A DNA stretch of 64,000 nucleotides from NCBI RefSeq assembly GCF_963576615.1, contig NC_088714.1, positions 38,781,572 through 38,845,571 on the forward strand. The letters run 5' to 3'. A model generated the notes under the pieces. That model was not told the DNA's origin and did no database searches. It worked only from the letters and a program-made list of their open reading frames with translations. Source of the DNA: Watersipora subatra (taxonomy: Eukaryota > Bryozoa > Gymnolaemata > Cheilostomatida > Watersiporidae). Of this stretch, positions 1 through 64,000 are shown piece after piece; position 1 is the stretch's first letter, and every line of letters starts with the position of its first letter. The translations under genes and the position numbers were made by a program.

Positions 1-742
1 GTTGATTGTATCGGCTAGTGGATGCCTCTATAGGTACTTAATATTCTGATGTCAGGCAGTTGATTGTATCGGCTAGTGGATGCCTCTATAGGTACTTAAT
101 ACTCTGATGTCAGGCAGTTGATTGTATCGGCTAGTGGATGCCTCTATAGGTACTTAATACTCTGATGTCAGGCAGTTGATTGTATTGGCTAGTGGATGCC
201 TCTATAGGTACTTAATACTCTGATGTCAGACAGTTGATTGTATCGGCTAGTGGATGCCTTTATAGGTACTTAATACTCTGATGTCAGACAGTTGATTGTA
301 TTGGCTAGTGGATGCCTCTATAGGTACTTAATACTCTGATGTCAGGCAGTTGATTGTATCGGCTAGTGGATGCCTCTATAGGTACTTAATACTCTGATGT
401 CAGGCAGTTGATTGTATCGGCTAGTGGATGCCTCTATACGTACTTAATACTCTGATGTCAGACAGTTGATTGTATCGGCTAGTGGATGCCTCTATAGGTA
501 CTTAAAACTCTGATGTCAGGCAGTTGATTGTATCGGCTAGTGGATGCCTCTATAGGTACTTAATACTCTGATGTCAGGCAGTTGATTGTATCGGCTAGTG
601 GATGCCTCTATAGGTACTTAATACTCTGATGTCAGGCAGTTGATTGTATTTGCTAGTGGATGCCTCTATAGGTACTTAATACTCTGATGTCAGGCAGTTG
701 ATTGTATCGGCTGGTGGATGCCTCTATAGGTACTTAATACTC
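1..742. repeat. 58-bp tandem minisatellite (about 13 copies)
   Basis: Near-identical 58-bp units run head to tail from the window edge; each begins GTTGATTGTATCGGCTAGTG. Copies differ by single substitutions such as GGCAG/GACAG and TCGG/TTGG. It probably lies in an intron of the EF-hand gene whose next exon starts at 946. The true left end is outside the window. Confidence 0.95.
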
Positions 743-945
743 TCTACCGAAGTCATCTTATTCCTCAACTCCTAATGTTTACCTAAAGTTTTCTTGTGAT
801 TTTGCGAGCTCTTTTCATAGACATCGGTGACATTATAACGAGAGAGCATCAAATCGGCTCATGTGCTGTTGTCAATGCTTCTGACAGTAAGCAGTTCTCA
901 TTGCCAGATGTTAGGAATTTTTAGGATGTTTTTATTACCTTGTAG

Positions 946-1352
946 GTTTGACAGAGACAGATCTGGCAGCATAGACGCCAATGAACTTAACCAAGCATTC
1001 TCCACTTTTGGATTTAGGCTGTACGTCTATTTAACCCTCCCAGTATCTCTACGCTCATTACGTCACTATACCTTTCTTTCAAATCTGATATGTTTTTCTT
1101 TATGGAATTAAAGCTGTCTCCTTGCCTATTTATAGTAGTATCGTTATCTCTGGTATTTTATAATATCGTTTTCATTTCTAAAGGTCTCCACAGTTCTGCA
1201 CACTGTGTGTACGGGTGTTTGATAAATCCAACAAGCGCAGCATGAAGCTGGATGACTTCATTCAGTGCTGCGTGATGCTGAGAACTCTAACAGAGAAATT
1301 CAAGTTCAAAGATTCCAAAATGCAGGGCGTTATCAACATTAACTATGAGGAG
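946..1352 (+). CDS. PEF1: Peflin-like penta-EF-hand calcium-binding protein, two internal exons (partial)
   Basis: Two exons join in phase: 946-1020 (acceptor TTGTAG, donor GTACGT) and 1184-1352 (acceptor TAAAG, donor GTATGA). The joined protein has one canonical calcium loop, DRDRSGSIDANE, then GFRLSPQF, a degenerate loop DKSNKRSMKLDD, and the segment LDDFIQCCVMLRTLTEKF. The LSPQF and MKLDDFIQ segments, and a KDxxxQGxI element, resemble peflin more than PDCD6/ALG-2, although both belong to the penta-EF family. Family members bind Ca2+, dimerise through the last EF hand and act in ER-exit and ubiquitin-adaptor roles (established for vertebrate peflin/ALG-2). N-terminal exons lie left of the window. 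The short C-terminal exon after GAG-GAG was not identified securely; one weak option is an exon from about 1392, which would imply an intron of only about 40 bp. Family assignment is fairly sure, the paralogue less so. Confidence 0.75.
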
Positions 1353-1784
1353 GTATGAGTTAGCTTACTCGCTCTTCAGTATATAGAAATAGCTAGCTGG
1401 TATGTTCAGACAACTCCTCACGATTTATCTATGAATGATTTCAACCCAGTCTCTTTTACGCAAATTTTTTACTATCACCGGACTCGCTCGCTGTAAAGAT
1501 TGAGTCTTCATAGCTTCCTACACACTAATGACAAGTAAAAACAAGGAATATTTAAGTTTTTGAAGGAAACTTATCCAATCGAGTATATTATATAAATAAT
1601 TGGATTCTGTAAAGAGTTATCATCAAAGGTTTGTATTCAAGAGCGCGTTTTGGGGTTGACACCATTCTTATTAGTTTGCTGTAATAACATATTGTTTAAA
1701 ATCAATAATGAAAAAAGCTTATTACTCTTAAATTGTTAAATATAAACAATCTCCAAAAGCAGTCGATGGCATCCTAAATTGACA
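1353..1784. other. Intron or 3' flank of the peflin-like gene, nothing recognised
   Basis: AT-rich single-copy-looking DNA between the last recognised EF-hand exon and the next minisatellite. No convincing exon, RNA gene or mobile element was seen. The missing last exon of the EF-hand gene may be here or further right. Confidence 0.4.
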
Positions 1785-4075
1785 ACGTTAAATAACTTGA
1801 ATATGTTACTAAACATGTAATACTGACAGATATAAAGAACTTGAATATGTTAGCAAACATGTAATACTGACAGATATAAATAACGTTAATATGTTACCAA
1901 ACATGTAATACTGACATATAATTAACTTGAATATGTTACCAAACATGTAATATTGACAGAGATAAATAACTTGAATACGTTACCAAACATGTAATACTGA
2001 CAGATATAAAGAACTTGAATATGTTAGCAAACATGTAATATTGAAAGAGATAAATAACTTGAGTATGTTAGCAAACATGTAATACTGACAGAGATAAATA
2101 ACTTGAGTATGTTAGCAAACATGTAATACTGACAGCGATAAATAACTTGAATATGTTAGCAAACATGTAATATTGACAGATATAAATAACGTTAATATGT
2201 TAGCAAACATGTAATACTGACAGATATAAATAACTTGAATATGTTACCAAACATGTAATACTGACAGATATAAAGAACTTGAATATGTTACCAAACATGT
2301 AATACTGACAGATATAAAGAACTTGAATATGTTAGCAAACATGTAATATTGAAAGAGATAAATAACTTGAGTATGTTAGCAAACATGTAACACTGACAGA
2401 TATAAATAACTTGAATATGTTACCAAACATGTAATATTGACAGAGATAAATAACTTGAATACGTTACCAAACATGTAATACTGACAGATATAAAGAACTT
2501 GAATATGTTAGCAAACATGTAATATTGAAAGAGATAAATAACTTGAGTATGTTAGCAAACATGTAATACTGACAGAGATAAATAACTTGAGTATGTTAGC
2601 AAACATGTAATACTGACAGCGATAAATAACTTGAATATGTTAGCAAACATGTAATATTGACAGATATAAATAACTTGAGTATGTTAGCAAACATGTAATA
2701 TTGACAGATATAAATAACGTTAATATGTTAGCAAACATGTAATACTGACAGATATAAATAACTTGAATATGTTACCAAACATGTAATACTGACAGATATA
2801 AAGAACTTGAATATGTTACCAAACATGTAATACTGACAGATATAAAAAACTTGAATATGTTAGCAAACATGTAATATTGAAAGAGATAAATAACTTGAGT
2901 ATGTTAGCAAACATGTAACACTGACAGATATAAATAACTTGAATATGTTACCAAACATGTAATACTGACAGATATAAAAAACTTGAATATGTTAGCAAAC
3001 ATGTAATATTGAAAGAGATAAATAACTTGAGTATGTTAGCAAACATGTAACACTGACAGATATAAATAACTTGAATATGTTACCAAACATGTAATATTGA
3101 CAGAGATAAATAACTTGAATACGTTACCAAACATGTAATACTGACAGATATAAATAACTTGAGTATGTTAGCAAACATGTAATATTGACAGATATAAATA
3201 ACGTTAATGTTAGCAAACATGTAACACTGACAGATATAAATAACGTTAATATGTTAGCAAACATGTAATATTGACAGATATAAATAACGTTAATGTTAGC
3301 AAACATGTAATATTGACAGATATAAATAACGTTAATGTTAGCAAACATGTAATATTGACAGATATAAATAACTTGAATATGTTAGCAAACATGTAATATT
3401 GACAGATATAAATAACTTGAATATGTTACCAAACATGTAATACTGACAGATATAAAGAACTTGAATATGTTAGCAAACATGTAATATTGAAAGAGATAAA
3501 TAACTTGAGTATGTTAGCAAACATGTAATACTGACAGAGATAAATAACTTGAGTATGTTAGCAAACATGTAATACTGACAGCGATAAATAACTTGAATAT
3601 GTTAGCAAACATGTAATACTGACAGATATAAATAACTTGAATATGTTAGCAAACATGTAATATTGACAGCGATAAATAACTTGAATATGTTACCAAACAT
3701 GTAATATTGACAGATATAAATAACGTTAATGTTAGCAAACATGTAATACTGACAGAGATAAATAACTTGAGTATGTTAGCAAACATGTAATACTGACAGA
3801 TATAAATAACGTTAATATGTTAGCAAACATGTAATACTGACAGATATAAATAACGTTAATATGTTAGCAAACATGTAATACTGACAGATATAAATAACTT
3901 GAATATGTTAGCAAACATGTAATACTGACAGAAATAAATAACTTGAATATGTTACCAAACTTGTAATATTGACAGATATAAATAACGTTAATGTTAGCAA
4001 ACATGTAATATTGACAGAGATAAATAACTTTAATATGTTAGCAAACATGTAATACTGACAGAGATAAATAACCTG
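1785..4075. repeat. 44-bp tandem minisatellite (about 52 copies)
   Basis: Units of about 44 bp carry the core TTAGCAAACATGTAATACTG followed by ACAGATATAAATAACTTGAAT. Variants with GAT/GAG/GCG, TTACC/TTAGC and CGTTAAT/CTTGAAT recur as blocks, for example the stretch near 1990-2150 reappears near 2475-2640, which indicates block duplications. Some units are 2 to 3 bp shorter. ORFs reading through it are by-products of the repeat. Confidence 0.95.
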
Positions 4076-4077
4076 AA

Positions 4078-4338
4078 TATGTATGCATGGCGTATGATGT
4101 ATGCATGGTATATGATGTATACATGGTATATGATGTATACATGTATATGATATATACATGATGTATACACGGTATATGATGTATACATGGTGTATGATGT
4201 ATACACGGTATATGATGTATACATGGTGTATGACGTATACATGGTGTATGGCGTATACATGGTATATGACGTATGCGTGGTGTATAACGTATACATGGTA
4301 TATGATGTATGCATAGTATATGATGTATACATGTCTGT
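4078..4338. repeat. 18-bp tandem repeat next to an exon donor
   Basis: Degenerate units of about 18 bp with the theme TATACATGGTGTATGATG. The array ends only a few bases from the donor of the predicted minus-strand exon 4345-4406, so on the minus strand it starts just inside that intron. Confidence 0.85.
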
Positions 4339-4344
4339 ACTTAC

Positions 4345-4406
4345 AGTTTCTGGAGATGGTTCTTGATACAACTCTCGCTCAAGCTTGACCAGATTCTCTC
4401 GCACTC
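4345..4406 (-). CDS. Exon 4 of the chitin-binding/EGF gene (predicted)
   Basis: On the minus strand an acceptor AACATTACAG precedes and a donor GTAAGTACAG follows a 62-bp open segment. Entering in phase 1 it reads GVRENLVKLERELYQ and on to EPSPET, leaving in phase 0. Its entry phase matches the exit phase of exon 3, which supports joining them. It has no recognised domain and could belong to another transcript. Confidence 0.5.
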
Positions 4407-7400
4407 CTGTAATGTTGGATGTTCCACGGACATGTTATGGCGGTTTGTAACGATACTATCTATTTTAGTTAGTTAACACACAAGCAAGTATATTCTAGTG
4501 TGGCAAATAGAGACTGTTGCATATCAAAACTAACTTTTGGACACTTTATATCTTGTTTATATTTCATTGCACATTCTCATTGATTTTCCATAAATAATTA
4601 TAGGTTATTTCAAATATTTAAAACAATAAGATTTTAATATTAAGCGTGATAACATTTAATAATTATTTCTATAGCTTGTGGTAGACCTCATATTCACTTT
4701 TTTTTACAAGAATGCTTCGAATGTTTTTTGGAATGTTTATACATGCCTGACTTGCGTTCATGCTATCGAAATAATAACACCTGACATGCTCTTATATGCC
4801 ATAAACTTATGTTTTATCCTAAAGAGTTTAAGTACATATATATAATATTGTACGCTCGTTGTCAGTGTCCCTTTCTCATATATCGGACAGTTAATGGTGG
4901 CTATATTGGCCAATGAGATTTAAAGTTGACAACCCGAGCTGCTGTTGATGATGGATATATAAGGATAATGAGAGGCACTATGTCATATCTAGCTGAACAT
5001 GAATGACTCACTCAAATACTCAAATATTAGAAAGTAATGCAAAATCCATTAGATGGTCTGAAGCCAATAAGGCATTGACAACGTCCACTTCTTCTGCTGC
5101 ATTCAGAGTTGGTTGTTTTACTTCTACAGGCCCCCGAGTTAGAGCACCTGGCTCCGAGCTTTGCTTCTACAATGTCATAGGCATTAATTATAATATTGCA
5201 TTGCTGTATTGTGATATAACAATCAAAATCAAATACATAGCATATTAGAATGATAATATAATGTGTTACAAGGCGATAAACAACTATTACAAGATGTCAC
5301 TGTATGAAATTGTATACACTGTATGAAATTGTTCACACTGTATGAAATGATGGCCAGGGGGAACTAGCTAGTTAGCACAGCAGCAATCACAGCAGAGATC
5401 ACACCAGAGAAAGTTTACCCGTAGCACGGCAGAGATCGCACCAGAGAAAGTTTACCCTTAGCACAGCGGAGATCACACCAGAAAAGGTTACTCCTAGCAC
5501 AGCAGGATATCACACCAGAGAAAGTTTGCCCTTAGCACAGCAGAGATCACACCAGAGAAAGTTTACCCTTAGCACAACGGAGATCACACCAAAAAAGGTT
5601 ACCCCTAGCACAACAGAGATCACACCAGAGAAAGTTTACTCTTAGCACAGCGGAGATCACACCAGGGAAAGGTTACCCCGAGCACGGCGGAGATCACACC
5701 AGAGAAAGCTTACCCCTAGCACAGCAGAGATCACACTAGAGAAAGGTTACATCTAGCACAGCAGAGATCACACCAGAGAAAGCTTACCCCTAGCACAGCA
5801 GAGATCACATCAGAGAAAGGTTACCCCTAGCACAGCAGAGATCACACCAGAGAGAGCTTACCCTTAGCACAGAGGCTTAGACCGTCAGCATAGTATTTGG
5901 GCTTACATCGTACAAAATTGTCAAAGCATTCCGAGTTTGCCAGCAAACGATGCACTTTGTCTTTGGCTGTACACGAGTCACCTGCAATTGTACAGATTTT
6001 ATCATCAAAATCTAAAGAATTTTATACTGCAGTCATGGAACAAAACATTGCTTCAATTCACTTAATATCTACCTAGTTGGACTTCAGGCCTACGGACATC
6101 TTGCTTCTGAGTTGTTGCCACAGGCATTTCAGTTGTTGGTTTATTGTGACTGGTAGTTGTTGGGGGAGCCGCTTTTATAGTTGGAAGTGAGATGCCTCCT
6201 CTCCAAATTGTGCTATGGTCAGTTACCGTGACCGGCATAGTGCGTCTTTGGTTAAACCTGATTGCGGTTTGTTGACTCTGTGTCAGCGAGTGCTGAAGCT
6301 CTCCGTGTGAGCCTACAGTTGCTGTTTTAGTCACTGGTTGATCATCGAGGAGAGCGTTTGTATTAGGTGGCCTGCGTATTGCTGTAGGCTGCTGTTTGTC
6401 ACTCGGTGTTGTAATCAAGGTCATTGGAGCTGTTGAAGCATCATGCAACTGGATAGCTTTTTGGCATTGTTCGATGCCAGTATACCCTGGTGGGCAACTA
6501 CACCAGTAGAAATCTGTGGTCTCATGGCATTCACCTCCTCTCAAACACTTATCACCACCTCTGCAGTCGCCCCTTTCTGTTCAAAAAAACCATTCTGACA
6601 ATACCAAAATAATTTATTGTCTGTCATTAGCAATAACCCAGTAGAAACTACGAAGAACAGCTAAGTTCCCAGAGGAGTTCCCAGCTAAGTTCCCAGATAA
6701 GTTTTAGAGGATCCCAATTGGCCTTTTTCCTGATTCAAGGGTAAAAGCTGTTTTCCTATGTATTTTATTAGTGCATATGTCTTTATAGTAGTGCATATGT
6801 CTTTATAGTAGTGCATATGTCTTTATAGTAGTGCATATGTCTCTATACGTACGCATACATGATGCGTACGCAACACTCGATAAGCTATCAATGACCAAAT
6901 CCTACAACGTAAAAGAGAGGAGACTAGACGGCGCACCTTTAACAGAAAACCACTTGTCTAACAAAACTATTTCTATTATTCTCTATATGAACTTTTTCTA
7001 AACACTTTATATGTCTCCTTTTCTGTATTTCTATTATTATATATTTCCTTTGTTATTAGTTCGTATACAAAATACTTTACATAAACTTATATAGGGCCTA
7101 CATATAAATCTATTTGCAACATTATTCTATATCATATAATACCATTATTCCATTTCTATTACTTTATAGTTTATATACAACTTTACATTCCCTAAATACT
7201 TTCCATTCACAACATTCCTAACATTTTTCTATACTTTCACCTCTAAAATAGAACCTTTTCACCTTTATATATCTATTTATATTACACTACCAAATACAAC
7301 TGTAATATCAACAATTAACCAATTACTCATATACCTGGTTTCAACCCAACTTTACCTTGAAAATAAATTGTTAGTTGCACCTTTTTGGAGTCGTGCTCCC

Positions 7401-10400
7401 TCAAATTTATTTTATATAATCTCGCACAACTCTCATTTACACTATACTCTGTCAATTCCTGCTGACAACTACTTTTTCAACAACCAGCAGTACCCTTTCT
7501 TTTTTCCATTATCACTGGTCGTTGGCTGTATGACAGGGGAATTTATAGTGCATATGTCTTTATAGTGGTGCATATGCCCTCATAGTAGTGCATGTTTTTA
7601 TAGTAGTTCATATGTCTTTAGTAATAGTAGTGCATATGTCTTTATTGTAGTGCATATGTCTTTATAGTAGTGAATATGTTTTTATAGTAATTCATGTGTT
7701 TTTACAGTGGTGCATATGTTTTAATAGTAGTGCTTATGTGTTTATATTAGTGCATTTGTTTTTTATAGCAGTGAATATGTTTTCATAGTAGTGCATATGT
7801 CTTTATAGTAGTGCATATGTTTTATAGTAATGTATGTGTCTTTACAGTAGTGCATATGTTTTAATAATAGTGCATACACTTTTATTGTAGTGCATATGTC
7901 TTAATAGTAGTGCGTATGTCTTTATTGTAGTGCATATTTCTTCATAGTATTGCATATGTCTTTATAGTAGTGCACATGCGTGATCAAGTACTTTATTGCT
8001 TACGTACTTATTTCTGTTACTTGTATGCAGTACAGTATATAACAACATTGTTCAATCAACTGAGGAGAAGAAGAGATGAAGCTTATAGTAACCTGCCCTA
8101 TCTTGTTTGAACACTTGCTTTGCTTCTTAGATGTTTCTGTACTTACTAGATTGTCAAGTAGTTCCGAAACAAGAGATTCGACTTTAATCAAATCTGTCTG
8201 TAACTGATTTGATATCAAATAACAAAATGATTTGCATACAGCACTGGCTATTACTAATGTGCTTTCCTGGTGCAGTGCAACCTCGGTTCTCGAACACAAT
8301 CCGTTCCAGAAGGTTGGTCGAAAACCGAGTTGTTCGAGATCCGAAACAGGTTTTCCCATTAGAATTAATATATATAAGTTTTAATCCGTTCCAACACCCT
8401 GAATGTTTACCTTTTTAGTATTTTATACATTATTTTATGCATGAAATTGCACATTAAAACGCTGACCAACACATAAAAAGCAATGTATATCTCAGAAAAT
8501 GTTAAGAAAAATGGCAAAGACACAAATAACATAAACATAAATGTAACCCAGGCTAATCGTACGTTCGTGTTGTCGTAATCTTCCATATGAAAGATTACGC
8601 TAACATGAACGTGTAAAAATAAAAAAAAGGATAAAAAAGAATTATGAATAAGATTTTTTACTCGGCTACAGGATGTTCTTTTCTCTTAAAATATCTATCC
8701 AATGACACATGCTTCTGCCTTCTTTTTAGCACTTTTCGAAAGTGGTTCATGATAGTGTCGTTAAAGTCATTGATGACTCTGGTGGCTGCAGCTTTATCGG
8801 GGTGGTGGAGTTCGACGAAATTCTGTAACTCGGCCCATTTGCTACACATTTGTTTAATCTCTGACAATGCGACAACAGTTGGTCACGGAGAGAGCGATCT
8901 ACACCCGTACGCCGCTCAGCATCCCACCCTCACGTACGCACTCACGCTTCGTACCGGCGTTCGAACTCCGATTTTTGTTCGAACTACGAAGCAAGAATTT
9001 CTTGAATTTTTTGTTCAGACTCCGATTTGTTCGAACTGCGAGTCGTTCGAAAACCGAGGTTCCACTGTAATTGGTTTTTCCAAAACCTGCTGAATACGTC
9101 ATTTCTAATGAAATGTTGCTGAACACAAACCGGCTTACCAGCTGGTATTTTACATATCAATTTAGAAATCAAGCAAAGTTGTTGATATTCCAGAAAGATA
9201 TGTACAGAAGTTCGATTCTTGTATTTAATAAGGAAGACGCGATGGTGGTGATATTAGATATACGAGATGCTGTTTGTAGCAGCATTATAACGTGTTTGAA
9301 AAATATATCTGTTGATATGCTGTTAGTATTCGCCCTTTTGGCATAGATTAAAGTGAGGCGTGGCTTGTGCGCTCGAACTATCATTCACTAGCATTACTAA
9401 CGGGTATTTTTCTCTAAAAATACTCTCGTAAAATCTTTTGAAAATCTTTGACCAATTTTATTTTTTCTATCAAGTACCTGGAATGAGTGAACCACAGATA
9501 AAATTATATGTAATTAGTTGGCCAAGCAGGTGTGTAGCAACAGATAAACTTTATAGCTGTGCAAGTCTGCTAGCATTGGATAAGAGATCTGCAGGTCTGC
9601 TCGTAGACATTGCAACAGAATGCTTTGTACGGGTACAGACAACTCCACAACACCACATAAAACTTTACTTAGGAGTAAGTAACTCGTTTACCCGTTGTTA
9701 AGGAAACTTTGCTGAAATAACCAGGATTCAGCTTTGATGTTTCAAAATTGCCTATAAGACCTACTTAAATTGTCACTTTTACCAAGTTTTTTAAATTTGT
9801 TTTCATGTTGCGTAATAAAAAACATTCTGTAAGCACCATGATGGTGTCATGTTCAGCTGTTTGGGTTGTAGCTAATCGTTCAACTATTTCACAGCAATCA
9901 ATCGCACTCACGAGAGGCGCTTACAACCTGTTCTTAGACAAGGTTGAGAATAATGGCTAAGGTCAAGTATGTAGATTTTGCGACAAATGACAATATACAA
10001 CTGTCTATTCCAATGGCTTTGGTAATTTTTGCTTGAAGTAAAAGAAAGGAAATTATCAACTTTTTAATTTTGTGGATTAGTAACTGACTGTTGTTAGCAA
10101 TACGTTTGCCAAATCAATATTTGCTTAGCCACAATTAATAAACACCCAGTCTATCTGTAAGTGCATTCTTTTTCTTAACTCTAGCTGGCTTCGGGCAGAC
10201 GCATCTCTTATTATAGTAGAGATCAAAATATTAGCTCAAGTTACTAGCTTAAGTTACTAGCTTAAGTTACTCAAATTCATTAGATAAAAACATAGTCAAT
10301 ATCAACTACATCACCTGCCACTGGTTATAAGCTATTTTAAATCTTAAGCCAATGTGCAGCATAAAAAATAATAAATGTCTTTCAGCCAATTATTTTAGCT

Positions 10401-11896
10401 ATTTATGTCTTGAGCTTTTGAATATTTGAATCATGTATTGGCTGGAGGCACACAGAAACAAACAAATACCTTCATTTAAGAGCTCGAATGGTAAATGTTG
10501 TTGATTAAAAATAAATGTTCTGTGTAAAACCTTTTATTATCGTGCAACGCTGTGCATTTAGCTAGTATTGCTATAAACTAAACCAGTTTATTCTATGAAT
10601 TAATATTGCTGTCAAGTAGCTTATATATTAGGTGATTAAATACATTGTAACTTGATATTACTATAAACCACACACTAAAAGCAAAGATGTGCTTTTAACT
10701 GAAAGCTATTCGTATAACAAAACTTCACAGTAATTTATTTTGTGGTCTTCTGTTTGGCTATAACAATTATTAGCGATGGCTAATAGATGCATTGAAAAAT
10801 GGCTCGTAATCTATACTTGTTTAGTGAATCAAGGGTATTTCTAGTCACGCTGATATACATGTGAGGACTAGCTGCCCATGATCACTCTGTACAAATAGTT
10901 ATGTTTGCTTTATAATGCGCTATCTATCGCATTTATTTGTTTCAAAGGTGGTGGCTCAAGAGATGTTTTAATATTCTTCAGTGAATTCCGCACAGTTTGC
11001 AGTGCACTTCTGAGTGAACCTTTATTAAGTCTGACTACATTTAAACTTATCGCTTAGTTGTTCTCATCTTTTCTTCATTCCTGGTCAAGTTTAAGTTCAA
11101 AATTGCTTTCCTGTTTCGAGTAGAAACTATTTAACAACTACGTGAATGATCTTTACCGAGTCTAGGAAGTTCTTGCGGTTGAGGGAGATATCCAATCCGA
11201 GCGCATTTCCTGCTCCCAGTTACCACGCAAGGATTAGATAACCCTTGATAGAAGTCTGTGCGCAGAGTGGTATAATCGGGGCACTGGAAATAATATGACC
11301 TTCCGTTTGAGCACTGGAAGTACTCGCACATGGAGCCCTTACTCGCTACGTAGTATGGCTGAGGATAGTTTTGCTGACATTCTGTAAAAAGATAATGTAG
11401 ATTTCATGACACACATAAGCATGCAAAATCAATAGGGAACTTGATGACTATGTAATATGCTCACTGATCCTTACTAATCGGCGCTGGCCATTTGGTTGTT
11501 AAACTCAAACTCAGCTGTAACCTTTGAATCAGGTTTGTTATTTCAAATAATTTATGTTTTATCAGATATCTGTGTTTATTATTTCAAACAAATGACTAAC
11601 ATAATAGTATATCAGTCTATATCACTGATGACTGACATAATAGTATATCAGTCTATATCACTGATGACTAACATAATAGTTAATCAGTCTATATCACTGG
11701 AGATTTAATTTTACTTATCACAACTTCCAGATCTGTCTTCGCTGTAGAAAACTATCTATTATTGCTATAGGAGTATGTATGCATACTTTTACTTACCGAC
11801 TATCTGCCTGTCATCCAATGAGCTGCCATAAAATCTGCTTGCGTCTACCATCATGAAATTTAATACCAAAAATAATGAAGTTGTTGGTAATTTCAT
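4345..11896 (-). CDS. Secreted chitin-binding (peritrophin-like) and EGF-domain protein, four 5' exons
   Basis: Four minus-strand exons splice in consistent phase 1: 11797-11896, 11157-11381, 6073-6576, 4345-4406 (891 nt, 297 codons so far, 3' end not found). Exon 1 gives Met plus a hydrophobic signal peptide (MKLPTTSLFLVLNFMMVDA). Exon 2 has six Cys with spacing 16-4-9-17-7, close to the peritrophin-A/CBM14 chitin-binding pattern but with a short second and long fourth gap. Exon 3 begins with an EGF-like domain (Cys spacing 5-5-8-1-9, CSCPPGYTG core) and continues as a Thr/Ser/Pro-rich, mucin-like linker of about 125 residues. Exon 4 adds a short charged segment. Phase-1 exons on both sides of the domains fit exon-shuffled extracellular modules. 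If the exon 3 donor is not used, translation stops at 6062. A role in an extracellular chitin-containing matrix or cuticle is inference. Confidence 0.7.
4407..5359. other. Intron DNA without recognised features
   Basis: AT-rich DNA between exon 4 of the minus-strand gene and the next array. An open stretch at 5003-5248 has no recognisable domain and no splice support. A segment near 4850-4990 looks like worn repeat DNA but could not be assigned. Confidence 0.4.
5362..5875. repeat. 36-bp tandem minisatellite (about 14 copies)
   Basis: Units of about 36 bp with the core GCAGAGATCACACCAGAGAA and the ending AGTTTACCCTTA. Substitutions are frequent, so the array is older than the near-perfect array at 58.4 kb. 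It lies in the intron between exons 3 and 4 of the minus-strand gene. Confidence 0.9.
6073..6576 (-). CDS. Exon 3: EGF-like domain and Thr-rich linker
   Basis: Acceptor TTTGAACAG lies just above 6576. The first codon is completed by the G of exon 2. The EGF module carries Cys at CRGGDKC, LRGGEC, FYWCSC and GIEQC. The linker contains many Thr, Pro and Gln residues, for example PPTTTSHNKPTTEMPVATT. The donor at 6072 reads GTAGAT; reading through it reaches TAA at 6062-6064 after two more codons, so an alternative short form ending here is possible. Confidence 0.75.
6771..6845. repeat. 20-bp repeat, left block of an interrupted array
   Basis: Four units of about 20 bp, AGTGCATATGTCTTTATAGT. The same unit resumes at about 7540, so the 700 bp between the blocks looks inserted, or the array expanded twice. 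Confidence 0.8.
6846..7540. other. Sequence splitting the 20-bp array, unassigned
   Basis: About 700 bp, pyrimidine-rich in its middle part, separates two blocks of the same 20-bp repeat. No clear terminal inverted repeat or target duplication was seen. An open stretch at 7368-7565 has no recognisable protein features. Confidence 0.4.
7541..7976. repeat. 20-bp repeat, right block (about 20 copies)
   Basis: Degenerate copies of AGTGCATATGTCTTTATAGT with many single-base changes and small indels, more diverged than the left block at 6771-6845. Confidence 0.85.
8273..9067. mobile_element. pogo/Tigger-type DNA transposon remnant (795 bp)
   Basis: Terminal inverted repeats: left end CAGTGCAACCTCGGTTCTCG, right end the reverse complement of CAGTGGAACCTCGGTTTTCG. 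A second inner pair (TTCGAAAACCGAG / GTTCGAGATCC) is typical of this element type. Inside, the minus strand keeps the C-terminal part of a transposase (see 8658-8867). The element lies in the 6577-11156 intron of the minus-strand gene. The TA target duplication is intact only on the right side; the left reads TG. It is an internally deleted, non-autonomous copy. Confidence 0.8.
8658..8867 (-). pseudogene. Tigger/pogo transposase, C-terminal fragment
   Basis: The 69-codon open stretch contains the segments HHPDKAAATRVINDFNDTI and HFRKVLKRRQKHVSLDRYF. These match the end of Tigger-type transposases, where a conserved hydrophobic/His-Pro segment is followed by an RRQKQxSLDxF tail. The CENP-B-type DNA-binding domain and the DDD catalytic core are absent, so it cannot transpose by itself. 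Confidence 0.7.
9068..10170. other. Intron DNA of the chitin-binding/EGF gene, nothing recognised
   Basis: Several open stretches of 60 to 90 codons (for example 9071-9346 and 9438-9701) lack motifs, splice context or compositional difference from their surroundings. They are most likely chance ORFs in AT-rich DNA. Confidence 0.4.
10175..10567 (+). mobile_element. Dispersed repeat copy, 3' part of a Helitron-like element
   Basis: Shares blocks with 25180-25470, 26220-26390 and 36120-36300: CTTATTATAGTA, TAGCTTAAGTTACTCAAATTC, CATTACCTGCCACT, TAAGCTNTTTTAAATCTTA. The end reads CTTTTATTATCGTGCAACGC followed by TGTGCATTTAGCTAG, the same layout as the ends near 22228 and 25897 (weak hairpin then CTAG). 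The 5' half is missing. Confidence 0.6.
11157..11381 (-). CDS. Exon 2: peritrophin-A-like chitin-binding domain
   Basis: Acceptor TTTTTACAG and donor GTAAAG flank a 225-nt exon, phase 1 to 1. The protein starts ECQQNYPQPYY and contains CEYFQCSNGRSYYFQCPDY, then NPCVVTGSRKC. An aromatic-rich YYFQC segment between Cys 3 and Cys 4 is typical of CBM14 modules. Reading past the donor meets a stop after eight codons. Confidence 0.75.
11575..11700. repeat. Short 40-bp tandem repeat (3 copies)
   Basis: Three copies of an approximately 40-bp unit with the theme CAGTCTATATCACTGATGAC, in the intron between exons 1 and 2 of the minus-strand gene. Confidence 0.7.
11797..11896 (-). CDS. Exon 1: start codon and signal peptide
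   Basis: ATG at 11896 in a good context (GAACAGAATGA) starts a 33-residue N-terminus with a hydrophobic core SLFLVLNFMMVDA, a typical signal peptide. Donor CG|GTAAGT ends the exon in phase 1. No earlier in-frame ATG was needed. Confidence 0.75.
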
Positions 11897-13050
11897 TCTG
11901 TTCGTTGTTCAGTTCTTGTTTCTTATCTGTCCACCTCAACCTTTCCTTCTTCTCTAACAACTACTGCCTTGGCAAACAGTTTATCATCATAATCCACTAT
12001 AAGTCTGAATATAGGTGGATTATCTTACTGTGTGGATTAGGTTGTTGACACGGTAATAAGAAGCACTAATCTCTCCGATTTACGTAATGACACCGTAACA
12101 TCATGACGGAGTCCATCATTTCCCATTTAACCCGATTATCTCTATCACAGGGGGATTTAAACCTTGGCGACTATCAGCTTGTCTGGGAACAAATTTATCA
12201 AGTAGATAAGTGAGAAATTGTGTTTCTTGTACTTACATGACACAGGGCACAAATAGAAATGTATTTACTCTATGTGATTTCACAGTTTCACATCACCCCT
12301 TAAAACTATTTCATGTTCAAACAGAAGATTCTGAGTTTTACCAACTGCATCACGACAAAAAATTAGCTTATCATCTTAAAATTATTTTTGATCAATTGTC
12401 TAGTAGTGAGCTGGTTTTTTCCATAATTGATAAAATATTCATCTAGATTGACTTAGGCTGTGGGCCGAGCAGGCAAAAGAGCTCTAGAAATTATGTTCCG
12501 TTGTCACCCCTTTTCAGTGGCAATTTCTGCAGTGATTTAGACTAATTTTGGTATGGAGAATTCAGAACTGAAGAGTTGCCGCAGCTACCATTCCCCCTTA
12601 TATAAAAGATTTGATAAAATGCTATTTTAAGATTTATCTCCCCCGTAAATAAAATTTCTTTCATAGAAGCATCAGATTTGCAACTTTTTACCATAATTAT
12701 TTTGCAGTAATTTAGGATATCAGTGATAAAATCAAAAGTTATCTTCTATCTATTTTCGAACATTCCATACCCTACGATTGTTATACGCACACGTAAACTA
12801 TATACATGTTTATACATGTGTATATAATTGTATGGTTTAGTAGCTTTATTTTACAAAATAATTCCAAACACTATATTAATGTTTTACAATCTGACACTGA
12901 TGAATCATAGAAAATAATAAGAACGCTGCACGCACTGTGAACATGGTGATTATTATTAGCATTATTATTAGTAGTATTATTAGTAGCTAATAAATCAGCA
13001 GTCTTACAAAAGAAGCTGGAATATTTCAAAATATCGCATATCCTAACTAT
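11897..13050. other. Upstream flank of the minus-strand gene, nothing recognised
   Basis: Presumed promoter-side intergenic DNA. It includes an ATT-rich trinucleotide tract near 12950-12985 (TTATTATTAG units). No promoter motif can be assigned by eye and no exon was supported. Confidence 0.4.
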
Positions 13051-13059
13051 TTGTTCAAT

Positions 13060-13930
13060 ATGTTGAGTTCTTAGTCATTTTCTTCACCATCGGCATCCTC
13101 TGCTACTCCTGCTACAGTTGTGTTTCAGTGCACGCATGTGCCAAGCTCTGTGTAAGGCAGCTTTGCCATGATACCGGCACGTCAGTTCCCTCGGCACCTG
13201 GATTTTTGACACTCCTATAGAACTGCTTGTAGAATACCATGTGGGGGCGATGATTCTGGTTTGACACTTTACTGCAGACTCATCGTTCTTCTTACCCAGT
13301 GTCCACCGATGTAAAGATGGAAATAGTGCATTGGGAAGTTGTGTTGCTGCTGTTTTCCATATACATGTAGGTAGCTGCTACATAATTGGCACAATGCACA
13401 TGTTTTTTCAGCGATGGAAGGCAGGGAGGGACTGACAGGCCTAGACACAAAAAGCCTGTATCATAGTCAGTTGAAGTCTGTGTCATTTTCCTGGGTACTG
13501 TCTTCTTGGCCATAGTCTGCATGTGCAATTCTCACAGAGAGAATAAAGTTGCCCCGACACTTAAATGATTCTCAGAGTCCTTTCGTTGCCTGCTGAAGGT
13601 CGACTTCTGTTTTGATGAGTTTCCTATGACTCTTTTTCTCTTTGCCTGCAAAGGATGAAACTGCATCACAGTCAGAGAAACCATGCAAACCTATGAGATT
13701 TTACATTGGAAGTTTATCTCCGAGCTTAGTAGCTGTAGTAGCTCTATTCTTGCAACAGTTTTCAATCACAAAATACACACAAGCAGCCTTGTACTTCTTA
13801 GTATGAGCAATAAGCACATCAAGAATGGTATCAGCTAGTTGACGGAATGATGAAGGAATGGCACTGGCAGGCAGGGCTTGGATAAAGGCCATGGCATCCA
13901 CCAGGATGGCCTTACATCTTTAATAGCTGG
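13060..13930 (-). pseudogene. Decayed repeat-borne ORF with a GCDTVS-like motif
   Basis: Read on the minus strand with several frameshifts and stops, segments appear in a consistent order: DAMAFIQALPASAIP and SFRQLADTILDVLI (13901 downward), GFSDCDAVSSFAGKEKKSHR (about 13690-13630), and PSLPSLKKHVHCANYVAA (about 13430-13370). This order resembles a family of multicopy invertebrate and fish ORFs in which an FDGMAVIQ-like segment is followed by GCDTVSAFxGKGK and then LPPTxxAxxxHxxRAxYQA. The biochemical role of that family is not established to my knowledge. Decayed sequence of the same gene may continue to about 14500. Confidence 0.45.
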
Positions 13931-14597
13931 GAGTCACTGCATTTATGATAGATAGATCATTTCTACCATAAGTATGAACTAGTTCTCTGAGAAGGTTTTT
14001 AACTCAGTTGCCCTTTGGGAACCTGGGCTGTAATATCCACAAACTGCAGTTAGAGGCACAGCTCTCTGCTTGTCCCCTCACATAAAATGTTCCAAGATAC
14101 CCTCGGTAAGTGATGAACAATCTTCGTAATTGATTCCGTCAAGGCAAGATTGATCAACTTGTTCACCACTCACGCAGGCAGCTGTTTATCGAGCATGACA
14201 CAGATATACTCGTCATAATGTTTGTAATGACGAGTATATCTCTTATGATAGGTCATCTCTAAAGCAACTGCATCTTGATCAAAGCTCTATAAAGTATGAT
14301 TGATGGCAACAGCATTCTTCAATTCATCTGCATATGCAGGCAGGTGTACAGCTCGCAAAATAATCAAGCTGTTTACACGAAACCATGCTTGAAGGTGTTG
14401 ATAGAAGTTTAAATCAGTTGTGAGGGCCATAGTTGCTTGTAGGGGAAATGATGCCAATCATTGGTGCCATACCAGTACAAGTTGGACTGCAAAACAATAC
14501 AGGACACTGCTTATCAATTACTTATCAATTACTTAATCATAGTCAAAGCAACTGAAGAAATCATATCTTAGGTTAATTTACAAGATAGATGGACCAC

Positions 14598-14635
14598 TGA
14601 TATACAGCCCCCCCCCCAGTGAGGGCTGTATATCA
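14598..14635. repeat. Perfect 13-bp inverted repeat with a C-run loop
   Basis: Left arm TGATATACAGCCC and right arm GGGCTGTATATCA are exact reverse complements, separated by a 12-base C-rich loop ending AGT. A related but longer hairpin-like segment occurs at 23081-23153. Confidence 0.8.
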
Positions 14636-14659
14636 TTGGATGGACATACCAGCAGACAC

Positions 14660-15840
14660 AGTTTTAGCCACATGAAGGACAGCTTTGCAAGTATGTAGTC
14701 GATTTGTATGAGTAGTACTGCATCTTTTCACAAATCATGCATGCATAAATGTTTAAATGTAGGTCTTGATGCGTATGTATGGACAGCAGAATTAGATCTT
14801 GTGATTTTCTTTGGTGGCTCATCTTCATCTTGACAAGTTGTATCATGAGTAGCAGGTTTCCGACTCTCTTTATATAGCTAAACGAATGCCAGGACAACGT
14901 TGACTGAGGAAATCACTATCACTTAGTCAGCTTAGACCAATAAACTAGAGTGAATACATGCATGATTTGTCCATTTAATAAACAAGGGCAATACTAATGG
15001 TTAATGCCTTGCTGGATTGAAATTTAGTTATTTTTCAAACTAATTACAAGCATCTTGATCAGTAGCCAACACTACTGGTTTGTACGGATTACAATGTCTG
15101 CATACCTTCCATCTTAATAATAATTATTAATTGTGTAATTAAATTACATAATAATTATTTTATAGAATAATTATAATTCCTGTTATCTCACCTTAAATAT
15201 TTGAGTGGTTAAGTGTCACAAGTCAAAAAAATACTCACCTCACTGTGTTTTTCCTAGCAAGCTCAATTTCCCTGTTGTTAGTCTCTGATAGCATGTTCTG
15301 TGATTCTGGGAGCCCTTGCAGACAGCTTGAAGGCACACACCATTAGAAACAGATCTTTCAGGCACTTTAAAAAGTGTTTTTTTCAGGTTTTTTGATAGTG
15401 ATGAAGTGTTTGACCTGTGTGCTTAGTCAATGTTTATCAAATTAATTTCTTGAGAGCCATGTATGTGGGCTGCACAAACCATGTCAAAGCTCAAACCATG
15501 AATGCACAGATAGAAAATAAAAATTACAGCAGATGATGCTTTGATCTTGACCTTTGTAATAAGTAGACAAACTGTGACTCACTGTAAAGAGCCAATTACA
15601 TTTCAGTGTGAAAGGAGACAACTCCTTAAAATCTACAAACCTAGAATAAAAAAATTCTCCCACCACTGGGAATGGTACGCATGGCAACTTATTGGATATA
15701 AATTCTACATCATCAAATCTATCGACTAAGCGCAAAAAAATGGTACCGAAAAAAGGTGTTAACGGAAATACAAGATAAACTGCCTTGGCCCACGACCTAA
15801 CTGGCTAATCATTAATTTAAAAACAATCGCATGCTATACT
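14660..15840. other. Intergenic DNA, nothing recognised
   Basis: AT-rich with tracts of AATAATTATTAATT near 15115-15175. Overlapping open stretches on both strands at 15484-15735 show no domain and no splice context. Confidence 0.4.
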
Positions 15841-15859
15841 ACAATGACCTACAACAACA

Positions 15860-16895
15860 TATTTTTAAGCTATCTGTACGTCATAACTCAGTAGTAGTGT
15901 CTCTAGTCTATCTGTACATCATAACTCAGTAGTAGTGTCTCTAGTACATCTGTACATCATAACTCAGTAGTAGTGTCTCTAGTCTATCTGTATATCATAA
16001 CTCAGTAGTAGTGTCTCTAGTCTATCTGTACATCATAACTCAGTAGTAGTGTCTCTAGTCTATCTGTATATCATAACTCAGTAGTAGTGTCTCTAGTCTA
16101 TCTGTACATCATAACTCAGTAGTAGTGTCTCTAGTACATCTGTACATCATAACTCAGTCGTAGTGTCTCTAGTCTATCTGTACATCATAACACAGTAGTA
16201 GTGTCTCTAGTCTATCTGTATATCATAACTCAGTAGTAGTGTCTCTAGTACAACTGTATATCATAACTCAGTAGTAGTGTCTCTAGTCTATCTGTATATC
16301 ATAACTCAGTAGTAGTGTCTCTAGTCTATCTGTATATCATAACTCAGTAGTAGTGTCTCTAGTCTATCTGTATATCATAACTCAGTAGTAGTGTCTCTAG
16401 TCTATCTGTATATCATAACTCAGTAGTAGTGTCTCTAGTCTATCTGTATATCATAACTCAGTAGTAGTGTCTCTAGTCTATCTGTATATCATAACTCAGT
16501 AGTAGTGTCTCTAGTCTATCTGTACATCATAACTCAGTAGTAGTGTCTCTAGTCTATCTGTATATCATAACTCAGTAGTAGTGTCTCTAGTCTATCTGTA
16601 TATCATAACTCAGTAGTAGTGTCTCTAGTCTATCTGTATATCATAACTCAGTAGTAGTGTCTCTAGTCTATCTGTATATCATAACTCAGTCGTAGTGTCT
16701 CTAGTCTATCTGTATATCATAACTCAGTAGTAGTGTCTCTAGTCTATCTGTACATCATAACTCAGTAGTAGTGTCTCTAGTCTATCTGTATATCATAACT
16801 CAGTAGTAGTGTCTCTAGTCTATCTGTACATCATAACTCAGTAGTGTCTCTAGTCTATCTGTATATCATAACTCAGTAGTAGGGTCTCTATTCTA
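15860..16895. repeat. 38-bp tandem minisatellite (about 27 copies)
   Basis: Units of 38 bp with the core TATCATAACTCAGTAGTAGT followed by GTCTCTAGTCTATCTGTA. Copies are very similar, with C/T alternation in TACATC/TATATC as the main variant. The right end passes into a short inverted segment (TCTATGAGACACTAACTCATAGA). Confidence 0.95.
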
Positions 16896-16920
16896 TGAGA
16901 CACTAACTCATAGACTAGAA

Positions 16921-17808
16921 TATATCATAACTCAGCAATTATAGTTTTTCACCTATTTGACTGAGTTTCTCCATTTTTACTATCAAGGACAGGGCTGGCA
17001 GTTGTGACAAAATGTTTTACACAAGTTTTTGTGCAGGAACAAACCTGCTTAATAATATAACAGATTTTATGAATTTTATGTGTATGCTATGGAAATGTCA
17101 GTTCCGGTCTTTTCAAGTTGCTGCTGAATAAATTTTAATATAAATGCACAAAGACAATTGAGACATCCTTGCTTAGTATTCAGCCGCACAAGTGCATTCA
17201 TTTGTTCATGTGTTTTTCATGCTTTGCTCTTGGTACTGTTTTTTACCCTTGGTTAGGGATATTGGTAGTGTGTATTTTTACATTCCGCTTACTATGCAAT
17301 TAGATAAATGTGTCAGGCTTGTGCATAAATGTCAATAATTTTTTGTAAAGAATTAATTGACTGCTACGACTTGGCTATTCATGAACAAATTCGTCAACTA
17401 AGCCAACCACTAAGAAACTACCTGGTAACCCATCAATGAAGTACATTCATTTTTACAATTGGCCAATAGTGAGCCAGTGTTCTTATAATTGACCAATTGT
17501 CAGTCAGTTTTCTCATAATTGACCAATCTCGAGCGACTGCTGTAACAAGGGGAGCAATTAGAATTGAAACAATTTTTGATTGACCAACCATAAGAGCTTT
17601 TAGAATTTTAAGAACTCATTTGATTAACTCCTGATGTGATAACCTTTAAAAGGGCATTTGTAGTGAGAAAACCTTACGATGAGACAACTCACAATCTGCA
17701 TACACGAGTTGACAAGCAGTACTGTCAATTAAAACGTTCCAGGTATTTTCATGGTGTGTCCAAAGAAGCTCCATCGAGCTACTTCTTTAACTGATTATAT
17801 ATTACACG
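16921..17808. other. Upstream region of the ADAM17-like gene
   Basis: Contains a diffuse three-copy repeat at 17450-17530 (ATAATTGACCAAT variants). It may include 5' UTR exons or promoter of the gene starting at 18037, but no core promoter element could be singled out. Confidence 0.35.
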
Positions 17809-17810
17809 TA

Positions 17811-17926
17811 CTGTAGAACCTCTATTTGAATGCCACCTTTATTTGAATGCCAACTCTAACGGAAAGCCGCTATAAAAGAAGGGTTGAAAAATAGAGCGCC
17901 CTGGCTTTCAAATAGAGGTTGCACGG
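17811..17926. mobile_element. 116-bp MITE with TA target duplication
   Basis: Left end CTGTAGAACCTCTATTTGAA pairs with right end TTCAAATAGAGGTTGCACGG as an imperfect inverted repeat. TA dinucleotides flank both sides (17809-17810 and 17927-17928), as expected for Tc1/mariner or pogo derived MITEs. A TATAAAAG box sits in the middle. It ends 110 bp before the start codon of the ADAM17-like gene, so it could lie in its promoter or 5' UTR. Similar end sequence recurs near 36065-36115. Confidence 0.75.
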
Positions 17927-18036
17927 TATTTGATAGCAATGATGCTCAAATGGCATTGTTGAAAGGAAGGACAGCGCATTGTCCCTGATCTACTGCTGAC
18001 TTTGAACTACCGGCATGCAATAGCTAAACATTCCTA

Positions 18037-18382
18037 ATGCAAGCCATCTCATTATCATGGCTGCTTAAATACGCTATCCTTGTTAGACACGTTACTGCCG
18101 GGATTGACTTTCTTCATCGGTACGAAACATTTACCCCTCACTTGGTAGAGGAAGAGGTAGCCAACCATGTGAAGCGTTCCATGTATACGAAGAGCCATAG
18201 ACTCGAAGAGGAGCAGCCGGTGTATAGATTTGCTTTTGACAAGTTTGGAGTGCATTTTAGTATAATACTGACTAAGAGTAGTGACGTAGCGGATAATGCA
18301 GTTTTGTCCATATATGAAAGCTCTGGAAGGTATGAAGAAAAGCCTTTGAAAACAAACGATCGCCACACCGGATATTTAGAAG
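18037..18382 (+). CDS. ADAM17-like: ADAM17-like exon 1: signal peptide and prodomain
   Basis: Starts MQAISLSWLLKYAILVRH, a plausible signal peptide, then FLHRYETFTP and a prodomain strand pattern YRFAFDKFGVHFSIILTKS ending HTGYLEG. Donor AG|GTACAC, phase 1. The GYLEG-type motif matches the (T)GH/YxxGE block of ADAM10/17 prodomains. Confidence 0.8.
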
Positions 18383-21300
18383 GTACACAGATCTTTTGAA
18401 AGTGCATATTGATCTTTAATAAATTTGCTTCCATGTAACAATTCGGTAAAGGTTTTGTACTCGTGTGATTATTTGTTGCTAAGAAAGGCTTGATTTTTTA
18501 TTTGACACTCTCTTTGTTCACTTATACTGATCACTGATTATCTGTTTTCAGGGGATGAAACTGCCATTGTTTCTGGAAGAATTCTTGCAAACAATGTTTT
18601 TAATGGAATCATTCACTCTCCCAAATTGAATAACACATATTTTCTAGAACCTACATCGATGTATCCACAGCTGGTAACAGACAACTCTCAACTCATATAT
18701 AGGTATGGAAGACAAATATTTTTGTTGTAATTAACATCAGCTGATAGACTTGGAAAACAATTTGTAGATTGTATTAATTGTTCTAAAGTTTTGGTGTTTG
18801 GTGATTGTTTGGTGAGCTGATAACTTCTGATTGTTCTATAGTCATGTAAAGATGGCGCTGATCACTGTGTTTGGTAAGCTGATGAGTTTCGTTTTCCAAA
18901 GCTTGATTGCTATCTTTGATGAATAGATAAAAAGGCTAATAAAGTACTGTTGTTTCATGACAGCATTTTTAACTTATCAATAAAATACTTATTAGTATTT
19001 CTTGGTTCAGTTCCATGTAAGTAGATAAAAAATTTAGATACATGCAGATCTCAACAAATATATGGATTGCACTGGTAATAACAAACATAGTTAGTACTCT
19101 ACCTGGACTCGTGTATTGCTATTAATGGAAATGTATTGGAGCATACTCTACCTGTACTGGTGTATCGCTATTAATAGAAGTGTATTGGAGCATACTCTAC
19201 CTGGACTGGTATATTGCTATTAATGGAAATGTATTGGAGCATACTCTACCCGTACTCGTGTATTGCTATTAGTGGAAATGTATTGGAGCATACTCTACCT
19301 GGACTCGTGTATTGCTATTAATGGAAATGTATTGGAGCATACTCTACTTGGACTGGTGTATTGCTAATAATGGAAATGTATTGGAGCATACTCTACCTGT
19401 ACTGGTGTATCGCTATTAATGGAAGTGTATTGGAGCATACTCTACCTGGACTGGTATATTGCTATTAATGGAAATGTATTGGAGCATACTCTACCTGTAC
19501 TGGTGTATCGCTATTAATGGAAATGTATTGGAGCATACTCTACCTGTACTGGTGTATTGCTATTAATGGAAGTGTATTGGAGCATAATCTACCTGGACTG
19601 GTGTATCGCTGTTAATGGAAATGTATTGGAGCATACTCTACCTGGACTGGTGTATTGCTATTAATGGAAATGTATTGGAGCATACTCTACCTGGACTGGT
19701 GTATTGCTATTAATGGATGTGTATTGGAGCATACTCTACCTGTACTGGTGTATTGCTATTAATGGAAGTGTATTGGAGCATAATCTACCTGGACTGGTGT
19801 ATTGCTGTTAATGGAAATGTATTGGAGCATACTCTACCTGGACTGGTGTATTGCTATTAATGGAAATGTATTGGAGCATACTCTACCTGGACTGGTGTAT
19901 CGCTATTAATGGATGTGTATTGGAGCATACTCTACCTGGACTGGTATATCGCTATTGTTGGAAATGTATTGGAGCATACTCCACCTGTACTGGTGTATTG
20001 CTATTAATGGAAGTGTATTGGAGCATAATCTACCTGGACTGGTGTATTGCTGTTAATGGAAATGTATTGGAGCATACTCTACCTGGACTGGTGTATCGCT
20101 ATTGTTGGAAATGTATTGGAGCATACTCCACCTGTACTGGTGTATTGCTATTAATGGAAATGTATTGGAGCATACTCTACCTGGACTGGTATATTGCTAT
20201 TAATGGAAATGTATTGGAGCATACTCTACCTGTACTGGTGTATTGCTATTAATGGAAGTGTATTGGAGCATAATCTACCTGGACTGGTGTATTGCTATTA
20301 ATGGAAATGTATTGGAGCATACTCTACCTGTACTGGTGTATTGCTATTAATGGAAATGTATTGGAGCATACTCTACCTGGACTGGTGTATTGCTATTAAT
20401 GGATGTGTATTGGAGCATACTCTACCTGGACTGGTATATCGCTATTGTTGGAAATGTATTGGAGCATACTCTACCTGGACTGGTACATTGCTATTAATGG
20501 AAATGTATTGGAGCATACTCTACCTGGACTGATGTATTGCTATTAATTGAAATGTATTGGAGCATACTCTACCTGGACTGGTGTATCGCTATTAATGGAA
20601 ATGTATTGGAGCATACTCTACCCGTACTGGTGTATTGCTATTAATGGAATAGTGCAGAATGTTGTGATAAAAATTATTTTGAAGCGAATTTTCACAATCA
20701 TCGCATTCATTTAATCTTACCTAATAGTCTGATATTAAAGGAGCACGGCTATAATTGTTAGTTTTCACTCTCTAAGTTCATATCAATCAAATTTTTAGTT
20801 GTTTTCGAGTGTATTGTGATTTGACTTGATTTTAATTTTACTAGTTTTTGAATTAATATGATTTTGAGTTGCTTTTGAACTAAATCTGTGCTGATTTTAT
20901 GTTGATTATGAGTTAACTTTGTGTTAATTTTGCAGAGATTTTTAGTTTGTATTTAAGTTGGTTTTGAGTTGTTTACTTAGTTTTAAGTTGTTTTTTTTTT
21001 GTTAGGATTGAGTTGCTTTTGAGTTCAGTTTGAATTCATTTTAATTTGGTTTTATGTTGATTTGGAGTTGATTTAGAATTGTTTATGAGTTGATTCTGAG
21101 TAAACGTGGAGTTGATTTTGTGTCAATTTAGAGTTAATTTTCAGTTGCAATTAAGTTGGTTCCTAGCTTAATTTAATTTTGAGCTGAATATGAGTTGATT
21201 TTGTATAAATTTTAAGAAGATTTTCAGTGTTTTTATCTGATTTGGAGTTCATTTTTTGTTGATTTGCATTTAATTTCACCCATTTTTGATTTGCTCTAGA

Positions 21301-22227
21301 GTTTATTTTGATCTGTTTGTTATTTGCTTCTGAGATGATTTTTGGTTAATTTCGAGCTTGTTTTGAATTGATTTCGAGTTGATTCTATGTTAACCTCTAA
21401 TTGATTTTGAGTCAGTTTTAATTTAACATCGAGTTTGTCTATAGTTTAAGTTTAGTTTGAGTTGAGTTTTAGCTGAGTTGGAGTTGATTTCAAGCTCAGT
21501 TTGTTTTAATTAGTTTGTGCTGTTGCGTGTGTTTGTATGCGCGTTTTGTGTGTGTGTTCTTTGTTTGTGTGTGGATCAGCCTGCATAAACACTCTGAATT
21601 TATTTACTAAACACTATGGACACTTCTCAACTTTAAGAGCATGTTTTCCGTGTTTTCCGCTAAGGCGCCAAAAAGTATTTGGTTTCAAAACTTTGTATGG
21701 TTTCTGAGAACCATGCTCTAGTACACAGACCTGTAGGCTATCTGATTCAAAATGATAGAAATCTTGGTCACGCCAGGCTTACTGCTAGTATGAAATAGTA
21801 CAGTGCATATAATATATATACATATAATATATATACATATAGTATATATCTATATTTCTCAAAGTATGTCCGTGTGTCGTATGTCTGTCTGCATTCCGGC
21901 TATAGCTATTATTAGAATAACTGCAGCTGAACAACAATGCTGACGCAATGTCATGGAGTACTGTCATTAGAAGCCTAGCAGCTTACTGCAACATTTCATT
22001 GGCAATGTGCCAGGCTAACAGCTCGAAAGTAACAGTTGTTTGACAAAGTTTTAAAACCTTTACAGTTGTTTTCATTTTTCTCTTAGTTTATTTAAACTAC
22101 ACAAAACACTTCTCTCATGATATGTAGTTTGAAAGTTAGAATAGTAAATGTTGTTATATGTTAAATACAAATCAACTTTTCTGTCCAGACTTTTTTATTA
22201 CCCGGGCAACACCGGGTAGTACAGCTA

Positions 22228-22267
<40 letters not shown>

Positions 22268-25200
22268 CATATAATACGATGCACCCTCAGGATACAATTA
22301 ACCTGATATACAATGCACCCTCAGGATACAATTACTCTGATACACAACTTTTTTACCTTACGAAGTGGAACATGATTATTTTCTTACCTCAACATTTGAA
22401 TCTCATTTCACTATACTAATTTAACAAAAATTTTGCCCAGGTTCAATTTTGGCAGCTGATATGCTTATTATATACGTCAGAATAACAAAAACATCAAAAT
22501 GCTGCTCGCCGAAAATATTTTCATAACACCTGAAAGAGACACGATGACCAACTTATCTTAATCCAGCAATTCTCCGGTGTGAAACGGTACTATTTTCCCT
22601 TCAAAACCAATAGCAAAGTTGGAGTTGCAATCTTTTTATACAGAAGGTTCAGTAGTCAGACAACTTCCATTAACCTGCCACCAAAATTCACAACAAACAA
22701 ACTTCATTTCGAAAACAGCATAGTTTAGGTTTTCTTGCCGAATTAGGTTGAAACATGTTTTGAGCAGGTTCGATAAAAGTTATAGTGAAAACAACGACAT
22801 AAATAAAACGACAGCTATAAAATTTTAGTGATAAAAAGTTGCAATTCAGTAAAATAGTTAAAAATACATACTAAAATTTAACTTTACTACGGTATATAGT
22901 ATATATGTAGTGTATACAATGTAGTATATAGCAGTATATATATACTACATTGTATACATACTACTATATATAAAATAATGGGCATAATATAAAAGCACAA
23001 CTATAAACAACTTTTACCTTGTGTTCTCAAAATTACAACAACAAATTAAAATTGAAAATAAGCTAGCTAAATGGAACTAATGACATACAGCCCCCCATTG
23101 GCCCTCCCCCCAATGGTATACAGCCCCGTATATGAGGGCTGTGTATCATTGATGGAACTGAGCCAACAATTTTACATGCAGAGTTTGCTGCATGAAATTA
23201 TTTTAATTATGAGTTTATTATTTCAGCCAACTCTGCACAAGAAATGTTTTATCAACTGTCATAGATCACATGACCAAGAGCACTGATGTATATATAGACA
23301 GCCTTGTTTTCTTATCACTCTTTACACTATTAGTATCCTACTGGTATTTAATCCGCTTCAAAAATGCAACAAATTTACACATCTTTAGTGAAGAAAAAAG
23401 AACTAAATGCAGATCAATTTATAATAAATAAAACTCTTTCAACTATTTAAATCAATTTTGCAATGGAATCAAGAAAGATTGTCAGACACTATTGCAAAGA
23501 TGAGAGTTGTATTAACATAAGCAAGAGTGGATAACTACTGTGAGAAGCAGGAGAGGCTCATTTAAAGTAGAAAAGTTTTGTGATGTTAATACCTTAAGAT
23601 TATCAGTCTTGAAGGTCTTTTAAAACTTCATTACATTGATTACATGTATTGATTGATTGTATTGATTGATTGTATTGATTGATTCTAGATATACAGATTT
23701 GGACTTTAGCAAATATCCTAAGCTGGCTAGAAAAAATGATGGGGTTCATCCGCCGGAGTACATCATCGCCGCTCGGCAAAAGGGAAGACTACCTAAAAAG
23801 AATCAAAGAGTGAGTTCATGAAACACTTAGTTCATGACTGGATGTCATCTGTATAATCCTATTTATGCAATATTTAGAAAGTTTATGTCGAATATTTATA
23901 GAAGAAACTGTACAGATTTATTTGTATTTACACAATATTTGTATGATGAATGCATGACATTTATTCCAAACTTTCATTTAGTATTTGTGCAGCATCCATG
24001 AAAGGTTTTTATCAAATCTATAAGATAAATAAATTGAAAGTTACTTTTTTGTTTAATAAAAAGCTATGAAATTGGTGCTAATACAAATACTTCGAAGCTT
24101 CCAATAATTTTTCACTCCAAATGAAACTAATGTAAAACTTAGCCACTGCAAAAAGATAGAGCTTACTGTAAAGTTACAGAGCTATTCAGATGCAAAAGAC
24201 TTTAATTTAGTTTCAGACCAGCAAAAGTTGTGTACACCAATCCCAATCTAACCACATAGCATCAACATAACAACAACATAATAATAAGATAGTGTTAGCA
24301 TAACATCAGCACAGTATGAGGAAAATATCAGCATACAATCAAAATTTCATCTATATTATATTAGCACATCAACAGAAGATCAGCCAAGCATCATCATAAT
24401 ATTACTATAATATCTGTACAATATCACCATAATATCACCATCTATATATGTATTTCTCAAAATATGCGTGTATGTGTGTATGTATGTGTGTCCCTCCAGC
24501 TATAGCTATTATTAGAATACCGTCATTAATACCGTAATAGGCGTACCGTCATTAGAAGCCTAGCGCTTATTAATTAGCTTACTGGAATTTTCCATTAGCA
24601 ATGCACCAGGCTAATAGCAGTAGGTGAGTGAGTGAGCAAGTGGTAGGCAACTCTCATCACTTCTCATTGTTTATAAGCTGATTTTTAATACCATTGTCAA
24701 TGTGCTAGGCTAATAGCAAGTGGTAAGCAACTCTCATTACTTCCCATTGTTCATAAGCTGATTTGTAACACCCGGGCAACGCCAGGATGCACAGCTAGTC
24801 TATATATATATATATATATATAAATCTAAGTGTTTCATTGGTCTGTTGTATGTTCAGTTATAATGATGAAATACACACAAAAAACTACTTAGCACTGCAA
24901 TTGAACTCAAAACCACCAGTTTTGCATACAGGTGTGCTAACCTCTTTGCTAGGTGGCTTTTCTAGCAAACTATAATAATTGTTTGGTTTCTACTAGCACG
25001 CTTAAGGATCATGATGGCAAGAGAGATCGTGACGCGTGACGATCATAAGTACAATTATTCCATGTCATGACAATTTGGCTGTACGGCTTAGTGGTAATGC
25101 ACTTGGCTTCACCTCTGTGCATCTGCTGAATGCATGGGTTACATTCCTAGGAGGTGCACTCTTTTTTATGCCCAGATGGATGGACAGACGCAGCTCTTAT

Positions 25201-28200
25201 TATAGTAAAAGATTTAAAATAGCTTAAGTTACTCAAATTCATCGATAAAAATAACTTAGCCAATGGAAACTACATTACCTGCCACTGTCTATAAGCTGTT
25301 TTAAATCTTAACCAAATGTCTAGCATAAGAAGTAAGAAATGTTTTCAATAATCTGTTTTAGCTGTGCCTAAAGCTTTCAAATAATTTAATTATGCACTGG
25401 TCAGACACACATACAGATAAACAAACACCCTCATTTAAAAGTTAGAATGGTAAATTTTGTATAATTATGATGATTGTGTTGTGGCGAAGCCTCGTGATCA
25501 GAGCCAGAGAGACTAACCCTATGGTCACTGGCATCACCGGACTGAGCTTTTTGTGCCATCAGAAAAGGCTCGGTCACCGGTGAACTGGCCCAGACAACCC
25601 AAAAAAAATGACGGAGCCCAATGAAAAAGCGCTCGCTATAAAAGAGAAAAACAAAGCAGAGAGCAAGGGCATTCTCTCTGCATGATGGTCATTTGTATGC
25701 ACACATTGGCTTCATGTATTTATATACATTTGTAATAAAATATATATTTTCTGGTGATTAAACATTCGATGTGTTTATTTGTTTACTGATTGTCTTGAGG
25801 AGAACTAAAGGAAACTGACAGTTTCCTTTACAATTGAAAACAAATTTTAAGTTCAAAAACTTTTTTATTATTCGTGCAGCGCTGGGCATTCACCTAGTTA
25901 GTCTATATATATAAATCTTAGTGTTTGTCATTTGTCTGTCAGTCTGTCGTTCGTGTGTCCAGTTTTAGCACTAAAGTTTTAGGAACAAAAAAATCCACTT
26001 AGCTTTGGATTTGAACTTGAACCTTCCAGGTGTGGAGACAGGCGAGATAACCCATTAAGTCACATGGCTTACTTGCAATATAATGGATTAATTGTCCACA
26101 TTCTTATTACATCGGTTAAAATACGCACAACGGCTTTGCGTGATGAGTAACGTCACACAATCTGGCTTCACGACTCACAGCTTCATGACCTTCACAGCTC
26201 ACGGCTCTTATTATATTGTGTTTAGTAATATAAGCAAGCTTAAATTACTAGCTTAAGTTACGCAAATTAGCCAATTCGCAAATTTTTCTATTGACTAATT
26301 CGTCAATTTAGCCAATGGCAACTTCATTACCTGCCACTATTTAAAAGCTGTTTTTTATTACTCATGCCACACCGAGCATTTAACTCGTAGCCTATTATAT
26401 TTTTTGTTGAATATGCTCAAATCTGTAGAGTTCATCAATATCTGTAGAATATTGATGAATGAATAGCAATATACGGAAGGCAGAGTGTTGAAGCCATTGG
26501 ATTGTTTTACTTGTATATCTTCGCCAGTTGTATGGTAATAAAATACATAGTCATGCAATGAATTTTGTAGAAACCACAACAGAAACGGCATGTTGACGGT
26601 AATGGCTGGCCTACAGGACATCGTGTACAACAAACCATGTTACCCAGCATGCATTGTCCACTTCATGTCTTTATTGATCATAGGTTCTTTGAGCAGTTAG
26701 GCCAGAGTAACATTGCAGGTAAGTATTACGACAGTTAAAGTTGTATATGTAGCAAGTATACGAAAGCGGTTAGTGAAGCTATGTGAAATGCTAGGTCATT
26801 GCTATGGTCATTGACCTTTAATAAGCTTACTGTCAATGATAGTTAACCTAGTGACTAGCGAATCAGATCTTAGGACTGCGATGGCTGGCTACTCATAATC
26901 TGGAGCTGGGGTGGCTAGTGAATGAAGTTTTGGAGCTGTGGTGACTAGCGAATCAGATCCTGCAACTGGTGGCTAGCCTATCAGATCCTGGAATTGCGGT
27001 GACTAGCGAATCAGATTTTGGAACTGTGAGGGCTAGCAAATCAGATCCTAAAACTGTGGTCACTAGCATATCAGATCCTGAACCTGTGGTGGCTAGCACA
27101 TTCAATTCTGAACCCGTGGTATGGTGGTGAACGAATCAGTTCTTGGAAGTATGGCGGCTGGTGAACCAGATCCTGGAGCTGTGGTCGCTAGCGAATCAGA
27201 TCCTGGAACTGTGGTCGATTATGAGGGGTGACTGTTTGCGCTACACTAAGTGCATAAAAATTGTTAGGGCAGCTAGCAGCATGATCTGTTGCAAGAACTC
27301 AGTTGACATACATAAATTAGTTGGCTAGATTTCAAGACTTCTGAACTACTGCGTATGTTATTTTATGTCATTTGTATGTTATCGTATGTTGTTGTATGTT
27401 GTTGTACGTTATTATATGTTATTATATGTTGTTGTATGTTATTATATGTTATTATCCGCTTCATCTTAAACGATATCAGAAAAATAGTTGACTTTTAAAT
27501 AAGTCACATGCTTTTATAGTTGTAATAAAACTATATACGAATAGGGCAGTACAATTTACTGGCACACACTAGTATTACTAGATGTTTACTGGTGTAACAC
27601 ATGAAATAACTAAGTTGTCAGTGCTTTACTTTTTAGCTTATAGAAAAATGTGAAAAGTAGGCTTGGCAGATCATTGGCTAACTACATTATAAGTGATAGC
27701 AAAGCTATACTAAAACATGGCAGCTCTAGAACTATAATTGATGTGTGATGCTGTCGCAGGTACTATTGAGACAGTTGTAGATCATCTTGACAAAGCGGAT
27801 GTCATCTTCAGATCAACCAAGTTTAATGGTCAAGGTTAGTGGGCTACAATGTTTTGAGATTAACAACTGTTGTGAGGTCTGCGATGTTTGCACTTGACAA
27901 TGAAAGTTGTCTAGTTGTGAGTCGAGTAAGTTCTCTATTACCTGTGGTGTTACCATAACTGCATAAATTGTTAAATAGAATTTAGTGTTACTTTAATAGA
28001 ATTTAATATTACTAAATATTTGATGCATAGTTGGCCGAAACAATTATATTAAAATAACTTTGCTGTGACAAATTATTGCATATCATTCCTTGCTTTTTCT
28101 CATGCAAAAGTGGATAAAGCATAACAAATGATCCAGCGAATCAGTTAATGCATTTAGTTTGCACTACACCTCTATACAGACTTTGCCTATTTCTTTGCAT

Positions 28201-31200
28201 TAAGTTGCAGCTACTACATACTTTTTGCCTCCCAATTATTGACATACATTTAGTAACAACAGACATCATCATAGAGAGAATAACATTGTTATTATTTACA
28301 GCTAGTAACAACATATACATTATCATAGAAAGAATTACACTGATATTATTTACAGTTAGTAACAACATAGACATCATCATAGAAAGAATCACATTGTTAT
28401 TATTTACAGCTAGTAACAACATAGACATAATCATAGAAAGAATCACATTGTTATTATTTACAGTTAGTAACAACATAGGCTTCATCATAGCAAGGATCAC
28501 ACTGTTTAAGGATGAGCAGGCAAATCCAATGAGTCATGTTCAAGATGGTGAGGAAGCCCAGGTATTCTTGAACGCATTCACAGCTATTGATCACTCGAAG
28601 TACTGCCTTGGTGAGTATCTATCTTGAAGTTCTGCCTTGGTGAGTATCTATCTTGAAGTACTGCCTTGGTGAGTATCTATCTTGAAGTACTGCCTTGGTG
28701 AGTATCTATCTTGAAGTACTGCCTTGGTGAGTATCTATCTTGAAGTACTGCCTTGGTGAGTATCTATCTTGAAGTACTGCCTTGGTGAGTATCTATCTTG
28801 AAGTACTGCCTTGGTGAGTATCTATCTTGAAGTACTGCCTTGGTGAGTATCTATCTTGAAGTACTGCCTTGGTGAGTATCTATCTTGAAGTACTGCCTTG
28901 GTGAGTATCTATCTTGAAGTACTGCCTTGGTGAGTATCTATCTTGAAGTACTGCCTTGGTGAGTATCTGAGTTATTTATATTTAGTATATTAGTATTTGA
29001 GTAGTTTATTTGATCTTGTCACTTGCACAAACAGTGGTGGTGGTTACTACATGTAGGTCGATAGTAATCTACCTTACCTTTCAATTCTATTTACCAACGT
29101 TGGTGAGTTAGGAAGTCTCTCAACTTCTAGAGATTTTTATAGGCTCCTGCGATTATGTGAAAGTACGGTCTCTGTCGTCTAAATATCTAATCTTAAACGT
29201 CAGCTACAGCTATATGTTTTGATAAAAGCTTAGTTTGAGAACTATTACGAATGGGCAGCAAGTGAGTTTTACAGAAGTGTTAATTGCTTTCTCATGTTGC
29301 AGCACTTACTGATAATCTGTCACTAATATTTTAACACTCACTGATAATCTGTCACTCATGTTGCAGCACTTACCGATAATCTGTCACTAATATTTTAACA
29401 CTCACTGATAATCTGTCACTCATGTTGCAGCACTTACCGATAATCTGTCACTAATATTTTAGCACTTACTAATAATCTGTCACTCATGTTGCAGCACTTG
29501 CTAGTAATCTGTCACTAATGTTTTAGCACTTACTGATAATCTGTCACTCATGTTTCAGCACTTACTGATAATCTGTCACTCATGTTTCAGCACTTACTGA
29601 TAATCTGTCACTGATGTTTCAGCACTTACTGATAATCTGAGTTATTGCGATTGGAAAGTTACAAAATACAAAACCTTTCCTTGAAGCTGTATTTGATTGT
29701 TTGAAGAAGAGATTCTTATAGCAATGTAAGGCCAGAGCTTCTTTATTACTCTCACTTATAGCAATGTAAGGCCAGAGCTTCTTTATTACTCTCACTTATA
29801 GCAATGTAAGGCCAGAGCTTCTTTATTACTCTCACAAATATAATTTATTGTAGGGGTCATGTTCACCGTAGTAGATTTCTCCGAGGGTGTTCTAGGTCTA
29901 GCTTGGATTGCCAGTGAAAATTCATTGGATGCGGGCATCTGCAGCACCCCTTATCGATTTAGGAATGGTTCAACGCTGAGCTTCAACTCGGCCATTGTTA
30001 GTGCAAGAAACTATGGGGTGAGCTATGTCTATGTTATTAGCACAAAAGAAATGTTGAATGTATAATAATACAGAATTACCTAGGTAGTAGGTGTCGGGGC
30101 CAAGGTCTAACATTTCTATTTATGCTGGAACAAACCAAAATGGCAATTTAGTGGCTTCTTACAACAGTCGCAATACTCTAGCAACAGCAGTCCTCTAGTG
30201 GCAGTAATACTCTAGTGGTTGCAGTACTCTAGTGGCAGCAATACTGTAGTGACAGCAGTACTCTAGTGGTAGCAGTCCTCTGAGTATAAACATTAGTACT
30301 ATTGATAAAACTTAAAGTAAATAAATTGTTCATGGAACAAAAAGACCAGTAAGCTTTTGATTGACTATTACCAACAATCAAATTATTACCAACAATCCAA
30401 CTATTACTAAAATTCCAGCTACTACTAACAATCTCACTATTACCAATTATTTTCTAAAGCAGAGCTCCTACGACATTTTCTAAGCTGGTAAAGTATACAT
30501 TGTTGTAGAATGTCATCCCAACGCCGATGTTCACTATCACTCTCGTCCACGAACTAGGGCACAATTTTGGTGCTGAGCATGATAATAAGTCCCGCTATTC
30601 CTGCGCTCCAGGCAAGAATATTATTTCAGCTTTTCATCTCTCTTTTCTTCGTACTAATCTTTAATACTATTTTTCTATTTTTAGTTCCTGTATGAACTTG
30701 TACCGTACTAACTGAGAGACTATATGAACATGTACAGTACTAACTAAGAGAGAGACTATATGAACATGTACAGTACTAACTAAGAGACAGACTATATGAA
30801 CATGTACAGTACTAACTAAGAGAGAGACTATATGAACATGTACAGTACTAACTAAGAGAGAGACTATATGAACATGTACAGTACTAACTGAGAGAGACTA
30901 AATAAACTTGTACAGTACTAACTGAGAGAGACTATATGAACATGTACATTACTGAGAGAGACTATATGAACGTGTACAGTACTAACTGAGAGAGACTATA
31001 TGAACATGTACAGTACTGAGAGAGAGACTATATGAACATGTACAGTACTGAGAGAGACTACATGAACTTGTACAGTACTGAGAGAGACTATATGAACTTG
31101 TACAGTACTAACTAAGAGAGAGACTATATGAACATGTACAGTACTAACTAAGAGAGAGACTATATGAACATGTACAGTACTAACTGAGAGATACTACATG

Positions 31201-34200
31201 AGCATGTATAGTACTAACTGAGAGAGACTATATGAACATGTACAGTACTGACTGGGAGAGACTATATGAACATGTACAGTACTAACTGAAAGAGACTATA
31301 TGAACATGTAAAGTACTAACTGAGAGAGACTATATGAACATGTACCGTACTAACTGAGAGACTATATGAACTTGTACAGAACTAACTGAGAGAGAGAGAC
31401 TATATGAACATGTACAGTACTAACTTAAAGAAACTATATGAACATGTACAGTACTAACTGAGAGAGACTATATGAACATGTATGTGCTAACTGAGAGAGA
31501 CTATATGAACATGCACCGTACTAACTGAGAGAGACTATATGAACGTGTACAGTACTAACTGAGAGAGACTATATGAACATGTATAGTACTAACTGAGAGA
31601 GACTATATGAACGTGTACAGTACTAATTGAGAGAGACTATATGAACATGTATAGTACTAACTGAGAGAAGCTACATAACTGCTTATAATGTCATTGATTA
31701 GGAAAATCATGTAAAGCGATTTTGCCGATAGAGTACTGAATTGCAAACGTCTTGATTCTTTTTAAACTGACGAATATTTCTCTAAAATTTTGCTATTTTT
31801 ATTATAACTCAAAACATTTACTAAAACAACAAACTTGCCGATTGCTTTTTAGCAGTTTTGTAGCGAAACTTTACACCTTCTCCTTGTTAGTTTCTCGCTC
31901 GAGCAACAAACTTGCTTTCCGTAAGTTAAGTGTTCAGAACTTGATCTGCTCACACTAGTGCTTCTTCACAAACAGATAATCATTTCCTAGAACATATGGC
32001 TATATTCTTACATTCATACATTATAAATAAGTTTAGTTGTGCTATTTTATAGGAGACAGAAACATTAAATGCTGACATAATTTTAGATGGAGACGATGGA
32101 AATTATATAATGTATGAACTTTCTGGTGATGGAAGTCATCCAAACCACTTTGTGTTTTCTACCTGTTCTACAAATTTAATGTATAGGGTCTTGCTTGGAA
32201 GAATGCCAGTTTGCTTTCAAGAGCGTTATATTGCCATTTGTGGGAACTTCAGGATAGATCGTGAGTAAATCACCTAAAATATTCTTTCATATTATTTGCA
32301 GTACAAATGCATATCAACCTTAAACAATTTGTGCCATCTTATTTGCTACTTCATAGTCATGACATGCATACATTCTTTGCAAATCATTGGCATTGAAATT
32401 AAACACACATACCATACACTGCACACTACCCACCGCACACCACACACCTCACACCACACACCAAACATGCACGTGCGCACGCGAAGACACCTGTTCATAT
32501 GATGTTTGCACAAATAATAAGAGGATATTTTTAGGTAGCTTGTTAATTGACATCTTGTTTTTAACTTACTCAGATATTTCTGATTCTTTGACCGGAAGGA
32601 GGCATCTTCAAAATTCATGTGAATGATGAAAAGTTTGTTTAGTAGGCCTACATGAGACTGTTTCTAGTTTTTTTGCTCTATCATAAAACTAATGCCGCGG
32701 TATGTTTGTGTTGACTAAATCAGGCACTAGCAACTCAGCTAGCTCAGCATCATACCTATCATCCCTTTTCACACTCAGTACTCTTATAGTTATTCTTCTT
32801 AGGAGACCTCTTTTCACACTCAGCACTCTTATAGTTACTCTTCTTACGAGACCTCTTTTCACACTCAGTACTCTTATAGTTACTCTTTTTACGAGACCTC
32901 TTTTGACCCTCAGTACTCTTGTTGTAACTCTTCTTACAAGACCTGTTTTCACACTCAGTACTCCTATAGTTACTTTTTCAGTTTATGTTCATTCAATGAT
33001 TCCTTTACATGTATGTAACTTGCCTCAATTCTAACTAGTTAAAAGAAATTGGGTATGCTTTATTGGGTATTTAGTTTATTAGGTATCCGTTTTTGATGCT
33101 TCTTTCATTGTGGCTGATTTTGTGTGAGTAGTCTACGCCTGCTCACACTGAACATCTTCTGCATACAGTCTAGTTTTTATCTAGTTAGTTACTATTTACC
33201 TACAACAGCTGATACAGAAGAGTGTGACTGTGGCACAGAAGCTACCTGCAGCTCAATTGACTCATGCTGCTCTGTCTTTGCTTCCAACAGCTCTAACCAG
33301 TGCAAGCTCAAGTGAGTAGTTGTCTCCTTTTGTAGCTTTTATTTTCTAACCTTCTTTCTACAGTCGTTGATCTTTATACAGTAGGCGTCCTTATAATGTA
33401 AACAATTCATTCTGGTAACGTTTACTTTTTAGGAGTTTTATGTTATATGAACCTTCAAACAGATGCAAATAGCCACATCTATTTCAAGATATTCCCGAAC
33501 TCACCCTTTTAGACCTTCATAACGAAAAAACTAGAGTTAACCTTTTAATTTACTGACTGTACAGTAACTTTGGTATTATTGGTTTGCATCGACAACTTTT
33601 CTTTTTAGTATTTTCACTTGGTTTAGGCCCATTTACGTTGAATTATAGGGAGCTCCCTTCTTCAATGCGCAATTAAACGGATGTCTTTCATTTTTCCTAG
33701 ACAGGAAGTTCTGTGGTAAACAGTCAGAAATGAAAAAAAATTGTATACAATTAAAATACAGTGGACCCTCGATTCTCGAACGCTTCGGGTCTCGACTGAT
33801 TTGGTTTTTGATCAAAAAAATTGAGATTTGTTCTCGGATTTCGAACATAAATTCAGTTCTCGACCAAACTGGAGCATGCGCATTAGAATTAAACGTTCGG
33901 AACAGCTCCGGAAACATCATGGAAACATTCATTAACAAACGGAGAAGCAGGTTACACTTCATAAATTCTTTACAAAAACGAAGGAACCATCTGAGATGAC
34001 ATCTCTCTACCGAAGATATTTACTAGGGAAACAACTCCTCCAGTCGAGTTACCCTAAATTGTTTTGGAAGAGGATTCTCCTTTAAAGATGTGAAGAAAAT
34101 GTGCCATTGCTGTTTATATTTTCTTTTTCGCACAATTTTTGATGTAACTGATCTGTTGCATTCTTTGCTGTTTTATTATCAATTTCTGCAATTTTTGGTA

Positions 34201-37200
34201 TTGTATCTGTAACCGAGAATGTTTTCGATGTTTTAAGAGCAAAGAATACAAAATGTTTGCTTTTTGTTTTCTGTTTTCATCATCATAGATAGAAAATCTT
34301 TTATTAAAAATAAACACGATTTATATCTACCCATTTCTATTTATAGTATGTAGTATACAGTACAGTTTATTGTGTAAAATGTTTAAAAGTGCTTTACCAA
34401 AGTTGTTTTCTCGGCTTGTAACGGATTAAAATTTACATACATTAATTCTAATGGAAATAATTGTTTCCGATCTCGAACAACTTGGTTTTCGAACAACCTT
34501 CTGGAATGAATTATGTTCGAGTACCGAAGTTCCACTGTATAGGAAAACAAGAATATATCTTTACTAATATATTATAATAAGAGCAGTGTCTGTCTGTTTG
34601 TCTGTCTGCTTGTCTGTCTGTTTGTCGGTCCAAAGCTAGGGTTGAAGGCTAAAATAAAAGATTGCATCCAACATGACTTCAGCTCGTGACACTCAGCTGA
34701 CAGTTGACTGACACTCTAACACCTTCATTAATCAACCACCTTTAGGTGTTTCTGAATAATTGTACAGCTTCCTATTCTTGGAGCAAATTGACACACTTGA
34801 CGACCTGTCACTACACGCTAGACTACCAAAGTACTAGTATACATAATAAAGATACACCTGATATGTCATTTTTTTCCCAAGTGCAGCAAAAGAGAAAAAC
34901 GATATTTTTGAGGGCTAACTATTAAACTTTCGTTATTCAAATCGATTTTGAGAACTTGCATCGGCTTGATGTTTTAAATCTACCACTTGATATCTATTAC
35001 TTGCAATTGACCTGCGATGATATTATAGCCTGTGTCCTTCTTTGCAATTTGTTGGAGTTTTTCCAATTTTATTTTACCTTAAATTTGAAAACACTTTTAT
35101 TTTATATCTATATTTAACATTGTTGAATAAAAACTGATTGCACTTACTGATATGTTTGCTACGGTTTGCAGCCAAAAATAGCTTTTATGTGCAATAGAAG
35201 TGAAGTTATGAGCATCGATTCATTGTAAGCCGTGTTAAGATAGCCGCGAGGATGCTATTAAATAACATGCTATAAAACTGCATATTTATAAGTTATACAA
35301 CAATAATCTAGCAAATGATACAAATGTATATTCATAAACAAGTGACATAAAAATTAGCTGCGTACTAATTGTTGCGTTGATGGAACGAACATCTTCTAGT
35401 TGTCCAATAACTTCCACAATATCTTCTGGCCTCAACTATTCTTCTGCACTGCGGAACTAGTCAATATTAGCATCCAAACAATTTTTTTGACAGTGCAAAT
35501 CTTTCAGACGTTGCATTTAGCACAAATGCAACGCGTAAAATTTTGCTTGCTTAAAGTTAGCTTGCATAACCTTTGGTCCAAAACTTTGGCGAACTGGTTT
35601 TTATATGCATGTCTTTTGAAGTATTAGGACAGCGTTAGACAAGGAACTAATATTAGCCTAAAACAGTTAGTAAATATTTCTTCGGCCTTGCTTTCAAATT
35701 TCCATCTAACATCATAAATTTAAGCCATTTTTTAAAATAAGTGTTGGCTACTTCGAAGTAGAAAGACTGCGTTAAACAGAAAACTATTATTAGCCTGGGA
35801 CCATTATTGCTTATTGCTCCGGTGTTGCTTTCAAACTTTTAACGATAAAACAAAAGGCTTTGGAGTTGGACAACTAGACATTTAACTGATATTGATATAA
35901 ACGATTCATTATTAATGCGATTTTGTGGACAATTTTTTACTGATCAGTTAATATTACGGGCTCGAAAAGATCAAATAATGTCAAAGTGGCGGTCAAATGG
36001 AGGTGGCGTTCAATTGGAGAGTGGCCGTCTATTTTTCAACCTTTCTCTCAGAATTGCAGTCAATTGGACATGGCGTTCAAAGAGAGGTAGCGTTCAATTA
36101 GAGGTTTTATGGTATTTAGATTAGCTTAAGTTACTCAAAGTCATTGGGTACGGAATCTAACCAATGGTAACTACATTATCTGCCACTCTTTATCAACAAT
36201 TTTAAATCTTGAAGTAATGTATAGCATAAGAAGTGAAAAATGTTTATTTGACAACCTGTTTTAGTTATGCCTTGAGTTTTAGAACATTTGAGTGATGCCA
36301 GGAAGAAAGAAAGGCTGACTTGCTGATCCTCTACAATACAGTCTTTGGCACAGGTGATGGCGATGTGGGTTGAACCTTCGGAGTCAATCATAATATTCTG
36401 CTTAAAAGAAATTTTCTTGAAAGGGATCTAGGTGAATCTGGCTAAAGCAGATGCAGTAAAAGAGTGGCCGGTGCCTTGGGAAATCAACTAATCACAAAGC
36501 TACTTGGGCACTGTCGGCTACTATTGGTAATATATCTTAGAGTTTGCCACAGTGGCTCAACCCTTACACAAGTTAATGACAAAGAAGAGTCATGGCGATG
36601 GACCTAGGAGGAACAACTGTCCTTCAACCATCTCAAGGGCAGCATCACTGTGGCATCTGTTCAAGGGTGTCCTACCTTCAAGGATGGTATATCCTAGTCA
36701 CTGATGTCAGTGCACATAGTGTAGGGTTGATACGATTCCAGACACAAAAAGGGAAAAAGAGGGTGACCGCATACTTCATCAAAACCTTGACAACTCTAAA
36801 GCATGACTACTGCATTACGAGGAGCAAATTGCTGGTAATAAGTAAAGCTATAAAACACTTCAGGCTATACCTGTATGGCCAGAAGTTTCTCTTACAATAT
36901 CAAAAACAGATCATGCCTCTCTTTGGTGGTTATGCTGGAGAAGCGATTCCTCCAACCAAGTTTTGCGATAGCTAAAGATCTTGCCCAAATTTTAGTACAT
37001 TCTAGAACACTAAGCCAGCCACAAGCACAGAGGCGCAGATGAGTTGGGCAGGTAAACCTGCAAGGGCTTAAGTCAGTTTAAACCCATTGAACTAAAAAAC
37101 AGAGGTCCCACACTAAAGAAATTAGCAGAGGAAGATCAGGCAGGACCGAAATCACACTAACTCAACCACGCAGGCCCCGAACTGTTGTCTGGAAGTGTTA

Positions 37201-40200
37201 TCTACCATAAAAGTGGTTAGATGAATTCTTAGCTTTTTTAGGGGGTACATGTAAACACCGGTCTTTTCGAGATAGTTATTGATTAATGCTTATTAGTGTT
37301 TACTCCTATAGGAACAGCGAGATCAACCTCGGCACCTTCCAGGCAGCAGCCGAATCCGATTCGCAATGCTCCTTGATGAGACACACACACACACGACCTA
37401 GGTTAAAACAGTGGGAACCAGCCAGAACGGCAAATTGGCTTTGAGCCATGGGCCCATGGCAGTCATGTACTAAACCATAGCAAACAGAAATGATGTACCC
37501 TCAGGACAGCTGGAGCTGGGAGACAAGGAATTATAAATTCTGCAGAGCTTGCAGTGTTTTATGTGGACCAAGCTAGATAGAGTTCAAAAAACTCGGTTGG
37601 CTCTCAAAGCCATCCAAGATGATGTACAGTATGTCCAATGGTCTTACAAGACTCCCTGTATGGCGGACGCGCTCCCTGATCTTTTGTGAATTAGGAAAAA
37701 TTACAAGCTGCCTCCAACTAACTTAGTACTGGCCCATCTTGACAGCAATCGTCAAAAGGATAGTCAAAAGTTGTGAATATGCCAGGTTGCTTAAGCATCG
37801 TAGAACCACGACAACGATGGAAAGCAAAGGCAGTACACTGGTCGTTTTTGGCCAAAAAGTAGCCGTCAACCAAGTTGACAAATTTCTTACCATTCTGAGA
37901 GAAAACAGATAGATGTTGTTACTCACTGACCACTTCACCCTTTGGGAGTGCTGTGGCCCTGGCCCTGCTGAATGTCACAGCCCTGGTATTGGCTGATGCA
38001 CTTGACAAAAGAGTATTTTGTTACCTGAAACTGCCAGCGTAGATGCTCATGGACTAAGGAGCTCAGATAGAAAGCCAGCAGATGGCTTTACTCTGCCAGC
38101 TCTGGTGAGTGCACAAGACACGTACCACTCAGCATCACCGCAAGCCAATAGGATGGTGGAATGAAACACACAGAAACTAGGAGACTCGCTTCAGGCCACA
38201 CTGCTGGCCATGGGGAAATATATGTGAGATCTGCTCCTTCCCCAACTGATGAGAGCAAACTGGGGCATGCCACTCTCCACAACTAAAAAAATGTCAAACA
38301 TTTTCAAGCTGGGTAGAGAGCTAAAATTGCAAGATCAGTTGGAGTGTTACCCTTCCTTATTGAGTTTTTCTCCATTCACAGACTTGTGTGTGATCCAGCT
38401 GCAGGAGTGTGTAAGGACTGTGTGCGACTTGCACCCAGAAGCTCAGAAGGAAATTTTACAGGAAGGCAGGGAAGAGCCACTCCAATATGCCACACTGAAT
38501 TTGGCTATTCAACAAACGCCTGAAGAATGGGACAACTTGAAAATGCAAGTTATCTTTGTTGGACTGTATCAGGTCATAAAAGCCTGAGCCAATCGTACAT
38601 ACTTAATCAAACAGCAAGGGTAGTCCTCCTTTTTCCTCCTTTCAGAGGGAAAATAGGCTGAAACCCTTCTACACCTGTCCAGCAAAATTAGGGTGAGCAC
38701 CAATAACCCCTTAGCCCAAAAGAGGATTCAACATGAAGGGGTCGGTTACCATGGCTGTAGAAGGCAGTAAAAAATTGAAAGCAGCAATGATCGTCTCCCA
38801 GCTGATGGTATGCACAAAGCCTACTAAACAAATTTTGGAGCGCGGAAAAGAACCTGACAACTTTTTATACCACAGAAGCAAGGGAATTGGCCAACAAAAA
38901 TAGAGAAGGGGCCAATGTAGTCTCAGCAAAGATGGTTTGGCATAACCCAAGGATAGCCCACACTACCAGTAAGCCAGATCAGTATGAAGACTGAACGTGT
39001 CATTCAGTCAGGAACGCTAAATTATGGTGGGGTGATACAAGAAAGGCATTTCTTTTTTTAAGTTATACACTAAAGAAAGAAGTAAGTCGTCCCCTTTTCT
39101 GGCTACTGTTTAAATTCTTTGTGAGCCTGCAATTACATCAGACCTGACTACTGCTGGTCACAATTTCTACTACAAAACAATGAGTGACAATCTAGATTCT
39201 TCTCTGCAAGAACCTCTCATCCCGCTAAACACTTTTTCCCCGAGAGAAAAAGCCACCTCTACTCTGACTAAGCAAGGTAAGCCTATTGAGGTAGAGGCTC
39301 ATGAGCCAGTTAAAGAAGCATTAAAAGGGACAGCCAATCCGACTTAGCCTCAGCTAGCCTAAATAGTGGGCTACAAAAAAAGAGATTTCAGAAAGGAAGT
39401 GACCAGCGAGCTGAACCTGTTTCACAAATCTCCTTCCTTCAAACTATAGATGAACTCAACTTTCCAGAGCAGGCTGCCTCAGCAATGCTTGCCTTAGAAG
39501 TGACAGATGGTCTTGCAGCCAAGCTAGCCAATATTTGCCGAGTGTTCATCATATAGACAAAGCCAGCCCGAACAAAGATGGAACTTCCTTTGCCAATTCA
39601 GTCAAACTCAGTGAAAGTACTGAGGCTAGAGATACTCCAGATGTCACCCCTTAAGGCCACTAGAAATGGCTAGAAGAAAAGAGCTGTGAGGACAATTCAA
39701 TATCTTTTACCCAGACATTGGCGCATTGGACAACAAAAAGGACCGATGCGGCATCTGTCACTTAATCACAAGCAACAGACAAATCAGGTATCATGTGATG
39801 CAGCATTTTGGCTTGTTTGTTTGTCTGTGCTGCTGGTAGCACGTCTCTTAAGATCAGGTGCTGCATCATAATAAAAGAAAGCACCAAGCCTGAGAATACA
39901 AGCCAGCTATCTACCTGGTGGACCGGTCAGAGTGGGACCGGTTCCTAACAAGCCAGATTAAGACACCCTAACCGAGATGAGTCTGTGTACACCAACATTG
40001 ATGATACACCAACCCTGATGATAGAGAACCGATTCAAACCAGGCAAGAAAAGGAAGTTTGAGCCGACCCTGCCCAAACAAAGAAAAGACTGCCCGATTCA
40101 AGCAAAATCAGCAGACTTGGCGAAAAGATGGATTGGCTGGACCCTACAGCTGGCCAGCTTGACCATGAATAATAGAAAGTCATGTCTCTCTACCCTTTGA

Positions 40201-43200
40201 GTAAACACCAGAAACAGGTCAGTATCTCAGGCACTGGCGGAATAAAGGCCAGTCGCTAAAAGAGCCGCAATAAAGGAGGGCCTGACAACTACATACTTCA
40301 AGATGCTAGCAACTGGGAGGATGTGGCGCAAGTTGCATGCCGCCTAAACTTTTTAGATTCTGGAGAGCTCTTGAGTGTATCATATGTTATAGAGAGCTCT
40401 TGAGTGCATCATATATTATAGAGAGCTCTTGAGTGTATCATATCTTATAGAGAGCTCTTGACAGTATCATATGTTATAGAGAGCTCTTAAGTGTATCATA
40501 TGTTATAGAGAGCTCTTGAGTGTATCATATATTATAGAGAGCTTTTGAGTGTATCATATCTTATAGAGAGCTCTTGAGTGTATTATATGTTATAGAGAGC
40601 TCTTGAGTGTATCATATCTTATAGAGAGCTCTTGAGTGTATCATATCTTATACAGAGCTCTTGAGTGTATCTTATCTTATAGAGAGCTCTTGAGTGTATC
40701 ATATCTTATAGAGAGCTCTTGAGTGTATCATATGTTATAGAGAGCTCTTGAGTGTATCATATATTATAGAGAGCTCTTGAGTGTATCATATATTATAGAG
40801 AGCTCTTGAGTGTATCATATATTATAGAGAGCTCTTGAGTGTATCATATATTATAGAGAGCTCTTGAGTGTATCATATATTATAGAGAGCTCTTGAGTGT
40901 ATCATATATTATAGAGAGCTCTTGAGTGTATCATATGTTATAGAGAGCTCTTGAGTGTATCATATATTATAGAGAGCTCTTGAGTGTATCATATGTTATA
41001 GAGAGCTCTTGAGTGTATCATATATTATAGAGAGCTCTTGAGTGTATCATATCTTATAGAGAGCTTTTGAGTGTATCATATATTATAGAGAGCTCTTGAG
41101 TGTATCATATATTATAGAGAGCTCTTGAGCGTTTATGCATTTTAAAGCTTGTTTTTTTAATTTTTGGTGTAAGCTTTCAGATTTTTAATCCACCGATGAT
41201 TAGGTTCATATGATACTAATTTGTCTACATACTATAAAACCAGCAAAAAGCAAAACCTTCAAAAGCTTCATGAGAAAGCTGTACTATTGGCATGTTTAAA
41301 AATGGCAGCCACAATTGATTATGAATTTTTTTTATATGACAGATTGATTAATAGATCAAAGGTGTTGTTTGCACATTTGACTATAGAAGAATTTCCTTTG
41401 TTGATACCACGGAACATGCCTAACAAATGGGCTAGTCTTGCAAAGGTTTTCATAGTACGTTTGTACTTAACACCGCTCTATTACAATAACATAGACAGTC
41501 AATGACCATTCTATTAGTGTGACATAAGCAGTCAATGTTCCTGCGTCATATGATAGCATATCCTTCTTTTCCCACTGATGCATATGGAGATGAAAGCTGG
41601 CTGGATGATTGGAGAAAAGGTTTACCTATTTAAAACCTGTTAACCTGCGATGCCCTGTTAATTCATGAAAGATCTATTAGTCAATGCATAGTTAGAATAA
41701 TACTAACTTTCATTGTCGAAAAGTATATAAACCTAAAACACTTGGCAGGTCTGCTGACTTGTTCGAATGTAAGTTTTATGATGCTTGGAGAGTTGTTGGT
41801 GGAATCTGTAATGGTTGGTACATCTGATTATGCAACTGAAAAGTCTGTCTATATATTTTAGATCAACATCAAAATGCTCTGCCGTGGCTTCACGATGCTG
41901 CTCTCCAGAAACATGTGACTTTACTCCTGCTAGTGAAGCTGAAATGTGTAGCCTTAACTCTGACTGCAACGAAAAAGCTTACTGTAATGGACTAAGCGCA
42001 ACATGTCCAACACCCGCTAGCTTACCTGATGGAACACTGTGCAATCAAAATCTTATGGTAAAATCATTTTAATCCTTAGTAGTAGTGTATATGCTTATCT
42101 CAGTTGGTCATGTTGCTCACTCCGCTGTCAGCGTGGTAACTTTTCTCACTTTTTACGCTTACAGAAACATAGACTCTTCAATAATGGAACTTTGAGCTGA
42201 TTATTCTTAAACATTGTAAACCGTAATTCTTTATTAGTAAATCACACTTTGTCATTGTGTATAGGGATGCGCAGGGATGCGCAAGGGTGTGTAGGGATGG
42301 GGTGTAGCGTGTAGAAATGAGGCATAGGGTGTAGGGATGGGCCGTAGGGTGTAGGGGTGAAGTGTACTATTATAACTACCGCTATCATTACTATCACTAT
42401 TATTATTACTGTTATTACTACTCTTTAGCCAACTTATGGCGCTCACTCCAATATTATTTGAGTGATTAACAAAAATCATGGATGCCTTCCTGATGCTGTT
42501 TTCATGAGATACATTTACTATTTGATTACTACAATTACCATTTACTACAAGCTCTCTGCTACTAGGTTTGTATTAATGGAAAGTGCAGCGAGAATGTCTG
42601 CACCTACCATGGTTACAAGAGCTGTTACTGTACAGGCAGTGAAAATGATTGCCTCGTTTGCTGTCGACACAACACTACTGGAGAATGCAAACCTGCTGCA
42701 TTATGGGGTTTCAATGGTAGGTACCTGGAGACTTGATCAAACACCTAATATAGACATACACCTAATATGGACATACACCTAATACAGACATACATGTATA
42801 GCTAATATGGGCTTACACCTAACATGGACATATACCTAATACGAACATGCACCTATTATGGACATACACCTAATATGGACATACACCTAATATGGACATA
42901 CACCTAATATAGACATACATGTATAGCTAATATGGGCTTACACCTAACATGTACATATACCTAATACGAACATGCACCTAGTATGGACATACACCTAATA
43001 TGGACATACACCTAATACAGACATACACCTAATATAGACATACATGTACACCTAACATGGACATACACCTAATATGGACATACATGTACACCTAACATGG
43101 ACATACACCTAGTATGGACATACATGTACACCTAACATGGACATACACCTAGTATGGACATACATGTACACCTAACATGGACATACACTTAGTATGGACG

Positions 43201-46200
43201 TACATGTACACCTAATATGGACATACACCTAGTGTGGACATACATGTCTACCTAATATGGACATGCACCTAATATGAACATACACCTAGTATGGACATAC
43301 ACCTAGTATGGACGTACATGTACACCTAATATGGACATACACCTAGTGTGGACATACATGTCTACCTAATATGGACATGCACCTAATATGAACATACACC
43401 TAGTATGGACATACACCTAGTATGGACGTACATGTACACCTAATATGGACATACACCTAGTATGGACATATACCTAGTATGGACATACACCTAATATGGA
43501 CATACACCTAATATGGACATACACCTAGTATGGACATACATGTACACCTAATATGGACATACACCTAATATGGACATATACCTAGTGCGAACATACACCT
43601 AGTATGGACATACATGTACACCTACATGTTATATAAGCTGTTGAACAAAAAAGGCAGTGTTAGAAAGTTGATTTAAGAAGTTAAGGATAAGAAAAGGAGT
43701 TGCCTGCTTTTTCCTTCATATGGGATATAGAATGAGGCAAAGACGTCTTGATTAACGACTTGTAGCAAGAAATAAACTATTAATTGTGAAACCTTTGCCT
43801 TAATCTACTAAAAAAATTTAATCAAGTGAGTTTTTATTATTCCGCCTGGTGTCAAGTAGGATAAAAATTGTTCAAAGGGAATGGTTGATTGAAATCTATG
43901 AGTTAAGCTCTAGCTAATTCTGATGAACTTGATAAATAAATAATTACGCAAAAGATGTCAGAAGGCTTCTAGTGAAATTATTGTGTATCCTAATAACTAA
44001 CAAATTGCAAAGTGTAAGAGCGTGTGACTGTAAAATGTATAGTAAATAAACATAATGACTGACTTGATTAGTGTGATGTAACTGCAGTTTAACAAGTCTT
44101 TAAGGACTTCTTAAAGTAGGACAAGGTTGATAAGTGTCAAGCTTGCTAAATTGATAGTATTGATCTTAGTAGTAGTTACTAGCCTTGGGATAATTGTTGG
44201 TGCCTCAGTCATAATACAAAACACTTTTGATGTCTCAAGGATTATAGAAAAAGCAAACAAAATCTAATAACAGTTTTGCGTATGATTGAGTTAGTCTGCC
44301 ATTTTAAATCTTTGTGTAAAATCTATTATAAAGAATGTTCTTGTAACCTTGCATAAAAAAACATCATAAAAAGAAATGTGCACTTGTATCAATAAAAACC
44401 TGTAAAAATTGATTCAAGTCGGTAGGACCAACAATTACAATGAGTTCTCATGTTTTTTCTTACTTTGATATAGATTAAACACGCTTTAACTTTGCAATAA
44501 AAAATTTATTTAGCATCTTTTGTTCAGCTGGAATCGAGGGTGCCATACCTACTAATGGAATATGCATTGACGAAAGTGGACGCTGTGATGAGAACGGACT
44601 ATGCAGGTTTCCTAATGGTAGCTATGCAAAGGATGACATCATCAGGCTGGTCAAAGAATCAGCAAAAGATTTCATTGTTCTGCTCTCTGAATATTGGTGA
44701 GATCAAATGTTCATTTTTTCTTATTCTATATAGTGATGAGATCACATGTTCATTCTTTCTTATTCTATATAGTGATGAGATCACATGTTCATTCTTTCTT
44801 ATTCTATATAGGGATAAGATCACATGTTCATTCTTTCTTATTCTATATAGTGATGAGATCACATGTTCATTCTTTCTTATTCTATATAGTGATGAGATCA
44901 CATGTTCATTCTTTCTTATTCTATATAGGGATAAGATCACATGTTCATTCTTTCTCATTTTATATAGTGATGAGATCACATGTTCATCTTTCTCATTCTA
45001 TATAGTGATGAGATCACATGTTCATTCTTTCTTATTCTATATAGTGATGAGATCACATGTTCATCTTTCTCATTTTATATAGTGATGAGATCACATGTTC
45101 ATTCTTTCTTATTCTATATAGTGATGAGATCACATGTTCATTCTTTCTCATTCTATATAGTGATGAGATCACATGTTCATCTTTCTCATTCTATATAGTG
45201 ATGAGATCACATGTTCATTCTTTCTTATTCTATATAGTGATGAGATCACATGTTCATTCTTTCTTATTCTATATAGTGATGAGATCACATGTTCATTCTT
45301 TCTTATTCTATGTAGTGATGAGATCACATGTTCATTCTTTCTTATTCTATATAGTGATGAGATCACATGTTCATTCTTTCTCATTCTATATAGTGATGAG
45401 ATCACATGTTTATTCTTTCTCATTTTATATAGTGATGAGATCACATGTTCATTCTTTCTTATTCTATATAGTGATGAGATCACATGTTCATTCTTTCTTA
45501 TTCTATATAGTGATGAGATCACATGTTCATTCTTTCTCATTTTATATAGTGATGAGATCACATGTTCATCTTTCTCATTCTATATAGTGATGAGATCACA
45601 TGTTCATTCTTTCTTATTCTATATAGTGATGAGATCACATGTTCATTCTTTCTTATTCTATATAGTGATGAGATCACATGTTCATTCTTTCTTATTCTAT
45701 ATAGTGATGAGATCACATGTTCATTCTTTCTCATTCTATATAGTGATGAGATCACATGTTCATTCTTTCTCATTCTATATAGTGATGAGATCACATGTTC
45801 ATTCTTTCTTATTCTATATAGTGATGAGATCACATGTTCATTCTTTCTTATTCTATATAGGGATAAGATCACATGTTCATTCTTTCTTATTCTATATAGT
45901 GATGAGATCACATGTTCATTCTTTCTTATTCTATATAGTGATGAGATCACATGTTCATTCTTTCTTATTCTATATAGGGATAAGATCACATGTTTATTCT
46001 TTCTTATTCTATATAGTGATGAGATCACATGTTCATTCTTTCTTATTCTATATAGTGATGAGATCACATGTTCATTCTTTCTCATTCTATATAGTGATGA
46101 GATCACATGTTCATTCTTTCTCATTCTATATAGTGATGAGATCACATGTTCATCTTTCTCATTTTATATAGTGATGAGATCACATGTTCATTCTTTCTTA

Positions 46201-49200
46201 TTCTATATAGTGATGAGATCACATGTTCATCTTTCTTATTCTATATAGTGATGAGATCACATGTTCATTCTTTCTTATTCTATATAGTGATGAGATCACA
46301 TGTTCATTCTTTCTCATTCTATATAGTGATGAGATCACATGTTCATTCTTTCTCATTCTATATAGTGATGAGATCACATGTTCATTCTTTCTTATTCTAT
46401 ATAGTGATGAGATCACATGTTCATTCTTTCTTATTCTATATAGTGATGAGATCACATGTTCATTCTTTCTCATTCTATATAGTGATGAGATCACATGTTT
46501 ATTCTTTCTCATTTTATATAGTGATGAGATCACATGTTCATTCTTTCTTATTCTATATAGTGATGAGATCACATGTTCATTCTTTCTTATTCTATATAGT
46601 GATGAGATCACATGTTCATTCTTTCTCATTTTATATAGTGATGAGATCACATGTTCATTCTTTCTCATTTTATATAGTGATGAGATCACATGTTCATTCT
46701 TTCTTATTCTATATAGTGATGAGATCACATGTTCATTCTTTCTCATTCTATATAGTGATGAGATCACATGTTCATCTTTCTCATTTTATATAGTGATGAG
46801 ATCACATGTTCATTCTTTCTTATTCTATATAGTGATGAGATCACATGTTCATTCTTTCTTATTCTATATAGTGATGAGATCACATGTTCATTCTTTCTCA
46901 TTCTATATAGTGATGAGATCACATGTTCATCTTTCTCATTTTATATTGTGATAAGATCACATGTTCATTCTTTCTCATTCTATATAGTGATGAGATCACA
47001 TGTTCATTATTTCTCATTCTATATAGTGATGAGATCACATGTTCATCTTTCTCATTCTATATAGTGATGAGATCACATGTTCATTCTTTCTTATTTTATA
47101 TAGTGATGAGATCACATGTTCATTCTTTCTCATTCTATATAGTGATGAGATCACATGTTCATCTTTCTCATTTTATATAGTGATGAGATCACATGTTCAT
47201 TCTTTCTTATTCTATATAGTGATGAGATCACATGTTCATTCTTTCTTATTCTATATAGTGATGAGATCACATGTTCATTCTTTCTCATTCTATATAGTGA
47301 TGAGATCACATGTTCATCTTTCTCATTCTATATAGGGATAAGATCACATGTTCATTCTTTCTTATTCTATATAGTGATGAGATCACATGTTCATTCTTTC
47401 TCATTCTATATAGTGATGAGATCACATGTTCATTCTTTCTTATTCTATATAGTGGTGAGATCACATGTTCATTCTTTCTTATTCTATATAGTGATGAGAT
47501 CACATGTTCATTCTTTCTCATTCTATATAGTGATGAGATCACATGTTCATTCTTTCTTATTCTATATAGTGATGAGATCACATGTTCATTCTTTCTCATT
47601 CTATATAGTGATGAGATCACATGCTCATTCTTTCTCATTCTATATAGTGATGAGATCACATGTTCATTCTTTCTTATTTTATATAGTGATGAGATCACAT
47701 GTTCATTCTTTCTCATTCTATATAGTGGTGAGATCACATGTTCATTCTTTCTTATTCTATATAGTGATGAGATCACATGTTCATTCTTTCTTATTCTATA
47801 TAGTGGTGAGATTACATGTTCATTCTTTCTTATTCTATATAGTGATGAGATCACATGTTTTTTCTTTCTTATTCTATATAGTGGTGAGATCACATGTTCA
47901 TTCTTTCTTATTCTATATAGTGATGAGATCACATGTTCATTCTTTCTCATTTTATATAGTGATGAGATCACATGTTTATTCTTTCTCATTTTATATAGTG
48001 ATGAGATCACATGTTTATTCTTTCTTATTCTATATAGTGGTGAGATCACATGTTCATTCTTTCTTATTCTATATAGTGATGAGATCACATGTTCATTCTT
48101 TCTTATTCTATATAGTGGTGAGATCACATGTTCATTCTTTCTTATTCTATATAGTGATGAGATCACATGTTCATTCTTTCTTATTCTTTATAGTGATGAG
48201 ATCACATGTTCATTCTTTCTTATTCTATATAGTGATGAGATCAAATGTTCATTCTTTCTTATTCTATATAGTGATGAGATCACATGTTTATTCTTTCTTA
48301 TTCTATATAGTGATGAGATCACATGTTTATTCTTTCTTATTCTATATAGGGATGAGATCACATGTTCATTCTTTCTTATTCCATGTAGTGGTCGGTCTAC
48401 TTGTATATTCTATTTAATTATACAGAGTGGTATGGTTTTATACTTTATTTTATTATATATAGTGTTATGGTTGTATATTCTCTCTTATTTTCTAGTATAG
48501 TTCTGTATTCTATTTTGCACGAATAATGGCATAAATGCGTGCTTGACTTCATTTTGAAAAGTGGTATTTTATTGTGTTTCACTTAATTCTGAGTAGTGTT
48601 CGGGTTTTGTATTTGGCTATATTTTATCTCACATGTTATAGGCTTGAATGTCTGTGATCATTTTGAAATACTCATTAATAGCAAAGAAAAAATGGTTGCT
48701 ATCGAGTGTCATTGTTGACCTGTTTTTTGATGTACCAATGTTAAAATCTTATCTGTGTATTTGCATGTTTACCAAGCACTATCAAAGTATATATTGCAAG
48801 TGACATGCTCTTTGTGGTCACACATGTAATATACTCTTTTTGGTACGCACCTGTGTAGATGGTAGTATCAACAATTTGAACTAACGTTTGTGTAGATGCT
48901 ACCCTCTGTTTTATACACATTGGGAGGTGGTACATTCTGTTGTTTAGATTTGTGTAAATTTTAGACTGTTTTCTACTAAGGTGCAGACGCTACATTTTAT
49001 TGTATACATACATTTAGGTACTACTCTTTTTTGTATGTAATTATGTAGATGTTATTTTCGGTTATATGTAATTTTTTAGGTACTACTTTCTGTTGTATGC
49101 TATTTTGTAGGTACTACGCTTTGTTGTATGCTATTTTGTAGGTACTACGCTTTGTTGTATGCTATTTTGTAGGTACTACGCTTTGTTGTATGCTATTTTG

Positions 49201-51725
49201 TAGGTACTACGCTTTGTTGTATGCTATTTTGTAGGTACTACGCTTTGTTGTATGCTATTTTGTAGGTACTACGCTTTGTTGTCACTGGCTGGAGTTTGCG
49301 GTCTTGTTGCCCTTTTTACATTCATTCACAGAAGCACGAAGCCAGTGCAGTCGATGGCTTACAAAGATGGACGAATGGCCTATGTCTGGTTTGAGGCTAG
49401 AAGTAGACTCGCAAGTGTATGTGTAAATTGAAAGTAGATGTAATGCATGTTGAAGTCTGTTGCATGAATGAAATATAATGAGACTCATGATGCAAGGTTA
49501 TACATACATCTAGTGTATACATTAATTATACATACATCTAGTGTATACATTCATTATACATACATCTAGTGTATATCTAGTGTATGCAGCTTTTCACAAA
49601 TAGATTTGGAGTCAATTTGGAGAAATAGCTGGGGATAATAACTGTAAAATAACTAGCCTGTATGTTTTTCGTTATAATAAAATCTCTGATACAAATGTAC
49701 TCTTATCAGGTATTCAAATATTCACATACACAAATTTGTAATATTTTGATATTCAGTATTCCAATATTTTAATAGCAATAACGTAGGTCAATAAAAAATA
49801 CAAATAGGTGTTATTATGGAGTTAAACAAAAAACTTAAATACCCATATATACTTGAAACTCCACTGCCCTTGATTTAATTATAGTATGTTTTTGTGTGAC
49901 TTTTGCAAGTCATTATTTTCATGAATTACTTTGATTCAAAAAAGAAATAACTATTCAACATATTTTAGTCATGAGCTATCCACTTCATTTGTAGAGACTA
50001 CCAATTTGCTACCTCGTTATGATCACATTTGTTCATTAACGCACTCAGACCTCAGCAAGAGTTGTCTTTCCTTTAATTGACTATTACTATCTACTAGTAA
50101 ACTTCTGCATAGACTTTATTCTAAATGAAACTTTTGAGTTCATTCTCCTCCAACTTAAAACTTTCTGCAAATAACTGTAATCATTTCAGATTGAAGCTGA
50201 GTTAAAGGCTCTGGAGAAATATGTTCCTCCGACCTCCCTTCCTTATCCAATAGCGATTAGGAGGATAGCTTACCAGTTTCCAACAGCACCACACTCACTC
50301 TATTCAAGGTACAATAAAGTATAGGGTAGTTATATCAGCTGTACACAAGTACAGAATAGTTGTTGTAGCAGCTGCACACAAGCATAGAGTAGTTATATCA
50401 GCTGTACACAAGTATAGAGTAGTTATAACAGCTGTACACAAGTATAGAGTAGTTGTAGCAGCTGTACACACTAAAGTATAGAGTTGTCATCTCCTGCATC
50501 ACATAAGAAAGATTTGTGGAAGCATTATCAATAATGTATGTTACTAATGTGCATATACATGAGCGATAGTATGTTGTCTTCTCTTGTTTCTCTAATTTAA
50601 AGAGATCCCTAATCATTAGATTATTACCTCTATTAGAATTTCACAAGATACAAAATAAGCATGTAGGAATATGACTGGCTGCTATTATTGCAATCATACA
50701 GATGTGAAATTGAGCACTCTCCACCTGAAGTACATAACATGAGAAATTTAAACATTTGTAGAGGTAAAAATACTCTAGATTCACTGTTTGCTGGCAGCGT
50801 GTAATTTTGGATCTAAATTTTGTAGTTTTAATACTATAGAAGTCTCTTATATTTGTCTAGTAATTGTGACAAATTTTGTATGCAGATTTAACACTCAATT
50901 CCTATCGTTATCTTTAACATACATTTTATTAAATTTAGTATTAGGAACAATTTTTGGTTTTATTTTTATAATGACTTAACATATCTCTATGGCTAGTATA
51001 CCTCTATGGTTAGCATACCTCTAACCATTTAAGGTAGCGTAGCAGACATTCAACACAGAGCAAGACATATCATACAGAGTTGATCTTAATTTATTTTATA
51101 TTATCACGTTACACCCTAATACAACATTTACACCATTGCACTATGTTATATTACATTTTAATATATGTGATATTTTTTAATACTGCAATTTATTACGTTA
51201 ATATCAGGTTTTTAACATTACGTGCTTTTATACTTTTTCCTTGTTAAAATAAACTTACTTGCTTCTTGTTTCAGATACATGGTTCAGTGTGAACGTGAAC
51301 GGGAAGTGCTTGCTTCTTGTTTCAGATACATGGTTCAGTGCGAACGTGAACGGGAAGTGCTTGCTTCTTGTTTCAGATACATGGTTCAGTGTGAACGTGA
51401 ACGGGAAGTGCTTGCTTCTTGTTTCAGATACATGGTTCTGTGTGAACGTGAACGGAAAGTGCTTGCTTCTTGTTTCAGATACATGGTTCAGTGTGAACGT
51501 GAACGGGAAGTGCTTGCTTCTTGTTTAAGATACATGGTTCAGTGTGAACGTGAACGGAAAGTGCTTGCTTCTTGTTTCAGATACATGGTTCAGTGCGAAC
51601 GTGAACGGGAAGTGGTGAAGCTCCTCCTACTCAAAGGCTATCCAATGAGAAAACTCCTAACTGATGAAAATGATGAACGACACGAGCAAAAAGCAATAGA
51701 CAAGACTCTGGCTCACAAAAAATAG
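18037..51725 (+). CDS. ADAM17-like: ADAM17/TACE-like membrane metalloprotease, 16 coding exons
   Basis: Coding exons: 18037-18382, 18552-18702, 23689-23809, 26571-26718, 27760-27834, 28464-28610, 29854-30017, 30509-30611, 32060-32260, 33209-33311, 41862-42057, 42566-42716, 44528-44696, 49266-49422, 50190-50308, 51581-51725. All phases agree; the shortest form has 831 residues, near the usual ADAM17 length. Domains: signal peptide 1-21, prodomain to KR at 211-212, catalytic domain with the zinc motif HELGHNFGAEHD at 398-409, disintegrin-like and membrane-proximal Cys-rich region (about 480-690), one transmembrane helix at about 693-713, and a cytoplasmic tail. Family members shed ectodomains of membrane proteins at the cell surface. 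ADAM17 is favoured over ADAM10 by HELGHNFGAEHD, VCFQER, CLVCC and the post-Cys amphipathic segment. No Cys is present between residues 22 and 234, so a cysteine switch is not visible. Several splice junctions lie in or beside tandem arrays. Confidence 0.85.
18552..18702 (+). CDS. ADAM17-like: ADAM17-like exon 2: prodomain
   Basis: Acceptor TGTTTTCAG, donor AG|GTATGG, phase 1 to 2. Reads DETAIVSGRILANNVFNG and then the NTYFLEP block, equivalent to the xYxIEP block in ADAM10/17 prodomains. Confidence 0.8.
19080..20650. repeat. 49-bp tandem minisatellite (about 32 copies)
   Basis: Units of 49 bp with the core TGTATTGGAGCATACTCTAC and the ending CTGGACTGGTGTATTGCTATTAATGGAA. Located in intron 2 of the ADAM17-like gene. 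Because 49 is not a multiple of 3, the long open stretches that cross it (such as 19851-20252) cycle through frames and are not coding. Confidence 0.95.
20760..21500. repeat. Degenerate TTGAGTTGATTT low-complexity tract
   Basis: Hundreds of bases of loosely periodic sequence built from GAGTTGATTTTGAGTTG-like words at irregular spacing. It looks like an old, decayed minisatellite. It lies in intron 2 of the ADAM17-like gene. Confidence 0.6.
21849..22228 (+). mobile_element. Non-autonomous Helitron-like element, copy A
   Basis: Begins TCTATATTTCTCAAAGTATG and ends with a GC-rich hairpin CCCGG-GCAACA-CCGGG at 22201-22216 followed by TAGTACAGCTAG. TC at the start, a short hairpin about 10 nt before the end and CTAG at the end are the Helitron rules. 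A reverse-strand copy is at 62805-63182. There is no Rep/helicase coding region. Could instead be another non-TIR repeat class. Confidence 0.55.
22890..22975. repeat. AT-rich palindrome
   Basis: TATAGTATATATGTAGTGTATACAAT-like sequence is followed within a few bases by a near reverse complement ending ATTGTATACATACTACTATATA. It could extrude a long cruciform. It resembles TATA-rich repeats seen at element borders elsewhere in the window. Confidence 0.65.
23081..23153. repeat. C-rich hairpin-like segment related to 14598-14635
   Basis: Starts TGACATACAGCCCC, includes a CCATTGG/CCAATGG inverted pair and ends GAGGGCTGTGTATCATTG. The outer arms match those at 14598-14635 with one or two changes. 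Both copies are followed by ATTGATGGA or ATTGGATGGA, pointing to a shared dispersed element. Confidence 0.65.
23689..23809 (+). CDS. ADAM17-like: ADAM17-like exon 3: end of prodomain
   Basis: Acceptor TTGATTCTAG, donor GTGAGT, phase 2 to 0. Reads YTDLDFSKYPKLARKNDG and PPEYIIAARQKGR. The exon is preceded by four short TTGATTGTAT repeats that run into its polypyrimidine tract. Confidence 0.8.
24441..24798 (+). mobile_element. Helitron-like element, copy B
   Basis: Starts TCTATATATGTATTTCTCAA and ends CCCGGGCAACGCCAGGATGC followed by ACAGCTAG. Contains the shared segment CTATAGCTATTATTAGAATA and GCTTACTG...CATTAGCAATG found in copy A. The next element starts on the following base. Confidence 0.55.
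24885..24960 (-). other. tRNA-like segment inside a dispersed repeat
   Basis: On the minus strand TAGCAAAGAGGTTAGCACAC resembles a pol III A box region, and GGTTTTGAGTTCAATTGC about 25 nt later resembles a B box. The equivalent position of copy D (25990-26070) has TTAATGGGTTATC and GGTTCAAGTTCAAATCC. It is not a functional tRNA gene by eye: the stem pairing is poor. Confidence 0.4.
25070..25135 (+). other. tRNA-like segment (plus strand)
   Basis: GGCTTAGTGGTAATGCACTT fits an A box and GGGTTACATTCCTA is a B-box-like match about 45 nt downstream. The spacing suits a tRNA or tRNA-derived SINE head. It sits inside Helitron-like copy C. Confidence 0.35.
25477..25832 (+). mobile_element. Solo LTR, 356 bp, TSD ATTG
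   Basis: Begins TGTTGTGGCGAAGCC and ends CAGTTTCCTTTACA, with the 4-bp duplication ATTG on both sides (25473-25476 and 25833-25836). A TATAAAAG box lies at 25637-25644. TG...CA ends, a TATA box and a short duplication fit an LTR left by recombination of a Gypsy-type retrotransposon. It shares end sequence with the LTR at 53215-53591. Confidence 0.75.
25902..26390 (+). mobile_element. Helitron-like element, copy D
   Basis: Starts TCTATATATATAAATCTTAG almost directly after copy C and ends CATTTAACTCGTAG, a worn CTAG end. Carries the TAGCTTAAGTTACGCAAATT and CATTACCTGCCACT blocks of the family. With copies B and C it forms a head-to-tail series of three. Confidence 0.5.
26571..26718 (+). CDS. 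ADAM17-like: ADAM17-like exon 4: processing site and start of the protease domain
   Basis: Acceptor ATTTTGTAG, donor G|GTAAGT, phase 0 to 1. Reads KPQQKRHVDGNG, with a dibasic KR site for proprotein convertases, then CPLHVFIDHRFFEQLG, the first strand of the ADAM catalytic domain. Confidence 0.85.
26880..27215. repeat. Degenerate tandem repeat of about 30 bp
   Basis: About 11 diverged units around GGCTAGCGAATCAGATCCTG followed by GAACTGTGGT. It lies within intron 4 and is much older than the near-perfect arrays. Confidence 0.75.
27350..27450. repeat. TTATTGTATG short tandem repeat
   Basis: Short degenerate units TGTTATTATATGTTGTTGTA in intron 4 of the ADAM17-like gene. Confidence 0.7.
27760..27834 (+). 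CDS. ADAM17-like: ADAM17-like exon 5: protease domain
   Basis: Acceptor CTGTCGCAG, donor G|GTTAGT, phase 1 to 1. Reads TIETVVDHLDKADVIFRSTK, corresponding to the helix after the first strand that ends in DxIYxxT in ADAM17. Confidence 0.85.
28250..28463 (+). repeat. 54-bp tandem array duplicating the exon 6 acceptor and exon start
   Basis: Four units of 54 bp, the last being the true exon start. Each has TTATTATTTACAG then TTAGTAACAACATAG, so each carries a usable acceptor. Potential exon starts are at 28302, 28356, 28410 and 28464. All four read in one open frame, so each upstream acceptor would add 18 residues of the SNNIDIIIERITLLLFT type. Confidence 0.85.
28464..28610 (+). CDS. ADAM17-like: ADAM17-like exon 6: protease domain
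   Basis: Phase 1 to 1. Reads SNNIGFIIARITLFKDEQAN and then FLNAFTAIDHSKYCLG, matching the segment before the YCLA/VCLA strand in ADAM10/17. The acceptor is the last of four tandem copies, and the donor the first of thirteen. Confidence 0.85.
28611..28970 (+). repeat. 29-bp tandem array duplicating the exon 6 donor (13 donor copies)
   Basis: The unit is TACTGCCTTG|GTGAGTATCTATCTTGAAG, the last 10 or so bases of exon 6 plus the 5' end of the intron. Donor GT positions run every 29 bp from 28611 to 28959. Only the first donor keeps the frame open: TGA appears in frame within the first repeat. Confidence 0.9.
29280..29640. repeat. 32-bp tandem repeat (about 11 copies)
   Basis: Units around CACTTACTGATAATCTGTCA followed by CTCATGTTGCAG or CTAATATTTTAG. 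Many units therefore contain an AG after a T-rich stretch, but the following bases do not resemble exon 7. Confidence 0.85.
29726..29836. repeat. 41-bp tandem repeat (3 near-perfect copies) before exon 7
   Basis: Three copies of CTTATAGCAATGTAAGGCCA followed by GAGCTTCTTTATTACTCTCA, ending 18 bp before the exon 7 acceptor. Confidence 0.85.
29854..30017 (+). CDS. ADAM17-like: ADAM17-like exon 7: protease domain
   Basis: Acceptor TTATTGTAG, donor GTGAGC, phase 1 to 0. Reads VMFTVVDFSEGVLGLAWIAS, then AGICSTPYRF and SARNYG. The FxxxDFxxGxLGLAxx block and NYG are hallmark ADAM10/17 sequence. Confidence 0.9.
30509..30611 (+). CDS. ADAM17-like: ADAM17-like exon 8: zinc-binding active site
   Basis: Acceptor TTGTTGTAG. 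Reads PMFTITLVHELGHNFGAEHD, with the three zinc His and the catalytic Glu of a reprolysin-type metalloprotease all intact. The best donor is a GC type, CCAG|GCAAGA, leaving phase 1; a GT donor about 40 nt downstream (CTTC|GTACTA) would also leave phase 1. Confidence 0.85.
30690..31670. repeat. 34-bp tandem minisatellite (about 29 copies)
   Basis: Units around GACTATATGAACATGTACAG followed by TACTAACTGAGAGA, with variable numbers of AG steps and occasional shortened units lacking CTAA. It starts about 75 bp inside intron 8. Confidence 0.9.
32060..32260 (+). CDS. ADAM17-like: ADAM17-like exon 9: protease domain end (Met-turn) and hinge
   Basis: Reads LNADIILDGDDGNYIMYELS, with the YIMY Met-turn, then FVFSTCST and RMPVCFQERYIAICGNFRID. 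Donor GTGAGT, phase 1. The acceptor that keeps phase with exon 8 is GAGACAG|AA at 32060; an upstream TATAG (exon from 32053) would need a phase-0 partner. Confidence 0.85.
32420..32475. repeat. CACAC-rich low-complexity tract
   Basis: CACACTACCCACCGCACACC-type simple sequence in intron 9. Confidence 0.7.
32755..32975. repeat. 45-bp tandem repeat (about 5 copies)
   Basis: Units around CTTTTCACACTCAGTACTCT followed by TATAGTTACTCTTCTTACGAGACCT in intron 9. The 15-residue periodic ORFs on both strands here are repeat artefacts. Confidence 0.85.
33209..33311 (+). CDS. ADAM17-like: ADAM17-like exon 10: disintegrin-like domain
   Basis: Acceptor CTACAACAG, donor AA|GTGAGT, phase 1 to 2. Reads DTEECDCGTEATCSS and then DSCCSVFASNSSNQCKLK, the EECDCG start and CC motif of an ADAM disintegrin domain. 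Confidence 0.85.
33759..34537. mobile_element. pogo/Tigger-type element, non-autonomous, 779 bp, TSD TA
   Basis: Left end CAGTGGACCCTCGATTCTCG; right end is the reverse complement of CAGTGGAACTTCGGTACTCG. TA flanks both sides (33757-33758 and 34538-34539). The ends match those of 8273-9067, but the interior carries no recognisable transposase. Confidence 0.85.
34550..35900. other. Intron 10 DNA with worn repeats
   Basis: Starts with a TGTCTGTC-rich tract (34585-34630) preceded by TATTATAATAAGAGCAG, similar to starts of dispersed repeats elsewhere in the window. The remainder to 35900 shows no exon or recognised element. Confidence 0.4.
35900..36300. mobile_element. Fragments of two dispersed repeats
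   Basis: The GGCGTTCAATTGGA / GTTCAATTAGAGGTT segment at 35980-36110 resembles the MITE ends at 17811-17926. Immediately after it, 36120-36300 carries the TAGCTTAAGTTACTCAAA and CTACATTATCTGCCACT blocks of the Helitron-like family. Confidence 0.45.
36590..38590 (+). pseudogene. Decayed Ty3/Gypsy pol: RNase H and integrase remnants
   Basis: At 36680-36930 one frame reads WYILVTDVSAHSVGLIRFQ, then KTLTTLKHDYCITRSKLLV and KHFRLYLYGQKFLL, the Gypsy RNase H pattern (DASxxGxGAVLxQ, NYxxTxxELLAVV, HFRxYLxGxxF). At 37860-38330, across stops and frame changes, segments such as VAVNQVDKFL, SASPQANRMVE and KMSNIFKLGRELKLQ match an integrase core (YHPQxNGxVER) and the region after it. Many stops, lost catalytic residues and no LTRs nearby show a dead copy. 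Its base composition is less AT-rich than the flanking intron. Confidence 0.7.
38591..40350 (+). other. Continuation of the retroelement-like, less AT-rich segment
   Basis: The composition and many short open stretches in one direction suggest this is part of the same dead retroelement insertion. No gag, zinc-knuckle or protease motif could be identified with confidence. Confidence 0.35.
40362..41128. repeat. 29-bp tandem minisatellite (about 26 copies)
   Basis: Units TAGAGAGCTCTTGAGTGTAT followed by CATATATTA. Very uniform; the variants are CATATGTTA, CATATCTTA and CATATATTA. GAGAGCTCTT contains a 6-bp palindrome AGAGCTCT. Located in intron 10. Confidence 0.95.
41129..41861. other. End of intron 10, unassigned ORF
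   Basis: An open stretch at 41221-41505 starts with STYYKTSKKQNLQKLHEKAV and includes TIEEFPLLIPRNMPNKWASL. It has no recognised domain. It might be a remnant of a mobile-element ORF. Confidence 0.25.
41862..42057 (+). CDS. ADAM17-like: ADAM17-like exon 11: disintegrin-like and Cys-rich region
   Basis: Acceptor ATATTTTAG, donor ATG|GTAAAA, phase 2 to 0. Reads CSAVASRCCSPETCDFTP, then CSLNSDCNEKAYCNGLSATC. The CCxxxC and YCNGxSxxCP patterns are those of ADAM disintegrin domains. Confidence 0.85.
42255..42365. repeat. Short G-rich tandem repeat
   Basis: About 10 short units of the form GGGTGTAGGGATG in intron 11, followed by an ATT/ACT trinucleotide-rich tract to about 42425. Confidence 0.75.
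42566..42716 (+). CDS. ADAM17-like: ADAM17-like exon 12: membrane-proximal Cys-rich domain
   Basis: Acceptor CTACTAG, donor AATG|GTAGGT, phase 0 to 1. Reads VCINGKCSENVCTYHGYKSC, then YCTGSENDCLVCCRHNTTGE. The VCINGKC start and the CLVCC motif match the equivalent ADAM10/17 segment. Confidence 0.85.
42745..43625. repeat. 17-bp tandem minisatellite (about 50 copies)
   Basis: Units ACATACACCTAATATGG with a second-order unit in which ACATGTACACCTAACATGG alternates. It begins about 30 bp after the exon 12 donor. Confidence 0.9.
43626..44527. other. Intron 12, nothing recognised
   Basis: AT-rich DNA without repeats, elements or exons that could be supported. Confidence 0.5.
44528..44696 (+). CDS. 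ADAM17-like: ADAM17-like exon 13: end of Cys-rich domain and juxtamembrane helix
   Basis: Acceptor TTTTGTTCAG, donor TTG|GTGAGA, phase 1 to 2. Reads GICIDESGRCDENGLCRFPN, then an amphipathic segment RLVKESAKDFIVLLSEYW that corresponds in position to the membrane-binding helix of ADAM17. Confidence 0.85.
44697..48400 (+). repeat. 38/39-bp minisatellite starting at the exon 13 donor (about 95 copies)
   Basis: The unit is GTGATGAGATCACATGTTCA followed by TTCTTTCTTATTCTATATA. The first unit is the intron start itself, GTGAGATCAAATGTTC. Some units read TATAGTGGTGAGATCACATG and so regenerate a GTGAGA donor. Most units are 39 bp, some 38 bp (TTCATCTTTC), which shifts the frame. Long ORFs on both strands (13-residue period, SHVHSFLFYIVMR) come from the 39-bp unit lacking stops and show no other sign of coding. 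Confidence 0.95.
48401..49079. other. Intron 13 tail with decayed repeat words
   Basis: T-rich sequence with diverged copies of TTGTATTCTATTTTG and later of TTGTATGTAATTATGTAG, which look like worn relatives of the neighbouring arrays. Confidence 0.45.
49080..49265 (+). repeat. 31-bp tandem array duplicating the exon 14 acceptor
   Basis: Six units of GTACTACGCTTTGTTGTATG followed by CTATTTTGTAG, the first being worn. Each unit holds the acceptor TTTTGTAG and the first 17 bases of exon 14. Potential exon starts are at 49080, 49111, 49142, 49173, 49204, 49235 and the true 49266. Confidence 0.9.
49266..49422 (+). CDS. ADAM17-like: ADAM17-like exon 14: transmembrane helix
   Basis: Phase 2 to 0 with donor TGT|GTAAAT. 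Reads WYYALLSLAGVCGLVALFTF then IHRSTKPVQSMAYKDGR: a clear single membrane helix followed by basic residues, as in a type I membrane protein. The donor is weaker than the others; a GTGTAT or GTGTAA site a few bases away would break the frame into exon 15. Confidence 0.8.
49495..49580. repeat. Short 27-bp tandem repeat (3 copies)
   Basis: Three units of TATACATACATCTAGTGTAT in intron 14. Confidence 0.75.
50190..50308 (+). CDS. ADAM17-like: ADAM17-like exon 15: cytoplasmic tail
   Basis: Acceptor AATCATTTCAG, donor CAAG|GTACAA, phase 0 to 2. Reads IEAELKALEKYVPPTSLPYP, then RRIAYQFPTAPHSLYSR. It has a short PPTSLPYP proline segment; no SH3 site of the vertebrate ADAM17 type is evident. Confidence 0.75.
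50309..50480 (+). repeat. About 32-bp repeat beginning at the exon 15 donor (about 5 copies)
   Basis: The intron starts GTACAATAAAGTATAGGGTA and the next units read GTACACAAGTATAGAGTAGT followed by TATATCAGCT. The donor bases GTACA thus recur at each unit, although the exon part AGCT differs from CAAG. Confidence 0.7.
50481..51258. other. Intron 15, nothing recognised
   Basis: AT-rich DNA with no supported exon. Short direct repeats CTCTATGG(C/T)TAG(T/C)ATAC occur near 50985-51025. Confidence 0.45.
51259..51580 (+). repeat. 51-bp tandem array duplicating the last-exon acceptor (7 acceptors)
   Basis: Unit GTGCTTGCTTCTTGTTTCAG then ATACATGGTTCAGTGTGAAC and GTGAACGGGAA. Potential exon starts are 51275, 51326, 51377, 51428, 51479, 51530 and 51581; the copy before 51530 reads TTTAAG instead of TTTCAG. 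Every unit is 17 codons and open, encoding RYMVQCERERE VLASCF repeats. Confidence 0.9.
51581..51725 (+). CDS. ADAM17-like: ADAM17-like exon 16: C-terminal tail and stop
   Basis: With the last acceptor the tail reads RYMVQCEREREVVKLLLLKG and ends DKTLAHKK with stop TAG at 51723-51725. The tail is rich in Glu, Arg and Lys. Using the first acceptor (51275) instead would add 102 residues and give 933 residues in total. A candidate poly(A) signal AATAAA is at 52255-52260. Confidence 0.75.
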
Positions 51726-53214
51726 CTGCTACACCACCTGATGACCTTCTACCAAATATTACAGGCAGACAGGCGAAAGCCATGTCATGAGTAGACAACT
51801 CAAGGAAATTACCATGAGCAAACAATAGACTTCAGAATTTTCTATTTCAGACATTTAAATGCAATCTTTGAGAACAGATTATAATACTGAATAACTATGT
51901 TTAACCAACCATCTGCTCTGTAACCAAGGAATTGAATAATTTGTGTGCTACTCATAGGAAAGACAACTCACATTATACAGGCTAGGATTAAATACTGTTC
52001 TTGCATAATAAGGATTATTACATTTAGATGTTATTTAATTGCGCAAACGGCCAAACACTTCTTGAAGTGTACAATATAGAAACGGAGTAGACTACAAGAA
52101 TATACAAGCTTTGACTGCATAAAGTCTGATATGCTTGAATCATCTCATCATTTCTCCCTAGTAGCAGACCAATTGCAGAAAATCTTTGCCAATATTATGC
52201 CTTTTGTAGCGATTTATACAGCAAAGCTTTCATAAACCTCCTTTATGAGGCTGAAATAAAGGACGCGACTTATCCAATGCTCTCAAACTGAGTGCAGGCT
52301 AAACACTGGTTTAGTTCGTGTATATCGCTGGAACTGAGTCTACTATAGTGGCGCCTTCTCAGTAGTCGACTGGCTCTGATTAGTCAAGGTTGGCTCTGAT
52401 TGGTTGTTCTCAGTAGTCAACTGGCTCTGACTGGCTGTTCTCATCGGCTAAAATCATCTTCTGATAACAATTGGCTTTCGTGGCGCCAACTTGCAGGCAA
52501 TGACAGGCAGGAGTCATGCTTCAGGTCAACTTGTATCATGAAAGTCTTTGAACTTTAGCGATTTAATCAAATCTGAGGCTGGCTATAAATATATATAGCT
52601 GTATATACATACCAATGATGTATGAGTTGGCATCTTTGAGACACTCATAGTTGTTATAGTTGTTTATAATAATTACTGATATGCTGCCATCTGCTTAAAC
52701 TGTGAAGATTGCTGACCCTGTATAAGTTATACTTTCTAGAGGCTGCCGATAATTAAACTTGCTTTTCTCTACCTTATTAAGCCCCATCTGAAATGTGGCT
52801 GACAAGCAGCCCAAGACCAGAGATATTGCGGAGATACGACTTATCGGAACTGAGTGTTGAATTATTAGTTGATAATGCTCATGACTAGCGCTGATGGGTA
52901 TCTAACAAAATCATCCTTGCGCATCAGCCTACTAGTCAACTAACTATTCGTCGAAAAAATCTTTAACCAAGATTCTAGGTGTTCGTCTTGCATTCAGTTT
53001 GTTTGCAGAAATGTAAAAGTACCTTAATCTGAAAGAGTTCATTTAATTGGTTGGTTGCCATGCAATTCACAAGTCACTATAATTCGATACGTTATTTTTA
53101 GTTGTATGCAGTTTTTCTGCTTGTTCCCTTCACCTTTTAACCAGCCCTTAACCCTAGCATTCTAATTCCATGTCCAATTACATGTATAATCAGATATAAA
53201 TGTATTTATACATT
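51726..53214. other. 3' UTR and downstream intergenic DNA
   Basis: Contains the probable 3' UTR of the ADAM17-like gene and a short GGCTCTGATTGG-type repeat at 52365-52445. No exon or RNA gene was recognised. Confidence 0.45.
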
Positions 53215-53591
53215 TGTAAAGGAAACTGCCGGTTTCCTTTACTTTTACAAAAAAAGTCAATCAACAACACCCAGTGTTAACGATCGATGATATATATTTA
53301 ATAAATAAATATACGTAAGCATACATGTGTGACAGGCAACGAACCACATATGAACACTAAAAAATGTGCGCGTACAGCTCTGCCAAAATGATCGAATATT
53401 GCTCCTTTTATATGTTTTCTTATTTTTTAGGCTCCGCCCACTTTTCTCTTTATTTCATGTTTTGTTATCAATTCGTTTTCTCGGTCGTCCTCAACGGTGA
53501 CGAGGTTTCTCGTGTGATCGGAAGGCTCGATCTGGTGACTGCGGTGGCCAGGAGGTCGATCGTCGTGGCCCTGGTCACGATGATCGTAACA
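53215..53591 (-). mobile_element. Solo LTR, 377 bp, TSD CATT
   Basis: Read on the minus strand it begins TGTTACGATCATCGTGACC and ends GGCAGTTTCCTTTACA. The duplication CATT flanks both sides (53211-53214 and 53592-53595). It shares its 3' terminal block with the LTR at 25477-25832, but the start differs, so they are related families rather than recent copies. No internal retroelement sequence is adjacent. Confidence 0.75.
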
Positions 53592-53599
53592 CATTTGCA

Positions 53600-54530
53600 T
53601 AAGGAGAGGCATTGTTCTATATCACTATAGAATATTTAATGCATCTTTCACTGGCGAATTCAACTTTTCAAATTAGCTTGCTACATTAAGTAAATGCTAG
53701 CACCTGGCAATGCCTGTCAATGCCTGTCAGCACCCGTCAGTACTTGTTAGGCCTAGTTCAAACCGATATTTTTGGATAACCAATCAAGGGTTTCAATTCG
53801 GATAAGCAGTTGTGTCCCGATTATTTGCGATACAGTATTTTGCAAAGAGCACACAATTTCGTGCGAATTGCTTTTTGGCTAATTTCGAGAAATCACGTGA
53901 CATCATTACTATCATTTTCCACCATTTAAATCTATTAAAGATGTCGCTTTGCAGCAGACAGAAAGATAAATTGCTACTTTTCTATCGCTCAAATGATTAA
54001 ATAATAAGAAGCACCAGCAAATATTCGGCCTTGAACTTAGAAGCAATATTCGACCAGACACGGGTTTTGTAGTTTTTGTTGTTTTTGTACTGTTTAATGC
54101 TTGTCTCATATAAAACTTTACATTTTCATATTGATCTTTTGCATAAATTGTATTTCATCAACAATGTAAAGTCCCCTATAATATACAAGATATAATAACT
54201 ACAACAAACTTGCAAAAACATAGACGTTATGTTGTTAGCAAACAAAGTACTTGACTCGTTTCTTTTACGGTGGAGGACCAAAACCACATTAGGTTGAAAT
54301 TACGTGACGCACTCAATTCACGTCGATCTTAGCATAGCTTAGCGAACCGACTACGCACAACCGCCTAAGACAATGCTCTTGTAGAGCATGTGCATGATTT
54401 AGTTGCGCCACCTTGCGATTTCAAAGATATTTGGTTCGCATCAATCGCACACCTGCATAAGTTTGCATAGCAGGGTGCAGAACCTCAGACATCATGGCAT
54501 GACTTACATACGACATTGGTTTGAACCAGG
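53600..54530. other. Intergenic DNA, nothing recognised
   Basis: Includes a small CCTGTCA(A/G)TGC direct repeat at 53700-53740. Open stretches on either strand near 53812-54109 lack support. Confidence 0.4.
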
Positions 54531-54534
54531 CCAT

Positions 54535-54930
54535 AATACCACCATGTATATATCACTGTTGCCATAATACCTACATGTATATATCACTGTTGCCATAATA
54601 CCTACATGTATATATCACTGTTGCCATATAACCTACATGTATATATCACTGTTGCCATATAACCTACATGTATATATCACTGTTGCCATAATACCTACAT
54701 GTATATATCACTGTTGCCATAATACCAACATGTATATATCACTGTTGCCATATAACCTACATGTATATATCACTGTTGCCATATAACCTACATGTATATA
54801 TCACTGTTGCCATAATACCTACATGTATATATCACTGTTGCCATAATACCTACAGGCATATATCATGTTGCCATGGTACCTACATGCATGTATTACTGTT
54901 GCCATGGTACCTACATGCATGTATTACTGC
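54535..54930. repeat. 31-bp tandem minisatellite (about 12 copies)
   Basis: Units ACCTACATGTATATATCACT followed by GTTGCCATAAT. The last three units are more diverged (ACATGCATGTATTACTG). Confidence 0.9.
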
Positions 54931-56150
54931 TGCCAAGAAACTAAAAGAGCATATTTTTGTCTCAGCTGCTGCGCTTGAGATGATCTGGTCTGAGACACAA
55001 TTGTAAAGTAACTTGTTGTCTTTTCAAAAACCTAAATTGCCGTCGATTTCTCTTGTCAAAAAATATATGCATTATCCAATTTTTCAAAAATCTGATACGT
55101 GTGCTTATATCGAGCAGGTATAACTAGAGACTAATCACCAGCCCAGATGAAGTCTCTACTACTTATCTGATGTGCCATCTGTTACAGACACACAGCCTTG
55201 CACTATGTAGGCTCTTTGCTTACCTCTCAACCTTTCACAACTTGGATAATAATGAGTGTTTATGTCTAATGAACTATTGAGTGTTTATGTCTATTGAACT
55301 ATTGAGTGTTTATGTCTATTAAATGGTTGAATGGGGCGAAAGAAAGATTAGGTATAATTCTCCTTTTATTGCGTAATACTCCAGCAGCGTTCAAACTATC
55401 TCATAATTTCATAGAATAATTGGTTATTTATCATTTATATCTAATTCTTATGAACACAATAAAATGTGCACTTCTAAGATTACTGCAGCTAGGCAAGAAA
55501 GTTTTGAATGTAGCACCGCGACTAGCTTGCAGTTAATGACAGCCCTCAGTCTTGTACAAGCATTAAATAAAGCTGGGTTAGCCATAACATTACTAGCAGG
55601 CTGCTGCTATGATAAAGAGGCAGTTAATCGCTTAAAGCAGCTAGAAAGTTCACTCTTACCGTTAGCCTCAGGGACTGGTAAATCAGTAAGTAAAACATCT
55701 ACTTTATAAGACTATCGATTCTATATTAGTTGGTAAATAACTCTGTAATCTGTATATGGCACCCATCTGTTGCTCTGTCTATTTAGCTGTTTTTATTCAT
55801 TTACTTATCTGTTTCTAAGCAGGCATTAGGAACCCTTTAATATTGTATTACTGATCAAGCATTCATGGAACTGATTTGCTAATAACAAACGTGATGGTAA
55901 TGAGCAACTCATTATGCCTTTAGTTACAACTACAATGCAGTTCTTGTCTCTGAACTGAAATTATTTTATAGCTTGTACCATTATGTATCAGCATTCATCC
56001 TTGTGATAGTCACCCAGCTGGCATCTTTTTTGTCACTTTCCCATGGGATGGGTCAGTGACAGCAAGTCATAATTTCTTTACCATCTATTTTCAGCACGGG
56101 TTGTACTCTCAAGGTAACCACCTGCATGTAAATGCATCCTGTTCGACGCA
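54931..56150. other. Upstream region of the GPCR exon
   Basis: Contains a 24-bp repeat (TATTGAGTGTTTATGTCTAT, 3 copies) at 55252-55325. An open stretch at 55464-55709 with a possible donor TCA|GTAAGT has no recognised domain. Confidence 0.35.
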
Positions 56151-56153
56151 AGA

Positions 56154-56462
56154 ATGAGTTTCTTACCTGGCAACGCATCTCTTGGATCAAACATGACAGA
56201 CTCTGTCAACATTACAGGACATACCGCGAAACAGTACTTGATATTGTTGGTAATTGGAAATCTGCACACTTTGGTGTCTTTAATTGGCATAGTCGGAAAC
56301 TTTCTGAATATCATCGTACTAACTCGATTGGTGCGAAAACCAAACCATACTCCAATATATCATCTACTCTTAGCTATGGGAGTAGCCGATCTTTTAGCCT
56401 TGGTCTTCGCTATTCTCTTTTCTGTGTCTATGTATACAAGATGGCCACCACTACTCTTCCAG
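56154..56462 (+). CDS. Rhodopsin-family GPCR, first coding exon (TM1 and TM2)
   Basis: ATG at 56154 begins a 103-codon exon ending CTTCCAG|GTTAGT, phase 0. The extracellular N-terminus carries three N-glycosylation sequons (NAS, NMT, NIT). TM1 has the conserved GN in GIVGNFLNIIVLTRL, and TM2 has the class A signature LLLAMGVADLLALVFAIL with the conserved Asp. The intracellular loop RKPNHTPIYH is typical of peptide receptors such as FMRFamide-type receptors. The exons for TM3 to TM7 were not found in the remaining 7.5 kb, so they lie beyond the window or the copy is broken. Ligand is unknown. Confidence 0.75.
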
Positions 56463-57540
56463 GTTAGTCAAACTTAATGCAGTAAAAGCTATTCGAAAAA
56501 TTTTAGGTGCAGACTGGTAACAGATATTCTTAAGCCTCATTGTTTTGCGCACATAATCTGCTTGTTTACCCGCAAGTTTGCAGTGGAAAATAATTTAGGC
56601 ATTAATAGAAGATATAATATTTAAAAGTTAATGTAACACAAACATGTAAAAAGTGCATACCTAGGAGATATCGCTAGTAAAACTGGCAGTCTTCAATCAA
56701 CTGTGACAAGAATTGTATCTGTAAACAGTAAATCATGTAGTGCTGTCGACATCTGGAATCTCAATCAGTGCTCGAGGGAAGTGAATTGGTACAAACGGAC
56801 AACCTATAGGAGATGGCATTTGATTTTTAGCGATTCCGCATATATTATTTATTAGTAATGAAGATGAAAATTTTATTTACAAGAATTTTGTTTCAATAAT
56901 AAAGTCCTTGAAGGAAAATAAATATGGCCGAAACAGGAGAGAACGATTACGGCCAAGAACGAGGGGGTGAATAGAAATCATAAAGTAAACACAAATGTCA
57001 TTCAAGACTTTTGTTGACCAATGACAAAACCTCGCTATAGTATTTGTAAAATATGAATGGGTGGCATAAAGTGCTCAATAATAAAGATTGCGCATAGTAA
57101 GTTTAACAAAAGTATAACGACATCAAATTATTAAAAGATAGGATAACTCCAATTATACAGGAAGTGTAGAATAGTCCGTTGAGACTTACCTGTATAAGTG
57201 ATAACTATATGAGTAACTAGCACCACACTTTCTGCTTATCAAATATTATCCATCTTATCAAAATATATAGTTAAGCAAGTTCCTTTTTGTTCCAAACAAT
57301 GTCTTTAGTAGCGGCAAAGCATTTAGAGTTGACTGAACTCTCAGAACTACTGGTCAACAGTAAACTCATGAGTGTTTCCTTGTGAATCGTCTGCTCTCAG
57401 CCAGCCCTATGGCATATTAATAAGCAGGCCTTCTAAATTGTTGCATGTTATTTCAAATATAGTAGCTCTGCTTTTACAATTAATTTCAACTTGTGACACC
57501 TCACATACAAGGCAGCCAGTGATTGACGTGCATTTGACAA
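56463..57540. other. Presumed GPCR intron, nothing recognised
   Basis: AT-rich DNA with no DRY motif or other GPCR exon in any frame that I could recognise. Confidence 0.4.
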
Positions 57541-57790
57541 TGCTATACAGTGTGCTATACAGTGTGCTATACAGTGTGCTATACAGTTTGCTATACAGTG
57601 TGCTATACAGTGTGCTATACAGTGTGCTATACAGTGTGCTATACAGTGTGCTATACAGTGCGCTATACAGTGCGCTATACAGTGCGCTATACAGTGCGCT
57701 ATACAGTGCGCTATACAGTGCGCTATACAGTGCGCTATACATTGCGCTATACAGTGCGCTATACAGTGCGCTATACAGCGCGCTATACAT
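57541..57790. repeat. 12-bp tandem repeat (about 20 copies)
   Basis: Perfect or near-perfect units GCTATACAGTGT, switching midway to GCTATACAGTGC. The period 12 leaves several frames open on both strands (LYSALYSALYS, HCIAHCIA), which explains the overlapping ORFs. Confidence 0.95.
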
Positions 57791-58049
57791 TGTCCCAAGA
57801 TGTATCCGCAGGAAGGAGTTTGACGCTTACACTCAGGTACTCTAAGGAAATAACAGTGAAAGTGACAATAGGAGAGTGCTGGCTTTTTCTCAAGGAACTC
57901 CCAGCAAACTAAAGTACTAACAAATTATTAATTCATTAGCCCTAAAATTAGTAAATGTAAATAGGCTGTTTACAAAAAGACAAATAAATGCGAAGTCGCT
58001 AAAAACAATAATTATCCACCATTTGTCAAATAAATTTAGGAAATTGGTT

Positions 58050-58135
58050 AAGTCTAGTAGATATATAATATGACTGATGTGTCACGCCATTGGTTAAGTC
58101 TAGTAGATATATAATATGACTGATGTGTCACGCCA
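58050..58135. repeat. Direct duplication of about 50 bp
   Basis: GGTTAAGTCTAGTAGATATA followed by TAATATGACTGATGTGTCACGCCATT occurs twice in tandem. Confidence 0.85.
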
Positions 58136-58394
58136 TTTGCAAATGGTGTAGATTTGCGTTGATCACCGAATCCACTGTGTGTAACGTTCTCATAAAATCG
58201 CAAAAATAAAATTGTCAACAAGCCAGAATTAGGTGAGACTAGTGACTATCACTATAAATATAAAATGAAGAAAGACACGAGCATGTAGACTATCAGGCAC
58301 TCTTCTATTATTTGCTAATAGCTGCTTGCAAATAAAGGAAGAGGAATGATTATTGGGTTTTTTACGTAAGTTGAACTCACCCAGAAAAGAGTTG

Positions 58395-58938
58395 CGCATA
58401 TTCCCTAGTCAGGGAGGTTTCATGGTCTCACGCATATTCCCTAGTCAGGGAGGTTTCATGGTCTCACGCATATTCCCTAGTCAGGGAGGTTTCATGGTCT
58501 CACGCATATTCCCTAGTCAGGGAGGTTTCATGGTCTCACGCATATTCCCTAGTCAGGGAGGTTTCATGGTCTCACGCATATTCCCTAGTCAGGGAGGTTT
58601 CATGGTCTCACGCATATTCCCTAGTCAGGGAGGTTTTATGGTCTCACGCATATTCCCTAGTCAGGGAGGTTTCATGGTCTCACGCATATTCCCTAGTCAG
58701 GGAGGTTTCATGGTCTCACGCATATTCCCTAGTCAGGGAGGTTTCATGGTCTCACGCATATTCCCTAGTCAGGGAGGTTTCATGGTCTCACGCATATTCC
58801 CTAGTCAGGGAGGTTTCTTGGTCTCACGCATATTCCCTAGTCAGGGAGGTTTCATGGTCTCACGCATGTTCCCTAGTCAGGGAGGTTTCATGGTCTCACG
58901 CATATTCCCTAGTCAGGGAGGTTTCATGGTCTCACGCA
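58395..58938 (+). repeat. 36-bp tandem minisatellite (15 near-perfect copies) with an open frame
   Basis: Unit CGCATATTCCCTAGTCAGGG followed by AGGTTTCATGGTCTCA. Only about three substitutions occur in 15 copies, so the array is young or homogenised. It contains the palindrome CCCTAGTCAGGG (one central mismatch). One frame is open throughout and beyond, giving RIFPSQGGFMVS repeats, then a 31-residue unique tail with two Cys (YNCSCSK) and stop at 59036. No upstream ATG in good context and no splice evidence was found. Confidence 0.9.
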
Positions 58939-59039
58939 AATTAACCAATTACAATTGCTCTTGTTCCAAATCTCGAGTCCTGTACTACACTGGGTCTCTA
59001 CTGGCGAATGATTGCATTAACCTACGGTTAGTGTAGACT

Positions 59040-59855
59040 CTAGATTTTAGGTATGCCATGTAGAGTATTGGAGGGCAAATAAACTGTCTTTAAATATACA
59101 TCTTTGAGGATTTAATATAAGCCAAAATTGATTTTATACAATTTTAATTAGATTAACACCAGCTGTAAGGTCATATTTTGCTATCTGCCTTGCTGGTTAA
59201 AACATTCATCAAATAATGTCTCTCGAATATGTTCCTGTGGCAACCGTTATCATAATATAGCATTAATTAATAATAATATTCTACATATACTCTAGTTACA
59301 ATAAGGGCAACTACCAGCGAACTCTTCTAAAAATAACACTTCACGTTGCATGAGTAAGATTTCTCTAGTAATTTAGGCAATCTTGTTCAATGCGTCACAC
59401 CGAGTCACAGTAATCACCTGCACTATAGGTTTGAGTAGAATACAATGTTGCTGATGTGTTTTTCAAATAAGCAAGCGTCTCGTATCGTGCTGCAGTTCAT
59501 TCTCTGAGTATTACCTATACAACTTCTAGCCAATTAAACGCGAGCATCAAGCTGCACACTTACTGGCTGTATCAGCATGTGTTTTGCTAGAGTTTATTTC
59601 TTATAAAATTTTAAAGAAGGAATTATTAGAAAAGTTTTATAAAACAATTTCACATGTTGTGGGCTGTTTAATTCTAGGAACAAGTATTTGCAAGGCAACT
59701 GTGATCCGTGTCTAATTTTTTCTATCTATTTTGCTATAGGTCTCCTTTACTTCTCTCTAAAACATTGTAGCATCTATATCTGATTCATGCTTGGCAACAC
59801 TATAATACTCTCATATCCCCTTTTTGCTTGCTCTTATCTCCATTCCTCCTAAATC
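59040..59855. other. Intergenic DNA, nothing recognised
   Basis: AT-rich sequence without supported exons or elements. Confidence 0.4.
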
Positions 59856-59859
59856 CTTC

Positions 59860-59920
59860 TTAGGGCAAACCTTCTCAACCCTTGTTAGGGCGAACCTTCT
59901 CAACACTTGTTAGGGTAAAC
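59860..59920. repeat. TTAGGG-containing repeat, left of the 2.65-kb transposon
   Basis: Units of about 26 bp, CTTGTTAGGGCGAACCTTCT followed by CAACCC. The same repeat resumes at 62569-62665, so the transposon inserted into this array. Confidence 0.85.
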
Positions 59921-60392
59921 CATAGATATATATACCTAGATTGGCCAATAATAGCTATTCCCATCGGTGGCCTTGTCAGACATAAATAGCACGACGTAAC
60001 GTCACTGTATTGTACCTCACGCTTGATTGCACTGCTGTTTACAATGAATCTAATGGGAAGAAGGTAACAAAATTACATTTATTTTCACGTAAAAACCTTC
60101 TTGGATACATAATCCAGTAAACTAAAGCAATTCTGTGATAATATCTGATAACCACCATAGATTAAAACTATAAAAGCTATGAATTGTTGCACACAAATCA
60201 TGAGCCATCATGGCTTTATTTGCAACCTCTCTTATCCCCATTCTCTCTTTTCCCCTTCTCCAAAGAATAAGTTAGAAGGGGAAAAGAGAGAAGGGGGAAA
60301 GGTGAGGAGGGGCAAATAGCCAATCCACCCAAAGAGCCAGACCCTAGTTAGGTAAAAGACTAATATCATGTTGAACTAAACATTACTAAGTA

Positions 60393-61608
60393 CAGTAATA
60401 CTTCAACTTACGAGTGCTCCAACGTACGAGAAACTTGAGATACGAGCCAGCTTTTAAGCAAGTTTCAGTACTAACATACGAGCTATGTTTGAGATACGAG
60501 CACGTGAGTCAGTTGCCAAGTATGCCGAAGGTGTTTTATGAGAACAGCATCACTCTGTATTTTTCAACTACTCAGATTTATACTTTGGTACTGCGTTTTT
60601 GTGCGCGATTTTTAGTGCAGAATTACACTGTATGTGAATTAAACGTACTCTGCGTTGACTGAAAGTTTGCCAGTAAAATGAAAGATGATGCAAAGAAAAA
60701 GCAAATGATAACAGTTGATATTAAACAGAAAATTATTGAAAAATATGCGAAATGTGTATGCGTGATTGTGCTAGCTCAGCAATATGACAGAAATACATCC
60801 ACAATTATCAAACAGAAGGATTATATTCAGGGCATTTAGTTTGCAAAGAGACTAACCATAGTTTCTAAACGGCGCAGCGATCTTCACGACCGCTGATGGA
60901 GAGACTGCTCAGGCATTTAATTGGATAAAAGATAAACAATTGTCCGGTGACAGCGTAACTGAAACGATGCTACGTGAAAAGGCCGGTGCTATCTATCAAA
61001 ACTATAAAAATAGACATTCGAGCAAGTTGGCTAGTGGTTGTGCATTAATCCTTTGTGACGACACCTGTGTTCGTCCTAATCGCAACATGTTGAGTCGGCT
61101 AGTCATGAAAGCGAAACAAAGGAAAAATTAGCTAACCAGCGAGAAACTTTAAACTACGAACGCCGAAGAAATTTTAATTACGTCAAGTTAAAAATGAAAG
61201 TTTGCTTTTCGGTTTGCTTCTGAGTTTGTCTTTTAAGACATTGATAAAATTCAAATTTATCAAAGACAACTGTTGTAATGAAGGATAACTTATATCTCCC
61301 TCCCTCGCAAATGCTAGCATTAGCTGCTATTGTATGTATTTAATTTTACATTTTAAATAATCACATTTTTTGTATTATTTTTTAATTGTTGCTTTTTGAA
61401 AGCATGTGGTAAATTATGACAATAACCAACATGTTCTTTCTGTTACAATATCTTGTTTTGAGTGTTTTATTTAAATTTTTAGAGTATGGAAACCAAGCAA
61501 TATATATTTAATTGTTTGATATATAAATAAATTGCACCAACATGCGAGTATATTAACATACGAGCTCAGTCTCGGAACGCATTAAGCTCGTAAGTTGAAG
61601 TATGACTG
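60393..61608 (+). mobile_element. Tigger-type element, 1216 bp, TSD TA, nested
   Basis: Left end CAGTAATACTTCAACTTACG, right end the reverse complement of CAGTCATACTTCAACTTACG. TA on both sides (60391-60392 and 61609-61610). Interior repeats of the TACGAG word follow the left end. It holds a broken transposase N-terminus. Because it interrupts the arm homology of the host transposon, it arrived later. Confidence 0.85.
60675..61130 (+). pseudogene. Tigger transposase N-terminal fragment (broken)
   Basis: Segments in order: KKKQMITVDIKQKIIEKYAK and LAQQYDRNTSTIIKQKDYI (first CENP-B-type helix-turn-helix), a stop, SKRRSDLHDR, another frame change, then LSGDSVTETMLREKAGAIYQ (second DNA-binding domain). 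The catalytic DDD region is missing. This matches the Tigger/pogo DNA-binding layout, with stops and frameshifts showing a dead copy. Confidence 0.75.
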
Positions 61609-61693
61609 TATAAGTTTTTAGCTTTTAAGAGCTTGTAATCACCTTCTCATATATTTCACACCTACAACACAACAGAGTAAGGCATGGTAAATC

Positions 61694-61993
61694 TTATGAT
61701 ACCAAATAACTGCAATGTGAATTTTGTTGCAAGTCAACCTTTAACTTGCTTTTGCATATTGTACAAATAACTTGGTATTGTCCTTTCGTGACTGGCTTCT
61801 TAGTGGTGGCAATTAGTGCTAGCCTGGCAAAGTTTTTCACCAATCCAGCACGACTAAGCAACACTCTTGTCGCTTTCTTGCTGTGGTTGCAAACCTCAAT
61901 CACCACAGGCGAAGACAAAGTCAAGCCACCCTGATTCTTAACTGTGATTAGGGAATTCGTTGCTTGATTTACATCAACGTTGGTAACATCCAC
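61694..61993 (-). pseudogene. Transposase-like fragment of the host transposon
   Basis: A 99-codon open stretch includes NSLITVKNQGGLTLSSPVV, IEVCNHSKKATRVLL and the paired Cys of QVICTICKSKL. The NxGGLxxPSxxVxxVC pattern resembles the C-terminal part of P/THAP9-type transposases, which would agree with the 8-bp duplication. The match is short, and a hAT-type or other transposase is possible. Confidence 0.4.
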
Positions 61994-62568
61994 GATGCTA
62001 GTGATACAATCATTACAATTCAGCTTTGGTGACCTAGCCAGCTACATAGCCAGCTGTAAAATAATCATCCTGTCTCATTTTTGACTTCAGACATACTTGC
62101 ATACTCATCATATTTAGTCATGTTTAGTTCAGCATATTAGTCTATTTACCTAGCCAAGGTCTAGCTCTTTGAGTGGGTGGGCTATTTCCCCTCCCCTCTC
62201 CATTCCCCTTCTCTCTTTTCCCCTTCTAACTTACTCTTTGGAGAAGGGGAAAAGAGAGAATGGGGATAAGAGAGGTTGCAAATAAAGCCATGATGGCTCA
62301 TGATTTGTGTGCAACAATTCATAGCTTTTATAGTTTTAATCTATGGTGGTTATCAGATATTATCACAGAATTGCTTTAGTTTACTGGATTATGTATACAA
62401 GAAGGTTTTTATGTGAAAATAAATGTAATTTTGTTACCCTCTTCCCATTAGATTCATTGTAAACAGCAGTGCAGTCAAGCGTGAGGTACAATACAGTGAC
62501 GTTACGTCGTGCTATTTATGTCTGACAGGCTTTTTCCCTATTGGCCAATCTAGGTATATATATCTATG

Positions 62569-62665
62569 GGGTAAACCTTCTCAAACCTTGTTAGGGCGAA
62601 CCTTCTCAATCCTTCTTAGGGCGGACCGTCTCAACCCTTGTTAGGGCAGACCTTCTTAACCCTTA
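62569..62665. repeat. TTAGGG-containing repeat, right of the transposon
   Basis: Four units of AACCTTGTTAGGGCGAACCT with changes, continuing the array at 59860-59920. Confidence 0.85.
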
Positions 62666-62804
62666 TATTTATATGAGAGTTGAGAAGGTTAGTTATGTAA
62701 ATATTTATATATTATATATAAATAGAAATATTTATACATATATTTAAACATATATTTAATATATATCTATATATGTCATATATAACCGTATTTATATATA
62801 TATA

Positions 62805-63175
62805 CTAGCTGTGCTACCCAGCGTTGCCCAGATAATAAAAAAGTTCTGTACAAAAAATTGATTTGTATTTAACATATTACAACATTTATTATTCTAACTT
62901 TCAAACTACATATCATGAGAGAAGTGTTTTGTGTAGTTGATGTAAATTAAGAGAAAAATGAAAACAACTGTAAAGGTTTTAAAACTTTGTCAAGCAACTG
63001 TAACTTTCAAGCTGTTAGCCTAGCACATTGCCAATGGAAAAATGCAGTAAGCTGCTAGGCTTCTAAGAACGGTACTCCATGACATAGCGTCAGCATTGTC
63101 GTCCAGCTGCAGTTATTCTAATAATAGCTATAGCCGGAATGCAGACAGACATACGGCACACGGACATACATTGAG

Positions 63176-63182
<7 letters not shown>
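62805..63182 (-). mobile_element. Helitron-like element, reverse-strand copy of 21849-22228
   Basis: Nearly the full length of copy A in reverse orientation. The end reads CTAG-CTGTGCTACCC-AGCGTTGCCCAG on the plus strand. Shared blocks include AACTTTCAAACTACATATCA and CTAATAATAGCTATAGCCGG. TA-rich repeats flank both sides. Confidence 0.6.
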
Positions 63183-63210
<28 letters not shown>

Positions 63211-63298
63211 ATATATAGGTATATATATTATATATGATATTATATCATATTATCAATTACTGCTCGTATATTAAAACTATTGTAAAGAGTTGTAAAAT

Positions 63299-63339
63299 AG
63301 CCTTATATCAACTATATACTGTATAGTTGATATAAGGCT
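63299..63339. repeat. Perfect 18-bp inverted repeat, 5-bp loop
   Basis: AGCCTTATATCAACTATA, loop TACTG, then its exact reverse complement. It lies 130 bp beyond the stop of the minus-strand ORF at 63466-63780. Confidence 0.85.
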
Positions 63340-63436
63340 CTTCTCCTTTTGGTTTAGGCTAAGTTTAAAAATGCTCAAGGATATGTTTGCTGATGATCTT
63401 AGAGACAAGGACTCCTTCTGACTGCTGCATTAGATT

Positions 63437-63442
63437 TTTATT
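63437..63442 (-). promoter_or_regulatory. Poly(A) signal AATAAA for the minus-strand ORF
   Basis: AATAAA on the minus strand starts 24 bp after the stop codon of the ORF at 63466-63780. This spacing suits a very short 3' UTR. Confidence 0.45.
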
Positions 63443-63465
63443 AAAATTTATGTCCATTTTAGGAA

Positions 63466-63780
63466 TTAAGAGAAGATCACAGCAGGTTTCTGCGTGTTAT
63501 CATGATGACCTGGTTCTTTCCAGCCAATATATTTAGCCTCGCCTCCACCTGGTGCATCGTAGCCCTCACCATTTTTAGGTTCCTGGCTGTCACTTTTCCA
63601 GTGCATGTTTCGCGATGGTAAGTCAGTGCCTTCAGATCCTCTTGAAGATAAAGCTATAGCAAATAAGACAAATGTCAAAGTACAAAATACGTACGTGATT
63701 ATTTTTTTGCTAATCGGTCTACTCTTAGCTTTAGGTCCTGCACTATGCAAGCTTTTTTGTACTACACAAACGACCCTCAT
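63466..63780 (-). CDS. Small single-pass membrane protein, predicted (104 codons)
   Basis: The ORF reads from an ATG at 63780: a basic N-terminus (SAGPKAKSRPISKK), one membrane segment IITYVFCTLTFVLFAIALSS, then a polar, Gly/Lys/His-rich region with KYIGWKEPGHHDN. A poly(A) signal follows the stop by 24 bp. Positive residues before the helix suggest a type II orientation (N-terminus in the cytosol). Family not recognised. It could be the last exon of a longer gene, since CAAACAACAG just upstream of the ATG would serve as an acceptor. The overlapping plus-strand ORF at 63605-63835 is judged a shadow. Confidence 0.4.
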   Translation of the reverse strand: MRVVCVVQKSLHSAGPKAKSRPISKKIITYVFCTLTFVLFAIALSSRGSEGTDLPSRNMHWKSDSQEPKNGEGYDAPGGGEAKYIGWKEPGHHDNTQKPAVIFS

Positions 63781-64000
63781 AGTCTCTGTTGTTTGCTTTT
63801 GTTACCAAAAGCTAAGTATGAATGATTTAAAGTGATCTATACTTCCTTTTTGACAAGAGCTCACAAATTATTTTCAGTTAAGTATTTTGACAAGGATGCA
63901 CGACTCCTCTAGAATCATGTATTGGCTATGAGACGACATGTGACTGAGCAGAAATAAACTAGACAAGTGTCATCAAATATGTTCTATGTGATTGATATCT

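Follow-up and report, generated by a model that had tools for sequence, protein, structure and literature searches.

The locus examined here raises the question of why so many exon-intron borders of a single gene lie within tandem arrays, and whether such borders promote tandem duplication or merely tolerate it. The window, by which we mean the whole 64,000-nucleotide stretch of DNA that was analysed (C7:38781572-38845571 of the bryozoan Watersipora subatra, in an assembly of 783,720,542 bases and 239 contigs), contains a gene that a first-pass annotation had described as ADAM17-like, with arrays of mutually unrelated units on five, and probably six, of its splice junctions. Exon-intron borders were suggested there either to seed duplication or to carry arrays that are tolerated or selected because all they contribute is splice-site redundancy.

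The 16 predicted exons of the model built here join in phase into one 829-residue frame with a single terminal stop (Table 1). Among solved structures the best match of the product is ADAM10 (8esv_A, E 4.7e-68, residues 232-701), which is also the closest over its metalloprotease and disintegrin region. The best ADAM17 structure (E 1.4e-58) ranks after three ADAM10 sequences, and four of the 83 relatives listed are named ADAM 17-like, the majority of the named ones being ADAM10. We therefore rejected the ADAM17 identity. Reprolysin_5 exceeds its Pfam cut-off in the product; the Pfam Disintegrin match scores 33.1 bits, below the curated cut-off of 35.1, and for that reason we label the gene ‘ADAM10-like’. 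Exon 8 apparently ends at a GC donor of intron 8 (CCAG/gcaaga, at window positions 30603-30616), and the large intron 10 (33312-41861) contains open frames that appear mobile-element-like.

An NCBI-predicted W. subatra protein (P0001, ‘disintegrin and metalloproteinase domain-containing protein 10-like’) matches the 829-residue product at 79% over 72%, and eleven main pieces of it match the window at 94-100%. This model is partial (532 residues): it lacks exons 1 to 3, skips exon 5, includes positions 38384-38575 of the large intron instead of our exons 10 and 11, and disagrees with ours at exons 4, 5, 9, 10 and 11. These disagreements, together with the predicted nature of the exon edges and the fact that splicing to an upstream acceptor would turn the acceptor arrays of exons 6 and 16 into coding sequence, are what favors the view that our exon model is wrong and that some arrays are merely coding repeats or lie outside exons. 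Against it stand the single frame held by all 16 exons, the agreement of P0001 with our exon edges at exons 6, 13, 14, 15 and 16, and the alignment of the exon 6 translation to ADAM10 from its first residues onward; we regard such an error as extremely unlikely.

Table 1. Positions, in the window, of the ADAM10-like gene, selected exons and the tandem arrays near their borders (a slash marks an exon edge).
Feature	Positions	Strand	Remarks
ADAM10-like metalloprotease gene, 16 coding exons, 829 aa	18037..51725	+	spliced frame without internal stop
Exon 6	28464..28610	+	ttatttacag/TTAGT ... GCCTTG/gtgagt
Exon 13	44528..44696	+	gene model
Exon 14	49266..49416	+	gene model
Exon 15	50190..50308	+	gene model
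Exon 16, including stop	51581..51725	+	gene model
54-bp array x 4.8, straddles exon 6 acceptor	28251..28506	+	43 exon bases inside
29-bp array x 12.8, straddles exon 6 donor	28597..28968	+	99% matches; 14 exon bases inside
39-bp array x 95.2, straddles exon 13 donor	44691..48390	+	6 exon bases inside
31-bp array x 8.6, straddles exon 14 acceptor	49015..49282	+	17 exon bases inside
51-bp array x 7.0, straddles exon 16 acceptor	51258..51614	+	34 exon bases inside
30-bp array x 5.0, intron 15, non-straddling	50317..50470	+	begins after 8 intron bases

Tandem Repeats Finder (TRF) identified arrays at all six places flagged by the first-pass annotation. Combined with the exon model, its output indicated that five of the 30 junctions of the gene (three acceptors and two donors) are straddled by a minisatellite, the units of which hold both exon and intron sequence, with 6-43 exon bases lying inside the array. 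The sixth candidate, at the exon 15 donor, was excluded as a straddling array; its start lies 8 bp within the intron.

The splice signal is retained in many units. Exact copies number four at the exon 6 acceptor (TTTACAG), where the upstream copies are open and in frame and the copy in the exon deviates from the 54-bp consensus at several bases; 13 at the exon 6 donor (CTTGGTGAGTAT); six at the exon 14 acceptor; and six, in seven units, at the exon 16 acceptor. At exon 13, the last six exon bases and the donor sit in the first unit of the array; the motif GGTGAGA occurs only seven times in about 95 units (the real donor included), and the weaker AGTGATGAGAT is present 81 times. The arrays are of unequal age: the units adjoining exon 14 are identical and the distal ones decayed, as against the 99% likeness of the units at the exon 6 donor.

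Comparison of the repeat units with one another largely bore out the description of them as unrelated, since 14 of 15 pairs were not alike beyond 200 shuffles. The remaining pair, the 29-bp unit of the exon 6 donor and the 31-bp unit of the exon 14 acceptor, is weakly alike, with a significance that depends on the shuffle used (its score was reached in 11 of 6000 letter shuffles and in 426 of 6000 rough dinucleotide shuffles). The units at 28597-28625 and 49263-49293 align, with gaps, across nearly their whole length. Separately, a 32-bp repeat in intron 6 (29303-29634) is 67-76% identical to a cluster on another contig (C9:62951558-62953851), and some minisatellite units are therefore common to distant places. 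A DNA search of this one assembly with the exon 6 region returned that region itself as the sole full match, with no paralogue or second haplotype.

Tandem arrays are common in this genome and denser still around the gene. The window contains 64 merged TRF arrays, which cover 30% of the window and of which 36 lie within the gene; arrays (period at least 20, score at least 100) cover 14% of 20 random 10-kb stretches drawn from four contigs. The corresponding densities are 0.50 per kb in the window versus 0.195 per kb in the random stretches.

The copies of the splice sites differ in what their use would do to the reading frame. At exon 6 the first-copy acceptor would add 162 nt without a stop (the 54-bp unit is open in frame), and at exon 16 the first-copy acceptor would add 306 nt, also without a stop, in a frame that is open throughout and gains 17 residues per unit. 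At exon 14 the next acceptor upstream (one 31-bp unit away) shifts the frame and other copies lead to early stops; a stop also follows from splicing at the second copy of the exon 6 donor (29-bp unit), and an early stop from reading on to another copy of the exon 13 donor (39-bp unit). The predicted protein P0001 is consistent with exon-proximal sites at exons 6, 13, 14 and 16. The open units at exons 6 and 16 lend something to the idea that the arrays are kept by selection, whether for redundant splice sites or for in-frame insertions that give useful protein variants. We nevertheless think this very unlikely, given the stops at the other three junctions, the variation of the exon 16 units themselves in protein sequence (VQC/VLC, EREV/ERKV, SCF/SCL), and the fact that three of the five straddling arrays have unit lengths divisible by three where chance would give about one third.

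The number of straddled junctions was compared with chance under several null models. When the arrays of the gene were re-placed at random (rejecting placements that swallowed an exon, fell inside one, or overlapped one by more than the unit length plus 10 bp), 0.62-1.15 straddled junctions were expected versus the five seen (P 0.0003-0.0066 over five thresholds). An edge-based local null, which considers only the position of the exon-facing edge of each array near a junction, gave an expectation of 1.41-1.65 (P 0.014-0.027 over three thresholds). A cruder local null based on array length expected 3.08 (P 0.20); we judged it unfit for arrays comparable in length to the 230-bp flank considered, and substituted the edge-based null. 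Straddling in the ADAM10-like gene thus exceeds chance, with 0.6-1.7 junctions expected by two nulls and a P of 0.20 by the crudest, and all of these within-gene P values are post hoc because the gene had been flagged for these very arrays.

A blind sample was drawn from matches to the Pfam Myosin_head family elsewhere in the genome (65 of 147 candidates scored). It comprised 66 of the 75 listed matches and their 132 junctions, with 230 bp on each side, in 13 gene neighborhoods by our own grouping. Of the nine matches omitted, seven lie at two places on contig C4 in seemingly intronless open frames of 269-598 residues, and two are others; some further matches in long frames were retained. Splice sites were taken as the best-scoring candidates, and were weak for 5 of 66 acceptors and 13 of 66 donors (18 of 132 junctions). 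Two of the 132 junctions, both donors, were straddled, versus 1.79-2.52 expected by the edge-based test and 2.98 by the array-length null. One (locus L057) is crossed by a 31-bp array of 2.3 copies. The other (L052) is crossed by a 43-bp array of just two copies, 100% identical, which from its sequence looks like a recent duplication spanning the donor and would represent the first stage in the life of such an array. Two more arrays lie very close to donors: that of L076 (position 391) begins at the donor GT, and that of L038 (minus strand, 856) begins 1 bp past it. L038 was tried as a straddling case and dropped, a better donor being found 1 bp before the array; its inclusion would bring the tally to three, versus 1.79-2.53 expected.

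The myosin sample shows no sign of seeding at splice sites, its count being at the neutral expectation. The ratio of observed to expected straddles has a 95% range of 0.10-2.87, which makes strong seeding improbable for these junctions and is compatible with a weak bias of up to about threefold. An ab initio exon search over 256,200 bp returned 46 further candidates, of which several were evidently repeats or frames of mobile elements, and all 46 were kept outside these counts; among the real-looking exons (L017, L020, L023 and L028), by-eye inspection alone saw no straddling array.

The two samples differ more than their array content explains. Five of 30 junctions are straddled in the ADAM10-like gene versus two of 132 in the myosin sample (Fisher P 0.0026), and exon-facing array edges number 14 at the 30 junctions of the former and 25 at the 132 junctions of the latter; the higher straddling in the ADAM10-like gene is only partly due to denser arrays near its junctions. 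Pooling the two gives seven straddles versus 3.2-4.2 expected (P 0.045-0.13). This difference, together with the excess within the gene and the arrays of L076 and L038 that start at or 1 bp after a donor GT (as does an array in the human gene ABCA7, discussed below), speaks for a mechanism in which exon-intron borders themselves promote tandem duplication, for instance by transcription-linked breaks or by short AG/GT-like matches shared by unit ends. The blind sample, at expectation, and the choice of the ADAM10-like gene for its arrays both weigh against that mechanism, which we consider unlikely; the seeding proposed by the first-pass annotation is in this sense not upheld, with a bias below about 2.9-fold compatible with the myosin counts and the flagged gene above expectation. 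It is similarly improbable that, in the lineage of this bryozoan, minisatellites are born at splice junctions at two to three times the intronic rate, which would make the junctions true hot spots. Were they so, such genes would accumulate redundant splice-site arrays and would be continually provided with sequence from which new introns and in-frame repeat insertions could form.

We believe, with fair assurance, that these arrays are ‘mirage’-type minisatellites of the sort that a repeat-rich genome produces in the ordinary way, by local tandem duplication followed by gains in copy number, and that those crossing junctions are kept as near neutral. Minisatellites would arise throughout the genome by local duplication. 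A duplication across a junction would preserve a complete exon edge, with its splice site, in the copy nearest the exon (the last copy for an acceptor, the first for a donor), and would be near neutral and retained because that one whole edge persists; a duplication within an exon would alter the protein and be removed. An intact copy is indeed present at the exon end of each straddling array. Copy number could later expand as in any minisatellite, and the spliceosome would presumably use the exon-proximal site, with upstream copies at exons 6 and 16 also usable without breaking the frame. Junction-crossing arrays should then persist nearly as well as intronic ones, and this near-equal survival predicts that straddling scales with the length of the unit and the density of arrays, as it does in the myosin sample. 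The abundance of arrays in the window and the random stretches, their unequal ages, the two-copy array of L052 and the fit of P0001 to exon-proximal sites also favor neutral retention; the Fisher and pooled comparisons and the weak picks among the myosin splice sites count against it. The suggestion that the arrays are tolerated as merely adding redundant splice sites fits these observations.

The first-pass annotation knew of no described system of this kind, but two precede it. Amphioxus ‘mirages’ are described as minisatellite-like tandem duplications over exon-intron boundaries, at acceptors and donors alike (PMC3087553), in the genes for Adh3 and the globins BflGb6 and BflGb9 and, according to PMC3902484, troponin C and PGBD5; AG/GT signals are kept in many units, and unit length differs per gene (PMC3087553; PMC3902484). 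The bryozoan arrays resemble them, as there described, in mixing exon and intron sequence, affecting both boundary types and keeping the signal in many units. They differ in their phylum, in the presence of five in one gene and in reaching 95 copies; the amphioxus cases have RT-PCR and allele data, and the bryozoan ones are known from the sequence of one assembly. In human ABCA7, a 25-bp VNTR in intron 18 has as its first two bases the donor GT of exon 18, and both canonical splicing and retention of one unit, by splicing at a donor located one unit further along, are reported (PMC5954066). That account concerns a single human case with known length variation and a disease association, and describes an array that starts at the GT, whereas those in Watersipora take in exon bases. 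Tandem genomic duplication across AG/GT sites has also been proposed as the first step of intron gain (PMC3087553; PMC4974935); the starting step is the same, and the bryozoan gene shows no new intron.

Splice-junction minisatellites are thus known already, and what is new is their phylum and their density in one gene. In the literature searched we found no reports of arrays straddling splice junctions in Bryozoa, to which such arrays are here extended from amphioxus and one human gene. The myosin sample provides a first baseline of two straddling arrays per 132 junctions, in line with neutral geometry. The ADAM10-like gene itself offers natural sets of redundant splice sites, with six exact acceptor copies at exon 14, six more at exon 16 and 13 donor copies at exon 6, on which the choice among several equivalent sites could be studied.
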